From Calditrichota bacterium (GTDB taxonomy: Bacteria > Electryoneota > AABM5-125-24 > Hatepunaeales > Hatepunaeaceae), in assembly GCA_018644935.1 (NCBI GenBank), contig JABGPL010000011.1, positions 1 through 64,000 of the forward strand: a stretch of DNA of 64,000 nucleotides, read 5' to 3'. Under the pieces are notes generated by a model, which had not been told where the DNA came from, made no database searches, and saw nothing but the letters and a program-made list of their open reading frames with translations. The position numbers were made by a program, and so were the translations under genes. Position 1 is the stretch's first letter, and each line of letters begins with the position of its first letter. Shown here piece after piece: positions 1 through 64,000 of this stretch.

Positions 1-837
1 TTCACCTTCTTCGTTTATTTCACAAAAGTATATATTCCCACTTTCCTCGAGACTGAAAACGATGTTTCCCCTGACTTTAACTTTGTGAAATGATCTGAAC
101 CATTCCTCAGGTATGTAGGGATCTCTCTCTTCGGGGTTTTCCGGATCGGAAATGTCAATTATTCGTAGACCGAACCTGTCCGCCGCAATGATCGCATAAT
201 TTCCTATAACTTCCACATCAAGCGGATTACCCTCATGTTCGATTTCTGCTACTATTTGTGGGTTTTCAATATCTGAAATATCTATGGCTATCAATTCTGC
301 AGAGTTGCATGATGCAAAGATCATATCGTCGGATATGCATAAGGCTACTGTATGTCCTGGTAGTTCGATTGAATGCATTAGAGCGGGGTTTTCCAATTCG
401 GTGATATCAAATATTAATAAACCACTTGTGTCAGCCAAAAAGAGGTTGTCATCGCGAATTAGGAGATCGGTGTATCGCCCAGGTTCCTCCCATGTACTGA
501 TGATTTCAAAGTTGTCTCTTCTCAGGATTGAGAACCCTTGAAAAAAATCACGTGAGAAAATGTAGGAGTCAGTTACAAACACGTCGGTGGAATAGAGTTG
601 ATCAGTTTGATCAATGATTTCAGCCCATCTATTAGGATAACTTACAACCTGGATTCCCGTTTGTCCTGTTGAAATATAGGAGAGATTTCCAACAGCATCG
701 ATTCCTAATGCACGATCCCAGTAGTTAAAACGACTGGAAACAAAACTCACACCTGAGCTGTCCTGTGCATGAAGCGTAATTATCGATGTCAGAATTACCA
801 AAGATATAAAAAACAAAAATCTTTTAATCTTATTCAC
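1..837 (-). CDS. Secreted beta-propeller-like (LVIVP-type repeat) protein, C-terminus truncated by the window edge
   Basis: Not in ORF track. Reverse strand reads from GTG (835-837) VNKIKRFLFFISLVILTSIITLHAQDSSGVSF..., a signal peptide, preceded by AGGAG; open to base 1. Contains repeats such as 'LIAIDISDIENPQIVAEIEHEGNPLDVEVIGNYAIIAADRFGLRIIDISDPENPEE'. Confidence 0.85.
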   Translation of the reverse strand, partial: MNKIKRFLFFISLVILTSIITLHAQDSSGVSFVSSRFNYWDRALGIDAVGNLSYISTGQTGIQVVSYPNRWAEIIDQTDQLYSTDVFVTDSYIFSRDFFQGFSILRRDNFEIISTWEEPGRYTDLLIRDDNLFLADTSGLLIFDITELENPALMHSIELPGHTVALCISDDMIFASCNSAELIAIDISDIENPQIVAEIEHEGNPLDVEVIGNYAIIAADRFGLRIIDISDPENPEERDPYIPEEWFRSFHKVKVRGNIVFSLEESGNIYFCEINEEGE

Positions 838-1224
838 GTTAGACTCCTGATATGAAGCAATCTGGAAATGACACCTTCCACAAATATAGTCAAAATAAGT
901 CCCTATAAAAATTAGTGAAAAGAATTTGCATATCCAATTCCATTCAGTATTTTCAGAATCTTTGTGCTATTGCAGCTAATAGCACAAAGTTAGGAACTAA
1001 ATGACGAATATGATAAGCTGATAGCAGGTTTGTATACGTTGGTACTCCCATGAGAATTGTTTGAATCTGAAAAATGAAGCTACCTACCTATTGTTTTATT
1101 TGGCAATAGAATAGTATCATTCAGAAATGGTTATCTGGAATCAGTCGGCTGACTGATGGTGGGGCAGGAATGTCCGACCTCTTGTTTAATACTCTCTGTG
1201 CGTTTTGAAATACATAAGGTCACG

Positions 1225-2892
1225 ATGAAAAAAATGTTCATAATGGTCGTTATTCTGCTACTGCTCTTCAATAATGGTTATTGTAACAATAAATGGTGGG
1301 TATTTTTCAATGACAAAGGTAGTTCCAGCCTTGATATAAACTCACAGTTTGTTGATCTGAAAAAGGACTGGCCGGAGCGATCTTTGAAGCGTCGTTTAAT
1401 GTCTGGGGTGAACCTCAGCAATGAAGATTTACCGATAGATGATAAATACATCGAGTATGTTCTCATCTGTGGTGCCCAAATCGTTGTTAAATCACGCTGG
1501 ATGAATGCTGTAAGTGTTATTGGAGATAATAAGGCAATTGAGGAAATAGAGAAATTATCATGTGTTAAAGGTGTGCAGCATGTGAAGAGAGCATACAGAG
1601 CCGAAGTTGAGCTGGTGGAGATAAGTGATGAGGAGTTGAACTTCAATGAAGTCTCTATGGGCGGAATACCACAGGGATTATATGGATTGTCTTATCGACA
1701 GGCAGAACAGGTGGGGGTTATTGAAGCACACGCTCGTGGATTTACAGGCGCAGGTGTATTGCTGGGAATTTTGGATACAGGATTTCAACTTGATCACAGG
1801 GCATTTGCGGGGATGGAGCTATTAGCTCAATACGACTTCATCAATAATGATGCTGATCCATCATATGATTACCGAACCGATGGGAGAGGTCAGCCTAATC
1901 ATGGCAGTGGATGTTTGTCCGTTATTGCGGGTTTCGAACCCGGCCGATTGGTCGGGATTGCACCGAAAGTTGCTGTTGCCGTTGGCAAGACAGAGATGAC
2001 AGGTACTGAGATGTTGCTTGAAGAAGATTACTGGGTGGTAGGAATAGAATGGCTTGAATGGCTCGGGGTAGATGTTGTTTCGAGCTCGCTTTCCTACCGG
2101 GATTGGTATGGCATAGAAGACTACGACGGCATAACTTCTGTAGCCTCACTTGCAGCTCAACGTGCCTTCGAGCTTGGTGTCGTGATCTGTAACTCCGCGG
2201 GAAATTCAGGTCCTGAGATGGTCACAATAGGCGCACCCGCAGATTCGCCAGGTGTACTTGCCATTGCAGCGGTAGATTCAGCCGGTGAGGTTACAGGATT
2301 TTCGTCAAGAGGACCATCTTCAGACGGCAGATTGAAGCCGGATGTTGCCGCGATGGGTAGACAGGTCGTCTGCATTCGTCCGCAGACATGGGATAAATAC
2401 AGCAGATGGAACGGGACCTCTCTTTCATGTCCGATTGTGGCTGGTGTTGTGGCACTGATACGGGAAGCACATCCCGATTGGACAGCTCAGGAAGTCGTAA
2501 CAGCCTTGAAAGAGACAGCTAATCGATCAGAGAGACCTGATTATAGTTATGGATTCGGTATCGTCAATGCAACCGCTGCTATAGACTATCCGGCAATTTC
2601 AGGACGAATAGTTTTTGCAAAGGACAATAATACAGATGCTTCAAATCAAATTGACAATGTGAACCTTCACGATTACTCACTTGTTGAAATATCCCTAACG
2701 GGAAAAAGAACAGTCCGGGATGTTAAGCCCAACAGAGACGGGTTATATGTTATCGCAAATCTACCAGATGATGATTATAGATTGCGAGTTTACTACGATG
2801 GATACAAGGTTTTTGATCGAGATGGATTTTCCTTACCCCCTACAATACAATACGATATTGTATTATACACCAGTTCGTTTTCCAAAATGTAA
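1225..2892 (+). CDS. S8 (subtilisin-like) serine peptidase with C-terminal carboxypeptidase-regulatory-like domain
   Basis: ORF 1156..2892; more likely start at 1225 (MKKMFIMVVILLLLFNNGYC signal peptide). Catalytic triad motifs GILDTGFQLDH, NHGSG, NGTSLSCPIVAG. Confidence 0.9.
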   Translation: MKKMFIMVVILLLLFNNGYCNNKWWVFFNDKGSSSLDINSQFVDLKKDWPERSLKRRLMSGVNLSNEDLPIDDKYIEYVLICGAQIVVKSRWMNAVSVIGDNKAIEEIEKLSCVKGVQHVKRAYRAEVELVEISDEELNFNEVSMGGIPQGLYGLSYRQAEQVGVIEAHARGFTGAGVLLGILDTGFQLDHRAFAGMELLAQYDFINNDADPSYDYRTDGRGQPNHGSGCLSVIAGFEPGRLVGIAPKVAVAVGKTEMTGTEMLLEEDYWVVGIEWLEWLGVDVVSSSLSYRDWYGIEDYDGITSVASLAAQRAFELGVVICNSAGNSGPEMVTIGAPADSPGVLAIAAVDSAGEVTGFSSRGPSSDGRLKPDVAAMGRQVVCIRPQTWDKYSRWNGTSLSCPIVAGVVALIREAHPDWTAQEVVTALKETANRSERPDYSYGFGIVNATAAIDYPAISGRIVFAKDNNTDASNQIDNVNLHDYSLVEISLTGKRTVRDVKPNRDGLYVIANLPDDDYRLRVYYDGYKVFDRDGFSLPPTIQYDIVLYTSSFSKM

Positions 2893-2917
2893 CCTGGAAA
2901 TGCATGTCTTGTCGAAT

Positions 2918-5020
2918 TTATGCCTTTGAGTCGAATATGCTCCTGATAGTCTTGGTTAACTTCTTGATACCAAACGGTTTTTCTAAATAGGGGATTGAAT
3001 CGTAATTCATTTCCTCATTTTCACATGCCCTACTCGAAGATCCCGACATGTAGAGGATATGCATGTCTTTCCATCGTTTATGCATTTTTCTTCCTAGCAG
3101 CTTTCCCCCGATTCCAGGCATGACGAGGTCAGTAATTAATAGGTCAACAGGTTTATCCAAATTACCTGAAACTTCTAATGCGTCTTCACCGCTTGATGCT
3201 GTGTAAACCCGATATCCCTGTGACATGAGGATGTTTTTAATTGTCTCTCTAATATGCTCTTCATCCTCGACTAACAGGATTGATTCATTCCCATTGAGAA
3301 TTTCATTAGTCTTTGATACTTTTCTCTTCTCTTTTGATTTTTGGTCTACAGCAGGGATATAGATTTTAAAGGTTGTACCCTGATCCTCTTTGCTGTCTAT
3401 CAGGACATGTCCATTACACTGTTCAATAATTCCATATACTGTTGATAGTCCTATACCAGTTCCTTTTCCAGTTTCTTTGGTAGTGAAAAATGGTTCGAAA
3501 GCCTGTGCTATAGCTTCAGGTGGCATACCATGTCCGGTATCACTGACTTCGATCAATGCGTAATAACCAGGTTTTACATCAGGATGTAATGTAGCATAAT
3601 TTTCATCGAGGCGAATATTCCTCGTCTTGATTTTTAGCTTTCCGCCGTCCGGCATCGCATCTCTTGCATTTACTGCAAGGTTAAAGATAATTTGTTCCAA
3701 CTGGCACGAATCAATTAGTACAGAGGCTAATTCCCTATCTGGCATGAGGAGCATATCAATATCCTCACCAATAATCCGCCTTAACAACAATTCCATTTTG
3801 TTAAGAGCCGAATTGATCTCAAGGACTTCAGGATTTGCGTTTTTCTTCCGACTGAATTCTAAGAGCTGGCCGGTCAGATCTATTGATGATGAGGCAGCCA
3901 TATCAATTTGCTTAAGTGACTCTTGAAGGGGATCATCGGAATTGAGCGAGGCCAGTTCCAATTGAGAATTTACTATTATAACAGTTAGTAGATTGTTCAA
4001 ATCGTGCACTACCCCCCTTGCCAGTTCACTAAAAGCCTCCATTCTCTGAGCATGTAAGAATTTATGGTGTAGAACTTTAAATTTGGTGACATCCTGACAA
4101 ACTAATACACCACCAGTAATCTCATTGCCTATACCTCGCCTCGGAGCCCCAAACACATTGATGTGTTTTGTATTACCAGAAAAAGATTCTATTTCGACAT
4201 CATAATAATAAATTTCCTCGCCGCTTAAAATCTGATCGATGAAGCCTGGGTTATCGCTTTTCAATTTTGAACTTTGGAATTTGTTGAGAATTTTAAATGC
4301 TTTCAGTTCCTTATCAATTTCACCAGCTTCAAGAGTATTAATAAATGCTTTGTTCGTAAACTGAACTTCACCAAAAGGATCAAAATACACAATACCTACT
4401 GGAACTAAATCGGAGATAGTCTTGTTGAGCTTCTCAGAGTCACGCAGTCGATTAACAACATCAACTCTTTTGGAAATATCACGCAAGACCGCTGCAAATT
4501 CGCCTTTGCGTGGAGAGAATACCTGAACATTGTAATACGAACCTAAGTCTTTAAAATAGGTGTCGAATTCTTCTGGTATCCCTGTCTGAGCAACTCTGGA
4601 ATATTTATCAAGGTGGGCTATTCTCTTTCTGCGAAAGTGCTCTTTAGCCGTTTTTCCAAGAAGTTCTTCACGATTGCAGCCAGAGATTAGCTTATATTGA
4701 TGGTTCACTTCCCTGAATACAAAATCTATTGGTGTGCCCTCTGAATTATAAATTATTTCACAGAAAGCAACAGCCTCGTTCAAGTTGTTGAAAAGTGATC
4801 CCATTTTGTAATTCTCTTCACTCAGAACATCATCATACTTGTCCCAGGTGTTTCCCCCATTGATTGACAATTCAGTATCAGCTAAGGAAAATGTGTTCTT
4901 TTTTGAAAACCTACGCGTCTGAGTTGGCAACCGAAGCCAGTCACCTCTTGTTGGATCAACAAAACTGTGTTGAATGTTCTTGCTAGGTTCTAACATATCA
5001 GCGAATTGATCAAGTTCCAA
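2918..5020 (-). CDS. PAS-domain hybrid histidine kinase with C-terminal receiver domain
   Basis: ELARGVVHDLNNLLTV H-box, NARDAMPDGG N-box, GTGIGLSTVYGII G2-box, then ESILLVEDEEHIRETI...DLLITDLVMPGIGG receiver. Confidence 0.92.
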   Translation of the reverse strand: MELDQFADMLEPSKNIQHSFVDPTRGDWLRLPTQTRRFSKKNTFSLADTELSINGGNTWDKYDDVLSEENYKMGSLFNNLNEAVAFCEIIYNSEGTPIDFVFREVNHQYKLISGCNREELLGKTAKEHFRRKRIAHLDKYSRVAQTGIPEEFDTYFKDLGSYYNVQVFSPRKGEFAAVLRDISKRVDVVNRLRDSEKLNKTISDLVPVGIVYFDPFGEVQFTNKAFINTLEAGEIDKELKAFKILNKFQSSKLKSDNPGFIDQILSGEEIYYYDVEIESFSGNTKHINVFGAPRRGIGNEITGGVLVCQDVTKFKVLHHKFLHAQRMEAFSELARGVVHDLNNLLTVIIVNSQLELASLNSDDPLQESLKQIDMAASSSIDLTGQLLEFSRKKNANPEVLEINSALNKMELLLRRIIGEDIDMLLMPDRELASVLIDSCQLEQIIFNLAVNARDAMPDGGKLKIKTRNIRLDENYATLHPDVKPGYYALIEVSDTGHGMPPEAIAQAFEPFFTTKETGKGTGIGLSTVYGIIEQCNGHVLIDSKEDQGTTFKIYIPAVDQKSKEKRKVSKTNEILNGNESILLVEDEEHIRETIKNILMSQGYRVYTASSGEDALEVSGNLDKPVDLLITDLVMPGIGGKLLGRKMHKRWKDMHILYMSGSSSRACENEEMNYDSIPYLEKPFGIKKLTKTIRSIFDSKA

Positions 5021-5602
5021 TGTAAACTCCTAACTATGCAAATCGTATATTAATGATAAAACACCAACGTACGGCATTCCGGATATAGAATTATGAGTTT
5101 GAAAGACAGTAAATTCGTCAGAATATTTTTTGTCTTTATAAAAGCAGTTCTGTTTAATTCCGATCACTAATTCCAATCATCTGGTCGGATGAGTCTCAAA
5201 AATTGCTTGTTTTCTCAAACTTTCTGGGATCAATATCAGACCCTTTCGTTTGTGATATACACCAAAAAAACGTTTAATTATTGTTTGAAAAACTATTTTT
5301 GAAAAAAAAATACCTTTCTTTTCTAACAATAAATTTGTATCTTCAATAAGAGTATTTATGCAAAATTGCATAGCAAGTTACTGTTTTTCTTACAGTGTTC
5401 GCCCAATAAATACAGGATTGGCATGACCAACGGGTATTCCTTTTAGCCCATTTAGGGTTTACAGATGTATTAATCCTGAACATCGATTTCCAAAATCGAA
5501 ATTGGGATAAATGAAGTTGTCCGTGCAGATGTTTTTGAATTTCTCCGTTTCTGATTTGTTTATGGAGAAGAACATCGCAATCGAAAAGAAAGGGATACCG
5601 TC

Positions 5603-6214
5603 ATGTACAAAAAATTGTTATTATTAATTCCGGTAATACTCCTGACCGGATGTTACACAATGCTATACCCTCCCCCTGAGTACTTCACTTACGAAGAAGC
5701 ATATCCCGATTCACTTTTAGATTCCAGCGTAGTTAACGGTGTGAATATCAACATTTACAATAATATTGATAATGAATATCTCGGTCGTTACTATCAGGAT
5801 TCAAGATATTTTCGTCATTACGGATGGTATGACGACTATTATTGGGATCCATATTATTACAATTATGATAGTTATCATCACCACCATAACTGGGATCGTA
5901 ATCGGTATCGAGTGGGTAGAGGTCACTGGGATGGCAAAGTACGTAAGCCTGAACGAAAAAGAAGGACTGATAATCTCAGGCGTGAATCCAATATGCCTAT
6001 TTCGCCAGAGTATGTTGCGCCTGTAGGTTCCAAATCACCTGCGCCATCCTCTGGTGCCGCCTGGAATCCAAAAACATCGCCCGTAAAAGAGGCTAAGGAA
6101 GAGCCAAAGAAGCGAAAAGTCAGGTCAATCGAAAAGGAAAGTAAAGAAAAACAACCTGAAACAGAGAAAAAAGAAGGAAAAAAAGAGCGTCGAAAAGACT
6201 CACCGCGGAGATAA
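5603..6214 (+). CDS. Lipoprotein, Tyr/His/Asp-rich middle and Lys/Glu/Arg-rich tail
   Basis: Lipobox LLTGC; 'YGWYDDYYWDPYYYNYDSYHHHHNWDRNRY'; stop is 2 nt before the next ATG. Confidence 0.8.
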   Translation: MYKKLLLLIPVILLTGCYTMLYPPPEYFTYEEAYPDSLLDSSVVNGVNINIYNNIDNEYLGRYYQDSRYFRHYGWYDDYYWDPYYYNYDSYHHHHNWDRNRYRVGRGHWDGKVRKPERKRRTDNLRRESNMPISPEYVAPVGSKSPAPSSGAAWNPKTSPVKEAKEEPKKRKVRSIEKESKEKQPETEKKEGKKERRKDSPRR

Positions 6215-6216
6215 TA

Positions 6217-7359
6217 ATGAAAACAATAAACTTAGTTGCAGCCGTAATCATCTTGTTTTTAATATCCAGTGCTTCCGCTCAAGTAAAAGACGACTTGTTA
6301 CGCCCATTCTTCGGATTCTATGATTCACAATCTCTTACAAATGCCATCGGACATGCCACGGTAGCGTCCGGTCACTTAATTCCTGGAAAAACCAGTAATC
6401 CTGCCAATCTTGGGATGCATAGGTTTTATCATCTCACCGGTTGTTTTGTCAATGGTCAGTTTGAGAGTGATAACAGCAACATATCTAACCTGAACATTGG
6501 GGGAGTATACGCAATTCTGCCTTACAAAGTGTTTCAGGGAAGTATGGTGGTTGGTCTCGGAATTCAAAGGGATATAGATTTCTCGGGTGGTTCAAAGGAC
6601 AATTCGTATGAAATCCTGGAAGAGGGTGGATTGTATTCAACACAGGCTGGTATTGCTGTTGAATTCGTCGAAAACTTGTTTGTAGGAGCAGAAGTTTCTT
6701 ATCTAAGGGGAGAGGATGAGGTTTCAAAACTTGGGCTTCAAAATTCAACACACCTGAATCCCGATTATAGTGGTTTCGAAGCCTCGCTTGGATTTGTACA
6801 GATGTTGTCGCCACACGCTCAGATGGGAGCTTCCATTCAATTACCGTCTTATGTTTGGGTTGACGAAGTAATTACGAGCTGGCCAACCGATAGCACTGAA
6901 TTGGCGTTAAGGGATTTGACCGAGTATACTCTCAGAAAACCGCTGGCTTTTCATGCCGGATTTGCAGTCATGTATGAGTATATTAATCTCTTTTACGAGT
7001 GGGAATGGACAGATTGGCGAAATCTCGAATTCTCTTCGGATGAGTATTTTGCAGGTGATGTTATTGAGATCAACAATGAAATTCAGGGAGAAATGAAGGC
7101 TACTTCAACTCATCATATTGGAATGGCAGTCCATCCACCCTGGATTCCCCTGCATGTTTACACGGGTTATCAATATATGCCAACCCAATATTCCGGGGCA
7201 TACGATGGAAACCGTCGACAATCGTTGAGTTTCGGTTTATCTTATGTGTTGAACCAACAGATGAGTATTCACACTTCAAGCACAAGATATTATTGGAAAT
7301 ACTTAGGTGAAAAAGAAAATTTCACCCAGTTAGTTTTCGGTTTTTCGCTTCATTACTAA
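6217..7359 (+). CDS. Outer-membrane beta-barrel protein (PorV/FadL-like)
   Basis: Signal peptide MKTINLVAAVIILFLISSASAQ; alternating barrel-like strands; terminal aromatic FGFSLHY. Confidence 0.65.
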   Translation: MKTINLVAAVIILFLISSASAQVKDDLLRPFFGFYDSQSLTNAIGHATVASGHLIPGKTSNPANLGMHRFYHLTGCFVNGQFESDNSNISNLNIGGVYAILPYKVFQGSMVVGLGIQRDIDFSGGSKDNSYEILEEGGLYSTQAGIAVEFVENLFVGAEVSYLRGEDEVSKLGLQNSTHLNPDYSGFEASLGFVQMLSPHAQMGASIQLPSYVWVDEVITSWPTDSTELALRDLTEYTLRKPLAFHAGFAVMYEYINLFYEWEWTDWRNLEFSSDEYFAGDVIEINNEIQGEMKATSTHHIGMAVHPPWIPLHVYTGYQYMPTQYSGAYDGNRRQSLSFGLSYVLNQQMSIHTSSTRYYWKYLGEKENFTQLVFGFSLHY

Positions 7360-7381
7360 CCTACAAACGAATGACTGGTAA

Positions 7382-7750
7382 CTAAACCGCGTCGGGATCA
7401 CGGTGCATTATTCCGAATATATTGCCTTCAGTGTCTTTACAATAAGCGAAGTAACCCACACCCGGGATGGGGATTTTGGCTGTGATAGCCTCACCGCCAG
7501 ATGATTTAATTTTTTCCATGTACTCGTCAACACTGGGAACGCTAATTGTGTTGGTCACCGGGGGCAATAACTCATCACGCGGCATTAATGCGCCGTTTAT
7601 GCCTGCCTCGCCTTCTCCTTCAGAATAGACGAGATGGTAGTCGCCCGAATCTCCCCATTTCTCAATCCGCCATCCAAAAACATCCTTGTAGAATTCAATA
7701 GCGCGTTCTAACTCATCACAGCCTATTTCAAAATGAAATACTCTTGGCAT
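7382..7750 (-). CDS. VOC (glyoxalase/bleomycin resistance) family protein
   Basis: MPRVFHFEIGCDELERAIEFYKDVFGWRIEKW...YFAYCKDTEGNIFGI. Confidence 0.9.
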   Translation of the reverse strand: MPRVFHFEIGCDELERAIEFYKDVFGWRIEKWGDSGDYHLVYSEGEGEAGINGALMPRDELLPPVTNTISVPSVDEYMEKIKSSGGEAITAKIPIPGVGYFAYCKDTEGNIFGIMHRDPDAV

Positions 7751-7781
7751 GCTCCCTCCCTAGTGTTTTAGCTTTGAATAA

Positions 7782-8309
7782 TCAGAAATCAATTCCTTTT
7801 CGGGATTCAACTCCTTTCTGGTAATAGTGTTTGATCTCTTTCATTTCTGTAACAAGATCAGCATATTCGAACCAGTTTTCCGGACAGTATCTCCCGGTCA
7901 GAATTAACTCAGTCGTATCTGACCAATTGGTGAACAGTTCTATGACATCTTCATTTTTGCATAATCCGAAATGACATACTGTACTAATCTCATCGAGAAT
8001 AACTACATCATAAGATGATATCTTCAGGGTCTCCTTTGCAAACTCTAAACCAGATTTTATTTCTTGTATCTCTGTCTTATTGGGGGGGCGTTTTTCAAGG
8101 ACATGGTCATCACTGCCAATTGTTTCAATGGTGACAAAGCTAGAGAATTGTTTTAAAGATTCTAACTCAGTGTATGGGAAGCCTTTTTTCATAAACTGAA
8201 CTAATAAACATTTATAGTTAGAGGCAACAGCTCTCAGCAAAATGCCGAGAGCCGCAGTAGTCTTACCTTTTCCATTGCCTGTATAGATCTGAATGCATCC
8301 GCGATCCAT
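7782..8309 (-). CDS. cobO: Cob(I)yrinic acid a,c-diamide adenosyltransferase (CobO/BtuR family)
   Basis: GCIQIYTGNGKGKTTAALGILLRA P-loop; YDVVILDEISTV; ELILTGRYCPENWFEYADLVTEM. Confidence 0.93.
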   Translation of the reverse strand: MDRGCIQIYTGNGKGKTTAALGILLRAVASNYKCLLVQFMKKGFPYTELESLKQFSSFVTIETIGSDDHVLEKRPPNKTEIQEIKSGLEFAKETLKISSYDVVILDEISTVCHFGLCKNEDVIELFTNWSDTTELILTGRYCPENWFEYADLVTEMKEIKHYYQKGVESRKGIDF

Positions 8310-8316
8310 GAGAACC

Positions 8317-9747
8317 TTAATAGATGAAGTTCACGCTGATGCCACCGGTTTTTACTGAATGATCCCATTCACCCCCAACGTTATCCCAGCTATGATCACC
8401 ATCGATATTCGCTGATGTAACGTCTTTGACTATCGTCTGTGTGTACTCCCAGTATCCATCGATATATAGTCTCTTGGTGATGTCAAATCGTGCACCGAGA
8501 CTTAAGCTGTGGTTATCACCATAATCATTCATTATTGGCAATCGAGTCTCATCGGGAACAGGGGTTGTTTCAAAATAGTATCCACCTCTAACCCAGAATC
8601 CACCTGGAACCTTTGCATCCAAACCAAATGAGAATTTGTAAGAGTCATCATATAACAATGGGATTTTTTTGTCCCTCAGGTCTTCTTCTCTGGGACCTTT
8701 CGATCCGGGGTCCATTTTGATATTGAAGTTTTTAATCAGGCTCCAATGGGTCCGTTTAACGTCGAATGCGACCGTTAAGTCCTTCATTGGGCGATAGGAA
8801 ACACCAACTGTGCTACTCATCGGAATCATCAAGTCCATTTCAGCACCTGAAACGGAAGTTGCGGTACCACCAACAGCTCCTTCTACTCCCGATATTGTTG
8901 GTGTGATTAGATTTTGGGTAAAATCACCATCAATTGGAATGTAGATTGGTGTTTTGACTGAAAACCCAAAATTCATATTGCTGGTGAGTTTATATAATAA
9001 GCCAAAATTAAGACCAAACCCCAGACCAGTTCCATCTAAAGTCTCATCAATATAGATCCGTGCCCAGCGATACCCTGGAATTGATCTACTGACATTCGGA
9101 GTTTGCATTGTTAATGAAGCATATTGTAGACTCAGTCCCAAACCAATCTGAATCTTTTGGTCAACTTTATATGCAATTGTTGGATGAACGTCTATTACCT
9201 TCAAATCGCTGTACCAGGCTCTCTCAGGATAAGGAACTGTGTTCCCATAATCTTCAGGTGGTCCGGTGAACAAGCCAATCCACTCTGTGGTTCTGTAAGC
9301 TGGTGAAAAAACAGCAAGTCCAGCTGTCAGTGAGCGATTAATCCGGTATGTTCCACCTACGCTGCCCAGCGGTGTAAATTCTTTAGTTGTGTTAAAGGTC
9401 TCACCATTGGTATAGTGTAAATATCCATCGGCGTCAATGGTTTCATCGGCTTTCAAACTGCTTGAAGGTCTTAAAATTTTGGCAGTTAAATTGACTGAAG
9501 CTCTTTGACCGGCAATGCCAGCTGGATTCCAATACATTGCGCTCCAATCATCGGCTATAGAAACGTAGGCTCCTGCCATACCAAGAGCTTTTGTTCCTAC
9601 ACCGGATAACATATATCCGTTTGCAAACAGAACACCGGATGGAATGGTTAGTATTATCGATAGAATGATAATACCTGAAATGATCTTTTTGCTAATCAAT
9701 TTTCGTTCCTGTTTTTTTTTAACGATGCCAAAACCTGAAATCCGCAA
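8317..9747 (-). CDS. OmpP1/FadL/TodX-family outer membrane transport protein
   Basis: NGYMLSGVGTKALGMAGAYVSIADDWSAMYWNPAGIAG N-terminal FadL motif; barrel with VGVSYRPMKDLTVAFDV. Confidence 0.9.
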   Translation of the reverse strand: MRISGFGIVKKKQERKLISKKIISGIIILSIILTIPSGVLFANGYMLSGVGTKALGMAGAYVSIADDWSAMYWNPAGIAGQRASVNLTAKILRPSSSLKADETIDADGYLHYTNGETFNTTKEFTPLGSVGGTYRINRSLTAGLAVFSPAYRTTEWIGLFTGPPEDYGNTVPYPERAWYSDLKVIDVHPTIAYKVDQKIQIGLGLSLQYASLTMQTPNVSRSIPGYRWARIYIDETLDGTGLGFGLNFGLLYKLTSNMNFGFSVKTPIYIPIDGDFTQNLITPTISGVEGAVGGTATSVSGAEMDLMIPMSSTVGVSYRPMKDLTVAFDVKRTHWSLIKNFNIKMDPGSKGPREEDLRDKKIPLLYDDSYKFSFGLDAKVPGGFWVRGGYYFETTPVPDETRLPIMNDYGDNHSLSLGARFDITKRLYIDGYWEYTQTIVKDVTSANIDGDHSWDNVGGEWDHSVKTGGISVNFIY

Positions 9748-10272
9748 AAGCTGACTTGTCGAATATCGTCTTTTCTCAAAACAAATCGAGGCACTAAATC
9801 ACAACCCTGTTTTTAATATATAAACAGGAAATACAGAGACAAGTGTACAGTCAACAAAACATTAACTTTGTTCTGTTTATTACCACATTTTCAGAACTGT
9901 TAACAATTGCTTAAGGAATAGTACTAATTTTGGTTTACAGTTGGGTCAAATGAACGGTACTTTGCCCCCTGTTCCCGGATTAACAACATCCTCAAACTGC
10001 AATACGTAGAATATGTCAAAGGTGGTTGATATCTGCGAAGTAAAAATTGGAGAAACAATATTCCACGTCATTCAGGAAAGATAGCAAGTTTAATTCAAAA
10101 TTCAAACAGTAATTCGGTAAGATAGAAGATTTAAGCAAATCCGACTTAATCTCGGCACTTATCCCTGCACTCAACTTTGAATTACCTGACAGGCTTGGCA
10201 AAATATTGGTTGTAAGTGAAGTCTCAGTGGATTAAATTGTAATGTCTGTGCCTATTAATACTAAGGAATTCC

Positions 10273-13200
10273 GTGAAAAAGCAAGGTTTGACCCGTTTTT
10301 ATACGGTACTTATTGTACTGCTGATAATGTCAAATATCTCTATATCAAAATCTGTAAAAACCGAAAATGGTTTTTACCGTTTTCCAGATGTTCATGGAGA
10401 CCGTGTCGTTTTCACCTCCGAAGGTGATCTCTGGTCGGCATCTCTTAACTCAAAAAGTGATGCTGTCAGGTTAACGCGACACGATGGCGAAGAATCTTAT
10501 GCACGGATTTCTCCCGATGGTGATTGGATCGCTTTTACCGCCGAGTATGATGGCAATCGAGATGTCTTTGTGATACCAGCATCAGGTGGAGAAGCTGTCC
10601 GACTCACATTTCATCCGGCATGGGATGAGGTTGTAGGTTGGACGAATGACAGCAGGAAGGTCTTGTTTCGCAGTCATCGCAATTCGCCGTTTTTTACCTG
10701 GAGAATATTCTCAGTCGGCCTGGATGGTGGTTTTCCAGAGGATTACGGACTTGATAAAGTTACAAGGCTAAGCCCGGAGCCGGATGGGAAAAGAGTTGCC
10801 TATACTCGCCTCAGACGTGAGACATCATCCTGGAAGCGATATAAGGGTGGTTTAGCGATGGATATATGGGTTGGTGACCTGAGGAAAATGGAATTCAGGA
10901 ACATTACCGAATATGAAGGAACAGATGCCTTCCCAATGTGGGTGGGAGACAGGATTTATTATCTTTCTGATCAATCCGGCAGGGCAAATATATTCAGCAT
11001 GAATCCCGATGGGAAGGCGATGATTCAGCATACTTTTGAAGAAGATTGGGATGTCCGCTGGCCATCTACAGATGGTGAAAATATAGTTTATCAAAAAGCA
11101 ATGGATATCTGGGCATATAATGTCCAAACCGGGAAATCAAAAAAAATAGATATAAACCTGCCCTCAGACAGAATCCGTGCCCGAAAAAGAATAGTCAACC
11201 CTTCTGGATACATTGATAGTTATTCATTACCTAATGAGGGACGTCGTTTTGCTGTGGCTGCCCGTGGTGAAGTATTTACATTTCCAGTTGAGAAAGCCGG
11301 ATATATTCGTCAGGTGACACATTCACTTGATGCACGCGACAGAGCAGTAGCTTTCAGCCCGGATGGGAAACGGTTGGCAATTATAAATGATGTAACTGGT
11401 GAGGATGAAATCTGGCTGCACAGTTCAGATGGAAAAGAAAAACCGATACAACTTACCAAAAAAGGTGACAGGCAGAAATACTGGTTGTCATGGTCGCCCA
11501 ATGGTGAAATGCTGGTGTATTCTGATAAATCCAACCAATTATGGGTGGTTGATGTTAAAAGCGGGAAGCAAACTCTTGTCGATGATGCACCAGACCTGTG
11601 GAATTATGAATGGTCACCGGACAGCAGATGGATTGCATGGATCAGGTTTGAAGAAGACCAAACATCTGATATTCACCTTTACAATGTTGAGACAAAGAAT
11701 AAAGATCGTATCGAAACACCGATGATTCAAGAGACGGATCTCGCATGGGACCCCGATGGTAAATACTTGTATTTTACCTCTCCGAGCTGGTATAATCCTG
11801 TTCTTGGGCATGGTGGGGCTTATATTTATGACCAACCAGATAAGTTTTATGCCATTCTTCTTTCAGAAGAAACTGAAAATCCATTTGCTCCGAAGATAGT
11901 CGAAGCGTTCGAAATGGATGATGATGAAGATGGGGACAGCGATGATGACGCCGAAGAAGAGGATGAAGGTGAAAAAGATTCCGAAGTCTCAGATGACGAA
12001 GAAGATGTTGAACCAATTGAAATTCAATTTGAAGGATTGCAGGCCAGAATTATTTATTTGCCGATTGAGGCTGGAAATTACTTTGGGTTGAGTGCCGCCA
12101 GTGGCAAAATATACTTCGGATCATACGAACGGTCAGGGATGATGCCTGAGGCTCATGGAGACAATGGGTTTAGTTTGTCTGTTTTTAACATTGAAGAGGA
12201 AGAGGTTGACGAGGTTGGTGGTGGTCGGATTCAAGGCTATGGTTTCAGTCCTGACCGAAAGAAAATGTTCGTTAGAAAGGACGGATCATTTATTGTGATG
12301 GATGCTGGAGCTACATCAATACCGGACGATGAAGGACGTGTTGACATGAGTGGGTGGAGAGTTGAAATTGACCCCAAAGCAGAATGGCGTCAAATCCTCC
12401 ATGAAGTTTGGCGCAATCAGCGGGACTTTTTCTATGATCCGGATATGCATGGGGTTGATTGGGAAGAAGTCTGGGAGCAATACAGTGAGCTGTTGCCACG
12501 GATATACAACCGTAACGAGTTGAATGATGTATTGAGAGAAATGCTGGGCGAGCTGTGTGTTGGACATGCCTATATTGGTGGAGGAGATATCCTTGGTGCC
12601 CGTCAAATCGGATTCGGTAGTCTCGGTGTGGACTTACTTCCACACGAATCTGGAGCATATCAAATCACAAAGATCCTGAAAGGTGATAAATGGGGAGATG
12701 AGCCGGAAAGCCCGGTTGGAAGCTCAATGGCAGATGTGGAAGTTGGGGAGTATATCGTTGCAATAAATAACATCCCTCTTGAAGCAGGTGACAACATCTA
12801 TCAACGCTTGATCGATAAAGGTGGAGTGGAGATACTGCTGTCGGTTAATAATGAGCCTGAAATTCACGGATCACGTGAAATACCTGTTAAGGCAATGAGT
12901 TCAGAAGATGGGTTGCGTTATTTCGATTGGGTTAGAGATCGAAGGGAATACGTTGATAAATTAAGCAATGGAAAAATCGGTTACATTCACCTGCCTGATA
13001 TGATGGGTATGGGACTCTCGATGTGGGGGAGGATGTTTGCCAGTCAATCAAGGAAAAAAGCTCTGCTTATTGATGTACGTTATAATGGGGGTGGATTTGT
13101 AGCAGATATGATTTTATCTGTATTAGGTCAGAAAATCTGGGCACAGGGGAAAGCGAGAGAAGGGGTGGTATTCAATCGTCCCTGGACGGGTTTTTACGGA

Positions 13201-13593
13201 CCAAAAGCTGTTATTTGTAATCATGAGACCGGATCGGATGGCGAGACCTTTAGTGAGGGTTTCATGCGGCTTGGGATGGGTGAACTATTTGGCACCAGAA
13301 CGTGGGGTGGTTGGGTGGGGATTCATGGCTGGCGTCCACTGATGGACCGTGGTTTTAACACAGTACCTCAGAGCACAGGATGGGGAGCCTTTGATGGTAA
13401 ATGGTTAATAGAAGGTCCAGGAGTTTATCCGTCAATGCCCATTGTGGATGAGCCTGCCAAAATGATTAACGGTGAAGACCCTCAACTTGAAGCCACGGTT
13501 AAGCACTTGCTGGGTGAGATTGAAGAATGGCAGGCACCTGCGGATATCCCTGCATATCCGAGAAAGCAGATAAGAATTAAGCACTTGCGATAG
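10273..13593 (+). CDS. Tricorn-like protease (PD40/beta-propeller, PDZ, S41 catalytic domain)
   Basis: Multiple 'SPDG...WIAF' propeller repeats; acidic linker; DFFYDPDMHGVDW; S41-type 'GKIGYIHLPDM...ALLIDVRYNGGGF...NHETGSDGETFSEGF'. Confidence 0.93.
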   Translation: MKKQGLTRFYTVLIVLLIMSNISISKSVKTENGFYRFPDVHGDRVVFTSEGDLWSASLNSKSDAVRLTRHDGEESYARISPDGDWIAFTAEYDGNRDVFVIPASGGEAVRLTFHPAWDEVVGWTNDSRKVLFRSHRNSPFFTWRIFSVGLDGGFPEDYGLDKVTRLSPEPDGKRVAYTRLRRETSSWKRYKGGLAMDIWVGDLRKMEFRNITEYEGTDAFPMWVGDRIYYLSDQSGRANIFSMNPDGKAMIQHTFEEDWDVRWPSTDGENIVYQKAMDIWAYNVQTGKSKKIDINLPSDRIRARKRIVNPSGYIDSYSLPNEGRRFAVAARGEVFTFPVEKAGYIRQVTHSLDARDRAVAFSPDGKRLAIINDVTGEDEIWLHSSDGKEKPIQLTKKGDRQKYWLSWSPNGEMLVYSDKSNQLWVVDVKSGKQTLVDDAPDLWNYEWSPDSRWIAWIRFEEDQTSDIHLYNVETKNKDRIETPMIQETDLAWDPDGKYLYFTSPSWYNPVLGHGGAYIYDQPDKFYAILLSEETENPFAPKIVEAFEMDDDEDGDSDDDAEEEDEGEKDSEVSDDEEDVEPIEIQFEGLQARIIYLPIEAGNYFGLSAASGKIYFGSYERSGMMPEAHGDNGFSLSVFNIEEEEVDEVGGGRIQGYGFSPDRKKMFVRKDGSFIVMDAGATSIPDDEGRVDMSGWRVEIDPKAEWRQILHEVWRNQRDFFYDPDMHGVDWEEVWEQYSELLPRIYNRNELNDVLREMLGELCVGHAYIGGGDILGARQIGFGSLGVDLLPHESGAYQITKILKGDKWGDEPESPVGSSMADVEVGEYIVAINNIPLEAGDNIYQRLIDKGGVEILLSVNNEPEIHGSREIPVKAMSSEDGLRYFDWVRDRREYVDKLSNGKIGYIHLPDMMGMGLSMWGRMFASQSRKKALLIDVRYNGGGFVADMILSVLGQKIWAQGKAREGVVFNRPWTGFYGPKAVICNHETGSDGETFSEGFMRLGMGELFGTRTWGGWVGIHGWRPLMDRGFNTVPQSTGWGAFDGKWLIEGPGVYPSMPIVDEPAKMINGEDPQLEATVKHLLGEIEEWQAPADIPAYPRKQIRIKHLR

Positions 13594-13643
13594 TGGTATT
13601 TGTATATTCCGCACCATAGCTAAAGGCACCTAAGAAGCTGACA

Positions 13644-14639
13644 ATGGAAAAGGTAATCTCAACGATAATTACTGGTGTTGCAGTCTTATTCCTGCTGATC
13701 TCGCTTTGTGTTCTCTGCATAAACTATTTACCATCATCCTGGGTAATAGAGTTAGATGTGCTTACGGGGAATCAAATTCTTCGGTTGTGCATGATACCAT
13801 TTTCACTAGTCGGAGTGCTCGCCCTCATGATTGGAAGGAAATGGATCTTAACCGGTTTTGGTGGTGCCATACTCTTCTTGTTCACGATTGAAGCGTTGTA
13901 TTATCTACCTGATTCGGTTGAGAATAATGATATCGAGTTAGACCCGAATTTCACCGTGAGAGTGATGACCTTTAACGGTGCAAACAGGAGTTTTCAATCC
14001 TCTCTCGATTGGATTCGTAAAAACCCGGTAGACATCCTTTGTTTGCAAGAAGTTCCCTCTATGGCTGGTGAAAGGATTTTTGAACAATTCGCTGAGTTGG
14101 GTTATCAATATGACTGGCGCTGGCTCCGGAATAATCAATCCGCAAGGATTGCGATTCTAGTCAGAGGTCAGCTTGAGAACTCTAAAATGCTTGAAGCACC
14201 GTCCATGGGTCGTTCCAAGCGGAGGGCACTTGCTGTGGATGCTATCGTTAACGGTCGTCGATTTCGAGTGTTCTGTCATCATTTAGAGTCACCCCTTCTG
14301 CGTGGTAAATTTGAAGGGATTTACGTGAGAGCCAGTCTTCGAGAACAACAGGCTGCATTCTACGCGGAGGAAATAGACAAGACCAAAGGTATGCCTGTTA
14401 TTGTTGCCGGTGACTTTAATGCCACACCGACGAATCGAACGATTCGTCCGTTGAGAAAGATATTAGATGATTCCTGGCTACAGGGGGGAAATAAACTCGG
14501 TGGTACCTGGAAAAGAAATCGTCCCTATTTTCGAATAGATGCTGTTCTTCATCGTGGATTTACTGGATCTGCCAACTGCCAGCGTATCCCAATCGGCGAA
14601 AGTGACCATCTGGCGTATCTGGTTGATTTGATTCTTTAA
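13644..14639 (+). CDS. Membrane-anchored endonuclease/exonuclease/phosphatase family protein
   Basis: N-terminal TM helices; VRVMTFNGANRS, DILCLQEVPS, VIVAGDFNATPTN, GESDHLAYLVDL. Confidence 0.9.
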   Translation: MEKVISTIITGVAVLFLLISLCVLCINYLPSSWVIELDVLTGNQILRLCMIPFSLVGVLALMIGRKWILTGFGGAILFLFTIEALYYLPDSVENNDIELDPNFTVRVMTFNGANRSFQSSLDWIRKNPVDILCLQEVPSMAGERIFEQFAELGYQYDWRWLRNNQSARIAILVRGQLENSKMLEAPSMGRSKRRALAVDAIVNGRRFRVFCHHLESPLLRGKFEGIYVRASLREQQAAFYAEEIDKTKGMPVIVAGDFNATPTNRTIRPLRKILDDSWLQGGNKLGGTWKRNRPYFRIDAVLHRGFTGSANCQRIPIGESDHLAYLVDLIL

Positions 14640-14956
14640 AAAGTCTAAAAAAAGCGATAGTCTAAGTTTGCATGTTAATGCCGTTTTATTGCGCATATAT
14701 TGCGCATATTAGCGACTAAATACACCATTGGTTCTTTACTGTTTGCCAAACAAACATCTGCGCAAAATGTTTTAGAAACTTAAAAACTTTTTCAACTTTG
14801 ATGGAAGAGCGATATAAGTTACTAACTAACAATGTAAAAAACACAATTTACTACAGTTTCTTTGAAAACATCCGTTAATAAATAGTAGAGGAATTGTCTG
14901 CTAAATTCGAGCGGAATTTTCTATGGCATGTAATTTGCATTTAATTTAGCAGGTAT

Positions 14957-15090
14957 AGGTCGAAAATGATGTCTTAACTCCCTTTGGCATCTCGACCTTC
15001 GCCTTTGTGACATTATAATGGTAACAAATCCGCAGCGTTACCAGATTTCTTAACCTCCCCTTCTATGCCGGTAGAAAGGGAGGTTTTTTT
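14957..15090 (+). ncRNA. Candidate structured small RNA ending in an intrinsic terminator
   Basis: Three consecutive hairpins in a non-coding gap: AGGTCGA(14957-14963)/TCGACCT(14992-14998) with inner GATG/CATC; TGGTAAC(15019-15025)/GTTACCA(15037-15043); AACCTCCC(15052-15059)/GGGAGGTT(15078-15085)+T-run. Confidence 0.5.
15052..15090 (+). terminator. Rho-independent terminator
   Basis: AACCTCCC-c-TTCTA-tgccgg-TAGAA-a-GGGAGGTT followed by T-tract. Confidence 0.8.
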
Positions 15091-15157
15091 ATGCCTTTTG
15101 ATAAGCATTTAGTATATTCTATTGCAAAAATGAATTTTATTATTGTATATTTACAAC

Positions 15158-15421
15158 ATGAAGTCACGAAAATTATACAACAGAATTTCTCTGCTACGAG
15201 AGGAAAGAGGTGTTTCCCGTAAAGAGCTTGCTGAAAGAATCGGGGTTAACTTCCAAACGGTCGGGTATCTGGAACGGGGAGAATACAACCCAAGTCTCGA
15301 TTTGGCATTCAGGATCAGTGAAGTCTTTGGATTACCCGTCGAATTCATCTTTTCGACCAAGCCGATGAAACCAATCAGTGAGCAGTTATTTGATCGGGCG
15401 CATGAAAAAGGAGGCATTTGA
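15158..15421 (+). CDS. XRE-family HTH transcriptional regulator
   Basis: ORF track start is a TTG at 15143; ATG at 15158 gives MKSRKLYNRISLLREERGVSRKELAERIGVNFQTVGYLERGEYNPSLDLAFRISEVF. Confidence 0.9.
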   Translation: MKSRKLYNRISLLREERGVSRKELAERIGVNFQTVGYLERGEYNPSLDLAFRISEVFGLPVEFIFSTKPMKPISEQLFDRAHEKGGI

Positions 15422-15422
15422 T

Positions 15423-15860
15423 ATGTCAAAAAGGATATCTCTAAGAAGCAAAAAAATAGGTGTGGTTATAAATTATCTAAGTCTGCTGTGGTTTGTTGCC
15501 TTGTTTTATACCGGGGAACATATTATTGGATGGAGCACGGTGTTAGTCGCTGCAATTCTTGTTTCCATTCTTATTATAATTATCACATTTGTTACGGTGC
15601 ATGTAAATAGCGGATTGTGGAAGTTAATTCACTCAAAAATAGAAAAGCTCGATGAGCGTGAGATTTATGTCACACATGAGTCGCTCAGATATTCTTATGC
15701 TATAATGAGCATTATTTTGTTACTGATTATTTTTGTGATGGCATTGACATCAATGGGGAAGGATGCACTCGGACCAATACTTCCTGCAGGTCTCATATAC
15801 TTTGCGCACACGCTCCCATCATCAGTGATTGTATGGAAAGAAAAAGATTTATTAACATAG
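15423..15860 (+). CDS. Small multi-pass membrane protein, probably co-transcribed with the HTH regulator
   Basis: ATG at 15423 directly after the regulator's TGA; the upstream ORF-track start at 15378 overlaps the regulator. Four apparent TM helices. Confidence 0.75.
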   Translation: MSKRISLRSKKIGVVINYLSLLWFVALFYTGEHIIGWSTVLVAAILVSILIIIITFVTVHVNSGLWKLIHSKIEKLDEREIYVTHESLRYSYAIMSIILLLIIFVMALTSMGKDALGPILPAGLIYFAHTLPSSVIVWKEKDLLT

Positions 15861-15879
15861 AGCATAAGCGGAGGATTTT

Positions 15880-16656
15880 ATGTTTTGTCCTAAATGTAGA
15901 GTTGAGTATGCAGGAGAAGTTGAGGAATGTAAGAACTGTAATACTCCCTTAATTCCAGAACTGTCTCCCGATTCTTTAAAGTCACCAATAGTCCCCAGAG
16001 GAAGTAAGGAGACGTTAAGGATGGTAACTTTACTGACAATGATTGGGATGGCTTACTCATTTATCTTCAAGGCACTCTGGACGATTTTTCCGAACCTGTA
16101 TTTAGTGCCGGGAGTCAGTCAGACATCAACTATTTTAGTGCTGCTCAGCAGTCTTTTTTTAGTTTCTTTTTATATTTTGTTCCTGCGTGGGTATATCAGA
16201 AAAGAAAATATTAAGTTAAAAACCGTCTCCGTATTAGCTTTGACAGGTATTTCGATTCTAAGTTTGTTGCAAATGAAAGGTGTGATGCTCGCTTTCAGAT
16301 CCGAACTTCCGCCCACATTACTTTTATTCTTGTCAAAAATAACCATCGATCCCATTATGCCCTGGATTAGTTCTCTCTGCATGTTCATCTTTTTCTTGAG
16401 GTTTCACGAGCAAACATCACGAGCAGGCGAGGAAGCTTTATTGAAAGCAAAGAAATTTGCAATAATCGGATCAGGTCTCAGTGCCCTTGTTCACACTTTT
16501 ATTATTGGAAATTATCAGATTTACCCAAGTTTTAGATACACATTTGATCTTAATTTTTACACTTTCTTGATTTCATCTCCCTTTATTGTTCTGAGCTTCG
16601 CGTTTGTACTCTATTTCTACATCACATTTTACAAGTATCTGGGGCGCACACGGTAG
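15880..16656 (+). CDS. Zinc-ribbon-containing multi-pass membrane protein
   Basis: MFCPKCRVEYAGEVEECKNCNTPLIPE (CxxC...CxxC) then several TM segments. Confidence 0.7.
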   Translation: MFCPKCRVEYAGEVEECKNCNTPLIPELSPDSLKSPIVPRGSKETLRMVTLLTMIGMAYSFIFKALWTIFPNLYLVPGVSQTSTILVLLSSLFLVSFYILFLRGYIRKENIKLKTVSVLALTGISILSLLQMKGVMLAFRSELPPTLLLFLSKITIDPIMPWISSLCMFIFFLRFHEQTSRAGEEALLKAKKFAIIGSGLSALVHTFIIGNYQIYPSFRYTFDLNFYTFLISSPFIVLSFAFVLYFYITFYKYLGRTR

Positions 16657-16684
16657 CGTAGGCGTCTCTGCCTGCGTTTTTTTA
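16657..16684 (+). terminator. Intrinsic-terminator-like palindrome
   Basis: gCGTAGGCgtctctGCCTGCGTTTTTTT directly after the 15880..16656 stop. Confidence 0.65.
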
Positions 16685-16757
16685 CAGGGATATTCAGGAT
16701 AAGTATTGAGTACGAGGAGTTTCATTCGTCATAAAGTACATAATCACAAGACTGTAG

Positions 16758-16776
16758 GGGCACGTCGCACGTGCCC
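16758..16776. repeat. Short GC-rich palindrome (REP-like)
   Basis: GGGCACGT-cgc-ACGTGCCC inside an AT-rich intergenic stretch. Confidence 0.5.
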
Positions 16777-16779
16777 TCT

Positions 16780-16962
16780 TCACTGATCCGAAGATTCCCC
16801 CTCATCATCCTTATCCCAATCCACCTTACACGTCCCATTCTTATCCACCAGCATATCCAGCTTTTCGCAGTACAAAGCGATAAACGTCCGGCAAGTCTTA
16901 GACCCATCGGCAAGTTTATCCGGCCATCTCGCGTGTTCGCAGGTTAGGTCGCAGTATTTCAT
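16780..16962 (-). CDS. Small Cys-containing conserved-type hypothetical protein
   Basis: MKYCDLTCEHARWPDKLADGSKTCRTFIALYCEKLDMLVDKNGTCKVDWDKDDEGESSDQ; five Cys; start preceded by GGAG-like sequence. Confidence 0.65.
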   Translation of the reverse strand: MKYCDLTCEHARWPDKLADGSKTCRTFIALYCEKLDMLVDKNGTCKVDWDKDDEGESSDQ

Positions 16963-17189
16963 TTTTGGGAACTCTCCTAAAATGTAATTTCTTGTTATCC
17001 CGTATTAACTAACTACATTTGATTTTGATTCGCAAGATTCGCTCATATTTTCGGATCAAAACGAATTGAAGTTGAGTTAAATCTTGAAGTTGATTGGATG
17101 GGAAGTTAAGTTATCAGTACGCTGAAGAAGAGATTGCTTCGCTTCGCTCGCATTGATATAAACGGAGCGAATCAAATTGAAGAGTTTTT

Positions 17190-18584
17190 ATGGGAGTTAT
17201 ACAATTGTTACGGTTAAGAACTGGTATCTTGGTTTTGGTTGCTGTTGTGTTTATGGCGGCACAAGCCTTCGCAGAGCCAATACAGCTAGATTGGGATAAG
17301 GCATGGAAACTTGCACTTGAGAGGAGTGAGCAGGTTGCTTCGGCACGGGACGAGATTGCAAAGGCCGACCACCAGATCGGTGAAGCTTATTCTGCTGCGA
17401 TGCCAACAGTTGACGTTACCGGAGTTATGCAGCATTATTTTATGCTGCCTGAAATGATCATGATTCTACCAGGTGCATTGATGGGATCTGGTGACTCTAC
17501 TTCGGGACCTCCACCTGATATCAGACTCAAGACCAAACGTGGGACTGAGAACACAGCTAATGCTTCCATTGACATCAATCAGCCGTTGTATACGGGTGGC
17601 AAACTCGGAATTGCCCTTGAACTTGCAAAAATTTATAGTGAGATCAGCAAATTAGGATTAAAAGTAACATGGGAAGAGCTCAGGCTGGCGCTAGTACGAA
17701 TTTTCTATGGTGCTCTGCTAACTGAAGAGTATATGGCAGTCAGCAATGAAGCAATTACTCAGGCTGAACGGCATTATAGGCAGGCACAGAACCTCTTTGA
17801 TCAGGGTATGGTAAGTGAGTATGATTTGATCCGTGCAAACGTCGCTGTGGCGAATTTGCGTCCACAGGTACTTGAAGCCGAGACTGCCCGAGATATGGCG
17901 TATAAGGGGCTTTTGCATATGATTGGTATGGATATCGACAGTGAGGTCGAGTTAACCGGCAATCTGGAGATCACACCTGAAAATTTACTTGATTATGATG
18001 CTGCCGTCAAAGCGGCAATGAGCAATCGGGATGAGTTCACCCAGCTTGGTCTACAAGCTGAGATGTATGAAGGTCAATATAAAATCGAAAAGCACAGCAC
18101 ACTCTGGCCAAATGTCATATTGAACATGAAGTATGAGACGATGGCGCAGGCAGATGACATGAACATAAGTAAGTATGAATTCCTGGGGGGATTCGGGGGT
18201 AGTTTGATAGTTCAAATTCCACTGTTCGATGGATTTGCTTCCAAACACAAAGCTGAAACAGCATTGATAAATAAACGGTCAGTTTACCGTCAGCGAGAGC
18301 TGCTTGAGCGTGGTGTGAAAATTCAGGTGTTTGAAGCACAGGGGAACTATCGTAAGGCAACAGAGAGGCTTAAAGCAGCAAGAGAAACTCTGAGTCAGGC
18401 AACCCGAGGCAGTGAGATTGCTGAAGTCAGATACAAAGAGGGCGTAGGGACACAATTGGAACTTCTCGATTCCGAACTCCAGGTGAACAACAGCAAAGTA
18501 AACGTCCTGCAGGCTCAATATGATCTAAGAGTTGCTGAGGCGACCTTTAGACGGGCTATGGGATCTGGTGTTGGATCGGATTAA
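17190..18584 (+). CDS. TolC-family outer membrane efflux protein
   Basis: WDKAWKLALERSEQVASARDEIAKADHQIGEAYSAAMPTVD; ...SEIAEVRYKEGVGTQLELLDSELQVNNSKVNVLQAQYDLRVAEATFRRAMG. Confidence 0.93.
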   Translation: MGVIQLLRLRTGILVLVAVVFMAAQAFAEPIQLDWDKAWKLALERSEQVASARDEIAKADHQIGEAYSAAMPTVDVTGVMQHYFMLPEMIMILPGALMGSGDSTSGPPPDIRLKTKRGTENTANASIDINQPLYTGGKLGIALELAKIYSEISKLGLKVTWEELRLALVRIFYGALLTEEYMAVSNEAITQAERHYRQAQNLFDQGMVSEYDLIRANVAVANLRPQVLEAETARDMAYKGLLHMIGMDIDSEVELTGNLEITPENLLDYDAAVKAAMSNRDEFTQLGLQAEMYEGQYKIEKHSTLWPNVILNMKYETMAQADDMNISKYEFLGGFGGSLIVQIPLFDGFASKHKAETALINKRSVYRQRELLERGVKIQVFEAQGNYRKATERLKAARETLSQATRGSEIAEVRYKEGVGTQLELLDSELQVNNSKVNVLQAQYDLRVAEATFRRAMGSGVGSD

Positions 18585-18751
18585 GCGGACCTCAGCTTGA
18601 TCGAATATAGTCGATCGGAAATGTTCAGTTTTTGAGGAATTCCACTACCCTGTCTGTCTCAGAATGTGAGGTAGTGAAACAGTTGCTTAGAGTGAATCCG
18701 TCTGTTGACGGATTGTCGAACAGGAATGTTCTGACCTACTGAAAACAAAAG

Positions 18752-18786
18752 AAAAGGGCTATGCACTCATTGTGCATAGCCCTTTT
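18752..18786. terminator. Bidirectional intrinsic terminator between convergent genes
   Basis: Perfect 15-bp stem AAAAGGGCTATGCAC (18752-18766), TCATT loop, GTGCATAGCCCTTTT (18772-18786), between the 17190..18584(+) and 18811..20877(-) genes. Confidence 0.9.
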
Positions 18787-18810
18787 CTTTGTAAAAGTCT
18801 TTGTCGAAAT

Positions 18811-20877
18811 CTATTTGATAAGCGTCATCTTTGAGAAGAAAGTGTTGGCTGAAGTTTGCATTCTGACGATATAGATTCCGGCTGAAACGTCTTTTCCGTC
18901 CCAGATTACCTGATGGTGACCAGCATTGAGAAGGCCAGTCTGCAATGTCTGAATTAACCTGCCGCTAATATTGTAGACTGACAGGTTGACATCCATCGGT
19001 TTATCCACTGAGAAAGGAATGACTGTTGTGCTATTGAATGGATTTGGATAATTTGAACCAAGGGATAACTGAGTTGGAACATTCGCCTGATCGTTTAGAC
19101 CCAACCAGCCGACATTATTAATAATCAGGTTTTCCCATGTCATTGCGAGATTGTTTATCTCATCCATTGCTTCAATAATAAACCAGACCGAATCACCCTC
19201 TGCGAGATTCAAGCGAACTGTAGCATCAACGGGGACGCTGAAGTAATATGTTTGAAAATTATCCTCTGCGGGTCTGGATAAATATGGTTCAGCATATGCC
19301 CAGTCTATGTTAGGGTCTTGTGGGTGAAGGTTACTGAATTTGGCTCGAACGGAGCTTATATCATGTAATTCATCTGCAACGTCCGCTGAAATAACCCAAT
19401 CTTCGTTTGATGTGAAAGTGTTTACTTCGACATTGTTGATTTCAGGTGGTTCCAAATCGGTTTCACCTAACTTTCCTGCGAAAGCCATCCACACGATGTC
19501 GTCAGGTCCTGCAACTATTTGAGCTTCAGTGAGGGTACCACCTTCAAAGCCATCGTCAAAAATAGACACCATTGTTTCAGGTTCACTCCAAGAATAACCT
19601 CCATCATCGGAATGATTCAAAGAAAATCCCTCAGAAGGTACCTGACCGTAAATATTTGAACCTACAAATATTCTGCCATTGGAGGAGTAAGTACCATTTG
19701 TACTGGAAAAAACTGATCTCACACCATCGTACTGTAGACTGTCCAAAGTAGTTATGGGATCAAATTGATCGTTGCCATAACCGAGCCATGAGTATGTATA
19801 CCAGTTATGATTAAATTCTCCCAGATTTGGAACACCTGTGGTACCAAAGACCCAGGGGGTTCCACCCTCGTTCACGTCAGGATATAACATCAAGCTTGGG
19901 TAAGCGGAATTACTCGGGTATTGAAAAACGTTCCACTCATCATCATCCGCTCTCATGTACCCAATTGAAGTACTTTCATCTGAGTTATTAATCACAGTAA
20001 AGTAAACATATCCGAATAGATTATCCTGATCAATCGGATTAGTTGCAGCAAGCTGATAGCTTTCATATGTATCACTGGATGCACCTGTGAATACAGGTTC
20101 ATCAATTTCGTTTAAGCCTGCATTTGCCCTCAGTGTGTAGTGATCGTACCGTTCAGTTTCCTCATTGTATATCTGAAACAGAATCCAGAGGTAGTCGTTG
20201 ATGTGATAGGTTATGTGCGGGAAAAGATGTTCAGTATTTAAATTAATTGCAAGCTGAATCGGACTCTCATTCCATGAGATTCCACGGTCGGGTGATTTGA
20301 ATGCTAAAATGGCAGCTCTCTCACCATCATCGGAATCATAATTCATAGTCATTATTACATAAAGGTCGCCATTGACATCTATACCACCATCTGCCCATTG
20401 GAATAATCCACCTCGCTGCTCGTAAATCATCTTATAAATGATATCGCCATCAGTATTAATCTGGATGTCGTATAGACCGTTAACACGATGTTGAGGGTTA
20501 TCCTGCCAGTTTATGTATGGGAGAATAGTGAAAATGTGCAGAGTTCCATTATTGTCTACGACCGTACCATAGTTATCGCAGATTGGGCCCCAGGCGTGTT
20601 CTCTTTCTTCATCATCTCCCAGCCACATACCATGGTCACCTGTATCCATAATTTCTGACCATGTACGTCCGTAATTCACCGAATACCTGTAACGGTATGT
20701 TCTGAACACCTCAAGGTCTCGTTCTGGACCTGATGGATCCTCAGATGGATTACCCGGTGTTATGGTCTTTTCACTTGGAGAATTGTCTGCATTGATATTA
20801 GCATATGCAAAATTGCCACATATGAACAGCAATGCAAAACAGGACGTAAAGACCAAAAAGTACTTAAAGTGGATCAT
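18811..20877 (-). CDS. Secreted protein with exo-alpha-sialidase/BNR-like repeats and T9SS type A C-terminal sorting domain
   Basis: Signal peptide; SHDDGGYSWSEPETM, SPDRGISWNES; tail LSLGSNYPNPFNSTTVIPFSV...VYNISGRLIQTL...GIYIVRMQTSANTFFSKMTLIK. Confidence 0.88.
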   Translation of the reverse strand: MIHFKYFLVFTSCFALLFICGNFAYANINADNSPSEKTITPGNPSEDPSGPERDLEVFRTYRYRYSVNYGRTWSEIMDTGDHGMWLGDDEEREHAWGPICDNYGTVVDNNGTLHIFTILPYINWQDNPQHRVNGLYDIQINTDGDIIYKMIYEQRGGLFQWADGGIDVNGDLYVIMTMNYDSDDGERAAILAFKSPDRGISWNESPIQLAINLNTEHLFPHITYHINDYLWILFQIYNEETERYDHYTLRANAGLNEIDEPVFTGASSDTYESYQLAATNPIDQDNLFGYVYFTVINNSDESTSIGYMRADDDEWNVFQYPSNSAYPSLMLYPDVNEGGTPWVFGTTGVPNLGEFNHNWYTYSWLGYGNDQFDPITTLDSLQYDGVRSVFSSTNGTYSSNGRIFVGSNIYGQVPSEGFSLNHSDDGGYSWSEPETMVSIFDDGFEGGTLTEAQIVAGPDDIVWMAFAGKLGETDLEPPEINNVEVNTFTSNEDWVISADVADELHDISSVRAKFSNLHPQDPNIDWAYAEPYLSRPAEDNFQTYYFSVPVDATVRLNLAEGDSVWFIIEAMDEINNLAMTWENLIINNVGWLGLNDQANVPTQLSLGSNYPNPFNSTTVIPFSVDKPMDVNLSVYNISGRLIQTLQTGLLNAGHHQVIWDGKDVSAGIYIVRMQTSANTFFSKMTLIK

Positions 20878-21528
20878 TTCGATACCTCAAAAATTTGTGT
20901 TTGTCGCACAAAAATGTTGAACGAAGGACAAACCGATACTATGCTTAGTTTAAGATTGTAACCAAGAACAGGCAAATTGTCAACAGTCAGCCGGGAGAAA
21001 ATTTCAAAACACACTTCATTCCTCAAAATAATACGCATTTTTTACAAGTAGTTTTGTCCCATTGTGCTGTTCACAGAGCCAAATTGATAAATTTCGAGTT
21101 AATTTTGAAATAATCACAAAAAGTGGTTGATATCAAAATTGATTCTCGAGGCACCAATGGAAATATGTTGATTAATCCTTTAACTCAACTGTTTAACCGG
21201 GCTTAGTCAATTAAAGCAGAAAGCAAAATATAAGGCTAAGATACTTCAATTTATCAGAAAGTTAATTATTTCTAAGTGAACTCTTTTGTACAGAAATAAA
21301 TAATCTCAATTGTCCTTACAGCAAGGACTTTAACGCCTCATCATCAGGATGCAGAATGGTTACAGTAAAACTGGTTGATTAACAGGTTTCAACTACGCGA
21401 CAGTGCTGTTATTCGTCTGGTGAGTGAAAGCGGATCCGAATATTCATCCATCGCTAGATAAGTTGTGCGAATTGTCAATGTGGGAGATGCGTCTCTGGGT
21501 AGAATACAATAAAACCTAATCAAGTGTT

Positions 21529-22035
21529 TTATTCAATTGTAATCAGTAAATCACCCTTGTTAACAGCCATACCTGGAGAAACAGCACACTTTTTCAGAAT
21601 ACCGTCAATAGGAGCAGAGATTTCATTTTCCATTTTCATAGCTTCAACAACAATTACTCCCTGTCCTTTCTGTACCGTTTCACCTACTTCCCGCAGGAGT
21701 TTTACAATTAATCCTGGCATAGGAGCCTTAATCTCTCCTATCTTTTCATGTTTCTGAGCCTTGTTTCCCATCAATTTTCTAATTGAATCTGTTCTTTCAT
21801 CACATATTTTTAGATCAACACTATCGCCATTAACCTTGATATTATGCATATCAGAGTTATGGTTAACTTCAATTTGGAATGGATGGTGATTGATTTTCAG
21901 GGATGTTACACCATTCAGGTTGCTGTAACTGTCAAGTTTAATTGAATCACCATTAATGGATGGATTTTCCTCCCATCCGGCAGATGGAATTTCAACGTTG
22001 TGACGCTTGCCTTTCAAATCTATGAAGAATTTCAT
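21529..22035 (-). CDS. Biotin/lipoyl attachment-domain protein (BCCP-like subunit)
   Basis: GEIKAPMPGLIVKLLREVGETVQKGQGVIVVEAMKMENEISAPIDGILKKCAVSPGMAVNKGDLLITIE; EAMKM biotinylation motif. Confidence 0.93.
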   Translation of the reverse strand: MKFFIDLKGKRHNVEIPSAGWEENPSINGDSIKLDSYSNLNGVTSLKINHHPFQIEVNHNSDMHNIKVNGDSVDLKICDERTDSIRKLMGNKAQKHEKIGEIKAPMPGLIVKLLREVGETVQKGQGVIVVEAMKMENEISAPIDGILKKCAVSPGMAVNKGDLLITIE

Positions 22036-22286
22036 GTTAACTCAGAGTTCCAAAAAAATTGATGATAATTAAAACTAAGATAAAATCGTTCGAATTCAAA
22101 CGATAAGAAAATTCTATAATTTACTCAGGACAAATATTTTGTTATAAATCTTGACAATTTAGCGTTGAGACGTTAACTTTGGTCATTCAAAAGTTTGTAG
22201 CAGGCTCTCCTTGTTTGATTTAGTGGGAGTTCAAAAGTCCTGAATTTGATTTTCTTCAGTGTTTCAGTGTTTAAGATTAGGCCGAG

Positions 22287-23207
22287 ATGAAAAAAGCTTC
22301 CTGGAAGTTGTTGATCATGCGGGATGGAAAATCTTCGCAACGCACAATAAACTTCTCTCGTCAAAAAGCCATTTGGATCGCTTCATTTATTTTTATCATA
22401 ATCGGATCTATGAGTTTCATGGCGAGCCGTTTTGTGAATCGGCATTTGACTCAAATTGCTTTAAATGAAGTAAAGAATGAAAACCTCGAGTTGAGAAGAC
22501 AACTCGTTGTTATGGATGACCGTGTAGCTGAAATTCAAACCAACCTTACAGACCTTTTTGAAAAGGATGACCACCTCCGACTTACCGCTGGAATGCCGCG
22601 TATTGATGATGAAGTTCGGCAAGTTGGCATCGGTGGGGCAACTCCACATAACATCGCTTATGGCAACGGCGATGAATCCATCCAGCAAATGATTTTTGAC
22701 ATTGATAAAATTGAACGTGAAATTCGTTTGCAATATTCCAGCTTTTTAGAAATTGATAAAAAAATCAGATTGAATGCCGATCTGATAGCACACACACCTT
22801 CGATTCGACCTGTTGAAGGGGGATATACAAGCTCGCGCTTTGGGATGCGAACGGATCCTTTTTCTGGAAAATGGAAACAGCATAATGGGCAAGATATTGT
22901 ACAGGTACGCGGAGCCCCGGTTTATGCAACCGCAAATGGCAAGGTTGTTTTCTCCAAAAACGCACCTGGATTTGGTAAACTTGTGATTATCGATCATGGT
23001 TATTCGTTCAAAACTTCATATGGCCACTTAGGTAGATTGCTGGTAAAGAAAGGTCAAACAGTTGAGCGGGGACAGAAAATTGGTGAGATTGGCAATACAG
23101 GAAGATCTACTGGTCCTCATCTTCACTATGAAGTAACTGTAAACAAAAAAGCTGTAGATCCAATTGATTACATGTACGATGATTTCGCAGTAAGAAGTTA
23201 TAAATAA
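22287..23207 (+). CDS. M23-family metallopeptidase
   Basis: TM segment, coiled coil, then SSRFGMRTDPFSGKWKQHNGQDI...GRSTGPHLHYEVTVN. Confidence 0.93.
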   Translation: MKKASWKLLIMRDGKSSQRTINFSRQKAIWIASFIFIIIGSMSFMASRFVNRHLTQIALNEVKNENLELRRQLVVMDDRVAEIQTNLTDLFEKDDHLRLTAGMPRIDDEVRQVGIGGATPHNIAYGNGDESIQQMIFDIDKIEREIRLQYSSFLEIDKKIRLNADLIAHTPSIRPVEGGYTSSRFGMRTDPFSGKWKQHNGQDIVQVRGAPVYATANGKVVFSKNAPGFGKLVIIDHGYSFKTSYGHLGRLLVKKGQTVERGQKIGEIGNTGRSTGPHLHYEVTVNKKAVDPIDYMYDDFAVRSYK

Positions 23208-23219
23208 GAGATATTTAGC

Positions 23220-24473
23220 TTATTCAATTCTGGAGAGCTTCTGTCTTCTTCCGAACATAGATAAAAGGACGTAACCCAGACCGGCGATAAGTGCTATTAG
23301 TGAGATGCCCATCCAGACATGGATGGGTTTTTCTGTATAGTCAAGTAACAATCCCCCAATTAATGGTCCAACAGCCCACCCCATCATCAGCACCATACTG
23401 TACGCACCCATGTAAGCTCCTGATTTTCCAGCTGGAGCCAGTGATGATACGTATGCACTCGCGGTCGGACTTTCAATCATCTCACCAAATGTAACAATGA
23501 TGATTCCCGTTACAACACCCATAAAACCACTTGCAAATCCAACACCAAGATAGCCGACCGCATATAAGATTGCCGCGATAATCATGAGCCGCAGGGACTT
23601 CAAGTGCCTGATCTTGTGTGCAAGAGGTACTTGAAGGATTGCTACAATCATGGCATTTATAAAGAAAAACATGCCAATTTGCATTTTTGGAAGACCCAAA
23701 TTGGATGATGAATGGATTGAAACAGTCATGAGTAGTTGACCTCTGACCAGAGTTAAGAGTAAAGTTACACCCAGGAAAAGAACCACATATGGGTCTTCTT
23801 TGATGAGTCGGAAAGTATTACTCTTTACGCCTACCGGTTGTGGTGTCCAGGTTTCTTTGACCTTGGCGGAAGTTAGAATGGTGACAATAATGAGTGTAAT
23901 GGCTGTTGAAACGAATAACCAGTGATATCCGAATCCGATTATTAATCCACCAATTGCCGGTCCAAGAGCCCAACCAAGATTTCCGCTAACTCGTATTACA
24001 CCATATGCTTCCCGTCTTTTCTTCACTGGGGTTACATCTGCTACTATTGCGTCAGTAATCGGCATAATTGAGCTACCAAGAATGCCACTGATTGTCCAGA
24101 ATATCGCAAAAACCAGAAAAATTTGTTTCGACCAGACTAAATAAGCGATCAATAGGAATGTTATTGAGCGGGAAGCTAAAGATGGAACGAGAAGTCTCTT
24201 CCGACCAAACCGATCCGAAAGTGAACCTCCAAATGCTCCCATGCTCGAACCAATTATTCCTGAAATAGTGAGCATCAGTCCGATTTTAGTAACCGGAATT
24301 GAGAGCTCCTCATTTAGATAAAGTGACAGAAACGGAATTGATAATGCAAATCCGAGCGAGCTGATGGATCTGATTAATGCGACCCAGGCTATTGTCCGGT
24401 CAATTTCAAGAAGACTCTTTACAAATTTGAATTTAATCAGATTGTTATGAAGGGATTCTTTCAAGGACGCCAA
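23220..24473 (-). CDS. MFS transporter
   Basis: 12-TM-like; GAFGGSLSDRFGRKRLLV motif A; overlaps nadE by 13 bp. Confidence 0.9.
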   Translation of the reverse strand: MASLKESLHNNLIKFKFVKSLLEIDRTIAWVALIRSISSLGFALSIPFLSLYLNEELSIPVTKIGLMLTISGIIGSSMGAFGGSLSDRFGRKRLLVPSLASRSITFLLIAYLVWSKQIFLVFAIFWTISGILGSSIMPITDAIVADVTPVKKRREAYGVIRVSGNLGWALGPAIGGLIIGFGYHWLFVSTAITLIIVTILTSAKVKETWTPQPVGVKSNTFRLIKEDPYVVLFLGVTLLLTLVRGQLLMTVSIHSSSNLGLPKMQIGMFFFINAMIVAILQVPLAHKIRHLKSLRLMIIAAILYAVGYLGVGFASGFMGVVTGIIIVTFGEMIESPTASAYVSSLAPAGKSGAYMGAYSMVLMMGWAVGPLIGGLLLDYTEKPIHVWMGISLIALIAGLGYVLLSMFGRRQKLSRIE

Positions 24474-26095
24474 CGTTGAGCCAAAGGAATTCTCCTGCCA
24501 AATCCAAAAGCCTTGGATGTGAGTTTGATACCCGGAGGAGCCTGCCGACGTTTATATTCGCTTAATCGAACGAGTGAAAGAATTCTCTCTGAAATGTTTG
24601 AGTCAAATCCTGCTTTTACCAACGCGGGATGATCCAATCCTTCGACTATGTGTTTTTCGAGAATGTTATCAAGAATATCATATGGAGGTAATGAATCGGA
24701 ATCGAGTTGATTTGGACGCAATTCTGCTGATGGTGGTTTAGTTAATATTGAATCCGGAATAATTTCTTTTTCTCGATTTATCTTATGACAGATCTCATAG
24801 ACCATCGATTTTGGAACATCCGAGATTACAGCCAATCCCCCCGCCATGTCTCCATAGAGAGTGCAATATCCGGTAGCCAGCTCAGATTTATTTCCCGTTG
24901 TCAATAAAAGGTGACCATTTTTATTAGATAATGCCATTAGGAGGTTTCCACGGATACGGGCCTGGATATTTTCATCCGCAACGCCAGGATTATCAGCACT
25001 GAGTATATCGGGGATAGAGTTAGTGTAGGAATCCATTAATTTTGAAATTGGTTTGATCTTGTATGATATGTTTAGGTTCCTGGCGAGATTCTCAGAGTCA
25101 TAGATTGAGCCATCACTGGAGTAATGTGATGGCATCAGCAGAGCCTCCATGTTTTCGGCACCAAATGCACGGGCTCCAATGACTGCCACAAGTGCAGAAT
25201 CTATACCACCGGACAAACCAACAAGCCCTTTGGTAAACCCGCACTTCCTGGCGTAATCTCTTGTACCAAGGACCAACGCATCGATTGCTGCTTCAATATC
25301 ATCAGCTGGAGATTTATATTCAATGCCTTTTCCATCAGTATCAAAGAAAAGCAAATCTTCTTTGAACTCCCGACCCTGACAAATTAACTCACCTTTTGAG
25401 TTAAATGCCATGCTGTCACCATCAAAAACCAGGTCATCGTTTCCACCTATTGAGTTAACAAAACAGAATGTCGTTTTGTGATTGGTAGCAAAAGCACTAA
25501 ACACCTTTCTCCGGAAATGTCTTTTGATTAAAGTGAAGGGAGATGCAGCTATATTGATAATGATTGAAGCACCCGCTTTGACCAATGCTTCTCCTGGATC
25601 GGTATTATACATTCTGTGCTTCCAGAAATCGGGATCATTCCACACATCCTCACAAATGGTAATCCCGATCTTCATTCCGTGGAATTCAATTACATCAACA
25701 CTCTGTGCTGGATCAAAATACCTACTCTCGTCGAAAACATCATACGTGGGGAGAAGAGATTTTCTTTGCACAAATGAAATTTTGCCATTATCGATAAGAG
25801 CTGCTGAATTGTAGAGACCCTTTCCAAATTTCCCATTGTGTCTTTCCGCAAAACCAACTATTACACCGATACCAGAGACTGAATCAACCACTCGATCAAG
25901 TGCACCGAGGTTTTGATCGATAAACCGGGTTCTTTCGAGAAGATCGTGTGCAGGATACCCGGGAATACATTGTTCAGGAAATACACACAGGTCAGCACCC
26001 GAATCCTTTGCTTGCCCAGAGATTTGAATGATCTTATTGGCATTCCCCTGGAAATCGCCTATTGTAGTGTTAATCTGTGCGAGTGCTATTTTCAT
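24461..26095 (-). CDS. nadE: Glutamine-dependent NAD+ synthetase (nitrilase + NAD synthase domains)
   Basis: MKIALAQINTTIGDFQGNANKI..., ICEDVWND, GLVGLSGGIDSALVAVIGARAFG, TTGNKSELATGYCTLYGDMAGGLAVISDVPK. Confidence 0.95.
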   Translation of the reverse strand: MKIALAQINTTIGDFQGNANKIIQISGQAKDSGADLCVFPEQCIPGYPAHDLLERTRFIDQNLGALDRVVDSVSGIGVIVGFAERHNGKFGKGLYNSAALIDNGKISFVQRKSLLPTYDVFDESRYFDPAQSVDVIEFHGMKIGITICEDVWNDPDFWKHRMYNTDPGEALVKAGASIIINIAASPFTLIKRHFRRKVFSAFATNHKTTFCFVNSIGGNDDLVFDGDSMAFNSKGELICQGREFKEDLLFFDTDGKGIEYKSPADDIEAAIDALVLGTRDYARKCGFTKGLVGLSGGIDSALVAVIGARAFGAENMEALLMPSHYSSDGSIYDSENLARNLNISYKIKPISKLMDSYTNSIPDILSADNPGVADENIQARIRGNLLMALSNKNGHLLLTTGNKSELATGYCTLYGDMAGGLAVISDVPKSMVYEICHKINREKEIIPDSILTKPPSAELRPNQLDSDSLPPYDILDNILEKHIVEGLDHPALVKAGFDSNISERILSLVRLSEYKRRQAPPGIKLTSKAFGFGRRIPLAQRWRP

Positions 26096-26492
26096 CTATT
26101 CTGTTCACGTAAAGGAGTTGACTTATTTTGCGCTATGAGAATCGAAGAACGACCGAAAGTTGAACGATGCAACCTGAAGGCCATCTCATCAATAAACATC
26201 AATTGAATTTAGATTCGCAATTATTCTAAGTCAAGCAAGCAATGATTATTCGTCTCGATAGAAATAAGGAATCAATGCATAACTGCCAAACTATGTGCTG
26301 AAACGAACCTGGTGGCATTGACTTTCAAATCCCCGAACCTTGACATAACTTCTTTTTTTTTCTATCTTCCTCTTGTACATTTTAACATGTAGGTTTTTGG
26401 AGGAGCCTAAAGTGTTAAATATACTATATTAAACTACGCGTTTTGATTTCTCCTTAACAAATACCTTTCAAAACCCAAGCTGCGGAATAATT

Positions 26493-27731
26493 ATGTATGC
26501 ATTTAAGGACCGTGATAAGACCATTCCGATGATCCAAATGTTACTCTTTGGAACATTGGTAGTTGCGACTCCGTTTGTCGTTGTTGTTAGATATCTTCAG
26601 GGCGCAGTCCATGATTTATCTCACCTGATGTGGTCACCTTTTGGGATCGAGATTCCTATTATTGCTACTGCCGTTGTTGCAGGATTTATTGCATTTATCG
26701 TTTGGCAAAGAAGTAAGATCAATAAAGTCAGCCTTACCGCATCACTGGTTATTGTTGCGATGATAACCCTTGCTCAAAATGTACAGGATCTTTATGGTGA
26801 TATGTCTGTTTATGATCTGCAACGGAATTGGCACTATATTGCATATGGAGGTTTCTCATTCTTTTTCTTCCAGGCATTTTTTGCACGCGGTATGTCCATT
26901 GCTCACATGATCTTTTACTCATTCGTTTGCGCAATTGGTATGTCCGTTTTTGATGAGTTCTTCCAGTTCTTCATGTCTAACAGAATTTTTGATATTTCTG
27001 ATATTGCAAAAGACTCCTGGGGATCCATCATTGGATTGATTCTTGTTCTATTTGTTTCCCAAAAATGGGGAACAGTAAACTTGGGAGAGCACACAGTCTG
27101 GCAAAAAAGGTTAATAGATTATGTAAACAATCCCTTAGGTGCGTTCACTGTGATCGGAACCTTTTCCTTTATGTTAATTATTAACAGTCCTTTATTGACT
27201 GATGATCGTCATGCTTTCTTATTGATGATGGTAGTTTGCGCTGCAACTGTGTTTACACTTGTTATCATCCATCTTCTTCAATTTCCTCGCATTCGCTTAG
27301 CAATCATTTCCACCACAGTAGTTTTTTTGTTATTGCTTTCTGGCAGCTTCTTTATGCATAAAAACTCATACATTACATACGCGAAAAATGGCTTGACAAT
27401 TTACAAGGGCCTACCTATTGTCGGATGGGATGTGATGATTTACCCCAGCGGATTTCCACGACTTGTCGATAAGAAACATTTCTTTAATGGTCAGGACAAA
27501 CAATTCTTTCTAAAACAGGATAATGTAGATATCATCCTGTTTGGCAGTGGGTATGAAGGTAATGGTGCTAAGGGATTTAAAATGGAAGAAGGAGCCTTCT
27601 TTATATACGATGAGTACCATCTTAAAGCCACACAGGTGATTATCATGAAGACTCAAGATGCAGTCAAGGTCTATAATCGTTTGATGGAAGAAGGAAAGAG
27701 TGTTTTATTTGTGTTACACAGTAACTGTTAG
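26493..27731 (+). CDS. VanZ-like multi-pass membrane protein
   Basis: HYIAYGGFSFFFFQAF...SVFDEFFQFFMSNRIFDISDIAKDSWGSIIGLILVLFV resembles VanZ core; extra C-terminal domain. Confidence 0.6.
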   Translation: MYAFKDRDKTIPMIQMLLFGTLVVATPFVVVVRYLQGAVHDLSHLMWSPFGIEIPIIATAVVAGFIAFIVWQRSKINKVSLTASLVIVAMITLAQNVQDLYGDMSVYDLQRNWHYIAYGGFSFFFFQAFFARGMSIAHMIFYSFVCAIGMSVFDEFFQFFMSNRIFDISDIAKDSWGSIIGLILVLFVSQKWGTVNLGEHTVWQKRLIDYVNNPLGAFTVIGTFSFMLIINSPLLTDDRHAFLLMMVVCAATVFTLVIIHLLQFPRIRLAIISTTVVFLLLLSGSFFMHKNSYITYAKNGLTIYKGLPIVGWDVMIYPSGFPRLVDKKHFFNGQDKQFFLKQDNVDIILFGSGYEGNGAKGFKMEEGAFFIYDEYHLKATQVIIMKTQDAVKVYNRLMEEGKSVLFVLHSNC

Positions 27732-27789
27732 TGGTAAGGATCTCTCTTATGGGGCATTGTTTAATGTTCGCAGTTGGAGTCAGGCCTAG

Positions 27790-28780
27790 ATGATGCAAAG
27801 AATACAACAAAAAAAGCTGTTCGTTATTGGGTGGATCGCATTACTCTGCCCATTATCAATTGTACTTGCTTTAATGATATTTGGTAGAACGTCATGGGTA
27901 AAAGATAAGTCACAGATTGGTGGATATTCTGAGGCTATGGACATTGTCGATTATGGTCGAAATTACATGCGTCAAGGTGATTTTCAGATGGCTTTGTTTC
28001 ACTTTAATGCCGCATTAGAAATTCAACCAGGCATAGCAGAGACTTACATGGCGCTGGGGAATCTGTACCACCGAATTAAAAATAACAATGCTGCAATATC
28101 AAGCTTTCAAAAGGCGATAAGCTTATCCCCTCCCAAGAAAGAGGTGATTTATAATGACCTTGGAATGATTTATGTTGAATTGGGTGATTTTCAATCAGCA
28201 ACAAAGAATTTCCGCAAGGCAGCTACACTGGGTATTAGACAAGCACTAATATGGCGAAATATAGCGATGGCAGAGATGGAGTTGGATAATTATGATAAAG
28301 CAATATATGCATGTCAACAGGCGATTAAGAATAGACCAACACTGAAGAACCAGTACACTGAAGAACCAGTACACTGAAATGCTAAAAGAGAAACTCGCTG
28401 AAGATTTAAATGATGATTGCCATCAAATAGTTGAGAGGCTTCTGTCTCAAGAAATAGATGAGAAATTCCTTAGTACTTATGATGATAAAGTGGTTCAGTA
28501 CTGGATGCGTCGTGAGCCATTTTTGTTTGAAGATATCCTCTGTCTCGCAAGGGCGTATGAGGAAAATGGTCAGATTGACAAAGCGATAGACAATTATCGC
28601 AGAGTGACCAAAATGCAACAAAATCGATCTAGCATATACAACAGATTAGGATTATTGTTGGCTAAACAAGGCAGATTTGATGAGGCTGAACTGATATTTG
28701 TTGAGGCACTTAATGTTAATCCAGACAACCAGGGGGCTCAAAAAGCTCTCAAGAAATTGAGGACAACAGGTAGTTATTAG
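27790..28780 (+). pseudogene. TPR-repeat membrane-anchored protein split by a 16-bp tandem duplication (ORFs 27790..28377 and 28379..28780)
   Basis: ACTGAAGAACCAGTAC occurs twice in tandem (28341-28356, 28357-28372). Removing one copy restores RPTLKNQYTEMLKEK, aligning with RPTLMNMYVEILQEA of the intact paralogue 28852..29829. Confidence 0.85.
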
Positions 28781-28851
28781 ACTATCTGTATTATCCTGTT
28801 GGTTACAATAGCTGTTCATGGTTTGATGCAGTGAAATGTTTGAGGTAAAAA

Positions 28852-29829
28852 GTGAAGATTAAGAGAAAGCTATATTTTTACGGATGGCTCGTTTTATTTG
28901 TTCCAATGAGCCTCGTAGTAGGGTTGCAATTTCTCTATTTGGAAGAACTGCCCTGGGTAAAAAATCAATCGAGTAGAGGTGCTCAAGCTGAAGCTTTGAC
29001 TGCAAATTCACTCGGTCTGATCGCGATGAATAATGGTTCTTTTCAAGAAGCATATGGTCAATTTAAGTTTGCTATTAAAACTAAACCCGATTATGCTGAG
29101 CCTATCATGAACCTTGGAATTTTAAGCCATAAAATGGGGAATGAAAATTTGGCTATCCAATATTTATGGCAAGCTATTGATAAGAATCCAAGAAAAAGGG
29201 ATATGATTTACAATAATCTTGGATTGGTTTACGCAGCGAGGGCTGAGTATGATACCGCAAAAGCTATGTTTCACAAAGCTTTAGATCTTGGGCTCAGACC
29301 TGCTCCGATTTGGAAGAACATCGGCCAGGTAGAAGAGGCCCAGGGAAATATTCCATCTGCGATAAAAGCCTACTCCAATTCTGTCGAAAGCAGACCTACA
29401 TTAATGAATATGTATGTTGAAATTCTACAGGAAGCTCTGTATTCACAGGAGAACGATGATTATTCCGGGAAAGTGCGTGCACAGCTTGATAATGGCATCA
29501 AGGATGAAGATCTCGCACCATATGACTCCGTAATTGTTAATCTATTTCTAAGTCGCAATATTAAGGTAGCTGAAAGCTATAAAGATCTTGCAATAGCTTT
29601 CGAAATGAATGGACAGATAGATGAAGCAATTTATAATTTCCGTGAGGCTCTTGAAATCAAACCTGACTGGTCTGCTATTCAAAACAGAATTGGGATTATA
29701 TTTGCGAAAGGTGAAAATTATCAGGCTGCTAAACGAGAATTCGAAGGAGCATTAATGTCAAATCCTCACAACCAGGAAGCAATTCGTAATCTTGAGATGG
29801 TGAATGAGAGAATTCAGAAGAAGCTATAA
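28852..29829 (+). CDS. TPR-repeat membrane-anchored protein (intact paralogue)
   Basis: GTG start; N-terminal TM then TPR units (AEPIMNLGILSHKMGNENLAIQYLWQAIDKNP, MIYNNLGLVYAARAEYDTAKAMFHKAL). Confidence 0.9.
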   Translation: MKIKRKLYFYGWLVLFVPMSLVVGLQFLYLEELPWVKNQSSRGAQAEALTANSLGLIAMNNGSFQEAYGQFKFAIKTKPDYAEPIMNLGILSHKMGNENLAIQYLWQAIDKNPRKRDMIYNNLGLVYAARAEYDTAKAMFHKALDLGLRPAPIWKNIGQVEEAQGNIPSAIKAYSNSVESRPTLMNMYVEILQEALYSQENDDYSGKVRAQLDNGIKDEDLAPYDSVIVNLFLSRNIKVAESYKDLAIAFEMNGQIDEAIYNFREALEIKPDWSAIQNRIGIIFAKGENYQAAKREFEGALMSNPHNQEAIRNLEMVNERIQKKL

Positions 29830-30249
29830 AAAATAGAACTGAACATTACTAAGAAGATCATAAAAATATTTTCAGTCTATTTTTAAAAGGCGCAGGATGT
29901 GCATGAAATCTTGTTGTCATTTAAGATGGGATTGATATAAGATGTTTGCATATAACTACGGCTCACAACCCCAGAGCATATTCACAAATAGCAATGGAAT
30001 TCCCTAAAACTCACTCTGTGAATGCTTCAATTAATGTTCAGACGATCTAATTCCATCCATAGTCCTTTCCAAATTTGACAAAACTCATGTCAACAAATTC
30101 ATCTGTGTTATATTATTGTTAATTAAGATATAAAAGATGTTTTGATGATTGACAGTAAAAAATCTATTCCATCTTGCTTGCATTTTTTATTATTTTGGAG
30201 TTTATTAGACAAAGAGAAGTTGCAAATATAATCAAGAAAGGAGGTTTTT

Positions 30250-30852
30250 ATGATTGATGTTTCTACATATCCAAAGAGTCTAACTTTGCGTGGTGAAACT
30301 GAAGTAAGTGTGCAAATAATGCATCCTCGACTGGAGGACAAACTCAGACAGTTTATGGGAAGTATACCTGCAACAGAACGAGTTCATTTCAGAGATGATG
30401 TTTCTGATCCCGAAGTAATCCATCAATGGTCGAATGATATTAATTTGGAAAGAGTTATTCCTCTTCTGGCAATTAATACAGATGATGATATTGTAGCAAA
30501 TTGGACACTTCACCACAGAGAGCATGGGTGGATTCGGCATCACGGTCACATTCGTGGTATTGTAACTCCCAAATGGCGAAACAAAGGTCTTGCGACTCTG
30601 ATGGTTCGTGAATTACTAAGAATTGCCGGTTCTATGGAGATTGAAAGAGTGGTAATTGAGCTTGTAGAACCGCAAATGCAGCTACTTGAAAGGTATAGAA
30701 AGATTGGTTTCAAAATTGATGCAGTTCTTAAAGACTGGGTCAAGGACTTCAGTGGTAGATATAACGATATTCATGTCTTATCAACTCAACTTGAACCCGC
30801 CTGGCAGAAGATGGAAAATCTTATTTTTGATTATGGCACTCACGGTGGATAG
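30250..30852 (+). CDS. GNAT-family N-acetyltransferase
   Basis: HHGHIRGIVTPKWRNKGLATLMVRELLRIAGSMEIERVVIELVEPQMQLLERYRKIGFKI. Confidence 0.85.
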   Translation: MIDVSTYPKSLTLRGETEVSVQIMHPRLEDKLRQFMGSIPATERVHFRDDVSDPEVIHQWSNDINLERVIPLLAINTDDDIVANWTLHHREHGWIRHHGHIRGIVTPKWRNKGLATLMVRELLRIAGSMEIERVVIELVEPQMQLLERYRKIGFKIDAVLKDWVKDFSGRYNDIHVLSTQLEPAWQKMENLIFDYGTHGG

Positions 30853-31445
30853 AGAATAAATTGTTTCAGCTGTCAGCCTTCAGTAACTGATTTAATCAAA
30901 TACTGATTGCAGGCAGCTGAATACTAGTTTCAGCAAATTGCATTATTCTCCGCCATTCTTGTTCATCCCTTCACCTACCTGCTTCACTTACCATACGAAA
31001 CATTCTAAGCCACGAATTCTCTTGTTGACCCATTGCTTTTTATTGGTCAACTGAATCCAGATACTGGAATTGAGGAGATTTTTTTGTTGTGCAATTATCG
31101 CACATATTGTGCAATATCTTCACTATTTGGGTTCAATTGTTTCCATCTGGAGGAGATTAACAAAGGTTCTGAAGTATAAATCTTTAATTATAAATGTAAT
31201 GTCGTTGATTCCAGTGAGAAGAACTTGACGATAGAATTAAATTGACTCTGAAATTAAAAACTCGGCAGGATAATTGCTTCAAGTTTGAAAACATAGGGTT
31301 GAATAAAAACTTTCTTGTGATTAGTTATTGCTACCTGCTCTTCAATTATTTATATTTTTGGGTTAGGTAAATTTCCGAACATTTTGTTTGGAACAACGTA
31401 TAACCATAAAACGGTTTTTTTTACTCGAAAAAAAGGATATTTCAG

Positions 31446-34400
31446 GTGCAAAGCAAAGTTTATTTGCAATTCAGCAAAAGCCGAAACCAAAAGACATCAG
31501 GAGACAAAATGCACAGAAAACAGGCATCCGCGCTTTTAATCATGTTACTTACTGCATTGTTCATTACCGGAGCAACAGCTAAGAGTTTTAATGAACGATC
31601 GGAATCCTGGCTTGAGGTTACTGATAATGGCCAATCTGGAATTTCGATTAATATTGATTTTACGACAGATGAGATTAATCAAATTGGTTCTATTCCAGAT
31701 TATTCTACACTGACTCAAACAGATAGTGGGATTGAAATCCCCATGATTTCTCGATTAATAGCTTTGCCCCCCGGACATCGCGCAGAGGTGAGGGTTATTA
31801 ACCGACAAAGCACTCTTCATAAGGCTGGAGACACAAGAGCAAATCTTACTGGAACAGGAATCAGTAAACAGGATTTATCAAGCTTGCGTTTGGATCCACC
31901 TATGCCAGTTATAGCTGGATCAGTTGGATCGGTTAGAGGTGTTTCTGTTACCTCCGTTTCGTTTTATCCATATCAATATAACGAGGAGAAAGATGAGATT
32001 ATTGAAAATATATCTTTTGAAGCAGAAGTAACTTTTGTGCGGGATAATAATATACAGGTTACGCGTCCTGTTCGAGATCTTCCCGGAAGTGACATGTCAC
32101 GAATGCTGGATAGAATTTTGCTGAATAAGCCTCATCGGGACCCTTATTCCGAGGTTCAAGCTGATCACCGCGGTCGAATTTTGATTCTTCATCAGGATAA
32201 TGATGATTTTGGTGAGAACGAACAACTATGGGTAGATAGCCTTGCCAATTGGAAAAGGCAAATGGGGTATTCCGTCGAAATTCTAGCTGTAAATGTAAAT
32301 GTACAGGAAGGCGGACTTACAGGCCTCGAGGTTCGAAATCAGATCGTTAGAGAACGTTATATAAACCAAGAAGATCCTTTATCATATCTCATAATTATTG
32401 GTGCAGATTCGGTTCAGCAGAGACTCTGGTTTCCGACTGTCACTGATGATGTTTCAGGAGATCATCTTTATTCAGTGATGGTTGAAGATAACGAAGATGA
32501 TATATACTTATCAGACATTGCCGTTGGACGCTTCCATTGTTATGATTTCAGTGAACTTAGAGGAGCAATTCTTCGCAGTATTCTGTACGAACGAGAACCT
32601 TATTTAGACCGTGGAGATGAATGGTTTACTAGTGCCCTCGTACACGCAGAGAATATTGCTGTTCCGGGTGGAGGATTTGTACCCTCAATGATTCATCTTG
32701 GTCGGTGGGAATTTGTAAAGTTGACCCGAGCCGGATATTCTGTAGACACTTTATGGGTTCCTGATGAGGATATTGATGCTGATGATGAGACAAGAAGACT
32801 TTTAGAAGATGGCAGAAGTTTTGTTTCGAGTCGAGGTTGGTTAGAAGCCTGTTTCGATGTTACCGGGGATGATCCTATTCTTGCATTCGTTGGCAGGAAG
32901 AATCCGTTTGTATTGGCGATTACTTGCTTATCCACGCCCACACAATCCAGATTTTTCCGTTCCGCAACACAAAACACTATTAACGGATCAATCAATGCCA
33001 TCTCCCTTGATAACCTTTCGCATTCAAAAGTTAATAACAGTTTCATTGGTGGAGCTTTGAGGAGCTTTGTAGATTTCGGGTTGCTCAATGCCGGGTCAAT
33101 CCTAAACCTTGGAAAGTTTCAACTTTGGTCAGATAATAGATATGAGCTGGCAGGATGGGCATTAGAGAATGTCGCAATAACCCGGCTAATGGGTGATCCA
33201 ACAACCAAACTTTTCACAAAAGTTCCGGTCGAACTGACCGCTCATTATACAGATGCTCTGACTCTCGGAAGTAGGGGCTTCAGTGTGTATGTCGAAGCCG
33301 CCGGTGAAATTGTGCCCGGTGCCTGGGTGACGATCTGGCAGGAAGATAGGTTACATTTAGTCTGTCAACCTGGAGAGGATGGATGGGCGAGATTTACTTT
33401 CCAAGATGGTGATCTTGATGAAGGTGATTTAAGAATCACAATTAATCATGATAATTCGATTCCATATATTTCCTCAGTTGAAGTTGCTCAAGCCGAGGAG
33501 ATGGTTGATATTGCAGGTATAGATTTTGAAGGTGATGATATCTTTGCAAACGGTGAGAATATTCAAACATCAATTACTTTTGCAAATAGTGGCAATGTCG
33601 ACTTGAATGACGTAACTATTGAAGTGATTTCTGAAGATCCACTTGTTACCTTCAGTGACGATAGTTTCCAGATTGATGCTTTTAACAGTGGTGCCGAGAG
33701 CGATATTCAATTTGACTTGCAGATACATCCCGCAAGTCATGGCGGAAGATCGGTTAGAGTTCAGATAGATGTTTCAAGTGGTGAATCCACCTGGGAGCAT
33801 TCATTTGCTTTTGAAACATCTGGGCATGTACTGACAGAACTTGGATTGGCCGTTGGTAATGATTTCCAACCGGGGGAGGTCGCCCAGTTGCTACCGACCA
33901 TTTTGAATTCTGGAGATCTTGCAACGCCCGAAGTAACTGCAACGTTGGTTTGCATAGATGATGATTACATAACGGTTACAGAAAATGTTGTCAGGTATGA
34001 ACCTATTGGTGGTGGTAGAGAAATGGAACCAGAGGGTCGTCTTGAAGTGGTAGTTGATGAATTGGCGATACCCGGCAATAATGTACGATTTATGTTGCTC
34101 CTTGATGCAGTAGAAGAGGACAATGCATTTGTAGACACTTTATTTTTCAATGAAATAATGGGACCCCTTCCGGAAACACCAGATCCCTTCGGACCCGATA
34201 GTTATGGCTATATTGCTTTTGACTCCGGGGATGTAAGTTGGGAGAAGTGTCCAGAGTATGATTGGGTTGAGATCAATCCATCCGAAGAAGAGGACTTTGT
34301 GGGTGAAGATTTAAGACTATTAGATCGATGGGATAGCCAGGATACATCAGTAACAGTAGATTTACCATTCAGTTTCAGGTTTTACGGTGAAGAGTTTGAT

Positions 34401-36548
34401 GCCATAGCCGTAAATTCAAATGGATGGATAGCATTTGGAGATGACAAATCGATGTTTGTTGACGCAAGAAATCAGCAAATTCCAGGCATTCAGGGACCGG
34501 ATGCTATGATCGCAGGTTTCTGGCAAGATATGATTAATCTTGACCCCGAGACTCGAGGTGTTTACACATTTTATGATGATGAGTCCGATCGTTTTATCAT
34601 CGAATGGTCAAAAATGAAATTGTGGAGGGACAATACTGATCAAGATCAAAATGTGATTGAATTCCAAATTATTCTTTATGATCCAGCGGCTTTTCCAACC
34701 TCAACTGGTAACGGAGAAATTTTAGTACAGTACAAGAGCATTTATACATTTGGCGGAGATCAATGGGATAACTATTTCCATACGACTGGCTTAAAAAATC
34801 TCGATGGGTCAGACGGACTGGAGTATTGTTATTGGGATCATTATCCACGTGCAAATGCACATGTTGAAGATGAGATGGCGATTCTCTTCACCACCGACAG
34901 AATTGCAGTATTCGGTGGTATGAATGGAAGAGTTACTCTGCACGAGGATGAAGAGGAAGGAATTGAGGGTGTTACTGTGCAATCTGTGCGTACCGGTGCT
35001 CGTACAGAAACAATGGAGGATGGAAGGTATGAATTCGACCTGATTCCAGCAGGCAGAGATGAAATAGTATTTTCAAAACCAGGTTTTAATACCAATTCTG
35101 TCATAGTTGACATCAATCAAGATGAAGTATTGGTATTGAATGCTTCTCTCACACACCCTGAAATTATTGCCTCCTCTGAACCCGTTAACATCGAGGTTAT
35201 GGAAGAGGAAGTTTCATTGGTCAATTTTGAAATTCAGAACAATGGAAACGGTCCTCTGGATTATTATTTTTCAAGACGTTTCTCTGATGGTTCCCAAACT
35301 ATGTTTGCCTCTCAAGGTGAAGAGGATATTTCTTCACTGACTGAAGAAGATAGAAATATTCGGGGATGTGAATTTATCGGCGACAAAGTATACATTACGG
35401 GTGGTGGCGCGGGAAGAGACTTTGGAAATGAGTTTGTATATGTTTTTAACCATGATTTTAACAATGAATTAGTCCTTCAAAGTTCTTTCAGCCAATCCAG
35501 TGTTACCAGGAGTGGTTTCATGGATTTAGCTTTCGATGGTGAATTCTTGTACGGGGCTGAAAAGAGAAATGCAGAAGACTTTCCAGCTGTCATCGTCAAG
35601 TTTGATCTTGATGGGGAGGTACATAATACATTTTCATTGCCTTTGGAAAGAGCGGATGCTCCAACCCCGTGGGCATTAGCCTGGAATCCAATTGACGAGC
35701 AGTTGATTGTTGCAGGTGATGAGAGTGATGCATTTGTTCTTGACATAGAAGGAAACCTTGTCTCGAGGCATGAATTGAGTATACCAGGTGACGTTCTTAG
35801 AATCCGAGGAGCTGCCTGGAATCCATTGGATGAAGACAATATGCCTTTATACTTGCTCGATACGAATGTCGGAGCCAGATTACTTAAAGCCAGCCTGGAA
35901 ACCGGTGAGATTAGAGAAGTTGCTGTTCTCAGAGAGGACGAAAGGGAAATCGGTGGATTGACGATTGGTTACGATTGGGACCGTTCAATGATAAGTTTAG
36001 GGATGATCGCAGGGGGAGTTGATAATGATTCAATTGATTACCTTGAAGTATTTGAACTCGGACCAAATACTCGCTTCCTTGAAATTTCTCCTGACATGGG
36101 GCAGATAGCTGCAGGGGAAAGTGCTAATCCAGAGCTGATTTTCAACGCTCAGGATATCCTTGCTGATACATACTCGTTTGGATTGGCGATTGAGCATAAT
36201 GCAGCCGGTGAGGAAGTATTCATTGAGGTATCAGTAGTTGTTACGCCTGTAAGTGTTTCTGATCATGGAAATGGTGAAATACCACTTGAGTTTGCCTTAA
36301 ATGCATCATATCCAAATCCTTTTAATTCAACCACGAGAATCGATTTTTCTTTGGCCGAGACTGCACCAACACGATTAGCAGTTTATGATTTGACCGGTCG
36401 ATTAGTTTCGAATCTGATTCAAGAAAAATTGGAACCGGGTAAATACTCGGTTAATTTCAGCCCAGAAACAATGGCTTCCGGAATATATTTTTATAGGTTA
36501 AAATCCGGCCAGAACAGTTCAGTGAAACGAATGGTTTATCTGCGTTAA
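31446..36548 (+). CDS. C25 (gingipain)-like peptidase-family secreted protein with T9SS type A sorting domain
   Basis: GRILILHQDNDDFGENEQLWVDSLANWKRQMGYSVEILAV; ITCLS; carboxypeptidase-regulatory-like segment; tail NASYPNPFNSTTRIDFSLAE...YDLTGRLVSNLIQ...GIYFYRLKSGQNSSVKRMVYLR. Likely start at the in-frame ATG at 31509 (MHRKQASALLIMLLTALFITGATA), giving a signal peptide. Confidence 0.85.
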   Translation: MQSKVYLQFSKSRNQKTSGDKMHRKQASALLIMLLTALFITGATAKSFNERSESWLEVTDNGQSGISINIDFTTDEINQIGSIPDYSTLTQTDSGIEIPMISRLIALPPGHRAEVRVINRQSTLHKAGDTRANLTGTGISKQDLSSLRLDPPMPVIAGSVGSVRGVSVTSVSFYPYQYNEEKDEIIENISFEAEVTFVRDNNIQVTRPVRDLPGSDMSRMLDRILLNKPHRDPYSEVQADHRGRILILHQDNDDFGENEQLWVDSLANWKRQMGYSVEILAVNVNVQEGGLTGLEVRNQIVRERYINQEDPLSYLIIIGADSVQQRLWFPTVTDDVSGDHLYSVMVEDNEDDIYLSDIAVGRFHCYDFSELRGAILRSILYEREPYLDRGDEWFTSALVHAENIAVPGGGFVPSMIHLGRWEFVKLTRAGYSVDTLWVPDEDIDADDETRRLLEDGRSFVSSRGWLEACFDVTGDDPILAFVGRKNPFVLAITCLSTPTQSRFFRSATQNTINGSINAISLDNLSHSKVNNSFIGGALRSFVDFGLLNAGSILNLGKFQLWSDNRYELAGWALENVAITRLMGDPTTKLFTKVPVELTAHYTDALTLGSRGFSVYVEAAGEIVPGAWVTIWQEDRLHLVCQPGEDGWARFTFQDGDLDEGDLRITINHDNSIPYISSVEVAQAEEMVDIAGIDFEGDDIFANGENIQTSITFANSGNVDLNDVTIEVISEDPLVTFSDDSFQIDAFNSGAESDIQFDLQIHPASHGGRSVRVQIDVSSGESTWEHSFAFETSGHVLTELGLAVGNDFQPGEVAQLLPTILNSGDLATPEVTATLVCIDDDYITVTENVVRYEPIGGGREMEPEGRLEVVVDELAIPGNNVRFMLLLDAVEEDNAFVDTLFFNEIMGPLPETPDPFGPDSYGYIAFDSGDVSWEKCPEYDWVEINPSEEEDFVGEDLRLLDRWDSQDTSVTVDLPFSFRFYGEEFDAIAVNSNGWIAFGDDKSMFVDARNQQIPGIQGPDAMIAGFWQDMINLDPETRGVYTFYDDESDRFIIEWSKMKLWRDNTDQDQNVIEFQIILYDPAAFPTSTGNGEILVQYKSIYTFGGDQWDNYFHTTGLKNLDGSDGLEYCYWDHYPRANAHVEDEMAILFTTDRIAVFGGMNGRVTLHEDEEEGIEGVTVQSVRTGARTETMEDGRYEFDLIPAGRDEIVFSKPGFNTNSVIVDINQDEVLVLNASLTHPEIIASSEPVNIEVMEEEVSLVNFEIQNNGNGPLDYYFSRRFSDGSQTMFASQGEEDISSLTEEDRNIRGCEFIGDKVYITGGGAGRDFGNEFVYVFNHDFNNELVLQSSFSQSSVTRSGFMDLAFDGEFLYGAEKRNAEDFPAVIVKFDLDGEVHNTFSLPLERADAPTPWALAWNPIDEQLIVAGDESDAFVLDIEGNLVSRHELSIPGDVLRIRGAAWNPLDEDNMPLYLLDTNVGARLLKASLETGEIREVAVLREDEREIGGLTIGYDWDRSMISLGMIAGGVDNDSIDYLEVFELGPNTRFLEISPDMGQIAAGESANPELIFNAQDILADTYSFGLAIEHNAAGEEVFIEVSVVVTPVSVSDHGNGEIPLEFALNASYPNPFNSTTRIDFSLAETAPTRLAVYDLTGRLVSNLIQEKLEPGKYSVNFSPETMASGIYFYRLKSGQNSSVKRMVYLR

Positions 36549-36575
36549 CATTGGTTTTAACAATTTTCTTTGAAG

Positions 36576-36608
36576 ACCCCGGCCGTTTTCCAGCCGGGGT
36601 TTTTTTTA
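36576..36608 (+). terminator. Rho-independent terminator of the C25-like gene
   Basis: ACCCCGGC-cgttttcca-GCCGGGGT followed by TTTTTTT. Confidence 0.9.
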
Positions 36609-37171
36609 TGCTTTTCTGATGATCTATAAAAAGTATATGCAAAAGATGTGGTTTGTATATTTGTAATATATTGTTAATAAAATAAATAACTACTAATAAA
36701 ACTTGTAGAAACCAGTGTAACTATTTGTATGTTGATTGATACTGGAAATGGAGCCGATATCAGAATTGTTATCAATAAAATATGTTTACACGTAATTATT
36801 TTACAATTAAAGCTTTAGAAGTAAATGATGCATATCTGAATCGAATTGATAAAATTCAGTTGTGCTACAATATCAATTGCTATATTACATTTAGGGTTCA
36901 GAATAGACAAAATCTGTTTAGTACTTTGAAAAAAAATGAATTATTTTGATAAATTTTGACATGGTTACTTTTATAGATCACAATAATGTCTTACTTTGCA
37001 AAATCCGTATAAGGAGTAGACTATCCTTGACGACAATTTCTAAACGCGAACAAAACTACAGATTGGGAAAAATGACTGATTTCGTTGGAATAATCATAAC
37101 TTTTAGTATTAGTGTCTTTTTCTTGGTTGTTTTTTCAGCACAGCGTTTATATATTAAATTGCTCGATTTTC

Positions 37172-37258
37172 TGCGGGCAGGAGTGACAATGCTCTGCCAT
37201 CTAAAAACTTTACCATACCTCCCCGCAAATTGCCGGTCTGTAAGCCATAGGCTGACAG
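37172..37258 (+). promoter_or_regulatory. Candidate structured 5' leader of the giant gene
   Basis: GC-rich island in AT-rich intergenic DNA: GCGGG...CCCGC outer pairing, GGCA(G)GAG-tgacaatg-CTCTGCC hairpin, CTGT-a-AGCC-ata-GGCT-g-ACAG hairpin (37238-37258). Confidence 0.35.
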
Positions 37259-37344
37259 TTTTAAGTTTAAATACCGTTGATTTACATCAATTTATGGTAC
37301 CTTTTGTAGATAACTCTTTCAACAAAACTAAGAAGGTGTGCCAA

Positions 37345-40300
37345 ATGGAACGTTCCGCGATCGTTTCCGTTGTGCTAATGTTTGCGCTGCTTTTAGCAGC
37401 CGGACCAGTTTTTGCTCAACATTTTGTTTTAGACCCGACCAATGGGGATACACATACACTTTTTGTGGCCTCAGCCACAATTGCAGGTGATGACCTCATA
37501 GAGAATGATGAAATTGGAGTATTCACCACCGCAGGGACCGTAAGAGGTCTGGCAGTGGTTGAAGAGAATGGGGCTATCCCCGAAATCACTGTTTTTGGTC
37601 AGGGTGACGAAGATGGTGGTTTTACCGATGGTGAAATCATGGCATTCAAGATCTGGGATGCCTCAGCCGAAGAAGAGATGACGGCATTTGTTTCCGGAGG
37701 TGCGATTATTACCTTTACCGCAAATGATGCTGACGCTATCTCTTTGGAAGTTCTTGATCAGCACTTTCAATATCAAACCACCGATGCAGAACACTTTCTG
37801 ATTGTCTCTTTGGCTGATATTGATGGAACTTCAATTGCTATCGGCGACGAGATCGGTGTATTTACACCTGATAACGTTTGCGCAGGTGGTTACGTCATCA
37901 CAGAATTAGATGGTGGCGATTTATTCCCTGCTGGTTTTAGCGCTTATGGTGGTCCAACGGGATTCTCGGTCGGTGAAGCACTTTCGTTCAGATTATATGA
38001 TTCGAGCGAGGATACAGAGCATAATGCCAACGCGGACTGGGCGAGCTTCGATGCTCAGACCTTCCTGCCGGATAGAGTATCACCTATTTCTCGACTGTTT
38101 GCTTATACAAACCCAATACCAGCAATTCGGTTTTCAAATGCTTCTCTTGACTTTGGGGATGTCTACTTGCTTGATGGTGAAAGTTCCAGCATCAACTTGA
38201 CAATCCTGAACAATGGGTTTGACGATTTGACGGTGAACTCTATTTCGAGCAATAATAATGCATTTACATTCGACTTTGATGACAATGCATTTGTCCTCGC
38301 ACCGGGTGCGAGACGGGTATTTAACATTACCTTCGTTCCCCCCGAGGCTGGAAATATCGAAGGTGTGTTAACAATCGATAGTGATGATCCAAATGATGAA
38401 GAAGTTACTATCAACATGGAAGGTGTTGGTGTCGTGGCTGAACCTGCAACTCTTGAACTTGAGTCTGATTCAAATGATTTTGGGAGTTTGAATGTTGGCA
38501 GCGAGTCAACCTGGAACATGCACATAACCAACACTGGATATTACAATTTGATTGTTAACAGCATCGTTTCCAACGAAGATGCCTACGAAACAAATTTTGG
38601 TGGTGAACCCCAGGTTATTGCTGGAGGTGCTAGTTTGGACGTTACTGTAACGTTTGCACCTACTCTTCGCGGACAGCAACCTGCTACATTGACCATAACG
38701 AGTAATCATGGTGGAAATTTAGGTGTTGAAACGGTGGTTAACGTAACTGGTTATGGTAATGCGCCAGATATTGCACTGGATTCTGCAGCCGTCCGATTTG
38801 GTGGTGTAATCATTGATGAAGAAGGAACTGCCGTAGTTACAATCACCAACGTTGGTGAACTGAATCTGACAATTCAAGACGTTACAATACCTGGTGATAT
38901 ATTCAGCTCAGATTGGGCTGGTCAACTGGTACTTGCTCAGAACGCGGAAGTCGAGGTGACATTAACATTTGCTCCGACTGCTGAACAAGATTATCAAGAA
39001 ACCATGACGATTACATCAAACGATCCGGGTAACGGTTCGCTCGAGATTCCATTAACAGGTACCGGTGATCCTTATCCACCAGCCGATCTTTCAATTGCTG
39101 TTGGTGACCAGAACCACAATTTCGGTGAAACGACCGTTAATTCTGATGCAGAATGGGTTTTCCCAATTACAAATAATGGTTATCTTGACCTGGTAATCAG
39201 CAATATAACTTCTGATGAAAACACATTCACTACCGATTTTCCTGGTGGAGATGGATGGACAATTGCAAGAGGCCAATCTCAGAATGTGACAGTGACTTTT
39301 GCGCCAACTGAAGTTGGAGATCGGAACGGCACATTAACAATTACTTCAAACGATCAGGGACAAGATGGATCGACTGATGAAGTGACAGTTGCTGGTACTG
39401 GTGTTGCCGAACAATTACCTCAGATTTCTACAAATCCGAATAATGTTGCATTCCCGGATAAAATTATTGGGGAGAGTACGACCGAGATTGTCACAATCTC
39501 AAATATTGGTCAATTAGAATTGACCGTCTCAAACGTTGCAATCGTGAATGACGCCGGCGGCGTTTTTGGCGTTTTGTACGAAGGTAATGCCTGGGACGGA
39601 AATGTAGTGATTCAACCCGCTGCATCTATTCAGGTTTCAGTATCTTTCTCGCCTGATGCAGTTCAAGATTTCACAGGTGATCTGAGAATAACTTCTGATG
39701 ACAGGGATGATGGAACTATTGATGTCGAACTAACGGGTACCGGTCTTGTACAGCCTCCCCCAGACATTTTCGTAGCCCAGGGAGATTTATCCCATAACTA
39801 TGGAAATGTACTATTCGGAACACAGACAACATGGCAGTTTGATATTACGAACAATGGTTATCTTGATCTTGTTGTTGACAGCATTTTAACAAGTCTCGGA
39901 GTGTACACAACAAATCTATCGGAAGATGGTGTAACCCTAGCGGGAGGTGAGTCCACAACAATCACTGCTACATTTGCACCTGTCGCGGGTGTGGAATATA
40001 ATGGTACTCTCACAATATATTCAAACGATGACAATGATAATGAGAGTCCAATTCGCATCACAGTAACTGGTGTCGGTCTTGCGCCGAGAATCACAGTTGC
40101 CCCTGAAAATGTCGCATTTGGTGATGTTGTTGCAGGAAATTCCGAAACAAGTAGCATTCGGATAAGCAACCCAGGTAGTTCTGCCTTAACAGTCACTGAA
40201 ATTCAGTTTAACAATAATGTCTTCAGTGGTGATCTTGGTGGTCAGCAGGTTATTGCCGTTGGTCAATTTATTGACCTCGAATTGACCTTTACCCCGACTG

Positions 40301-43300
40301 ATATTGATGATTTTGAAGGAATACTTACAGTAATTTCAGATGCAGAAAACGACCAGAGCCTCGATATTCCATTGACAGGTGCTGGTGTATCTGCCTTCCA
40401 GTTTACACAAACAGGTGAATCCACAACATTAATCATTAATTCAGGACTTATAAACAATGAAGCAATGATTGAGGGTGATGAAGTTGGTGTGTTCACCCCA
40501 GATGGAGTTTGCGCTGGTGGATCAGTTCTCGGTGCAAATGGTTTTGATTCACCTATTGGTTTCAGTGCCTGGGGAGATGATCTGGGAACTCAAGATGTTG
40601 TTGAGGGATTCACTCGTAACGAAGCTTTCGCTTTCAGGTTATGGGATCGCTCTACCGGTACAGAATATGTTGCGTATGAAAACTGGTCACCCGAGGTTGT
40701 GCCAGTCTGGACAGCAAATGGTGGACCATATGTGATTCTTGAATTATTGGGTTATGACGATCCTCCACCAATTACCAGATTATCAGACAGTAATCTTAAT
40801 TTTGGTGATGTATATCTGTTTGATGGTGAGAGTTCAGCACGTGACCTGACCATCAGGAACATTGGTGGTGCCAATTTAACAATCCAATCGGTTGTTAGTG
40901 ATAACGACGCATTTAGTTTGGACTTCCCCAACCAGATAATTCTTCAACCTGATGCATCAACGACAGTTACAATTACATTTGTGCCTCCGGAACTCGGTGA
41001 TATATCAGGAGTTGTGACGGTTACAAGCAATGATCCCCGTAATGGTGAGATGACAGTCAATATGGCTGGTGTAGGTGTTGAAGCTCCAGCACCGGATATT
41101 GGTGTCAATGAGGAATCGCATGCATTTGGCACAATAGAAGTAGGAAGTCCTTTAACGTGGACACTTGTAGTCACCAATAATGGTTATGAGGCTCTTGTGA
41201 TTGATGATGTTCAATCTGGAAATGCGGCATATACCACTGATTTTGCTGGTGATCAGGTAACTTTGGCTCGTCTTGAAACTATGGATGTAGTTGTAACATT
41301 TGATCCGGCAACTGCAGGTGACTTTAATACAAATCTTACAATTACAAGTAATAACGGTGGTAATGCAAATAGTGAGTACAATGTAGCATTATCTGGTGCT
41401 GCAATCGCTCCTGACATTGCAGTAACTCCCTCACCTGTTGTTTTTGATGACACTATATTCGGAGAAGAGGATACAGCAACACTGACAATCAGTAATGATG
41501 GAGCAGTAGATCTGGTTATTTCTTCGATTACCATTCCCGATGGCGTCTTTTCATCAGATTGGGCAGATCAGCAGACTGTTGTTCCCGGCGAGGAGTATGT
41601 TCTTAACTTGACATTTGCTCCGATTGCAGCCCAAGATTATGAGGTTGTAGCAACAATTGCTTCAAATGACCCCGTTGATGGAAACTTGAACGTTACTCTA
41701 CAAGGTACAGGTTTGCCTCAACCAGCTCCGAATTTGGTGATTGCAGATGAGGATCTGACTCACAACTTCGGTGAAGTATTTGTTGGTAATGGTAGAACAT
41801 GGCAATTCACAATAACCAATGATGGTTATCAGGACTTGGTTATCAGCGATATCGAATCCAACAATAATGTATTTATAACTAACCACCCTGGTGGTGATGG
41901 TTGGACAATAGCAGGTGGTGGGGCACAAGTTGTCACCGCAACATTTACACCAGCAGCAGAGCAGGCCTACAACGGGACTCTTACCGTAGTTTCCAATGAT
42001 GATGGGAACGCCAACACAAGGACAAATATTACGGTTGAAGGTTCTGGTACCTTTGAGGAACTGCCTGAAATAGATTTCAGCACATTGAACGTTGCCTTTG
42101 GCGACGTGATTTTTGGTGAAGCTGGAAATTCTTCTGTTGTGGTCACAAACGTTGGTGATGCTGATTTAAGTGTTCAAGGTGCTGTTCTTGTCAACAATGA
42201 TGATGACAACGTCTTTGAAATGAGTTGGGATGGGGCAGAAGTTTTAGTACCTAATGCTTCTTTGACAATTGACCTGACTTTTACTCCCAACGCAGTTGCA
42301 GCATTTGATGCCATACTCAGGATAACTTCAGATGACGCTGATGAAGCATCAGTTGATATAAACATCACCGGTACCGGTGTTGTTCAGCCTCCTCCTGAAA
42401 TTACTGTTGCTGAGGATGATCAGACTCACAACTTTGGAAATGTTATAGTAGGTCAGGATGTAGCGTGGCAGTTCAATATAACAAATACTGGTTATCAGGA
42501 TCTTGTTGTTGACAGTATTTTGGCGAGCAACGGTGTATTCACAACCAACCTTTCCGAAGATGGCGTGACTATCACGCGAGGTCAATCCACAGCAATTACC
42601 GCCACATTCACACCAATCGCGGGTGTAGAATATAATGGCACTCTCTCAATTTATTCAAATGACGATGAAGATGAGCAAAGCCCTGTAGTTATTACTGTCA
42701 CAGGTGTTGGTCTTACACCAAATATTGTCGTAGCTCCGGAAAATGTCTCTTTTGGTGATGTTGCCGCAGGCGCGACAGAGACAAGTACCCTTCGGATATC
42801 AAACACTGGCGGTGCTGCATTGACTGTGACAGAACTCCAATTTAATAATGCTTTCTTTGGTGGAGATCTTGGTGGTCAGCAGGTTATTGCAGCTGGTGCA
42901 TTTTTAGATGTCGACCTGACATTCACTCCTAATGATATAGATGATTTCGAAGGAGTTCTGACAATAATCTCAGACGCGGAAAATGATGGGGATCTTACTG
43001 TTAATCTAACAGGTTCAGGTGTAACAGCTTTTCAGTTTACACAGACTGGTGATAATGTTCCGATCATTGTAAATGCAGCCTTTATTAATAATCAGGCAAT
43101 GGTTGAAGGTGATGAGATTGGTACATTTACCACCGGTGGTGTGTGTGCAGGTAGTGCCATTATCGGAGTTGGTGGTTTTAACCAGGCTTTGGGTTTCGCC
43201 GCCTGGGCAGATGATGATAATACCGGGAACGTCGTTGAAGGTTTTGTGGAAGACGAGGCGTTTGAATTCAGGTTATGGGATCGCGCCACTGGAACGGAGT

Positions 43301-46300
43301 ATATTGCATTTGAAAACTGGGATTCCGAGGAAATACCTGTATGGGTTAGTGGAGGCGGACCATTTATTCTTGACGAATTGCTTGGTTATGATGTTTCTCC
43401 GCCAATTATCAGGCTTTCCGATGCGAGCTTTAATTTTGGTAATGTCTTTGTATTTGCCGGGGAGAATTCAACACGAGATTTAACCATTACCAATATTGGT
43501 GGTGAAGATCTGACTGTTCAAAGTGTAGTGTCCGATAACGACGCTTTCTCACTTGATTTCCCAGAACAAATTGTTTTACAGCCTGAGGCATCAACAACAG
43601 TTACGGTAACATTCGTACCTCCTGATGTAAATGACTTTGCTGGAGTTATTACTGTCACTAGCGATGATCCAAGGAATGGTGAAGCAACCGTTAATATGGC
43701 GGGTGTTGGTTTAGAAGCCCCAGCACCGGACCTCGTTGTTAACGATGATGTTCATGCTTTTGGTACAATTGAGGTTGGAAGTCCGGTAACTTGGACGTTG
43801 GAAATTACCAATAATGGATATGTAGCACTTGTTATTGATGATATCCAATCTGGAAATGCTGCTTATACTACAGACTTTGCAGGTGATCCGGTTACACTTG
43901 CTCGTCTTGAAACTCTTGATGTTGTGGTTACTTTTGATCCAGAAACCGCAGGTCAATACATTTCGAGCATAACAATCACCAGTAACGATAATGGTGTTGC
44001 TAATAGTGAACTTGCAATCGGTCTGTTGGGTTCTGCTATTGCAGCTGATATTGCTGTTGCTCCTTCACCTGTCGTTTTTGATGATGTGATTATTAGTGAA
44101 GAAGGAGCTGCAACTCTCACAATCAGTAATGAAGGGGATGTTGATCTCGTCATTTCATCAATTACTATTCCCGGTGATATTTTTTCCTCTGATTGGAACG
44201 CTGAACAAACAGTCGCTCCGGATGAGCAGTACGTCCTCAATTTAACCTTCTCTCCAATAGCTGCTCAAGATTATGAGGTTGAAGCGACAATCGTATCCAA
44301 CGATCCCGTTGATGGTAACTTGAACGTAACTCTTCAAGGTACCGGTTTGCCACAGCCGCCTCCGAATATGGTAATCGCAAATGATGACCTTTCCCATGCA
44401 TTTGGCGAGGTTTTTGTTGACAATAACAGAGCCTGGCAGTTCACGATAACTAACGATGGTTATCAGGATTTGGTCATAAGTGATATTGAGTCAAGCGATG
44501 ATGTGTTCACAACCAATTTCCCAGGTGGTGATGGTTGGACAATTGCCGGTAGTGGTGGGACCCAAGTTGTTACCGCAACATTTACTCCATCAGCAGCAGA
44601 AGCCTACAATGGCACTTTGACCATAGTTTCTAATGATGATGGCAATGCAGACACCCGGACTCCGATTACAGTTACTGGTTCAGGTACATTTGAGCAACTT
44701 CCCGAAATAGAATTAAGTTCACTGAACGTGGCATTTGGTAATATTATAGTAGGTGAAGCCGGTGCAACGTCAGTTCAGGTGACCAATGTTGGTGATTCAG
44801 ATCTGAGCGTTCAGGGTGCTGTTCTTGTTAACAATGATGATGACAATGTCTTTGGCATGAGCTGGGATGGTGCTGCTGTTTTAGAAGCCAATGCTTCCTT
44901 AACAATAGACCTGACATTCACACCTAATGCTGTTCAAGCATTCGATGCAATCCTGCGGATTACTTCAGATGATGCTGACGAAGGAACTGTTGATGTAAAT
45001 CTAACAGGTACTGGTCTCACACCTCCGCCAGCTAATATCGTTGTAGCTGAGGGAGACTTGACTCATGCATTTGGTGAAGTCGCATTAGGAGCCGAGGGAA
45101 CGTGGGAATTGCAGATCAGTAATGATGGATACCTCGATTTGGAAATCGATGAAATCTTATCCAGTCATGCGGTCTTCACAACTAATTTCCCACAGGAGGG
45201 AGCGACAATTGCAGGCGGTGCTTCTGCCACATATACAGTGACATTTGCTCCAACTGCTATTGCAGATTATACAGAGACTCTGACAATAAACTCAAACGAT
45301 GATCAATTGGTCATCAATGTTACTGGTTCTGGTATCGGTCCTGAGATTGCAACGGATCCCGGTTCAATTGCCTTTGGTGAAGTTCGATTAGGTAATTCGG
45401 GAACAGAGACTTTGCAGATTCAAAACACCGGTGGTGCAGTGCTAACTGTAACCGAAGTTCAATTTGACAATGGTGTGTTTACATCAAACTTTGATGCTGA
45501 ACAAACTATCGATCCGGACCAGTCGATATCCATTGAGGTTAGCTTTGCACCTGATAATATTAGCGATTTCAACGGTGTGATGACAATTGTATCGGATGCG
45601 GAAAACGATCAAAGTCTAGATGTGAACTTAACCGGTACAGGTATTGCCCACTTTGAGTATGAACTTACAGAACAAAGTCATAACATCATCGTTGTGGAGG
45701 CTACAATTGACGATGAACAACTGGCTGCAGGCGATGAAGTTGCTGTCTTTACCCCGGGTGGAATATGTGCTGGTTCAGGATCATTCGTTGGGCCGGGAGA
45801 ATCAATAGGTTTAGCTGCATGGGGTGATGATTTAGGAACTGAACCGATTGAAGGTTTTGCCAATGGTGAAGTGATATATTTCAAAATCTGGGATAACAGT
45901 GCACAAGCTGAGTATGATGCATTTGCCGATTGGACAGATGGATTTTCTACCCCCAACTGGGTGAATAACGGTCTCGGTCAGATAGATTTACTCTCAGCGA
46001 ACTCACAACCGACTCCTTTACTCGAATTATCTGCTGCCGAATTAGCTTTTGGAGATGTATTTGTATTTGCAGGTGAAAGCTCAACTCAGGAATTGACGAT
46101 ATCGAACGTTGGTAATGCTGACTTAACGGTTTCAAACATTGTTAGTGACAATGACGCGTTCACAACTGATTATGATCAGGATATAGTCATTGCTCCTCGA
46201 GAAAGTGCGGTTGTTACAATTACCTTTATTCCTCCAAATACAGGTGAGATTGCTGGTACTTTGACAATAACCAGCGATGATGCAAATAATGCAGAAACAA

Positions 46301-49300
46301 CGGTTAATCTTACTGGTACCGGTGTGGAAGCTCCCGCTCCAGATCTCGCACTTAACGCTAATTCCCATGACTTTGAAATTGTTCAGATTAACTCTCCGGA
46401 AGACTGGACGATGGTTGTCACAAATGAGGGTTACCAGGACTTGATTGTAACAGGTATTGCGTCCGATAATAATGTGTTTTCCACAGATTTTGCCGGTGAT
46501 CCAGTAACAATAGTAAAAGATGCCAGCATTAATGTTGTTGTGACTTTCGATCCTCAAACGGTTGATGAATTTGCCGGTGCACTGACTATCACAAGTAATA
46601 CCGGTGGTCAGGAAGGTACTGATACTCAGGTAACCCTAACTGGTGAATCGATTGCTCCTCAAATAGCAGTATCACCTTCACCTGTTGTTTTTGATGACAC
46701 TATATTTGGAGAGGAGAACCAGAAAGTATTAACTATCCGTAATAACGGAGCCGTTGATCTAACTGTCACAGCTCTCACTATACCAGGTGACATTTTCAGC
46801 TCTGACTTTGCTGGTCAGGTCGTTCTCGGCCAAAATGAAGAGACGGCTGTTACTGTTACATTTGCTCCTGCTGCTGAACAAGCCTACAATGGTGTCTTGA
46901 CGATTGAATCAGATGATCCATTGAATGGTTCGCTTGAAGTAAATCTACAAGGTAACGGTTTAGCACAACCACTTCCTGATCTGACAATTGCCAATGAGGA
47001 TTTGACGCATGACTTTGGAAATGTCCTCGTAGATAATACTCGCGAGTGGGAGTTCGACATAACGAACGATGGTTATCAGGATCTTGTTATCTCTAACCTC
47101 GAATCTTCAATTGGTCAGTTCACCACAGATTTCCCCGGTGGAAATGGTTGGACTATTGCTGGTGGACAATCTCAGACTGTAACCGTTACATATGCTCCTG
47201 ATAATGATCAATTACATGAAGGAGAGCTCACGGTCACCTCTAATGATCAGGGGCAGGATGGTTCACAGGTGACAATTTCAGTAGTTGGTCAGGGTACTCT
47301 TGAGGCTGTTCCGAGCATAGCTGTTAACCAGGAATCAGTTGCGTTTGGAACTGTTATAATTGGAGAGCAGGGCAATGCAACAATTACCGTTACTAATAAT
47401 GGAGATGCCAATCTAAATGTAACAGGCGTTTCAATAATTAATGATGCCAGTGGTGTATTTGGATTTACATGGGATGGGGCTGCAGTCTTAGCAACAAATA
47501 ATACACTGGAAATAGCATTAACATTCGATCCAGATGCCGAGGCGAATTTCACTGGTGATTTAAGAATCGCTTCCAATGATCCTGAGAATGGAGTTCTGAT
47601 TGTTCCTCTTACTGGTGCGGGACAAACACCTGATCCAGCTGAAGTTTCACTTTCGGAAGCAAGTCATGGATTTGGTGACGTTTTAGTTGGGGACACAGAT
47701 ACATGGCAGGTAACAATCGAAAACGTTGGTTATCTACCATTAACTATTGATGAAATTGTTTCGAACAACAACGTTTTCACAACTGATTTCCCAGAAGACC
47801 CAGTTGTAATAACACGTGGTAATTCTGAAACATATACTGTTTCTTTCATACCCGCTGATGTTGCTGATTATGAGGCTACGCTCTCTATTATATCTAATGA
47901 TGCAAATAGTCCTACAGTAATTAACCTTACAGGTTCAGGTGTCGTTCCTGTAATTGAAGCCGCACCGGCTCAAATCGCATTTGGTGAGGCTGGACTTTAC
48001 GATACACAAACAGTTAACCTCACAATTTCAAATACCGGTGGGGCAGTACTTAACGTTACAGATGTAAGAATTGCAAATGATCAAGAAGGTCGAGTCTTTG
48101 TATCGGACTTCGTCGAAGATCAGGCAATTAATCCTGATCAATCAATTGAAGTTGCAATAACCTTCACCCCAGTTGCTGAAGACGACTACACCGGTACAGT
48201 GACAATTACTTCCGATGCGAGTAATGATCAGAGTTTAGAAATTGCACTATCCGGTTCTGGTGTTTTCCCTGATCCTCATTATGAGGTAGCTCAGTCAGCG
48301 GATAGTCATTCTATCATTGTAACAGAAGCCATACTCGATGGAGAGGATCTGGTAAACGGTGACGAAATCGCAACATTTACACAGGATGGGCTTCTTGCTG
48401 GAGCTATCGTTGTGATTGTTGGTGAAGATACAGGACTTGCTGCCTGGGGAGATGACACAGGTACAAACGATGTTGTGGAGGGATTTGCTTCCGGCGAGGA
48501 AATGAGCTTTAGATATTGGGATGTTTCAGCACAGGAAGAAATTGAAGCAGAGGTGAGTTCAATAATATCAGGTGGCATTAATTGGTCAGTAAACGGTTTT
48601 ACCATTTTAGCACTTTCCGGAATATCTGCACCAACCCCGATTATCACATTAGATACAGAGAGTCTTGATTTCGGTGAATTAATCGAGAACTTCACTTCTG
48701 ACCTCGAATTTACCATTACCAATATTGGTGTCGAACCGCTGGTTGTATCCAATATCGTATCAACAGATGCTGATCACTTTACAACCGATTTCGATCAGGA
48801 AATCACACTTGATCCACAGGCAAGTCAGGTAATGACAGTGACATTTGCGCCGGATGCTGCCCAACTATTTGAGGCAGATATTCGGATCACATCCAATTCA
48901 CCAGGTCGTGAATTGAAAATTGTTACAGTGTCAGGTACCGGACTTGTGACTCCACCACCGGTTCTTACATTAAGTGAGAATGCACATGACTTTGGTGAAG
49001 TACAAATTGGGATTCCACAAACCTGGGATCTTACCTTAAGTAATACAGGATATGGTACACTGAATGTTTCCGCAATTAACTCAAGCCATGAGGCCTTCCA
49101 GACAAACCTGCAGGATGGTGGAATTGATCTGGGTCGTAATGAACAGGTTGTTGTAACGGTCACATTTGACCCACAATCAGTTGAAGTGTATGATGATGAA
49201 TTGACAATTATTTCAAATGACAATAATCAGGAAGGTACTGAAACAGTTGTAGCTATTGAGGGTATCGGTATTCAGGATGGTGAACCGGAAGTTACGGCTA

Positions 49301-52300
49301 ATCCAGCAGCCATTGCATTTGGAGAGATTGTAGCAGGGCAGTCAGAGACAGTTTCACTCCAGATTTCAAACACCGGTTCTGCGAATTTAACTGTCACTAA
49401 CCTCCTTATTGGAGAAGAAGAATTTACGGTTGATTTCGGTGGTGAGCAGGTTCTAGCACCTCAGGGATCATTCAATGTTGATGTTGTGTTTACTCCTCCT
49501 GACTTCCAAGTTTACGAGGGTACACTGACGATTCACTCCGATGATCCAAATAATGCTCAACTACAGGTCGCTTTGTCTGGTGAGGGTGTTGCTCCTGATG
49601 AACACTATGTCGTCACGCAGGTGGCAGATAGTCACTCAATAATTGTGACATCAGCTCTACTTGATGGTGAAGATCTGGTTGACTTTGATGAAATTGGTGT
49701 GTTTACACCAGGCGGGCTTTTAGCTGGTTCTTCAGTTATCAGGATTGGTGAAGATATTGGAATGCCGGCCTGGGGAGACGATACAGGTACTCAGGGCGAA
49801 ATTGAGGGATTTGGTGCTGGCGAGGAAATGAGCTTCAGGTATTGGGATTATTCAGCTCAAGAAGAGATTTCAGCACAGGTTGTATCAGTAAATGTTGGTT
49901 CATTAAACTGGAGCGTGAATGGGTTCACTATTCTAAGTCTTTCCGGAATATCTGCACCAGAACCACTGATATTTGTCGATCCTGCAAGTCTTGTCTTTGA
50001 TGATTTAGTAGAGTTTGAAACTTCTGATCTCGAGCTCACTGTTCGTAATATTGGTGTTGAAGTATTAACAGTTTCAAACATTGTGTCAACAGATACTGAT
50101 CACTTTACGATTAATTATGATCAGGAATTCACACTTGATCCGGAAGAAAGTCGTGTGTTTACAGTCACATTTGCTCCTGATACAGACCAGCTATTTGAAG
50201 CTGAATTACGGATTACATCCGATTCACCAGGACGCGAGTTGACGACGGTTCCTGTTTCAGGTACCGGATTGCCAACACCACCTCCATTGCTGACATTGAG
50301 TGCCAACTCACATGACTTTGGTGAAGTACAAATTGGTATACCTCAGGCTTGGAATATCACACTGAGCAATACTGGTTACGGAACATTAATTATTTCTGAA
50401 ATCAATCCAAGTCATCAAGACTTTACGACAAATTTACAGCAGGGTGGAGTTGAACTTACGCGAAATCAGACAGTTGTTGTTTCTGTTACATTCGATCCAC
50501 AAAATGAAGCTGACTACGATGAGACTCTCACGATCGTTTCCAATCACAATGATGAGGAAGGTTCTGAGACAATAGTTTCTGTTACTGGTAACGCCGTGGC
50601 AGAAGGTACTCCAGTTATTTCTCTAAATCGAGGATCTATTGCATTTGGTGAAGTATTGGTTGGAGAATCAGGAACGGCTACTCTTAGGATATCAAACAAC
50701 GGCTCGGCCAATTTGAACGTTACAGATCTTGCGATTGCAGGAGATGTGTTTGGAACTGATTGGGGTGGTGCAGAAGTTGTTGCTCCTCAGTCTTCCATTA
50801 ATGTTCAGGTGAATTTTACTCCTGAAGATTATATAGCGTACGAGGGTACGTTGACTGTTCATTCAGACGATCCTCAAAATGCTCAAATTGAAATTCCACT
50901 AACAGGTGAAGGTACACGACCTCCCGCTCACTTCGAATTTGTAACGACTGGTGAGAATGCTTCGGTTTTGATTAATTCAGCAACGCTTGATGGTGAGTCG
51001 CTTGAGCTTTACGATGAAATATCTGTATTTACACCGGATGGAATCTGTGCTGGTGCTACTGTTATTGGTGAAGGTAATGTGGACGATCCTTTCCCAACCG
51101 CTTTAGCCGCATGGGGTGATGATGACCAGACCAATGGAGTTGTCGAAGGTTTCACAGCTGGGGAAGAAATGTCATTCCGTTATTGGGATACTTCTGCAGA
51201 AGTTGAGGTAGAGGCATTTGTCGACCAGATTGTCGTTGGTGGGCGTACATGGAATGTAGATGGTTTCAATGTTATTACGTTGATTGCCAACAGAGCAGCC
51301 AATCCAATTATCAATGTAACTCCCGCAACTATAGCCTTCGATGAAACTGTTAATGGATTTACAAGTGTCGTTGAGGTTCAAGTATCAAATATCGGTACTG
51401 AACTCTTACAGGTAACTAATGTTGTCTCAGCTGATGAAGACCATTTCACAGTTGATTTCCAGAACGGTTTTGATTTGGATCAGGGTGAGTTTTACACATT
51501 GAACGTCACCTTTGCTCCAGATGCTGTTGCTGACTTTAATGCCAATCTTGAGATTACTTCAAACTCTGTTGATGGCCTGGAAGTTGTACCAATGACAGGT
51601 ACTGGTATTGCTCCGCCACCTCAGGAACTCACAATTAATCCTGCTAGTTTGGACTTCGGCGAGGTACTGATTGGTTTGCCGCAAACCAGGGAAATAACAC
51701 TTACCAACATTGGGTATGAGGATCTCACCATTAGCCAGGTTGTTTCTGATAATGCTTTCTTCACAACTGATTTCCCAAATAATGATGTAGTTCTTGCGCG
51801 CAATGTAAGCACTGTCTTAACAGTCACCTTAGACCCTGAGGAAGCAATCCAATACGATGGTACCCTTACTGTACATTCTGATAATCTGGGACAGGATAGC
51901 CAGACTGAGATAACCGTTACTGGTCTTGGTGTAACTGACGGTAATGCCGAAATATCAGTAACTCCCGATCTTGTTTCGTTTGAAAATACCCTCTTCGGAC
52001 AGGTTTCAAATGCAACTATGACGATTGAGAACACTGGTTCTGCCGTCTTAAATGTAACTGACATTTCTGCCGATTTAAATGTTTTTGGAGTGGATTTCGC
52101 TGGTGCTTTATCTGTTAATCCAAATCAGACTGTCACTGTAGATCTTACATTTGCTCCGGTAGCAGATCAAGTCTACAATGGCTCAATCACAATTGCTTCA
52201 AACGCGATTGATAATGAGTCATATAATCTACCCGTTGTTGGTGTTGGTATATTGCCTGCGCCTCATTTCGAATTCACAACAACTGGTGATGATGCATCTG

Positions 52301-55300
52301 TACTTATCAACTCTGCACTTCTCGATGGTGAATTACTTGAAATCCTTGATGAAATCAGTGTATTCACTCCAGGTGGATTATGTGCGGGTGCTGTTGTAAT
52401 CGGTGCAGAAAATTTTGACGAACCATTCCCAACCGCTCTCGCAGCATGGGGTGATGATTCTCAAACTGAAGATGTTGTTGAAGGTTTCCAGGCTGGTGAA
52501 GAAATGTCATTCCGCTATTGGGATTCATCAGCTGAAATTGAATATGAAGCATTTATTGATCAAATAATTGTTGGTGGTCGTAATTGGAATGTAGATGGGT
52601 TTAATGTAATCACCCTGTCAGTAACTACTGCCGAAACTCCAATAATTAATGTAAGTCCCGCAACAATTGCGTTTGAAGAAACGGTCAATGGCTTCACTAG
52701 CGAAGTTCAATTTGAAGTGTCAAACGTAGGTCCTGAACTTCTGTCAGTAACAGACATTGTCTCAACAGATGAGGCGCACTTTACAATTGATTTCCAGAAT
52801 GGATTTAATTTAGCACAGGGTGCATTTACCACATTTACCGTAACGTTCGCACCAGATGCAGTTGACGAATTTAGTGCTGAACTTCAAATAACTTCAAACT
52901 CGGATGGTGGAGGAGTACTGGTTGTACCAATGACTGGTGCCGGTATTGCGCCACCACCTCAAGAGTTGTCATTGTCTCAAAACAATTGGGACTTTGGAAA
53001 CGTGCAGATTGGTCTACCCCAGACGCGGGAAGTAACCTTTACAAACATTGGGTATGAAGACTTAACTATCAACAGTGTAGTGTCTGATAATGCAGCGTTT
53101 TCCACCGATTTCCCGAATAATGATGTAGTACTTGCACTTAACGAAACTCAGGTTCTAACGATTACCTTTGATCCGGATGAAGCTGTTCAATACGATGGTA
53201 TTCTTACCGTTAACTCGGACAATCTTGGTCAGCAAAGTCAAACTGACATTGCGGTTACAGGTGTTGGTGTTGTTGAAGGCGATCCTGGAATTTTGGTCAC
53301 GCCAGATCTCGTCTCATTTGATAATACCCTCGTTAATCAGGTCGGCACATCAACGATAAGGGTTGAGAACAATGGTGCCGGGGTTTTAAATGTAACTGAT
53401 ATGACAACTGGTGGAGATATATTTGGTATAGATTTCCAGGGTGCATTTTCATTAGACCCGAATCAATCAGTTACGATTGATATGACATTCTCACCAACTG
53501 ATGAGCAAGTTTACAACGGATCATTAACTATATCATCGAATGCCGTTGGAGATGAGCAATACATCTTGCCACTTGTCGGTGTTGGTTATATGATCCCCGC
53601 GCATTTTGAGTTTACAACAACAGGTGATGATGCATCTATTCTGGTTAATTCAGCTACGCTTGACGGTGAATCCCTTGTATTTAGTGATGAAATCAGTGTG
53701 TTCACACCTGGAGGCATTTGTGCCGGTGCGGTGATAATCGGTGCGGATGATATTAACTCACTATTCCCAGCGGGATTTTCTGCATGGGGTGATGATTCGC
53801 AGACTGAGGATGTTATTGAAGGTTTCGCGCCAGGTGAAGAAATGACTTTCCGCTATTGGGATGCGTCGGCAGAAGCTGAATATCCGGCATCTATTGAGGA
53901 AGTAATTGTAGGTGGCAGCACATGGAATGTTGATGGTCTCAACGTAATAACCCTTGGTGGGAGTACTGTCGAAATCCCGGATCCTCATTTTGAATTCGTA
54001 TCTACCGGTGATGATGCTTCAGTTTTGATTAATACAGCACTTCTTGATGGTGAATCTCTTGAACTTTATGATGAAATTGCGGTATTCACGCCTAACGGTA
54101 TTTGTGCTGGTGCAGTTGTCGTCGGTTTAGAAAATGCCGATGATCCATTCCCAACAGCTCTTGCAGCCTGGGGGGATGACTCACAAACAGACGAAATTGT
54201 TGAAGGTTTTACAGCTGGTGAAGAGATGTCATTCCGCTATTGGGATGTATCTGCAGAACTTGAAATTGAGGCATTTATTAATGAAATTGTGATTGGTGGA
54301 CGCATTTGGAATGTGGATGGTTTTAACGTCATCACATTGGGAGCCAATACCGCTGAAACAGCAATTTTAAATGTAATTCCTGACCCAGTTTCATTTGATG
54401 AGACAGTTAATGGCTTCTCAAGCGAAATAGAAGTTGAAATTTCTAATACTGGTCCCGAAGTACTGCATGTTTCAAATATCGTTTCAACCGATCCGGATCA
54501 CTTCTCACTTGATTTCTCCTCCGAATTAGATCTAAATCAGGGTGAATTCTCTACCTTTATAGTAACATTTGCACCTGATGCAGTTAGCGACTTTAACGCT
54601 GATCTTCAGATCACCTCCAATTCTGAAGGTGGGGGTGTTGAAGTTATTCCTATGACGGGTACCGGTATTGCGCCACCTCCTCAAGAGTTATCACTGTCAA
54701 TTGCAGCTTGGGATTTTGAGGAAGTGCAAATTGGATTACCACAAACTCAAGAAGTAACACTATCAAATATTGGTTATGAAGACCTAACGATTAGTCAGGT
54801 CATTTCAGATAATGCTGCATTTACATCTGATTTCCCAGAGAATGATGTGATTCTTGCTCGCACTGAAAGCACAATCTTGACAATTACATTTGATCCGGAA
54901 GAGGCTGTTCAGTACAATGGAATAATCACTGTTCACTCAGATAATCTTGGAGAAGCTACACAGACAGACATAACTGTGGCTGGTATTGGTGTTGTTCAAG
55001 GTGATGCTGAAATTGCTGTCACTCCAGAACTTGTTTCCTTTAATAATACACTTTTGGGTGGATCTGCAACCTCCTCTGTAACCATTGAAAATACTGGTGC
55101 GGGAACGTTAAATGTCTCAGATATGGCGACAGACATCGAAGAATTTAGTGTTGACTTCCAGAATGCTTTTGACCTGAATCCAAATGAGACTATTACTGTC
55201 GAACTAACTTTTTCACCAATTGCCAATCGAGTCTATAATGGCTCGTTGACCATAGCTTCGAATGCGGTCAATGATCAGGAATTTAGTGTTCCTCTTGTTG

Positions 55301-58300
55301 GTGTTGGCTATGCACCAGATGTCCATTTTGATTTTGTTACAACTGGCGATGACGCATCCATTTTGGTAAACTCTGCGCTGCTTGATGATGAATCACTCGT
55401 TCTATTTGATGAAATCGCAGTCTTCACACCAGCTGGATTATGTGCAGGTGCTGTGGTTATTGGTGCTGATGATATCAATTCACCGTTCCCGGCAGGATTT
55501 TCTGCTTGGGGTGATGATCCACAAACGGAAGGAGTTGTGGAAGGTTTCAGTGCTGGTGAAGAAATGACCTTCAAGTATTGGGATGTATCTGCTGAAGCTG
55601 AATATGCTGCCACAATTTCAGAGGTGCTAGCAGGTGGGAATGTTTGGAATCCAGATGGCTTTAATGTCATCACACTGGGAGGCACTTCACGGGTACCTCA
55701 TTTTGAATTTGTTACAACCGGTGATGACGCATCAATTTTGATAAACTCTGCTCTACTTGACAATGAATCACTCGAGCTATTTGATGAGATCGCAGTCTTC
55801 ACACCGGGTGGACTATGTGCTGGTGCAGTGGTTATTGGTGCAGATGATATAGATTCACCATTCCCAGCAGGATTTTCTGCATGGGGTGATGATTCCCAAA
55901 CTGATGATGTAGTAGAGGGGTTTGTAGCTGGTGAGGAAATGTTATTCCGTTATTGGGATGTTTCTGCTGAACAGGAATATGATGCCACTATTTCAGAGGT
56001 GCTTGCAGGTGGAAATGTTTGGAATCCAGATGGTTTTAATGTCCTTACACTTGGGGGTACTTCAGCTGAACCACATTTTGATTTTGTTACGACCGGTGAT
56101 GACGCTTCTGTTCTGATTAACTCCGCTCTTCTTGACGGTCAATCTCTTGAATTGTACGATGAAATCGGGGTATTTACACCAGCTGGAACTTGTGCTGGTG
56201 CCGTTATAGTTGGATCCGCAGATCCAGATGCACCATTCCCTGCAGGACTATCAGCATGGGGTGATGATTCCCAAACTGATGATGTAGTAGAGGGATTTGT
56301 TGCAGGTGAGGAAATGTCTTTCCTCTATTGGGATACATCCGCTGAAATTGAAATTGAGGCTTCAATTAGTTCAATAGTATTCGGAGGCAGTGTTTGGAAC
56401 ACTGATGGATTCAATGTAATCACACTCGGAGCCTATACTGGTGATGCTCCTGCAATTTCAGTATCTGATGTTGAATTTGATTTCGGTGAAGAAATCATTG
56501 GACACAGGGAGCTAAGGACATTAACTGTAACCAATATTGGCGCTCTTAATCTCGAAATTGAACCATTTGCTGATATTCCAGGATTTTTGATTTCTCCGTC
56601 AGCGGATATCGTAATAGAACCCGGCAATGTACTTGATATTTCAGTAGTATTCCAGCCACTTGAAGAGATAGCATACGACGCTGTTCTTCAATTAAATTCA
56701 AATGCAGAAAACTTACCACAAATAGATGTCAGCCTTGTCGGTGTTGGTATACCTGGTGTCTTAAGATGGGATTACATCGAAACCGATATCAGTATGTCAT
56801 TGGAAATTGAAAATGCTACCATAGATGACACACCGCTGGTCGAAGGTGACCAGATTGCCGCCTTTACTGTTGAAGGTTTATGCGCAGGTGCCTCAGCTGT
56901 TCCAGCACAGTTCCCATTTACGATGGAAATCTGGCGTGATGACCCAACAACCAATGATGTTGATGGATTTGCTGAGGGTGAAGAAATAAGTTATCTGTAC
57001 TGGGATGAAGAAGGTCAACGAGAGTGGACAGCATTAGCAACTTATGTTTCAGGTCCGGAAGTATTTGAATCTGATGGAGCTTCTGTAATACAATTAAACG
57101 CCTTCTCACGTGGAAACAGGTTCAGCTTTATACAAACTGAAACTACCCATTCTTTGATTGTCAATCAGGCACTGTTGGATGAAGCTTCCATCGAGGATGA
57201 TGATGAAATTGGTGTTTTCACTCCTGGTGGAGTATGTGCTGGTGCAATCGCCTTTGGAGCAGCCTATGAAAATCCGGAATTCCCGTTAGGGATTGGAGTT
57301 TGGAATGATGATGCCGGTACAGATGAGGTTGAAGGGTTTGTTCAGGGTGAGGAGTTCTCATATCTGATCTGGGACTATTCTGCACAGGCTGATTATGAAG
57401 CCACAGCAGAATATATCGATGGATTGTCCGTCTGGACTCCGAATGGATTCTCCGTGTTAAATCTTAATGCGACTTCTATTGCTGATCAAACCATTGCATT
57501 GTCGAGTAGTGACTTTGACTTTGGTCCCGTGATTGTTGGAAACGAAAGCACCCAACAGATTACAATCACAAATGAAGGTGACTTAGACCTTACAATTACC
57601 GAAGGTTCAATCAATCCTGAAGTCTTTACCGTGAGTTTCGAAGGACAACCCGGAGTACCTCAAACTGTACTGAGTGCAAACGAAGAATTGATACTGGATC
57701 TCACATTTACCCCAGACGCAGGTGGAGATTTTGAAGGCACATTGGAAATCACAAGTGATGATCCTCTGAATGCTGTAGTCGTTGTCACATTAGTGGGTTC
57801 TGGTATTGAAGCCGGACCACCGGTAGTTGCACTTTCTACAGACCAAAATGATTTTGGGGATGTAATTGTTGGTCAGTTTGAAGAATGGACTCTCTCGATT
57901 CTTAATGAGGGTGGTGCAGATCTTGAGATATTAGATGTTACTTCTTCTGATGTTGCGTTTGACTTCTCAGGACCGACAGAGAATAATGTAGTTGCCGGAT
58001 TCTCAACAGAATTGAAAGTTACTTTCCGACCAAGTGCTGAAGCAGGTTTCAATGGTGTTCTCGAAATCAGTACTAATGATGAGGAAACTCCAGTTGTTGA
58101 AGTACAACTTTCCGGTAATGGTGTGGTCACAGATGTCCAATGGCCATTTACAATGACCGCCAACAATATGTCGATTGTAGTCACCTCTGCCACGATCAAT
58201 GGAGATGAATTAGACAACAATTATGAAATCGGCATACTCACGCCCGATGGTGTTTCGGCTGGTGCAGCAATTATTCCTGTCGCAAACCCATTCCCATTGA

Positions 58301-61300
58301 ATGTTAATGCTATCGGTGATGATGGAGGAACTGGTGAGGTTGAAGGTTTTGTTGCTGACGAGACATTAAGTTATAGAGTTTGGGATGCGGCTGGCAGGAT
58401 GGAGATTTCAGCCGTTCCAACTTACGGTGTTGGAGAGGGAGTTTATGCTGATGGTGGATATGCAGAAGTAGGATTAATGGTACTCTTTGGTTTACAGGAA
58501 AATCAACACTTCCAGCATTTTGAAACCGACGTAAGTCACTCACTGGCAGTTGAATCTGCAATCCTTGATGGCTTACCTTTATATGAATCTGACGAAATCG
58601 CGGTCTTTACTGAGGTCGGATTATGTGCTGGTGCAAGCGTTATTACTGAATTGGGGGCAGAAATCGGAATAGCTGCCTGGGGTGATGATGCTGCGACAGA
58701 AAATATAATCGAAGGATTCCAACAGGGTGAAGCATTTGAATACAGGTATTGGGATGCATTTGCCGAGATAGAAATTTCTGTTGACCCGACTTATATTCAG
58801 GGACCAGAGGTCTATACAGATAATGGGTTCACGATTCTTTCTCTGAACGTTGATCTTGATCGTCGGTCAAGTATTGTAGTCATAGATGATCCTCATGACT
58901 TTGGTCAGGTTGAAGTGCTGCAATCAGCAGAATGGAGATTGAACATAACCAACGAAGGGGATGGAGATCTTCATCTCCAGAATGCTACCATAGAAAATGA
59001 TGCTTTCACAGCAGAATTTGATGATATTTGGTTGAACCCAGGTATAAGTACCGATTTGGTAGTTACTTTCAATCCTATTCTGATTGGTGATTACGCAGAG
59101 GTTATGACCATAATTTCAAGTGATGAAAACAACCCAGAGATCACAATAGATCTCACAGGTACTGCATTCTACACACCTCGAGCGAATATCGTTGTCAGTG
59201 AGGAGTCAATAGATTTTGGAGAAGTATTTGTTGAAGCGAGAGGCGAACAAACAGTTACCATTACCAACACAGGTGATGCGAATCTCATAGTTGCTCGAAT
59301 TAATACTGACAGTGATTTATTCACACTCGATGTATCAGTGCTTCCATTAGAATTTTATTGGGAATTCACTGAAACAGCTTTAACAATGGACTTAACAATT
59401 TCTGAAGTCCTCCACTTGGGGGATCCTCTAGGAGTTGGTAACTCTGTTGGAGTCTTTACACCTTATGGTCAGTGTGCTGGATTTGGTACAGTTGCAGTAG
59501 ACGAAGTGTTAGCCTTTACTGCCTATGGAGATGATCCAGAGACCGAAGGAATCGAAGGCTTCCGTGAAGGTGAAGAGCTGAATTTCCGAATTTGGGATGA
59601 CGCTGAAAGTAGAGAATATGTCGCTGATCCAACATACAATGAGGGAGCTGGAGTATTTGGTGATGGCACAGCATCTGATGTTGGCCTGAACTTAGAAGAA
59701 TTTGAAGCGGTTATAGGTATTCAGAATCCTGTAATTCTGCTTCCCGGTCAGGTCATAGAGGTTGTAGCCGGCTTTGAGCCGGACGTAGAGGGAGATCATG
59801 CAGCGACTCTGATTATTGCATCAAATGATCTCGATGCAGCTGAAATCGAGCTGCCGCTTACCGGTGTTGGTGTATTGACACCTCCTCAAATTAGTCTTAC
59901 CGAGGATGCTCATGATTTCGGTGATGTCCTTGTAGATGAAGAACTGGTTTGGAATCTCGAACTAAACAACCTTGGTCAACAACCATTATCAATTACTGAC
60001 ATCACAATCGAAGGTGAGTATTTCACACGAGTATTTGATGGCGTCTTTGAAATTCCACGGGCTGGTCAGGTAATTGTACCGGTCACATTTACACCACTCG
60101 ATCAGGGTGACGTAGTTGGAACAATCGTTATTTTCTCGAATGATGAAAATCAACCTGAAGTAACAGTTTCATTAAACGGACGAGGCACAATGCCTCTGCT
60201 CCGTGTAGATCCTGATGCCTTTGCATTTAACGATGTCATCCAGCTGGTGTCTGAGATGCAAGAGCTTACCATTTACAACGATGGTAACATTACTCTCGAT
60301 ATTGAGAGCTTGACCACAACGAACGAAGTATTCTGGGTAGAGGTAGATATACCGGCAGAGTTCAACTGGGTATCTGTTGAAACTGACAATAGCCTCGTGG
60401 CAACTATCGAATCTGCCGTGATTGACGGAAATTCACTCATAGCTGAGGACTACATAGGCGTGTTTACCACAGATGGAATTTGTGCCGGTTACGTCCAACC
60501 AGCTGAGTTCCCCGTCGAATTGACAGTATACGGTGATGATGGCCAGAATCAGGAAGTTCAGGGATTTGCAGCTGGTGAAGCTCTCGAGTTCCGCTACTGG
60601 GATGCAAGTGCAAGCTCAGAAAGTGTTGCATCAGCCGATTATTCCAATGGTGATGGTAACTATCAGGCAGGAGCCGCACATACACTTGCTCTGACATCAT
60701 TCCAGGGATTTGCACCATTGCATGCTGATCAGATTCTCAGTATAGAAGCAGGTGGTAGCCATACCGTTGGTGTATACTTTGAACCTGTTGAGCAGATTGC
60801 CTACGATGAGACACTCACAATTGAGTCAAACAATCCTGTTGCCCATGGTGGTACTGAACTTGATATCCCACTTACCGGTAGCGGTTTGAATATCGATCCG
60901 ATTGTCTTAAACCCAATTGATCAGGTCGTTGTAGATGAAGACCCGGGTGTTATTGTTATCGGTGATCTGGATGATGTATTCTCAGATGCTGATGGCGATG
61001 CCATGACATACACCTTCGCAGGTAACCCGGACGAACTAAACCTCGCTCTGGATGGAGACAATGTTCTTTCATTTGATCCCTCTCCTAATTATAATAACGC
61101 TGATGGTGTTGTTGTAACATTTACAGCAACAGATGATGATCAGGGATCTGTTGATCATGAAGTAACATTTATCATTAATCCAATCAATGACGCACCAGTT
61201 GTTGTTGCCCCAATTGATGATCTTGTTGAAGACGAAGATCCCGGTGATGTCATCATTGCCGATCTGGATGATGTCTTTAGCGAAATTGAAGATGAAGCTA

Positions 61301-64000
61301 TGATCTTCTCGGTTGAGGGTGCTCCTGAAGAATTAGGTATGTACATCAATCAGGATAATGTTCTTGGCATAAATCCAGTTCTTGACTTTGTATCCCCTGA
61401 TGCAATAATTATCACTGTATCAGCTGAAGATGAACAGGGTCTTATCGGAATAGATGAGTTTACAGTTACGATTAATCCCATCAACGATGCACCTGTTGTC
61501 CTTAACGCCATTGATGATCAGACCGTTGATGAAGATCCTGAGCTGACAATTGTCGCGGATCTTGATGTCGTATTCTTTGATGTTGATGGTGATGAATTGA
61601 CCTTTGGATTTGTAGATGCACCGCAGGAAATTAATATGGCGATTGATCAGGATAATGTTCTCAGCTTCAACCCGAATGAGAACTACAATCTTGAAGATGG
61701 TGTCACCATAACAGTATCAGCAGAAGATATTGATGGTGAAATTGCATCTGATCAGTTCATCTTAATTATTGTTCCGGTCAATGATGCACCGTTTGTCGCA
61801 AACGAGATTGCAGAGATAAACATTGATGAAGATCATGGTAGATATGAAGTTGGTGATTTGAATGTGATATTCGATGATGTTGAAGGTCATGCAATGCGCT
61901 TTAGTTTTGCAGGAGCACCCGATGAATTGAATATGGAAATCGACATCATCACAAAGATTCTATTCTTCCATGCTGACGACAATTTCAATCTTCCTGATGG
62001 TGTTGATATCACCATAACCGCGGATGACAGACACGAGGGAATTACAGACTATGTCTTCAGAGTTGTGATAAACAATGTCCCTGATGCTCCAATAGTTGTT
62101 CAACAACTATTTGACGTCCGGTTCAATGAAGATAACGGGATGGTCATATTCCCGGACATGGATGACATATTCTCTGACTCCGATAGTGAAGTATTAACCT
62201 ACACTATCACTGAAGGCTTGGAAGAGTTTAACCTCCAGATTGATGAAGAGAATGTCCTTTCCATGAATCCGGATCAGGACTTCAATATCGATGAGGGTTC
62301 ACAGGTTACAATAACTGCAACTGACGACACCGACCTCTCCGTCGCTGAAAGCTTCAATATAGCGTTAACTCCTGTTAATGATCTACCTGTAGCCGGTGAT
62401 ATTGATGATATAGTTGTGGATGAAGATTCCGGATTTGTTGTAGTTGCCGATTTGGATGATGTGTTCTCAGACGTTGACGGTGATGCTCTGGCATATACAA
62501 TCTCTGATGCACCGGCAGAAATCAATATGGTCGTTGACGGTGATGCAGTATTATCATTTGATCCGGACGCAGACTTTGTCATTCCGAATGGAGTTGACAT
62601 TACAATAACGGGTACTGATCCAGATGCAGAAACAGCAGAAATCACATTCAATCTCACAATAACGCCATTCAACGATGCGCCTGTTGTACAGGCTCCGTTT
62701 GAGGATGTATCAATTGATGAAGATGCCGGCCGAGTTGTCGTTGCTGACCTCGATGATGTGTTCTTAGATGTTGATGGAGATGTTCTCACCTACACATTTG
62801 TGAGTGATATTGCGGAACTTAATGTTGACATTGATGATGATAATGTCCTGTTCTTCAATCCTGACGAAAACTTCAACCTTGCTGGTGGCACGGATATTAC
62901 AGTTAGTGCTGAAGACGATGATGGTGAGATAGTTTCCGATGTTGTGAACATTATTGTTGTCCCTGTCAATGACCAACCCACAATAATTACCGCAATTGAA
63001 GACATAACGCTTGCCGAAAACCCTGGTTTGGTAGAGATTGCCGATTTGGATGCTGTGTTCAATGACAATGACCTTGGAGATGCTGATCCAGATGTTCTTA
63101 CATTTACATTTGAAGGTGCTCCAGAAGAAATAAACATGGTCATAGATAATGACAATGTTCTATCGATTGAACCTAATGCTGATTTCAATGTGGAAAACGG
63201 TGTTGAGATAACCATAGTTGCTACTGATGAGGCTGACGAATTTGCACAAGACATATTTGTGCTGATTATTACTCCTTCTCCTGCAGAAATATTTGTCTCG
63301 GACGATGCACATAACTTTAATTTAGTTTATGCAGGTGAGACTGCTGACTGGGAATTCCAGATATCAAATATTGGCACAGGTGTTTTGACGATTGATGCGA
63401 TCGAGCTTACTACTGAGTATTATACTGTTGATTTTGATCAACCAGTAGACCTTCAACGCGACGAGAGTTTACCTGTTACGGTAACATTTGCTCCTGATGG
63501 TCTTGGATTCTTCCAGGATCAGATAACCATTTTTTCAAATGACAATGGTAATCCAGAAGTAGTTGTCAACCTGATTGGTGAAGGAAATCGTTCTATCATT
63601 CGAGTTGAACCTGATGAACACGACTTTGGAGATGTTCTGGCCGGTTCAAGTACAAGAAGAGAGCTTGAGATATTTAATGACGGTAACGTTGACCTTGATA
63701 TCTCTGATGTAACAGTCAGCGATGAGCAATTCCGATTTGAACTTGGTGCACTTCGTGAATTTGATTGGGAATTTATAGATACCGGTATCAACATGAATGT
63801 TGTAGTTGGTAGCGCAGATTTAGATGGTGAAGCTTTGGTAGATGGTGACCACGTAGGTGCTTTCACCTCTGGTGGTATATGTGCCGGCTCCGTGCCAGTA
63901 GCAGAGGAGATGTTCCTGACCGTATGGGGTGACGATCCTGACGCTGGTGGGACTCAAGGTTTCAATGAAAATGAGGAAATTGAATTCCGGTATTGGGATG
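37345..64000 (+). CDS. Giant secreted repetitive surface protein (at least 8,885 aa; 3' end outside window): ASH/choice-of-anchor-D-like repeats, VFT/CAGA modules, cadherin-like repeats
   Basis: Absent from ORF track because it has no in-window stop. RBS AAGGTG then ATG MERSAIVSVVLMFALLLAAGPVFAQ (signal peptide). I read the frame to the last base (..FNENEEIEFRYWD) and saw no stop. Confidence 0.93.
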   Translation, partial: MERSAIVSVVLMFALLLAAGPVFAQHFVLDPTNGDTHTLFVASATIAGDDLIENDEIGVFTTAGTVRGLAVVEENGAIPEITVFGQGDEDGGFTDGEIMAFKIWDASAEEEMTAFVSGGAIITFTANDADAISLEVLDQHFQYQTTDAEHFLIVSLADIDGTSIAIGDEIGVFTPDNVCAGGYVITELDGGDLFPAGFSAYGGPTGFSVGEALSFRLYDSSEDTEHNANADWASFDAQTFLPDRVSPISRLFAYTNPIPAIRFSNASLDFGDVYLLDGESSSINLTILNNGFDDLTVNSISSNNNAFTFDFDDNAFVLAPGARRVFNITFVPPEAGNIEGVLTIDSDDPNDEEVTINMEGVGVVAEPATLELESDSNDFGSLNVGSESTWNMHITNTGYYNLIVNSIVSNEDAYETNFGGEPQVIAGGASLDVTVTFAPTLRGQQPATLTITSNHGGNLGVETVVNVTGYGNAPDIALDSAAVRFGGVIIDEEGTAVVTITNVGELNLTIQDVTIPGDIFSSDWAGQLVLAQNAEVEVTLTFAPTAEQDYQETMTITSNDPGNGSLEIPLTGTGDPYPPADLSIAVGDQNHNFGETTVNSDAEWVFPITNNGYLDLVISNITSDENTFTTDFPGGDGWTIARGQSQNVTVTFAPTEVGDRNGTLTITSNDQGQDGSTDEVTVAGTGVAEQLPQISTNPNNVAFPDKIIGESTTEIVTISNIGQLELTVSNVAIVNDAGGVFGVLYEGNAWDGNVVIQPAASIQVSVSFSPDAVQDFTGDLRITSDDRDDGTIDVELTGTGLVQPPPDIFVAQGDLSHNYGNVLFGTQTTWQFDITNNGYLDLVVDSILTSLGVYTTNLSEDGVTLAGGESTTITATFAPVAGVEYNGTLTIYSNDDNDNESPIRITVTGVGLAPRITVAPENVAFGDVVAGNSETSSIRISNPGSSALTVTEIQFNNNVFSGDLGGQQVIAVGQFIDLELTFTPTDIDDFEGILTVISDAENDQSLDIPLTGAGVSAFQFTQTGESTTLIINSGLINNEAMIEGDEVGVFTPDGVCAGGSVLGANGFDSPIGFSAWGDDLGTQDVVEGFTRNEAFAFRLWDRSTGTEYVAYENWSPEVVPVWTANGGPYVILELLGYDDPPPITRLSDSNLNFGDVYLFDGESSARDLTIRNIGGANLTIQSVVSDNDAFSLDFPNQIILQPDASTTVTITFVPPELGDISGVVTVTSNDPRNGEMTVNMAGVGVEAPAPDIGVNEESHAFGTIEVGSPLTWTLVVTNNGYEALVIDDVQSGNAAYTTDFAGDQVTLARLETMDVVVTFDPATAGDFNTNLTITSNNGGNANSEYNVALSGAAIAPDIAVTPSPVVFDDTIFGEEDTATLTISNDGAVDLVISSITIPDGVFSSDWADQQTVVPGEEYVLNLTFAPIAAQDYEVVATIASNDPVDGNLNVTLQGTGLPQPAPNLVIADEDLTHNFGEVFVGNGRTWQFTITNDGYQDLVISDIESNNNVFITNHPGGDGWTIAGGGAQVVTATFTPAAEQAYNGTLTVVSNDDGNANTRTNITVEGSGTFEELPEIDFSTLNVAFGDVIFGEAGNSSVVVTNVGDADLSVQGAVLVNNDDDNVFEMSWDGAEVLVPNASLTIDLTFTPNAVAAFDAILRITSDDADEASVDINITGTGVVQPPPEITVAEDDQTHNFGNVIVGQDVAWQFNITNTGYQDLVVDSILASNGVFTTNLSEDGVTITRGQSTAITATFTPIAGVEYNGTLSIYSNDDEDEQSPVVITVTGVGLTPNIVVAPENVSFGDVAAGATETSTLRISNTGGAALTVTELQFNNAFFGGDLGGQQVIAAGAFLDVDLTFTPNDIDDFEGVLTIISDAENDGDLTVNLTGSGVTAFQFTQTGDNVPIIVNAAFINNQAMVEGDEIGTFTTGGVCAGSAIIGVGGFNQALGFAAWADDDNTGNVVEGFVEDEAFEFRLWDRATGTEYIAFENWDSEEIPVWVSGGGPFILDELLGYDVSPPIIRLSDASFNFGNVFVFAGENSTRDLTITNIGGEDLTVQSVVSDNDAFSLDFPEQIVLQPEASTTVTVTFVPPDVNDFAGVITVTSDDPRNGEATVNMAGVGLEAPAPDLVVNDDVHAFGTIEVGSPVTWTLEITNNGYVALVIDDIQSGNAAYTTDFAGDPVTLARLETLDVVVTFDPETAGQYISSITITSNDNGVANSELAIGLLGSAIAADIAVAPSPVVFDDVIISEEGAATLTISNEGDVDLVISSITIPGDIFSSDWNAEQTVAPDEQYVLNLTFSPIAAQDYEVEATIVSNDPVDGNLNVTLQGTGLPQPPPNMVIANDDLSHAFGEVFVDNNRAWQFTITNDGYQDLVISDIESSDDVFTTNFPGGDGWTIAGSGGTQVVTATFTPSAAEAYNGTLTIVSNDDGNADTRTPITVTGSGTFEQLPEIELSSLNVAFGNIIVGEAGATSVQVTNVGDSDLSVQGAVLVNNDDDNVFGMSWDGAAVLEANASLTIDLTFTPNAVQAFDAILRITSDDADEGTVDVNLTGTGLTPPPANIVVAEGDLTHAFGEVALGAEGTWELQISNDGYLDLEIDEILSSHAVFTTNFPQEGATIAGGASATYTVTFAPTAIADYTETLTINSNDDQLVINVTGSGIGPEIATDPGSIAFGEVRLGNSGTETLQIQNTGGAVLTVTEVQFDNGVFTSNFDAEQTIDPDQSISIEVSFAPDNISDFNGVMTIVSDAENDQSLDVNLTGTGIAHFEYELTEQSHNIIVVEATIDDEQLAAGDEVAVFTPGGICAGSGSFVGPGESIGLAAWGDDLGTEPIEGFANGEVIYFKIWDNSAQAEYDAFADWTDGFSTPNWVNNGLGQIDLLSANSQPTPLLELSAAELAFGDVFVFAGESSTQELTISNVGNADLTVSNIVSDNDAFTTDYDQDIVIAPRESAVVTITFIPPNTGEIAGTLTITSDDANNAETTVNLTGTGVEAPAPDLALNANSHDFEIVQINSPEDWTMVVTNEGYQDLIVTGIASDNNVFSTDFAGDPVTIVKDASINVVVTFDPQTVDEFAGALTITSNTGGQEGTDTQVTLTGESIAPQIAVSPSPVVFDDTIFGEENQKVLTIRNNGAVDLTVTALTIPGDIFSSDFAGQVVLGQNEETAVTVTFAPAAEQAYNGVLTIESDDPLNGSLEVNLQGNGLAQPLPDLTIANEDLTHDFGNVLVDNTREWEFDITNDGYQDLVISNLESSIGQFTTDFPGGNGWTIAGGQSQTVTVTYAPDNDQLHEGELTVTSNDQGQDGSQVTISVVGQGTLEAVPSIAVNQESVAFGTVIIGEQGNATITVTNNGDANLNVTGVSIINDASGVFGFTWDGAAVLATNNTLEIALTFDPDAEANFTGDLRIASNDPENGVLIVPLTGAGQTPDPAEVSLSEASHGFGDVLVGDTDTWQVTIENVGYLPLTIDEIVSNNNVFTTDFPEDPVVITRGNSETYTVSFIPADVADYEATLSIISNDANSPTVINLTGSGVVPVIEAAPAQIAFGEAGLYDTQTVNLTISNTGGAVLNVTDVRIANDQEGRVFVSDFVEDQAINPDQSIEVAITFTPVAEDDYTGTVTITSDASNDQSLEIALSGSGVFPDPHYEVAQSADSHSIIVTEAILDGEDLVNGDEIATFTQDGLLAGAIVVIVGEDTGLAAWGDDTGTNDVVEGFASGEEMSFRYWDVSAQEEIEAEVSSIISGGINWSVNGFTILALSGISAPTPIITLDTESLDFGELIENFTSDLEFTITNIGVEPLVVSNIVSTDADHFTTDFDQEITLDPQASQVMTVTFAPDAAQLFEADIRITSNSPGRELKIVTVSGTGLVTPPPVLTLSENAHDFGEVQIGIPQTWDLTLSNTGYGTLNVSAINSSHEAFQTNLQDGGIDLGRNEQVVVTVTFDPQSVEVYDDELTIISNDNNQEGTETVVAIEGIGIQDGEPEVTANPAAIAFGEIVAGQSETVSLQISNTGSANLTVTNLLIGEEEFTVDFGGEQVLAPQGSFNVDVVFTPPDFQVYEGTLTIHSDDPNNAQLQVALSGEGVAPDEHYVVTQVADSHSIIVTSALLDGEDLVDFDEIGVFTPGGLLAGSSVIRIGEDIGMPAWGDDTGTQGEIEGFGAGEEMSFRYWDYSAQEEISAQVVSVNVGSLNWSVNGFTILSLSGISAPEPLIFVDPASLVFDDLVEFETSDLELTVRNIGVEVLTVSNIVSTDTDHFTINYDQEFTLDPEESRVFTVTFAPDTDQLFEAELRITSDSPGRELTTVPVSGTGLPTPPPLLTLSANSHDFGEVQIGIPQAWNITLSNTGYGTLIISEINPSHQDFTTNLQQGGVELTRNQTVVVSVTFDPQNEADYDETLTIVSNHNDEEGSETIVSVTGNAVAEGTPVISLNRGSIAFGEVLVGESGTATLRISNNGSANLNVTDLAIAGDVFGTDWGGAEVVAPQSSINVQVNFTPEDYIAYEGTLTVHSDDPQNAQIEIPLTGEGTRPPAHFEFVTTGENASVLINSATLDGESLELYDEISVFTPDGICAGATVIGEGNVDDPFPTALAAWGDDDQTNGVVEGFTAGEEMSFRYWDTSAEVEVEAFVDQIVVGGRTWNVDGFNVITLIANRAANPIINVTPATIAFDETVNGFTSVVEVQVSNIGTELLQVTNVVSADEDHFTVDFQNGFDLDQGEFYTLNVTFAPDAVADFNANLEITSNSVDGLEVVPMTGTGIAPPPQELTINPASLDFGEVLIGLPQTREITLTNIGYEDLTISQVVSDNAFFTTDFPNNDVVLARNVSTVLTVTLDPEEAIQYDGTLTVHSDNLGQDSQTEITVTGLGVTDGNAEISVTPDLVSFENTLFGQVSNATMTIENTGSAVLNVTDISADLNVFGVDFAGALSVNPNQTVTVDLTFAPVADQVYNGSITIASNAIDNESYNLPVVGVGILPAPHFEFTTTGDDASVLINSALLDGELLEILDEISVFTPGGLCAGAVVIGAENFDEPFPTALAAWGDDSQTEDVVEGFQAGEEMSFRYWDSSAEIEYEAFIDQIIVGGRNWNVDGFNVITLSVTTAETPIINVSPATIAFEETVNGFTSEVQFEVSNVGPELLSVTDIVSTDEAHFTIDFQNGFNLAQGAFTTFTVTFAPDAVDEFSAELQITSNSDGGGVLVVPMTGAGIAPPPQELSLSQNNWDFGNVQIGLPQTREVTFTNIGYEDLTINSVVSDNAAFSTDFPNNDVVLALNETQVLTITFDPDEAVQYDGILTVNSDNLGQQSQTDIAVTGVGVVEGDPGILVTPDLVSFDNTLVNQVGTSTIRVENNGAGVLNVTDMTTGGDIFGIDFQGAFSLDPNQSVTIDMTFSPTDEQVYNGSLTISSNAVGDEQYILPLVGVGYMIPAHFEFTTTGDDASILVNSATLDGESLVFSDEISVFTPGGICAGAVIIGADDINSLFPAGFSAWGDDSQTEDVIEGFAPGEEMTFRYWDASAEAEYPASIEEVIVGGSTWNVDGLNVITLGGSTVEIPDPHFEFVSTGDDASVLINTALLDGESLELYDEIAVFTPNGICAGAVVVGLENADDPFPTALAAWGDDSQTDEIVEGFTAGEEMSFRYWDVSAELEIEAFINEIVIGGRIWNVDGFNVITLGANTAETAILNVIPDPVSFDETVNGFSSEIEVEISNTGPEVLHVSNIVSTDPDHFSLDFSSELDLNQGEFSTFIVTFAPDAVSDFNADLQITSNSEGGGVEVIPMTGTGIAPPPQELSLSIAAWDFEEVQIGLPQTQEVTLSNIGYEDLTISQVISDNAAFTSDFPENDVILARTESTILTITFDPEEAVQYNGIITVHSDNLGEATQTDITVAGIGVVQGDAEIAVTPELVSFNNTLLGGSATSSVTIENTGAGTLNVSDMATDIEEFSVDFQNAFDLNPNETITVELTFSPIANRVYNGSLTIASNAVNDQEFSVPLVGVGYAPDVHFDFVTTGDDASILVNSALLDDESLVLFDEIAVFTPAGLCAGAVVIGADDINSPFPAGFSAWGDDPQTEGVVEGFSAGEEMTFKYWDVSAEAEYAATISEVLAGGNVWNPDGFNVITLGGTSRVPHFEFVTTGDDASILINSALLDNESLELFDEIAVFTPGGLCAGAVVIGADDIDSPFPAGFSAWGDDSQTDDVVEGFVAGEEMLFRYWDVSAEQEYDATISEVLAGGNVWNPDGFNVLTLGGTSAEPHFDFVTTGDDASVLINSALLDGQSLELYDEIGVFTPAGTCAGAVIVGSADPDAPFPAGLSAWGDDSQTDDVVEGFVAGEEMSFLYWDTSAEIEIEASISSIVFGGSVWNTDGFNVITLGAYTGDAPAISVSDVEFDFGEEIIGHRELRTLTVTNIGALNLEIEPFADIPGFLISPSADIVIEPGNVLDISVVFQPLEEIAYDAVLQLNSNAENLPQIDVSLVGVGIPGVLRWDYIETDISMSLEIENATIDDTPLVEGDQIAAFTVEGLCAGASAVPAQFPFTMEIWRDDPTTNDVDGFAEGEEISYLYWDEEGQREWTALATYVSGPEVFESDGASVIQLNAFSRGNRFSFIQTETTHSLIVNQALLDEASIEDDDEIGVFTPGGVCAGAIAFGAAYENPEFPLGIGVWNDDAGTDEVEGFVQGEEFSYLIWDYSAQADYEATAEYIDGLSVWTPNGFSVLNLNATSIADQTIALSSSDFDFGPVIVGNESTQQITITNEGDLDLTITEGSINPEVFTVSFEGQPGVPQTVLSANEELILDLTFTPDAGGDFEGTLEITSDDPLNAVVVVTLVGSGIEAGPPVVALSTDQNDFGDVIVGQFEEWTLSILNEGGADLEILDVTSSDVAFDFSGPTENNVVAGFSTELKVTFRPSAEAGFNGVLEISTNDEETPVVEVQLSGNGVVTDVQWPFTMTANNMSIVVTSATINGDELDNNYEIGILTPDGVSAGAAIIPVANPFPLNVNAIGDDGGTGEVEGFVADETLSYRVWDAAGRMEISAVPTYGVGEGVYADGGYAEVGLMVLFGLQENQHFQHFETDVSHSLAVESAILDGLPLYESDEIAVFTEVGLCAGASVITELGAEIGIAAWGDDAATENIIEGFQQGEAFEYRYWDAFAEIEISVDPTYIQGPEVYTDNGFTILSLNVDLDRRSSIVVIDDPHDFGQVEVLQSAEWRLNITNEGDGDLHLQNATIENDAFTAEFDDIWLNPGISTDLVVTFNPILIGDYAEVMTIISSDENNPEITIDLTGTAFYTPRANIVVSEESIDFGEVFVEARGEQTVTITNTGDANLIVARINTDSDLFTLDVSVLPLEFYWEFTETALTMDLTISEVLHLGDPLGVGNSVGVFTPYGQCAGFGTVAVDEVLAFTAYGDDPETEGIEGFREGEELNFRIWDDAESREYVADPTYNEGAGVFGDGTASDVGLNLEEFEAVIGIQNPVILLPGQVIEVVAGFEPDVEGDHAATLIIASNDLDAAEIELPLTGVGVLTPPQISLTEDAHDFGDVLVDEELVWNLELNNLGQQPLSITDITIEGEYFTRVFDGVFEIPRAGQVIVPVTFTPLDQGDVVGTIVIFSNDENQPEVTVSLNGRGTMPLLRVDPDAFAFNDVIQLVSEMQELTIYNDGNITLDIESLTTTNEVFWVEVDIPAEFNWVSVETDNSLVATIESAVIDGNSLIAEDYIGVFTTDGICAGYVQPAEFPVELTVYGDDGQNQEVQGFAAGEALEFRYWDASASSESVASADYSNGDGNYQAGAAHTLALTSFQGFAPLHADQILSIEAGGSHTVGVYFEPVEQIAYDETLTIESNNPVAHGGTELDIPLTGSGLNIDPIVLNPIDQVVVDEDPGVIVIGDLDDVFSDADGDAMTYTFAGNPDELNLALDGDNVLSFDPSPNYNNADGVVVTFTATDDDQGSVDHEVTFIINPINDAPVVVAPIDDLVEDEDPGDVIIADLDDVFSEIEDEAMIFSVEGAPEELGMYINQDNVLGINPVLDFVSPDAIIITVSAEDEQGLIGIDEFTVTINPINDAPVVLNAIDDQTVDEDPELTIVADLDVVFFDVDGDELTFGFVDAPQEINMAIDQDNVLSFNPNENYNLEDGVTITVSAEDIDGEIASDQFILIIVPVNDAPFVANEIAEINIDEDHGRYEVGDLNVIFDDVEGHAMRFSFAGAPDELNMEIDIITKILFFHADDNFNLPDGVDITITADDRHEGITDYVFRVVINNVPDAPIVVQQLFDVRFNEDNGMVIFPDMDDIFSDSDSEVLTYTITEGLEEFNLQIDEENVLSMNPDQDFNIDEGSQVTITATDDTDLSVAESFNIALTPVNDLPVAGDIDDIVVDEDSGFVVVADLDDVFSDVDGDALAYTISDAPAEINMVVDGDAVLSFDPDADFVIPNGVDITITGTDPDAETAEITFNLTITPFNDAPVVQAPFEDVSIDEDAGRVVVADLDDVFLDVDGDVLTYTFVSDIAELNVDIDDDNVLFFNPDENFNLAGGTDITVSAEDDDGEIVSDVVNIIVVPVNDQPTIITAIEDITLAENPGLVEIADLDAVFNDNDLGDADPDVLTFTFEGAPEEINMVIDNDNVLSIEPNADFNVENGVEITIVATDEADEFAQDIFVLIITPSPAEIFVSDDAHNFNLVYAGETADWEFQISNIGTGVLTIDAIELTTEYYTVDFDQPVDLQRDESLPVTVTFAPDGLGFFQDQITIFSNDNGNPEVVVNLIGEGNRSIIRVEPDEHDFGDVLAGSSTRRELEIFNDGNVDLDISDVTVSDEQFRFELGALREFDWEFIDTGINMNVVVGSADLDGEALVDGDHVGAFTSGGICAGSVPVAEEMFLTVWGDDPDAGGTQGFNENEEIEFRYWD
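37741..48270 (+). repeat. Four higher-order repeats of ~2.63 kb, each one VFT module plus seven ASH-like repeats
   Basis: Units begin near 37741, 40381, 43021 and 45641; same-slot repeats match across units (e.g. 'PSPVVFDDTIFGEE', 'FGTIEVGSPLTWTL', 'AFQFTQTG'). Confidence 0.85.
48271..55310 (+). repeat. Five higher-order repeats of ~1.33 kb, one (or two) VFT modules plus three ASH-like repeats
   Basis: Units begin near 48271, 49591, 50921, 52250 and 53595; same-slot motifs 'PAHFEFTTTGDDAS', 'GIAPPPQELSL', 'VSFDNTL'. The last unit has two VFT modules in tandem (~53602 and ~53980). Confidence 0.83.
55321..56430 (+). repeat. Three directly tandem VFT modules with no ASH repeat between them
   Basis: Copies at ~55321, ~55696, ~56071 (~375 bp period); near-identical DNA such as 'gatgattcccaaactgatgatgtagtagagggRtttgt' in copies 2 and 3. 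Confidence 0.85.
60904..63285 (+). repeat. Eight tandem cadherin-like repeats (~297 bp each)
   Basis: Repeated 'DEDPGxVxxADLDDVFSDxDGDxLTYTFxGAPxELNMxIDxDNVLSFNPxxNFNxxDGVxITITAxDDDG...INPINDAPVV'. Confidence 0.85.

What the first reader, a model, noticed from the sequence alone, without database searches (positions are those of the whole stretch)
37345..64000. Giant gene (at least 26.6 kb, at least 8,885 codons) missed by the ORF track
A single frame with a clear signal peptide and RBS runs to the right edge with no stop that I could find. The ORF track shows only out-of-frame and antisense shadow ORFs here. The protein combines ASH-like, VFT-type and cadherin-like repeats, which suggests an enormous secreted or cell-surface filament or adhesin. 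It starts ~800 bp downstream of a T9SS-tailed C25-like protein, so a T9SS tail on the unseen C-terminus is plausible.
Basis: partly seen in the sequence, partly recalled or inferred. Interest (0 to 1): 0.87.

Follow-up and report, generated by a model that had tools for sequence, protein, structure and literature searches.

The report
Giant lysine-free surface fibre gene
An uncultured bacterium of the poorly known phylum Electryoneota carries a real gene for a protein of more than 9,261 amino acids, a string of over 80 small domains probably exported to the cell surface as a long fibre, and its whole bacterial family makes several such giants that almost completely avoid the amino acid lysine.

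Summary
The giant ORF is real. ATG 37345 has an RBS and a signal peptide, and no stop occurs to the window end or to the contig end 1,127 bp further on. The product is at least 9,261 aa (982 kDa, pI 4.05), still open. It is tiled without gaps by 21 copies of an unnamed ~120-aa beta-sandwich domain ("VFT domain", after a VFTP motif; no Pfam, NCBIfam or PDB match), about 52 ASH/HYDIN Ig domains and 11 cadherin-like domains, in 7-ASH and then 3-ASH super-repeats. Repeats share no exact word of 61 nt or longer and show dN/dS of about 0.11, so a misassembled concatenation is very unlikely. Complete relatives (8,938 and 10,055 aa) end in T9SS sorting tails. An ortholog split over two contigs has the same upstream C25-like gene, and its second half ends in a T9SS tail. 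The genome sits in the family of Ca. Hatepunaea meridiana (Electryoneota). Giants of 2,500-10,800 aa occur in eight of its nine genomes (the ninth was not read), all lysine deserts (0.1-0.7% Lys; other proteins about 3-7%; Arg kept). Best reading: a T9SS-exported multi-Ig surface fibre. Adhesion is inferred. New variant of a known kind.

The parts
37345..64000 (+). Giant ORF, 9,261 codons to the contig end at 65127, still open; this is the window's part of it
37328..37342 (+). Ribosome-binding-site-like AAGAAGG upstream of ATG 37345
   Evidence: sequence
37345..37419 (+). Signal peptide, aa 1-25 (by eye)
   Evidence: sequence
37420..38124 (+). Two VFT domains in tandem at the N-terminus of the mature protein
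38146..48645 (+). Four super-repeats of seven ASH/HYDIN Ig domains plus one VFT domain (period about 875 aa)
48664..55308 (+). Super-repeats of three ASH domains plus one or two VFT domains (period about 444 aa)
55315..56454 (+). Three tandem VFT domains (375-bp DNA repeat, 2.7 copies)
56479..59166 (+). Mixed ASH/VFT region, collinear at 38% identity with orthologs in three other genomes of the family
59179..59877 (+). ASH domain with a VFT domain inserted inside it (nested domain)
60193..60888 (+). Second nested ASH(VFT) unit
60889..63276 (+). Eight cadherin-like (Big_9/Cadherin_4, tandem-95) domains
63310..64000 (+). ASH domain and start of a third nested ASH(VFT) unit; beyond the window come three more cadherin-like domains up to the contig end at 65127
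31446..36548 (+). C25-peptidase-like protein with T9SS tail; catalytic His motif GHG replaced by SSRG; its homolog lies directly upstream of the giant in another genome of the family

Best explanation
The gene encodes a giant (more than 0.98 MDa) extracellular fibre. SHOWN: one uninterrupted coding frame; a signal-peptide-like N-terminus; wall-to-wall small beta domains; old super-repeats under purifying selection; same-architecture proteins in the genome and family that end in type A-like T9SS sorting tails; an SprA translocon gene in the genome. INFERRED: the protein crosses the inner membrane by Sec, is exported by the T9SS through SprA using a C-terminal tail on the missing 3' part, and is held at the cell surface. 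ASH/HYDIN and cadherin-like domains form a long, strongly acidic, possibly Ca2+-stiffened stalk (84 domains seen, roughly 0.3 micrometre if each spans about 4 nm). The regularly spaced or ASH-inserted VFT domains are the recurring functional, probably ligand-binding, modules that attach the cell to particles, polymers or other cells. The lysine desert is a real property of these giants with unknown cause.
For: ORF integrity. Domains. VFT model pLDDT 95.3. Nested ASH(VFT) model matches HYDIN and CEP192 ASH domains (E 1e-5 to 1e-4 for the best). Complete relatives with T9SS tails: C158 4,384 aa, C160 7,812 aa; G002 10,055 aa, G003 8,938 aa, G006 7,301 aa, G002 7,312 aa. Ortholog: collinear 38% over 924 aa in G004, G005 and G007, C25-like neighbour conserved in G004 (36% over 1,702 aa), split ortholog's 3' half ends in a T9SS tail. 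T9SS: SprA (803 bits with neighbours) and at least 150 tails. Lysine 0.1-0.7% in giants of all eight genomes sampled.
Against: The C-terminus of this gene is not in the assembly, so its own T9SS tail is unseen. The genome is a 212-contig draft, 89.5% complete. The VFT domain has no characterised relative, so ligand binding is a guess. No expression, protein or microscopy data. The fibre length is an estimate, not computed from a model.
Confidence: 0.62

Rival explanations
1. A structural coat, sheath or S-layer-like matrix protein rather than an adhesin: the repeats self-associate to make an acidic outer layer.
For: Wall-to-wall repeats without recognised adhesive or catalytic domains; many paralogous giants per genome; T9SS is known to export S-layer proteins (PMC10202324); the Velamenicoccus giant ORF was proposed to form a coat (PMC10066038).
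Against: Super-repeats are 39-69% identical and arranged in varied orders, unlike a uniform S-layer subunit; VFT domains are placed at regular intervals like modules on a stalk.
Confidence: 0.25
2. A moving gliding adhesin of the SprB type, driven along the cell surface by the T9SS motor.
For: Giant repeat protein of T9SS type, SprA present.
Against: GldJ not found above its cut-off, only 19-27 bit fragments; sibling tails match Por_Secre_tail (type A-like), whereas SprB has a type B CTD (PMC10202324). The PorP/SprF search was uninformative because no control rang.
Confidence: 0.06
3. A prey- or partner-attachment protein of a symbiotic or predatory lifestyle, as proposed for giant proteins of Omnitrophota.
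For: Similar size class and surface role proposed there (PMC10066038).
Against: Nothing seen here shows host dependence; the 4.5-Mb genome is not reduced. Omnitrophota giants carry predicted membrane helices and few known domains; this one is Ig-type repeats.
Confidence: 0.08
4. Assembly artefact: separate genes or collapsed repeats joined in silico.
For: Draft genome; contig ends inside the gene.
Against: No exact repeat of 61 nt or more, one repeated 41-mer; one constant codon phase and no stop; giants of the same size class, complete in G002 and G003, in other independently assembled genomes.
Confidence: 0.02

Closest known systems
Giant T9SS adhesins such as SprB of Flavobacterium johnsoniae
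   Same: Very large repeat protein of an FCB-group bacterium, T9SS export (here by inference from relatives)
   Different: ASH + VFT + cadherin architecture; type A-like tail in relatives against type B in SprB (PMC10202324); GldJ not found; almost no lysine
Fibrillar adhesins (stalk plus adhesive domains; PMC8286594)
   Same: Tandem Ig-like stalk domains, Big_9 among them
   Different: No recognised adhesive domain; ASH/HYDIN stalk; VFT modules repeated along and inside the stalk
choice-of-anchor D / ASPM-SPD-2-HYDIN (ASH) repeat proteins (NF012200, PF22544, PF15780)
   Same: Dozens of matches far above cut-off
   Different: Size, super-repeat order, VFT inserted inside ASH
Giant ORFs of Omnitrophota (PMC10066038)
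   Same: Lineage-wide giant surface-type ORFs
   Different: Those reach 39,678 aa with predicted membrane helices and few annotated domains; here T9SS-type, Ig-tiled, conserved across a family
Giant1-5 extracellular proteins of Apilactobacillus kunkeei (PMC12863079)
   Same: Several giant extracellular proteins per genome, surface role
   Different: Beta-solenoid N-terminus, five consecutive genes, unrelated domains

Membership tests
ASH / choice-of-anchor D repeat protein | ASH-type Ig domains above curated cut-offs | tested here: met
   NF012200 816 and 832 bits against a cut-off of 45; PF22544 661 bits
Type IX secretion cargo (type A) | N-terminal signal peptide | tested here: met
   MERSAIVSVVLMFALLLAAGPVFAQ read by eye; no signal-peptide predictor available
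Type IX secretion cargo (type A) | C-terminal Por_Secre_tail sorting domain on this protein | tested here: inconclusive
   contig ends first; present on complete paralogs, relatives and the split ortholog's 3' half
Type IX secretion cargo (type A) | T9SS translocon in the genome | tested here: met
   SprA TIGR04189 over cut-off
SprB-type gliding adhesin | Gliding gene GldJ in the genome | tested here: not met
   only 19-27 bit fragments against a cut-off of 458; genome 89.5% complete
SprB-type gliding adhesin | Type B CTD with SprF/PorP-family partner | tested here: inconclusive
   TIGR03519 rang nowhere, controls included; sibling tails match PF18962
Fibrillar adhesin | Multiple stalk domains | tested here: met
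   52 ASH and 11 cadherin-like domains
Fibrillar adhesin | At least one known adhesive domain | tested here: not met
   no adhesive Pfam family among the hits; VFT domain is uncharacterised
Pup-proteasome lysine-desert proteins | Pup ligase in the genome | tested here: not met
   PF03136 no match while the Corynebacterium control rang; genome 89.5% complete

The most novel reading that the evidence does not exclude
A family of Electryoneota has built a multi-protein giant surfaceome (several 4,000-11,000-aa T9SS-exported fibres per genome) on a new beta-sandwich module that can be strung between, or inserted into, ASH Ig domains, and has purged lysine specifically (not arginine) from these proteins, pointing to an undescribed selective agent in the outer envelope such as a lysine-directed peptidase or lysine-modifying chemistry.
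Probability: 0.3. Interest if true: 0.8.

Novelty: new variant of a known kind. Interest (0 to 1): 0.6.

Why it matters
It adds a lineage-wide set of giant T9SS-type proteins in a phylum known mainly from draft genomes, points out a widespread unnamed FCB-group domain linked to T9SS tails, and raises a clean question: why do all these giants keep arginine but exclude lysine (9 in 9,261 residues)? The last point can be tested on any complete genome of the family. It also suggests that contig breaks hide the true length of such genes.

Tried and rejected
Continuation of the gene: no contig overlaps the contig end (36-mer, up to 3 mismatches). C161's 5'-open frame is a different, beta-helix-type protein. 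C184's open end (half a VFT domain plus T9SS tail, 157 aa) is a possible but unproven 3' end. Pupylation as cause of the lysine desert: no Pup ligase found. Codon or base bias as cause: positional base frequencies predict 3.1% Lys against 0.1% seen, while Asn is enriched. General loss of basic residues as sole cause: relatives keep 2.6-7% Arg with 0.1-0.2% Lys. Avoidance of gingipain-like C25 peptidases: 42 C25 domains in the genome, but the window's copy and most of the 12 loci read lack the GHG motif, so the idea is weak. Known fold for VFT: no PDB or viral match at E<=0.001. RNA element in the leader: no Rfam match at gathering level, weak hits only around the terminator-like hairpin. Papers on giant proteins in Electryoneota: none found in the held library.

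Full report
THE OBSERVATION. The window is bases 1-64000 of contig C13 (65,127 bp) in a draft genome of 4.54 Mb, 212 contigs, 89.5% complete. The frame opened by ATG 37345 contains no stop to 64000 and none to the contig end: 9,261 codons, still open. Ribosome-binding site and signal peptide are visible. At this base composition the chance of no stop is about 10^-251, the codon-position GC keeps one phase throughout, and other frames hold hundreds of stops. One 41-mer is repeated and no word of 61 nt, so assembly from ordinary reads should not be confused by the repeats. Super-repeats are 39-69% identical in protein, with dN of about 0.21-0.23 and dS of about 2: old duplications under purifying selection.

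ANATOMY. Profiles built from the protein itself tile it with no gap over 40 residues: VV, then four blocks of seven ASH domains plus one VFT domain (period about 875 aa), then blocks of three ASH plus VFT (period about 444 aa), three tandem VFT domains, a mixed region, nested units, eight cadherin-like domains, ASH, another nested unit and three more cadherin-like domains. Counting split ASH halves once gives 21 VFT, 52 ASH and 11 cadherin-like domains. Pfam and NCBIfam confirm the ASH/choice-of-anchor D and Big_9/Cadherin_4/tandem-95 domains.

THE VFT DOMAIN. The repeated ~120-aa unit (motif DEIGVFTPxGxCAG...AWGDD...EGFxxGEExxFRxWD) has no Pfam match, no convincing NCBIfam match and no solved relative by sequence. 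AlphaFold2 gives a confident beta-rich model (seven strands, pLDDT 95.3) without a PDB or viral match at E<=0.001. It is not a Venus-flytrap domain. In the late part of this protein, and in its complete paralog C158, the domain sits inside an ASH domain, between its halves; the composite model (pLDDT 86, pTM 0.55) matches HYDIN and CEP192 ASH domains. The VFT domain also directly precedes the T9SS tail in many ordinary exported-type proteins of this genome and occurs more rarely in other groups: Roseithermus, Ignavibacteria, Neomarinimicrobiota, Kiritimatiellota and others.

RELATIVES AND TAXON. In a scan of 61 genomes, the window's own and all eight other genomes of its family held 12-72 VFT matches each; it was sporadic elsewhere in the phylum and absent from the 22 genomes outside it (the first look caps the counts). 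Matching coordinates identify family member G006 as Candidatus Hatepunaea meridiana, phylum Electryoneota, and G016, same phylum but another family, as Candidatus Electryonea clarkiae. Giant ORFs in the family: 10,055 aa (G002) and 8,938 aa (G003), both complete with T9SS tails; at least 10,816 aa (G006, open); 7,301, 7,312 and others. G001 has 12 VFT matches but its loci were not read for giants. In the window's own genome: C160 7,812, C137 6,084, C155 4,791 and C158 4,384 aa, all with T9SS tails, and C162 4,544 aa, open.

ORTHOLOGY. Residues 6370-7290 align collinearly at 38% over about 924 aa with giants in G004, G005 and G007, against 29% to the nearest listed paralog in the own genome. 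In G004 a homolog of the window's C25-like gene lies directly upstream of that giant (36% over 1,702 aa). G004's giant is broken by a contig end; a second contig begins in frame with VFT/ASH domains matching the following part of the window's protein and ends in a T9SS tail. If the two halves are one gene, extrapolation puts the window's protein near 11-12 thousand residues. This is inference.

EXPORT. SprA is present and 150 Por_Secre_tails were scored (a limit of the search). GldJ was not found, so a canonical gliding machine is not supported. The C25-like neighbour has a T9SS tail but its catalytic His motif is SSRG instead of GHG; it is probably not an active peptidase. By eye a terminator-like GC hairpin followed by a T run lies at about 36576-36612, just after that gene; the scan listed no terminator there, perhaps because the loop exceeds its 8-nt limit. 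The two genes are therefore probably transcribed apart.

LYSINE DESERT. The protein has 9 lysines in 9,261 residues, with one lysine-free run of 2,218 residues; positional base frequencies predict 3.1%. Giants in all eight genomes sampled have 0.1-0.7% Lys while their median Arg is about 3-5%; other proteins have a median of about 3-7% Lys and smaller T9SS/VFT proteins about 1-2% (samples are small outside the own genome, and one genome had no other proteins in the stretch read). This protein itself is also low in Arg (1.35%). VFT proteins outside the family mostly have 1-5% Lys, the GC-rich Roseithermus and the GC-rich lineages being less informative (0.4% in Roseithermus). Pupylation is not the reason on present evidence (lysine deserts and pupylation: PMC10665810). 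No cause is shown.

MECHANISM. Best reading: Sec export, T9SS transit through SprA, surface retention as a long acidic fibre with ASH and cadherin-like stalk and repeated VFT modules. Export rests on relatives, adhesion on architecture. Rivals: coat or sheath protein, gliding adhesin, partner-attachment factor, artefact.

NOVELTY. Giant surface proteins are known in several lineages. The T9SS-Electryoneota setting, the VFT module with nested insertion, and the lysine desert were not found described in the library searched, which lacks most subscription papers and all preprints.

Noticed in passing
own genome G000, whole: 42 Peptidase_C25 domain matches in one 4.5-Mb genome, most of the loci read lacking the GHG catalytic motif: an expansion of C25-like, probably inactive, T9SS-type proteins.
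   Followed up: partly
   Followed up: partly
G000:C160, 3573-27008: Another giant of 7,812 aa, mostly ASH domains, complete with T9SS tail, without VFT domains.
   Followed up: partly
L036, L039, L040 (CAMBDS01): Public MAG titled 'Caldithrix abyssi DSM 13497 isolate TH-08apr19-15' belongs to the same family as Ca. Hatepunaea meridiana (Electryoneota), so its title looks wrong.
   Followed up: partly
window 36576-36612: Terminator-like GC hairpin with a T run after the C25-like gene, not listed by the scan; followed by about 730 bp without an evident gene.
   Followed up: partly
window 10273-13593: Tricorn-like protease (PD40, Tricorn_C1, PDZ_Tricorn, Peptidase_S41) on the same contig.
   Followed up: no
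G000:C184 contig end, about 21778-22248, minus strand: 5'-open fragment with half a VFT domain and a T9SS tail at a contig end: a candidate for the missing 3' end of one of the open giants.
   Followed up: partly

Follow-up and report, generated by a model that had tools for sequence, protein, structure and literature searches.

The window analysed here comprises positions 1 to 64,000 of contig JABGPL010000011.1 from a Calditrichota bacterium. Its right part is taken up by a giant gene on the + strand, which likely starts with the ATG at 37345 and stays open in a single reading frame up to the contig end at 65,127. Since the frame reaches the contig end, the encoded protein is longer than 9,200 aa and its C-terminus lies beyond the assembly. 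An SD-like motif (AAGAAGG) is located 9 nt upstream of this ATG, and the protein begins with a signal peptide (MERSAIVSVVLMFALLLAAGPVFAQ, judged by eye from the sequence). The gene upstream (31446-36548) encodes a C25 peptidase of the gingipain type that carries a T9SS sorting domain (PF01364, PF18962) and lacks the module described below.

A giant gene with 21 copies of one module

A module of about 115-125 aa, present in 21 copies, had been proposed for this gene in a first-pass annotation. An HMM detected exactly 21 such domains in the open reading frame, none missed and none extra, with scores of 82.7-157 bits each. In a search of the whole genome the proposed consensus alone recovered each of the 21 copies on this contig (E 4.5e-41 to 6.5e-9), and the approximate starts given there agree with the HMM starts to within about 10 bases. 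Copy 21 had been described as cut by the edge. This is correct for the window, as the copy ends at contig position 64089, but the gene itself is cut as well, by the contig end at 65,127.

The features of the gene are listed below. Modules were located by HMM, the halves of split Ig domains by an Ig profile and the remaining domain blocks by profile segmentation.

37345..37419, +, signal peptide (read from sequence)
37420..37746, +, module copy 1, mature N-terminus (82.7 bits)
37762..38094, +, module copy 2 (101 bits)
38122..40386, +, 7 Ig domains (choice-of-anchor D / HYDIN-type; NF012200, PF22544)
40393..40737, +, module copy 3
40771..43020, +, 7 Ig domains
43027..43374, +, module copy 4
43405..45642, +, 7 Ig domains
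45649..45990, +, module copy 5
46018..48261, +, 7 Ig domains
48277..48615, +, module copy 6
48640..49587, +, 3 Ig domains
49603..49941, +, module copy 7
49966..50913, +, 3 Ig domains
50929..51282, +, module copy 8
51307..52248, +, 3 Ig domains
52264..52617, +, module copy 9 (sequence used for fold prediction)
52642..53586, +, 3 Ig domains
53602..53955, +, module copy 10
53986..54339, +, module copy 11 (tandem with copy 10)
54364..55308, +, 3 Ig domains
55324..55677, +, module copy 12
55699..56052, +, module copy 13 (tandem)
56074..56427, +, module copy 14 (tandem)
56452..56748, +, 1 Ig domain
56764..57096, +, module copy 15
57118..57465, +, module copy 16 (tandem)
57490..58122, +, 2 Ig domains
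58138..58476, +, module copy 17
58507..58845, +, module copy 18 (tandem)
58870..59166, +, 1 Ig domain
59185..59352, +, split Ig 1, left half (model positions 2-52)
59356..59688, +, module copy 19, inside split Ig 1
59689..59871, +, split Ig 1, right half (joined halves 75.3 bits)
59887..60186, +, 1 Ig domain
60196..60363, +, split Ig 2, left half
60364..60693, +, module copy 20, inside split Ig 2
60694..60885, +, split Ig 2, right half (joined halves 66.8 bits)
60889..63276, +, 8 cadherin-like repeats (Big_9 / tandem-95; PF17963, PF17803, NF012211)
63286..63585, +, 1 Ig domain
63595..63762, +, split Ig 3, left half
63763..64000, +, module copy 21, inside split Ig 3 (window edge at 64000, copy ends at contig position 64089)

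With V for the module, i for an Ig domain of the choice-of-anchor D / HYDIN type, c for a cadherin-like Big_9/tandem-95 repeat and brackets for an Ig domain interrupted by a module, the domain order that profile segmentation gives downstream of the signal peptide reads V V i7 V i7 V i7 V i7 V i3 V i3 V i3 V i3 VV i3 VVV i VV ii VV i [iV] i [iV] c8 i [iV] c3. The contig end falls inside the last cadherin-like repeats (c3). A domain scan of the open reading frame with Pfam and NCBIfam found no catalytic or enzyme domain, and no RTX family was matched in the part of the protein lying on the contig. Contig C129, which carries the most similar paralogous modules and was considered as a candidate for the missing 3' part, shows no overlap of 15 bases or more with the gene.

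Among the seven closest module copies dN/dS was 0.07-0.21 where finite, values that are approximate as dS exceeds 1 and is near saturation for most pairs. These low ratios indicate purifying selection and therefore a real, constrained coding sequence rather than a chance open frame. The two minus-strand open reading frames at 62274-63254, antisense within the repeats, look spurious. Long higher-order blocks share 71-72% of their DNA sequence and module copies 12 and 13 share 82-84%; the higher-order units of the protein have spread through duplication.

Sequence, predicted fold and placement of the module

The 21 copies show a mean column identity of 53%, and T35, G42, G74, F75, E79 and D87 are invariant in their alignment. 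Near-invariant in the consensus are T, D, (G)VFTP.G.CAG, WGDD, GF..GE, WD and E positions. When 29 members were scanned singly against Pfam-A and NCBIfam, no family recurred, the best single chance matches having E values of 0.021 and 0.011, respectively; the first-pass annotation had named the lack of a covering Pfam model as support for a new domain. Scans of Pfam, NCBIfam and PDB gave no sequence match to a CBM or lectin family. A PDB sequence search with the module returned chance matches only (depolymerase, glucan lyase, Rab-3C; E 0.63 or worse), and a wider module profile matched nothing there. No literature on the module, or on choice-of-anchor D giants in KSB1 or Marinimicrobia, was found in open-access sources. 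Relative to Pfam, NCBIfam and PDB the module is an undescribed domain family.

AlphaFold2, run on 29 natural copies, predicts an eight-strand all-beta module (pLDDT 92.5, pTM 0.85). A Foldseek search of this model against PDB and viral structures yielded no match at E <= 1e-3, with a best PDB value of 0.024, and no known CBM fold in PDB was matched significantly. The top matches were generic Ig/transthyretin-type sandwiches with large rmsd, and TM values within the top 50 were 0.39-0.41 at most. For the predicted structure this outcome means that no fold relative can be assigned, which falls short of proving a new fold. Profile-profile comparison (hhalign) of the module gave a probability of 0.1% with the choice-of-anchor D Ig domain (NF012200/PF22544) and of 0.4% with the T9SS CTD. 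It is safe to speak of a new beta-sandwich domain family of T9SS-exported surface proteins, and the source family has amplified it strongly.

Most of the 21 copies stand in line with the Ig domains, outside split Ig domains, and in the source genome 25 copies are flanked by full Ig domains. Copies 19, 20 and 21, by contrast, each interrupt an Ig domain, and all three at the same point: the left half covers model positions 2-52 and the right half about 53-103. Scored apart the halves reach 36-47 bits and joined 67-75 bits, compared to 63-103 bits for intact Ig domains. The arrangement half-Ig, module, half-Ig was detected in at least 12 further cases in four other proteins of the source genome and its relatives, and one of these split Ig domains holds a tandem module pair between its halves. 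In giant RTX adhesins ligand-binding domains are recognised by their budding from split Ig-like domains. In the Aeromonas hydrophila adhesin (5047 residues) and its kin the budding domains are those that bind ligand, and a binding test confirmed one of them as a fucose lectin (PMC12077191). By analogy, insertion into split Ig domains is the best available clue to the function of the module.

The C-terminal cassette and the spread of the module

Complete paralogues, e.g. an open reading frame of 4384 aa with 11 module copies, terminate in a T9SS sorting domain (TIGR04183/PF18962). A recurrent order, which is the commonest setting of the module, was found across phyla, consisting of a module (type A), two repeats of about 85 aa termed GWN repeats, a second module (type B), a linker and the sorting domain. 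The GWN repeats follow the pattern GWNMIS...IVKN..G..Y.P...N.IG....GYQ (e.g. L031:4093-4656; also in L030, L034 and source-genome loci). A GWN profile detected 120 of them in 63 sampled open reading frames, and no Pfam or NCBIfam model matches them; the GWN repeat is a second undescribed domain. The end GWN-GWN-module-CTD is present in 53 of 65 sampled open reading frames bearing a tail, a fraction that describes module proteins rather than T9SS cargo overall as this sample was picked via module matches.

The spacing within the cassette varies little. From the start of A to the start of B there are 299-307 aa in KSB1, Bacteroidales and Flavobacteriales. In the source genome the last module lies 14-26 aa (mode 18) ahead of the [YFH]PNP motif in 29 of the 31 complete CTD-bearing module open reading frames, and in KSB1 it lies 28-30 aa ahead of the sorting-domain motif in 11 of 12. 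AlphaFold2 modelled the A-GWN-GWN-B cassette from six loci with low confidence (pLDDT 56, pTM 0.37); module A was missing from two of these six rows, which were misaligned. We infer that the missing 3' end of the giant gene carries a GWN-GWN-B-sorting-domain cassette.

The source genome encodes the T9SS translocon protein SprA (TIGR04189, 803 bits, with neighbouring matches; G000:C201) and at least 150 T9SS CTDs over the cut-off. Among the top 150 CTDs, at least 17 directly follow a module, a lower bound given the incomplete module list behind it. Because so few of these CTDs do, the module is unnecessary for export, and we abandoned the view of it as an obligatory component of the T9SS signal. 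Another contig of this genome (G000:C134; L044, L045) carries five tandem paralogues of about 1990 aa, each ending with GWN-GWN-module B-T9SS tail; a scan of one of them identified a propeptide-bearing peptidase of the C25 type (PF01364, PF08126).

In a tree of 197 copies types A and B stood apart (6 changes, compared to a mean of 17.3 and a minimum of 13 after shuffling), and all 91 internal copies of the source family were closest to an A-type outgroup copy. Both results point to amplification of type A as the most likely origin of the array copies, including the 21 copies of the giant protein.

The source genome (4.5 Mb) contains at least 118 module copies detected with one profile and at least 150 with a wider one. 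All eight other analysed genomes of the same family contain the module as well, with 17-75 copies in each, and copies were also detected in 25 of the 39 genomes analysed from the source phylum and in 42 of the 79 sampled from the KSB1 phylum. A 'Deferribacteres' MAG (L030, CAJVYQ010000048.1) is one of the genomes sampled as KSB1, its record name being probably outdated. The first-pass annotation had pointed to a likeness to secreted proteins of the Bacteroidetes type. This was right in kind, as copies in Bacteroidales, Flavobacteriales and KSB1 MAGs adjoin T9SS sorting domains. At least 150 copies were counted in one Bacteroidales MAG (G064, locus L034) and 27 in one Flavobacteriales MAG. In 22 further genomes of the same domain (Bacteria) no copies were found. 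Only one of the 149 sampled Bacteroidia genomes has the module; the patchiness is striking, with at least 150 copies in one Bacteroidales genome and none in the other 148 sampled Bacteroidia. Transfer or MAG contamination are possible sources of the copies in this Bacteroidales MAG.

The proteins carrying the module are diverse and include gingipain-like C25 peptidases, LVIVD beta-propellers and Ig rods. In three other genomes of the same family (G006:C357, G002:C21 and G003:C108) open frames with the module extend over 10,816, 10,055 and 8,938 aa, respectively. As giant module-bearing frames are also found in these genomes, the giant forms are a trait of the family.

Proposed ligand-binding heads and alternative roles

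We propose that the giant protein is a T9SS-exported, multivalent surface adhesin in which the module copies act as ligand-binding heads on a rod of Ig and cadherin-like domains, and consider the chances for and against this reading, drawn by analogy, as balanced. The module exists as two ancient forms. Type B is placed 14-30 residues ahead of the T9SS sorting domain, usually after two GWN repeats, and type A ahead of the GWN pair; in the source family, type A has most likely been multiplied into long arrays. The giant protein carries 21 A-like copies along its rod, partly in tandem and partly projecting sideways from split Ig domains, and the Ig and cadherin-like domains would serve as spacer. 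Ligand binding by the module is probable by comparison with the budding domains of the RTX adhesins; the split-domain rule, transferred here by analogy, derives from adhesins that are type I-secreted. Counting against heads are the lack of a sequence match to CBM or lectin families, the lack of a significant match to a solved fold, and the in-line position of most copies. A wider generalisation, in which the new domain family, with its two ancient subtypes and its companion GWN repeat, would serve T9SS-exported surface proteins of uncultured FCB-group bacteria as a major ligand-binding head, some lineages carrying more than 100 diversified copies per genome on giant multivalent adhesins, is put forward tentatively and seems to us slightly more apt to fail than to hold.

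The main rival explanation sees in the module a pure structural beta-sandwich stem, B spacing or docking the cargo relative to the sorting domain and A lengthening the rods, with no ligand involved. The rigid spacing between B and the CTD agrees with it. In the gingipain RgpB secretion is blocked by a mutation that perturbs how the CTD contacts the domain before it (PMC11285876). Sortase cleavage sites are located in the coil that connects the final domain of the mature part to the CTD (PMC11969387), so that B would end the mature protein. The many copies in line with Ig domains fit a stem, too. A spacer leaves unexplained, however, why the module is inserted into split Ig domains at one fixed point and why the W, GDD, GF, E and WD positions are so strongly conserved, and the dispensability of the module for export counts against this explanation, too. 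A stem alone is a real possibility which we would nonetheless not expect to hold. Both roles could also exist side by side, B being a stem and A a head.

Alternatively, the copies might bind each other, GWN repeats or matrix proteins and in this way join T9SS-secreted proteins into a polymeric surface coat or sheath. The very high copy number per genome on many different cargoes and the order A-GWN-GWN-B kept across phyla would suit such assembly, but the cassette structure was predicted at low confidence only, and we regard this explanation as unlikely. Still less probable is a diverged known domain, i.e. a neighbouring Ig domain, a T9SS CTD or a known CBM missed by ordinary HMMs. The module is likewise a beta-sandwich of similar size, but the Pfam, NCBIfam and PDB searches gave no relative, the Foldseek matches were poor, and on the hhalign probabilities a diverged Ig domain or CTD was rejected.

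Compared to known systems, the proposed adhesin resembles the RTX adhesins AhLap and MpAFP, which are acidic proteins with an export signal, a long Ig-like extender rod and binding modules in split Ig-like domains. These are type I-secreted, however, and contain RTX repeats, an N-terminal retention domain and 1-3 such modules (PMC12077191), whereas the giant protein has a signal peptide, a T9SS context and 21 copies of a module without sequence or significant fold match. With T9SS type A cargo (TIGR04183 / PF18962) it shares the signal peptide and large extracellular beta-rich repeats, and in most sampled relatives B directly precedes the sorting domain. This sorting domain is known, but the module and the GWN repeats ahead of it are undescribed in Pfam and NCBIfam. 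The choice-of-anchor D / HYDIN-type Ig domains (NF012200, PF22544) form the rod between the copies and are unrelated to the module by profile comparison. The IgSF domain of RgpB is a beta-sandwich adjoining the CTD, and its contact with the CTD matters for export (PMC11285876). Neither sequence nor fold searches linked it to the module, the likeness being one of position alone. SiiE and a 7651-aa Mobiluncus adhesin are alike in size and in their repeated Ig-like rod but use other secretion or anchoring systems, and no such interspersed module is reported in their abstracts (PMC5466336, PMC10619420). Giant Ig-rod surface proteins that leave the cell through a known system are thus a familiar kind of object, whereas the module, the GWN repeat accompanying it and the cassette seem to lack a description in Pfam, NCBIfam, PDB and the open literature searched.

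The module is abundant and shared between phyla, yet absent from Pfam, NCBIfam and PDB. With models for both the module and the GWN repeat, the C-terminal region of many hypothetical proteins now named 'T9SS sorting domain-containing' could be annotated. A ligand-binding head budding from split Ig domains is a testable hypothesis arising from these data, and suggests that giant adhesins of another secretion system acquired their split-domain design separately.

The mature giant protein contains 17.4% D+E, 0.1% lysine and 1.3% arginine; ordinary proteins encoded in this window have 4-6% lysine. The near-absence of lysine and the low arginine content possibly provide protection against Lys/Arg-specific surface proteases. 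Low lysine contents (0.1-0.8%) were also observed in other module-rich proteins of the bacterial family. In 17 of the 21 copies the module contains a single conserved, unpaired cysteine (residue 40, within FTP.G.CAG), and the rest of the giant protein is almost cysteine-free.
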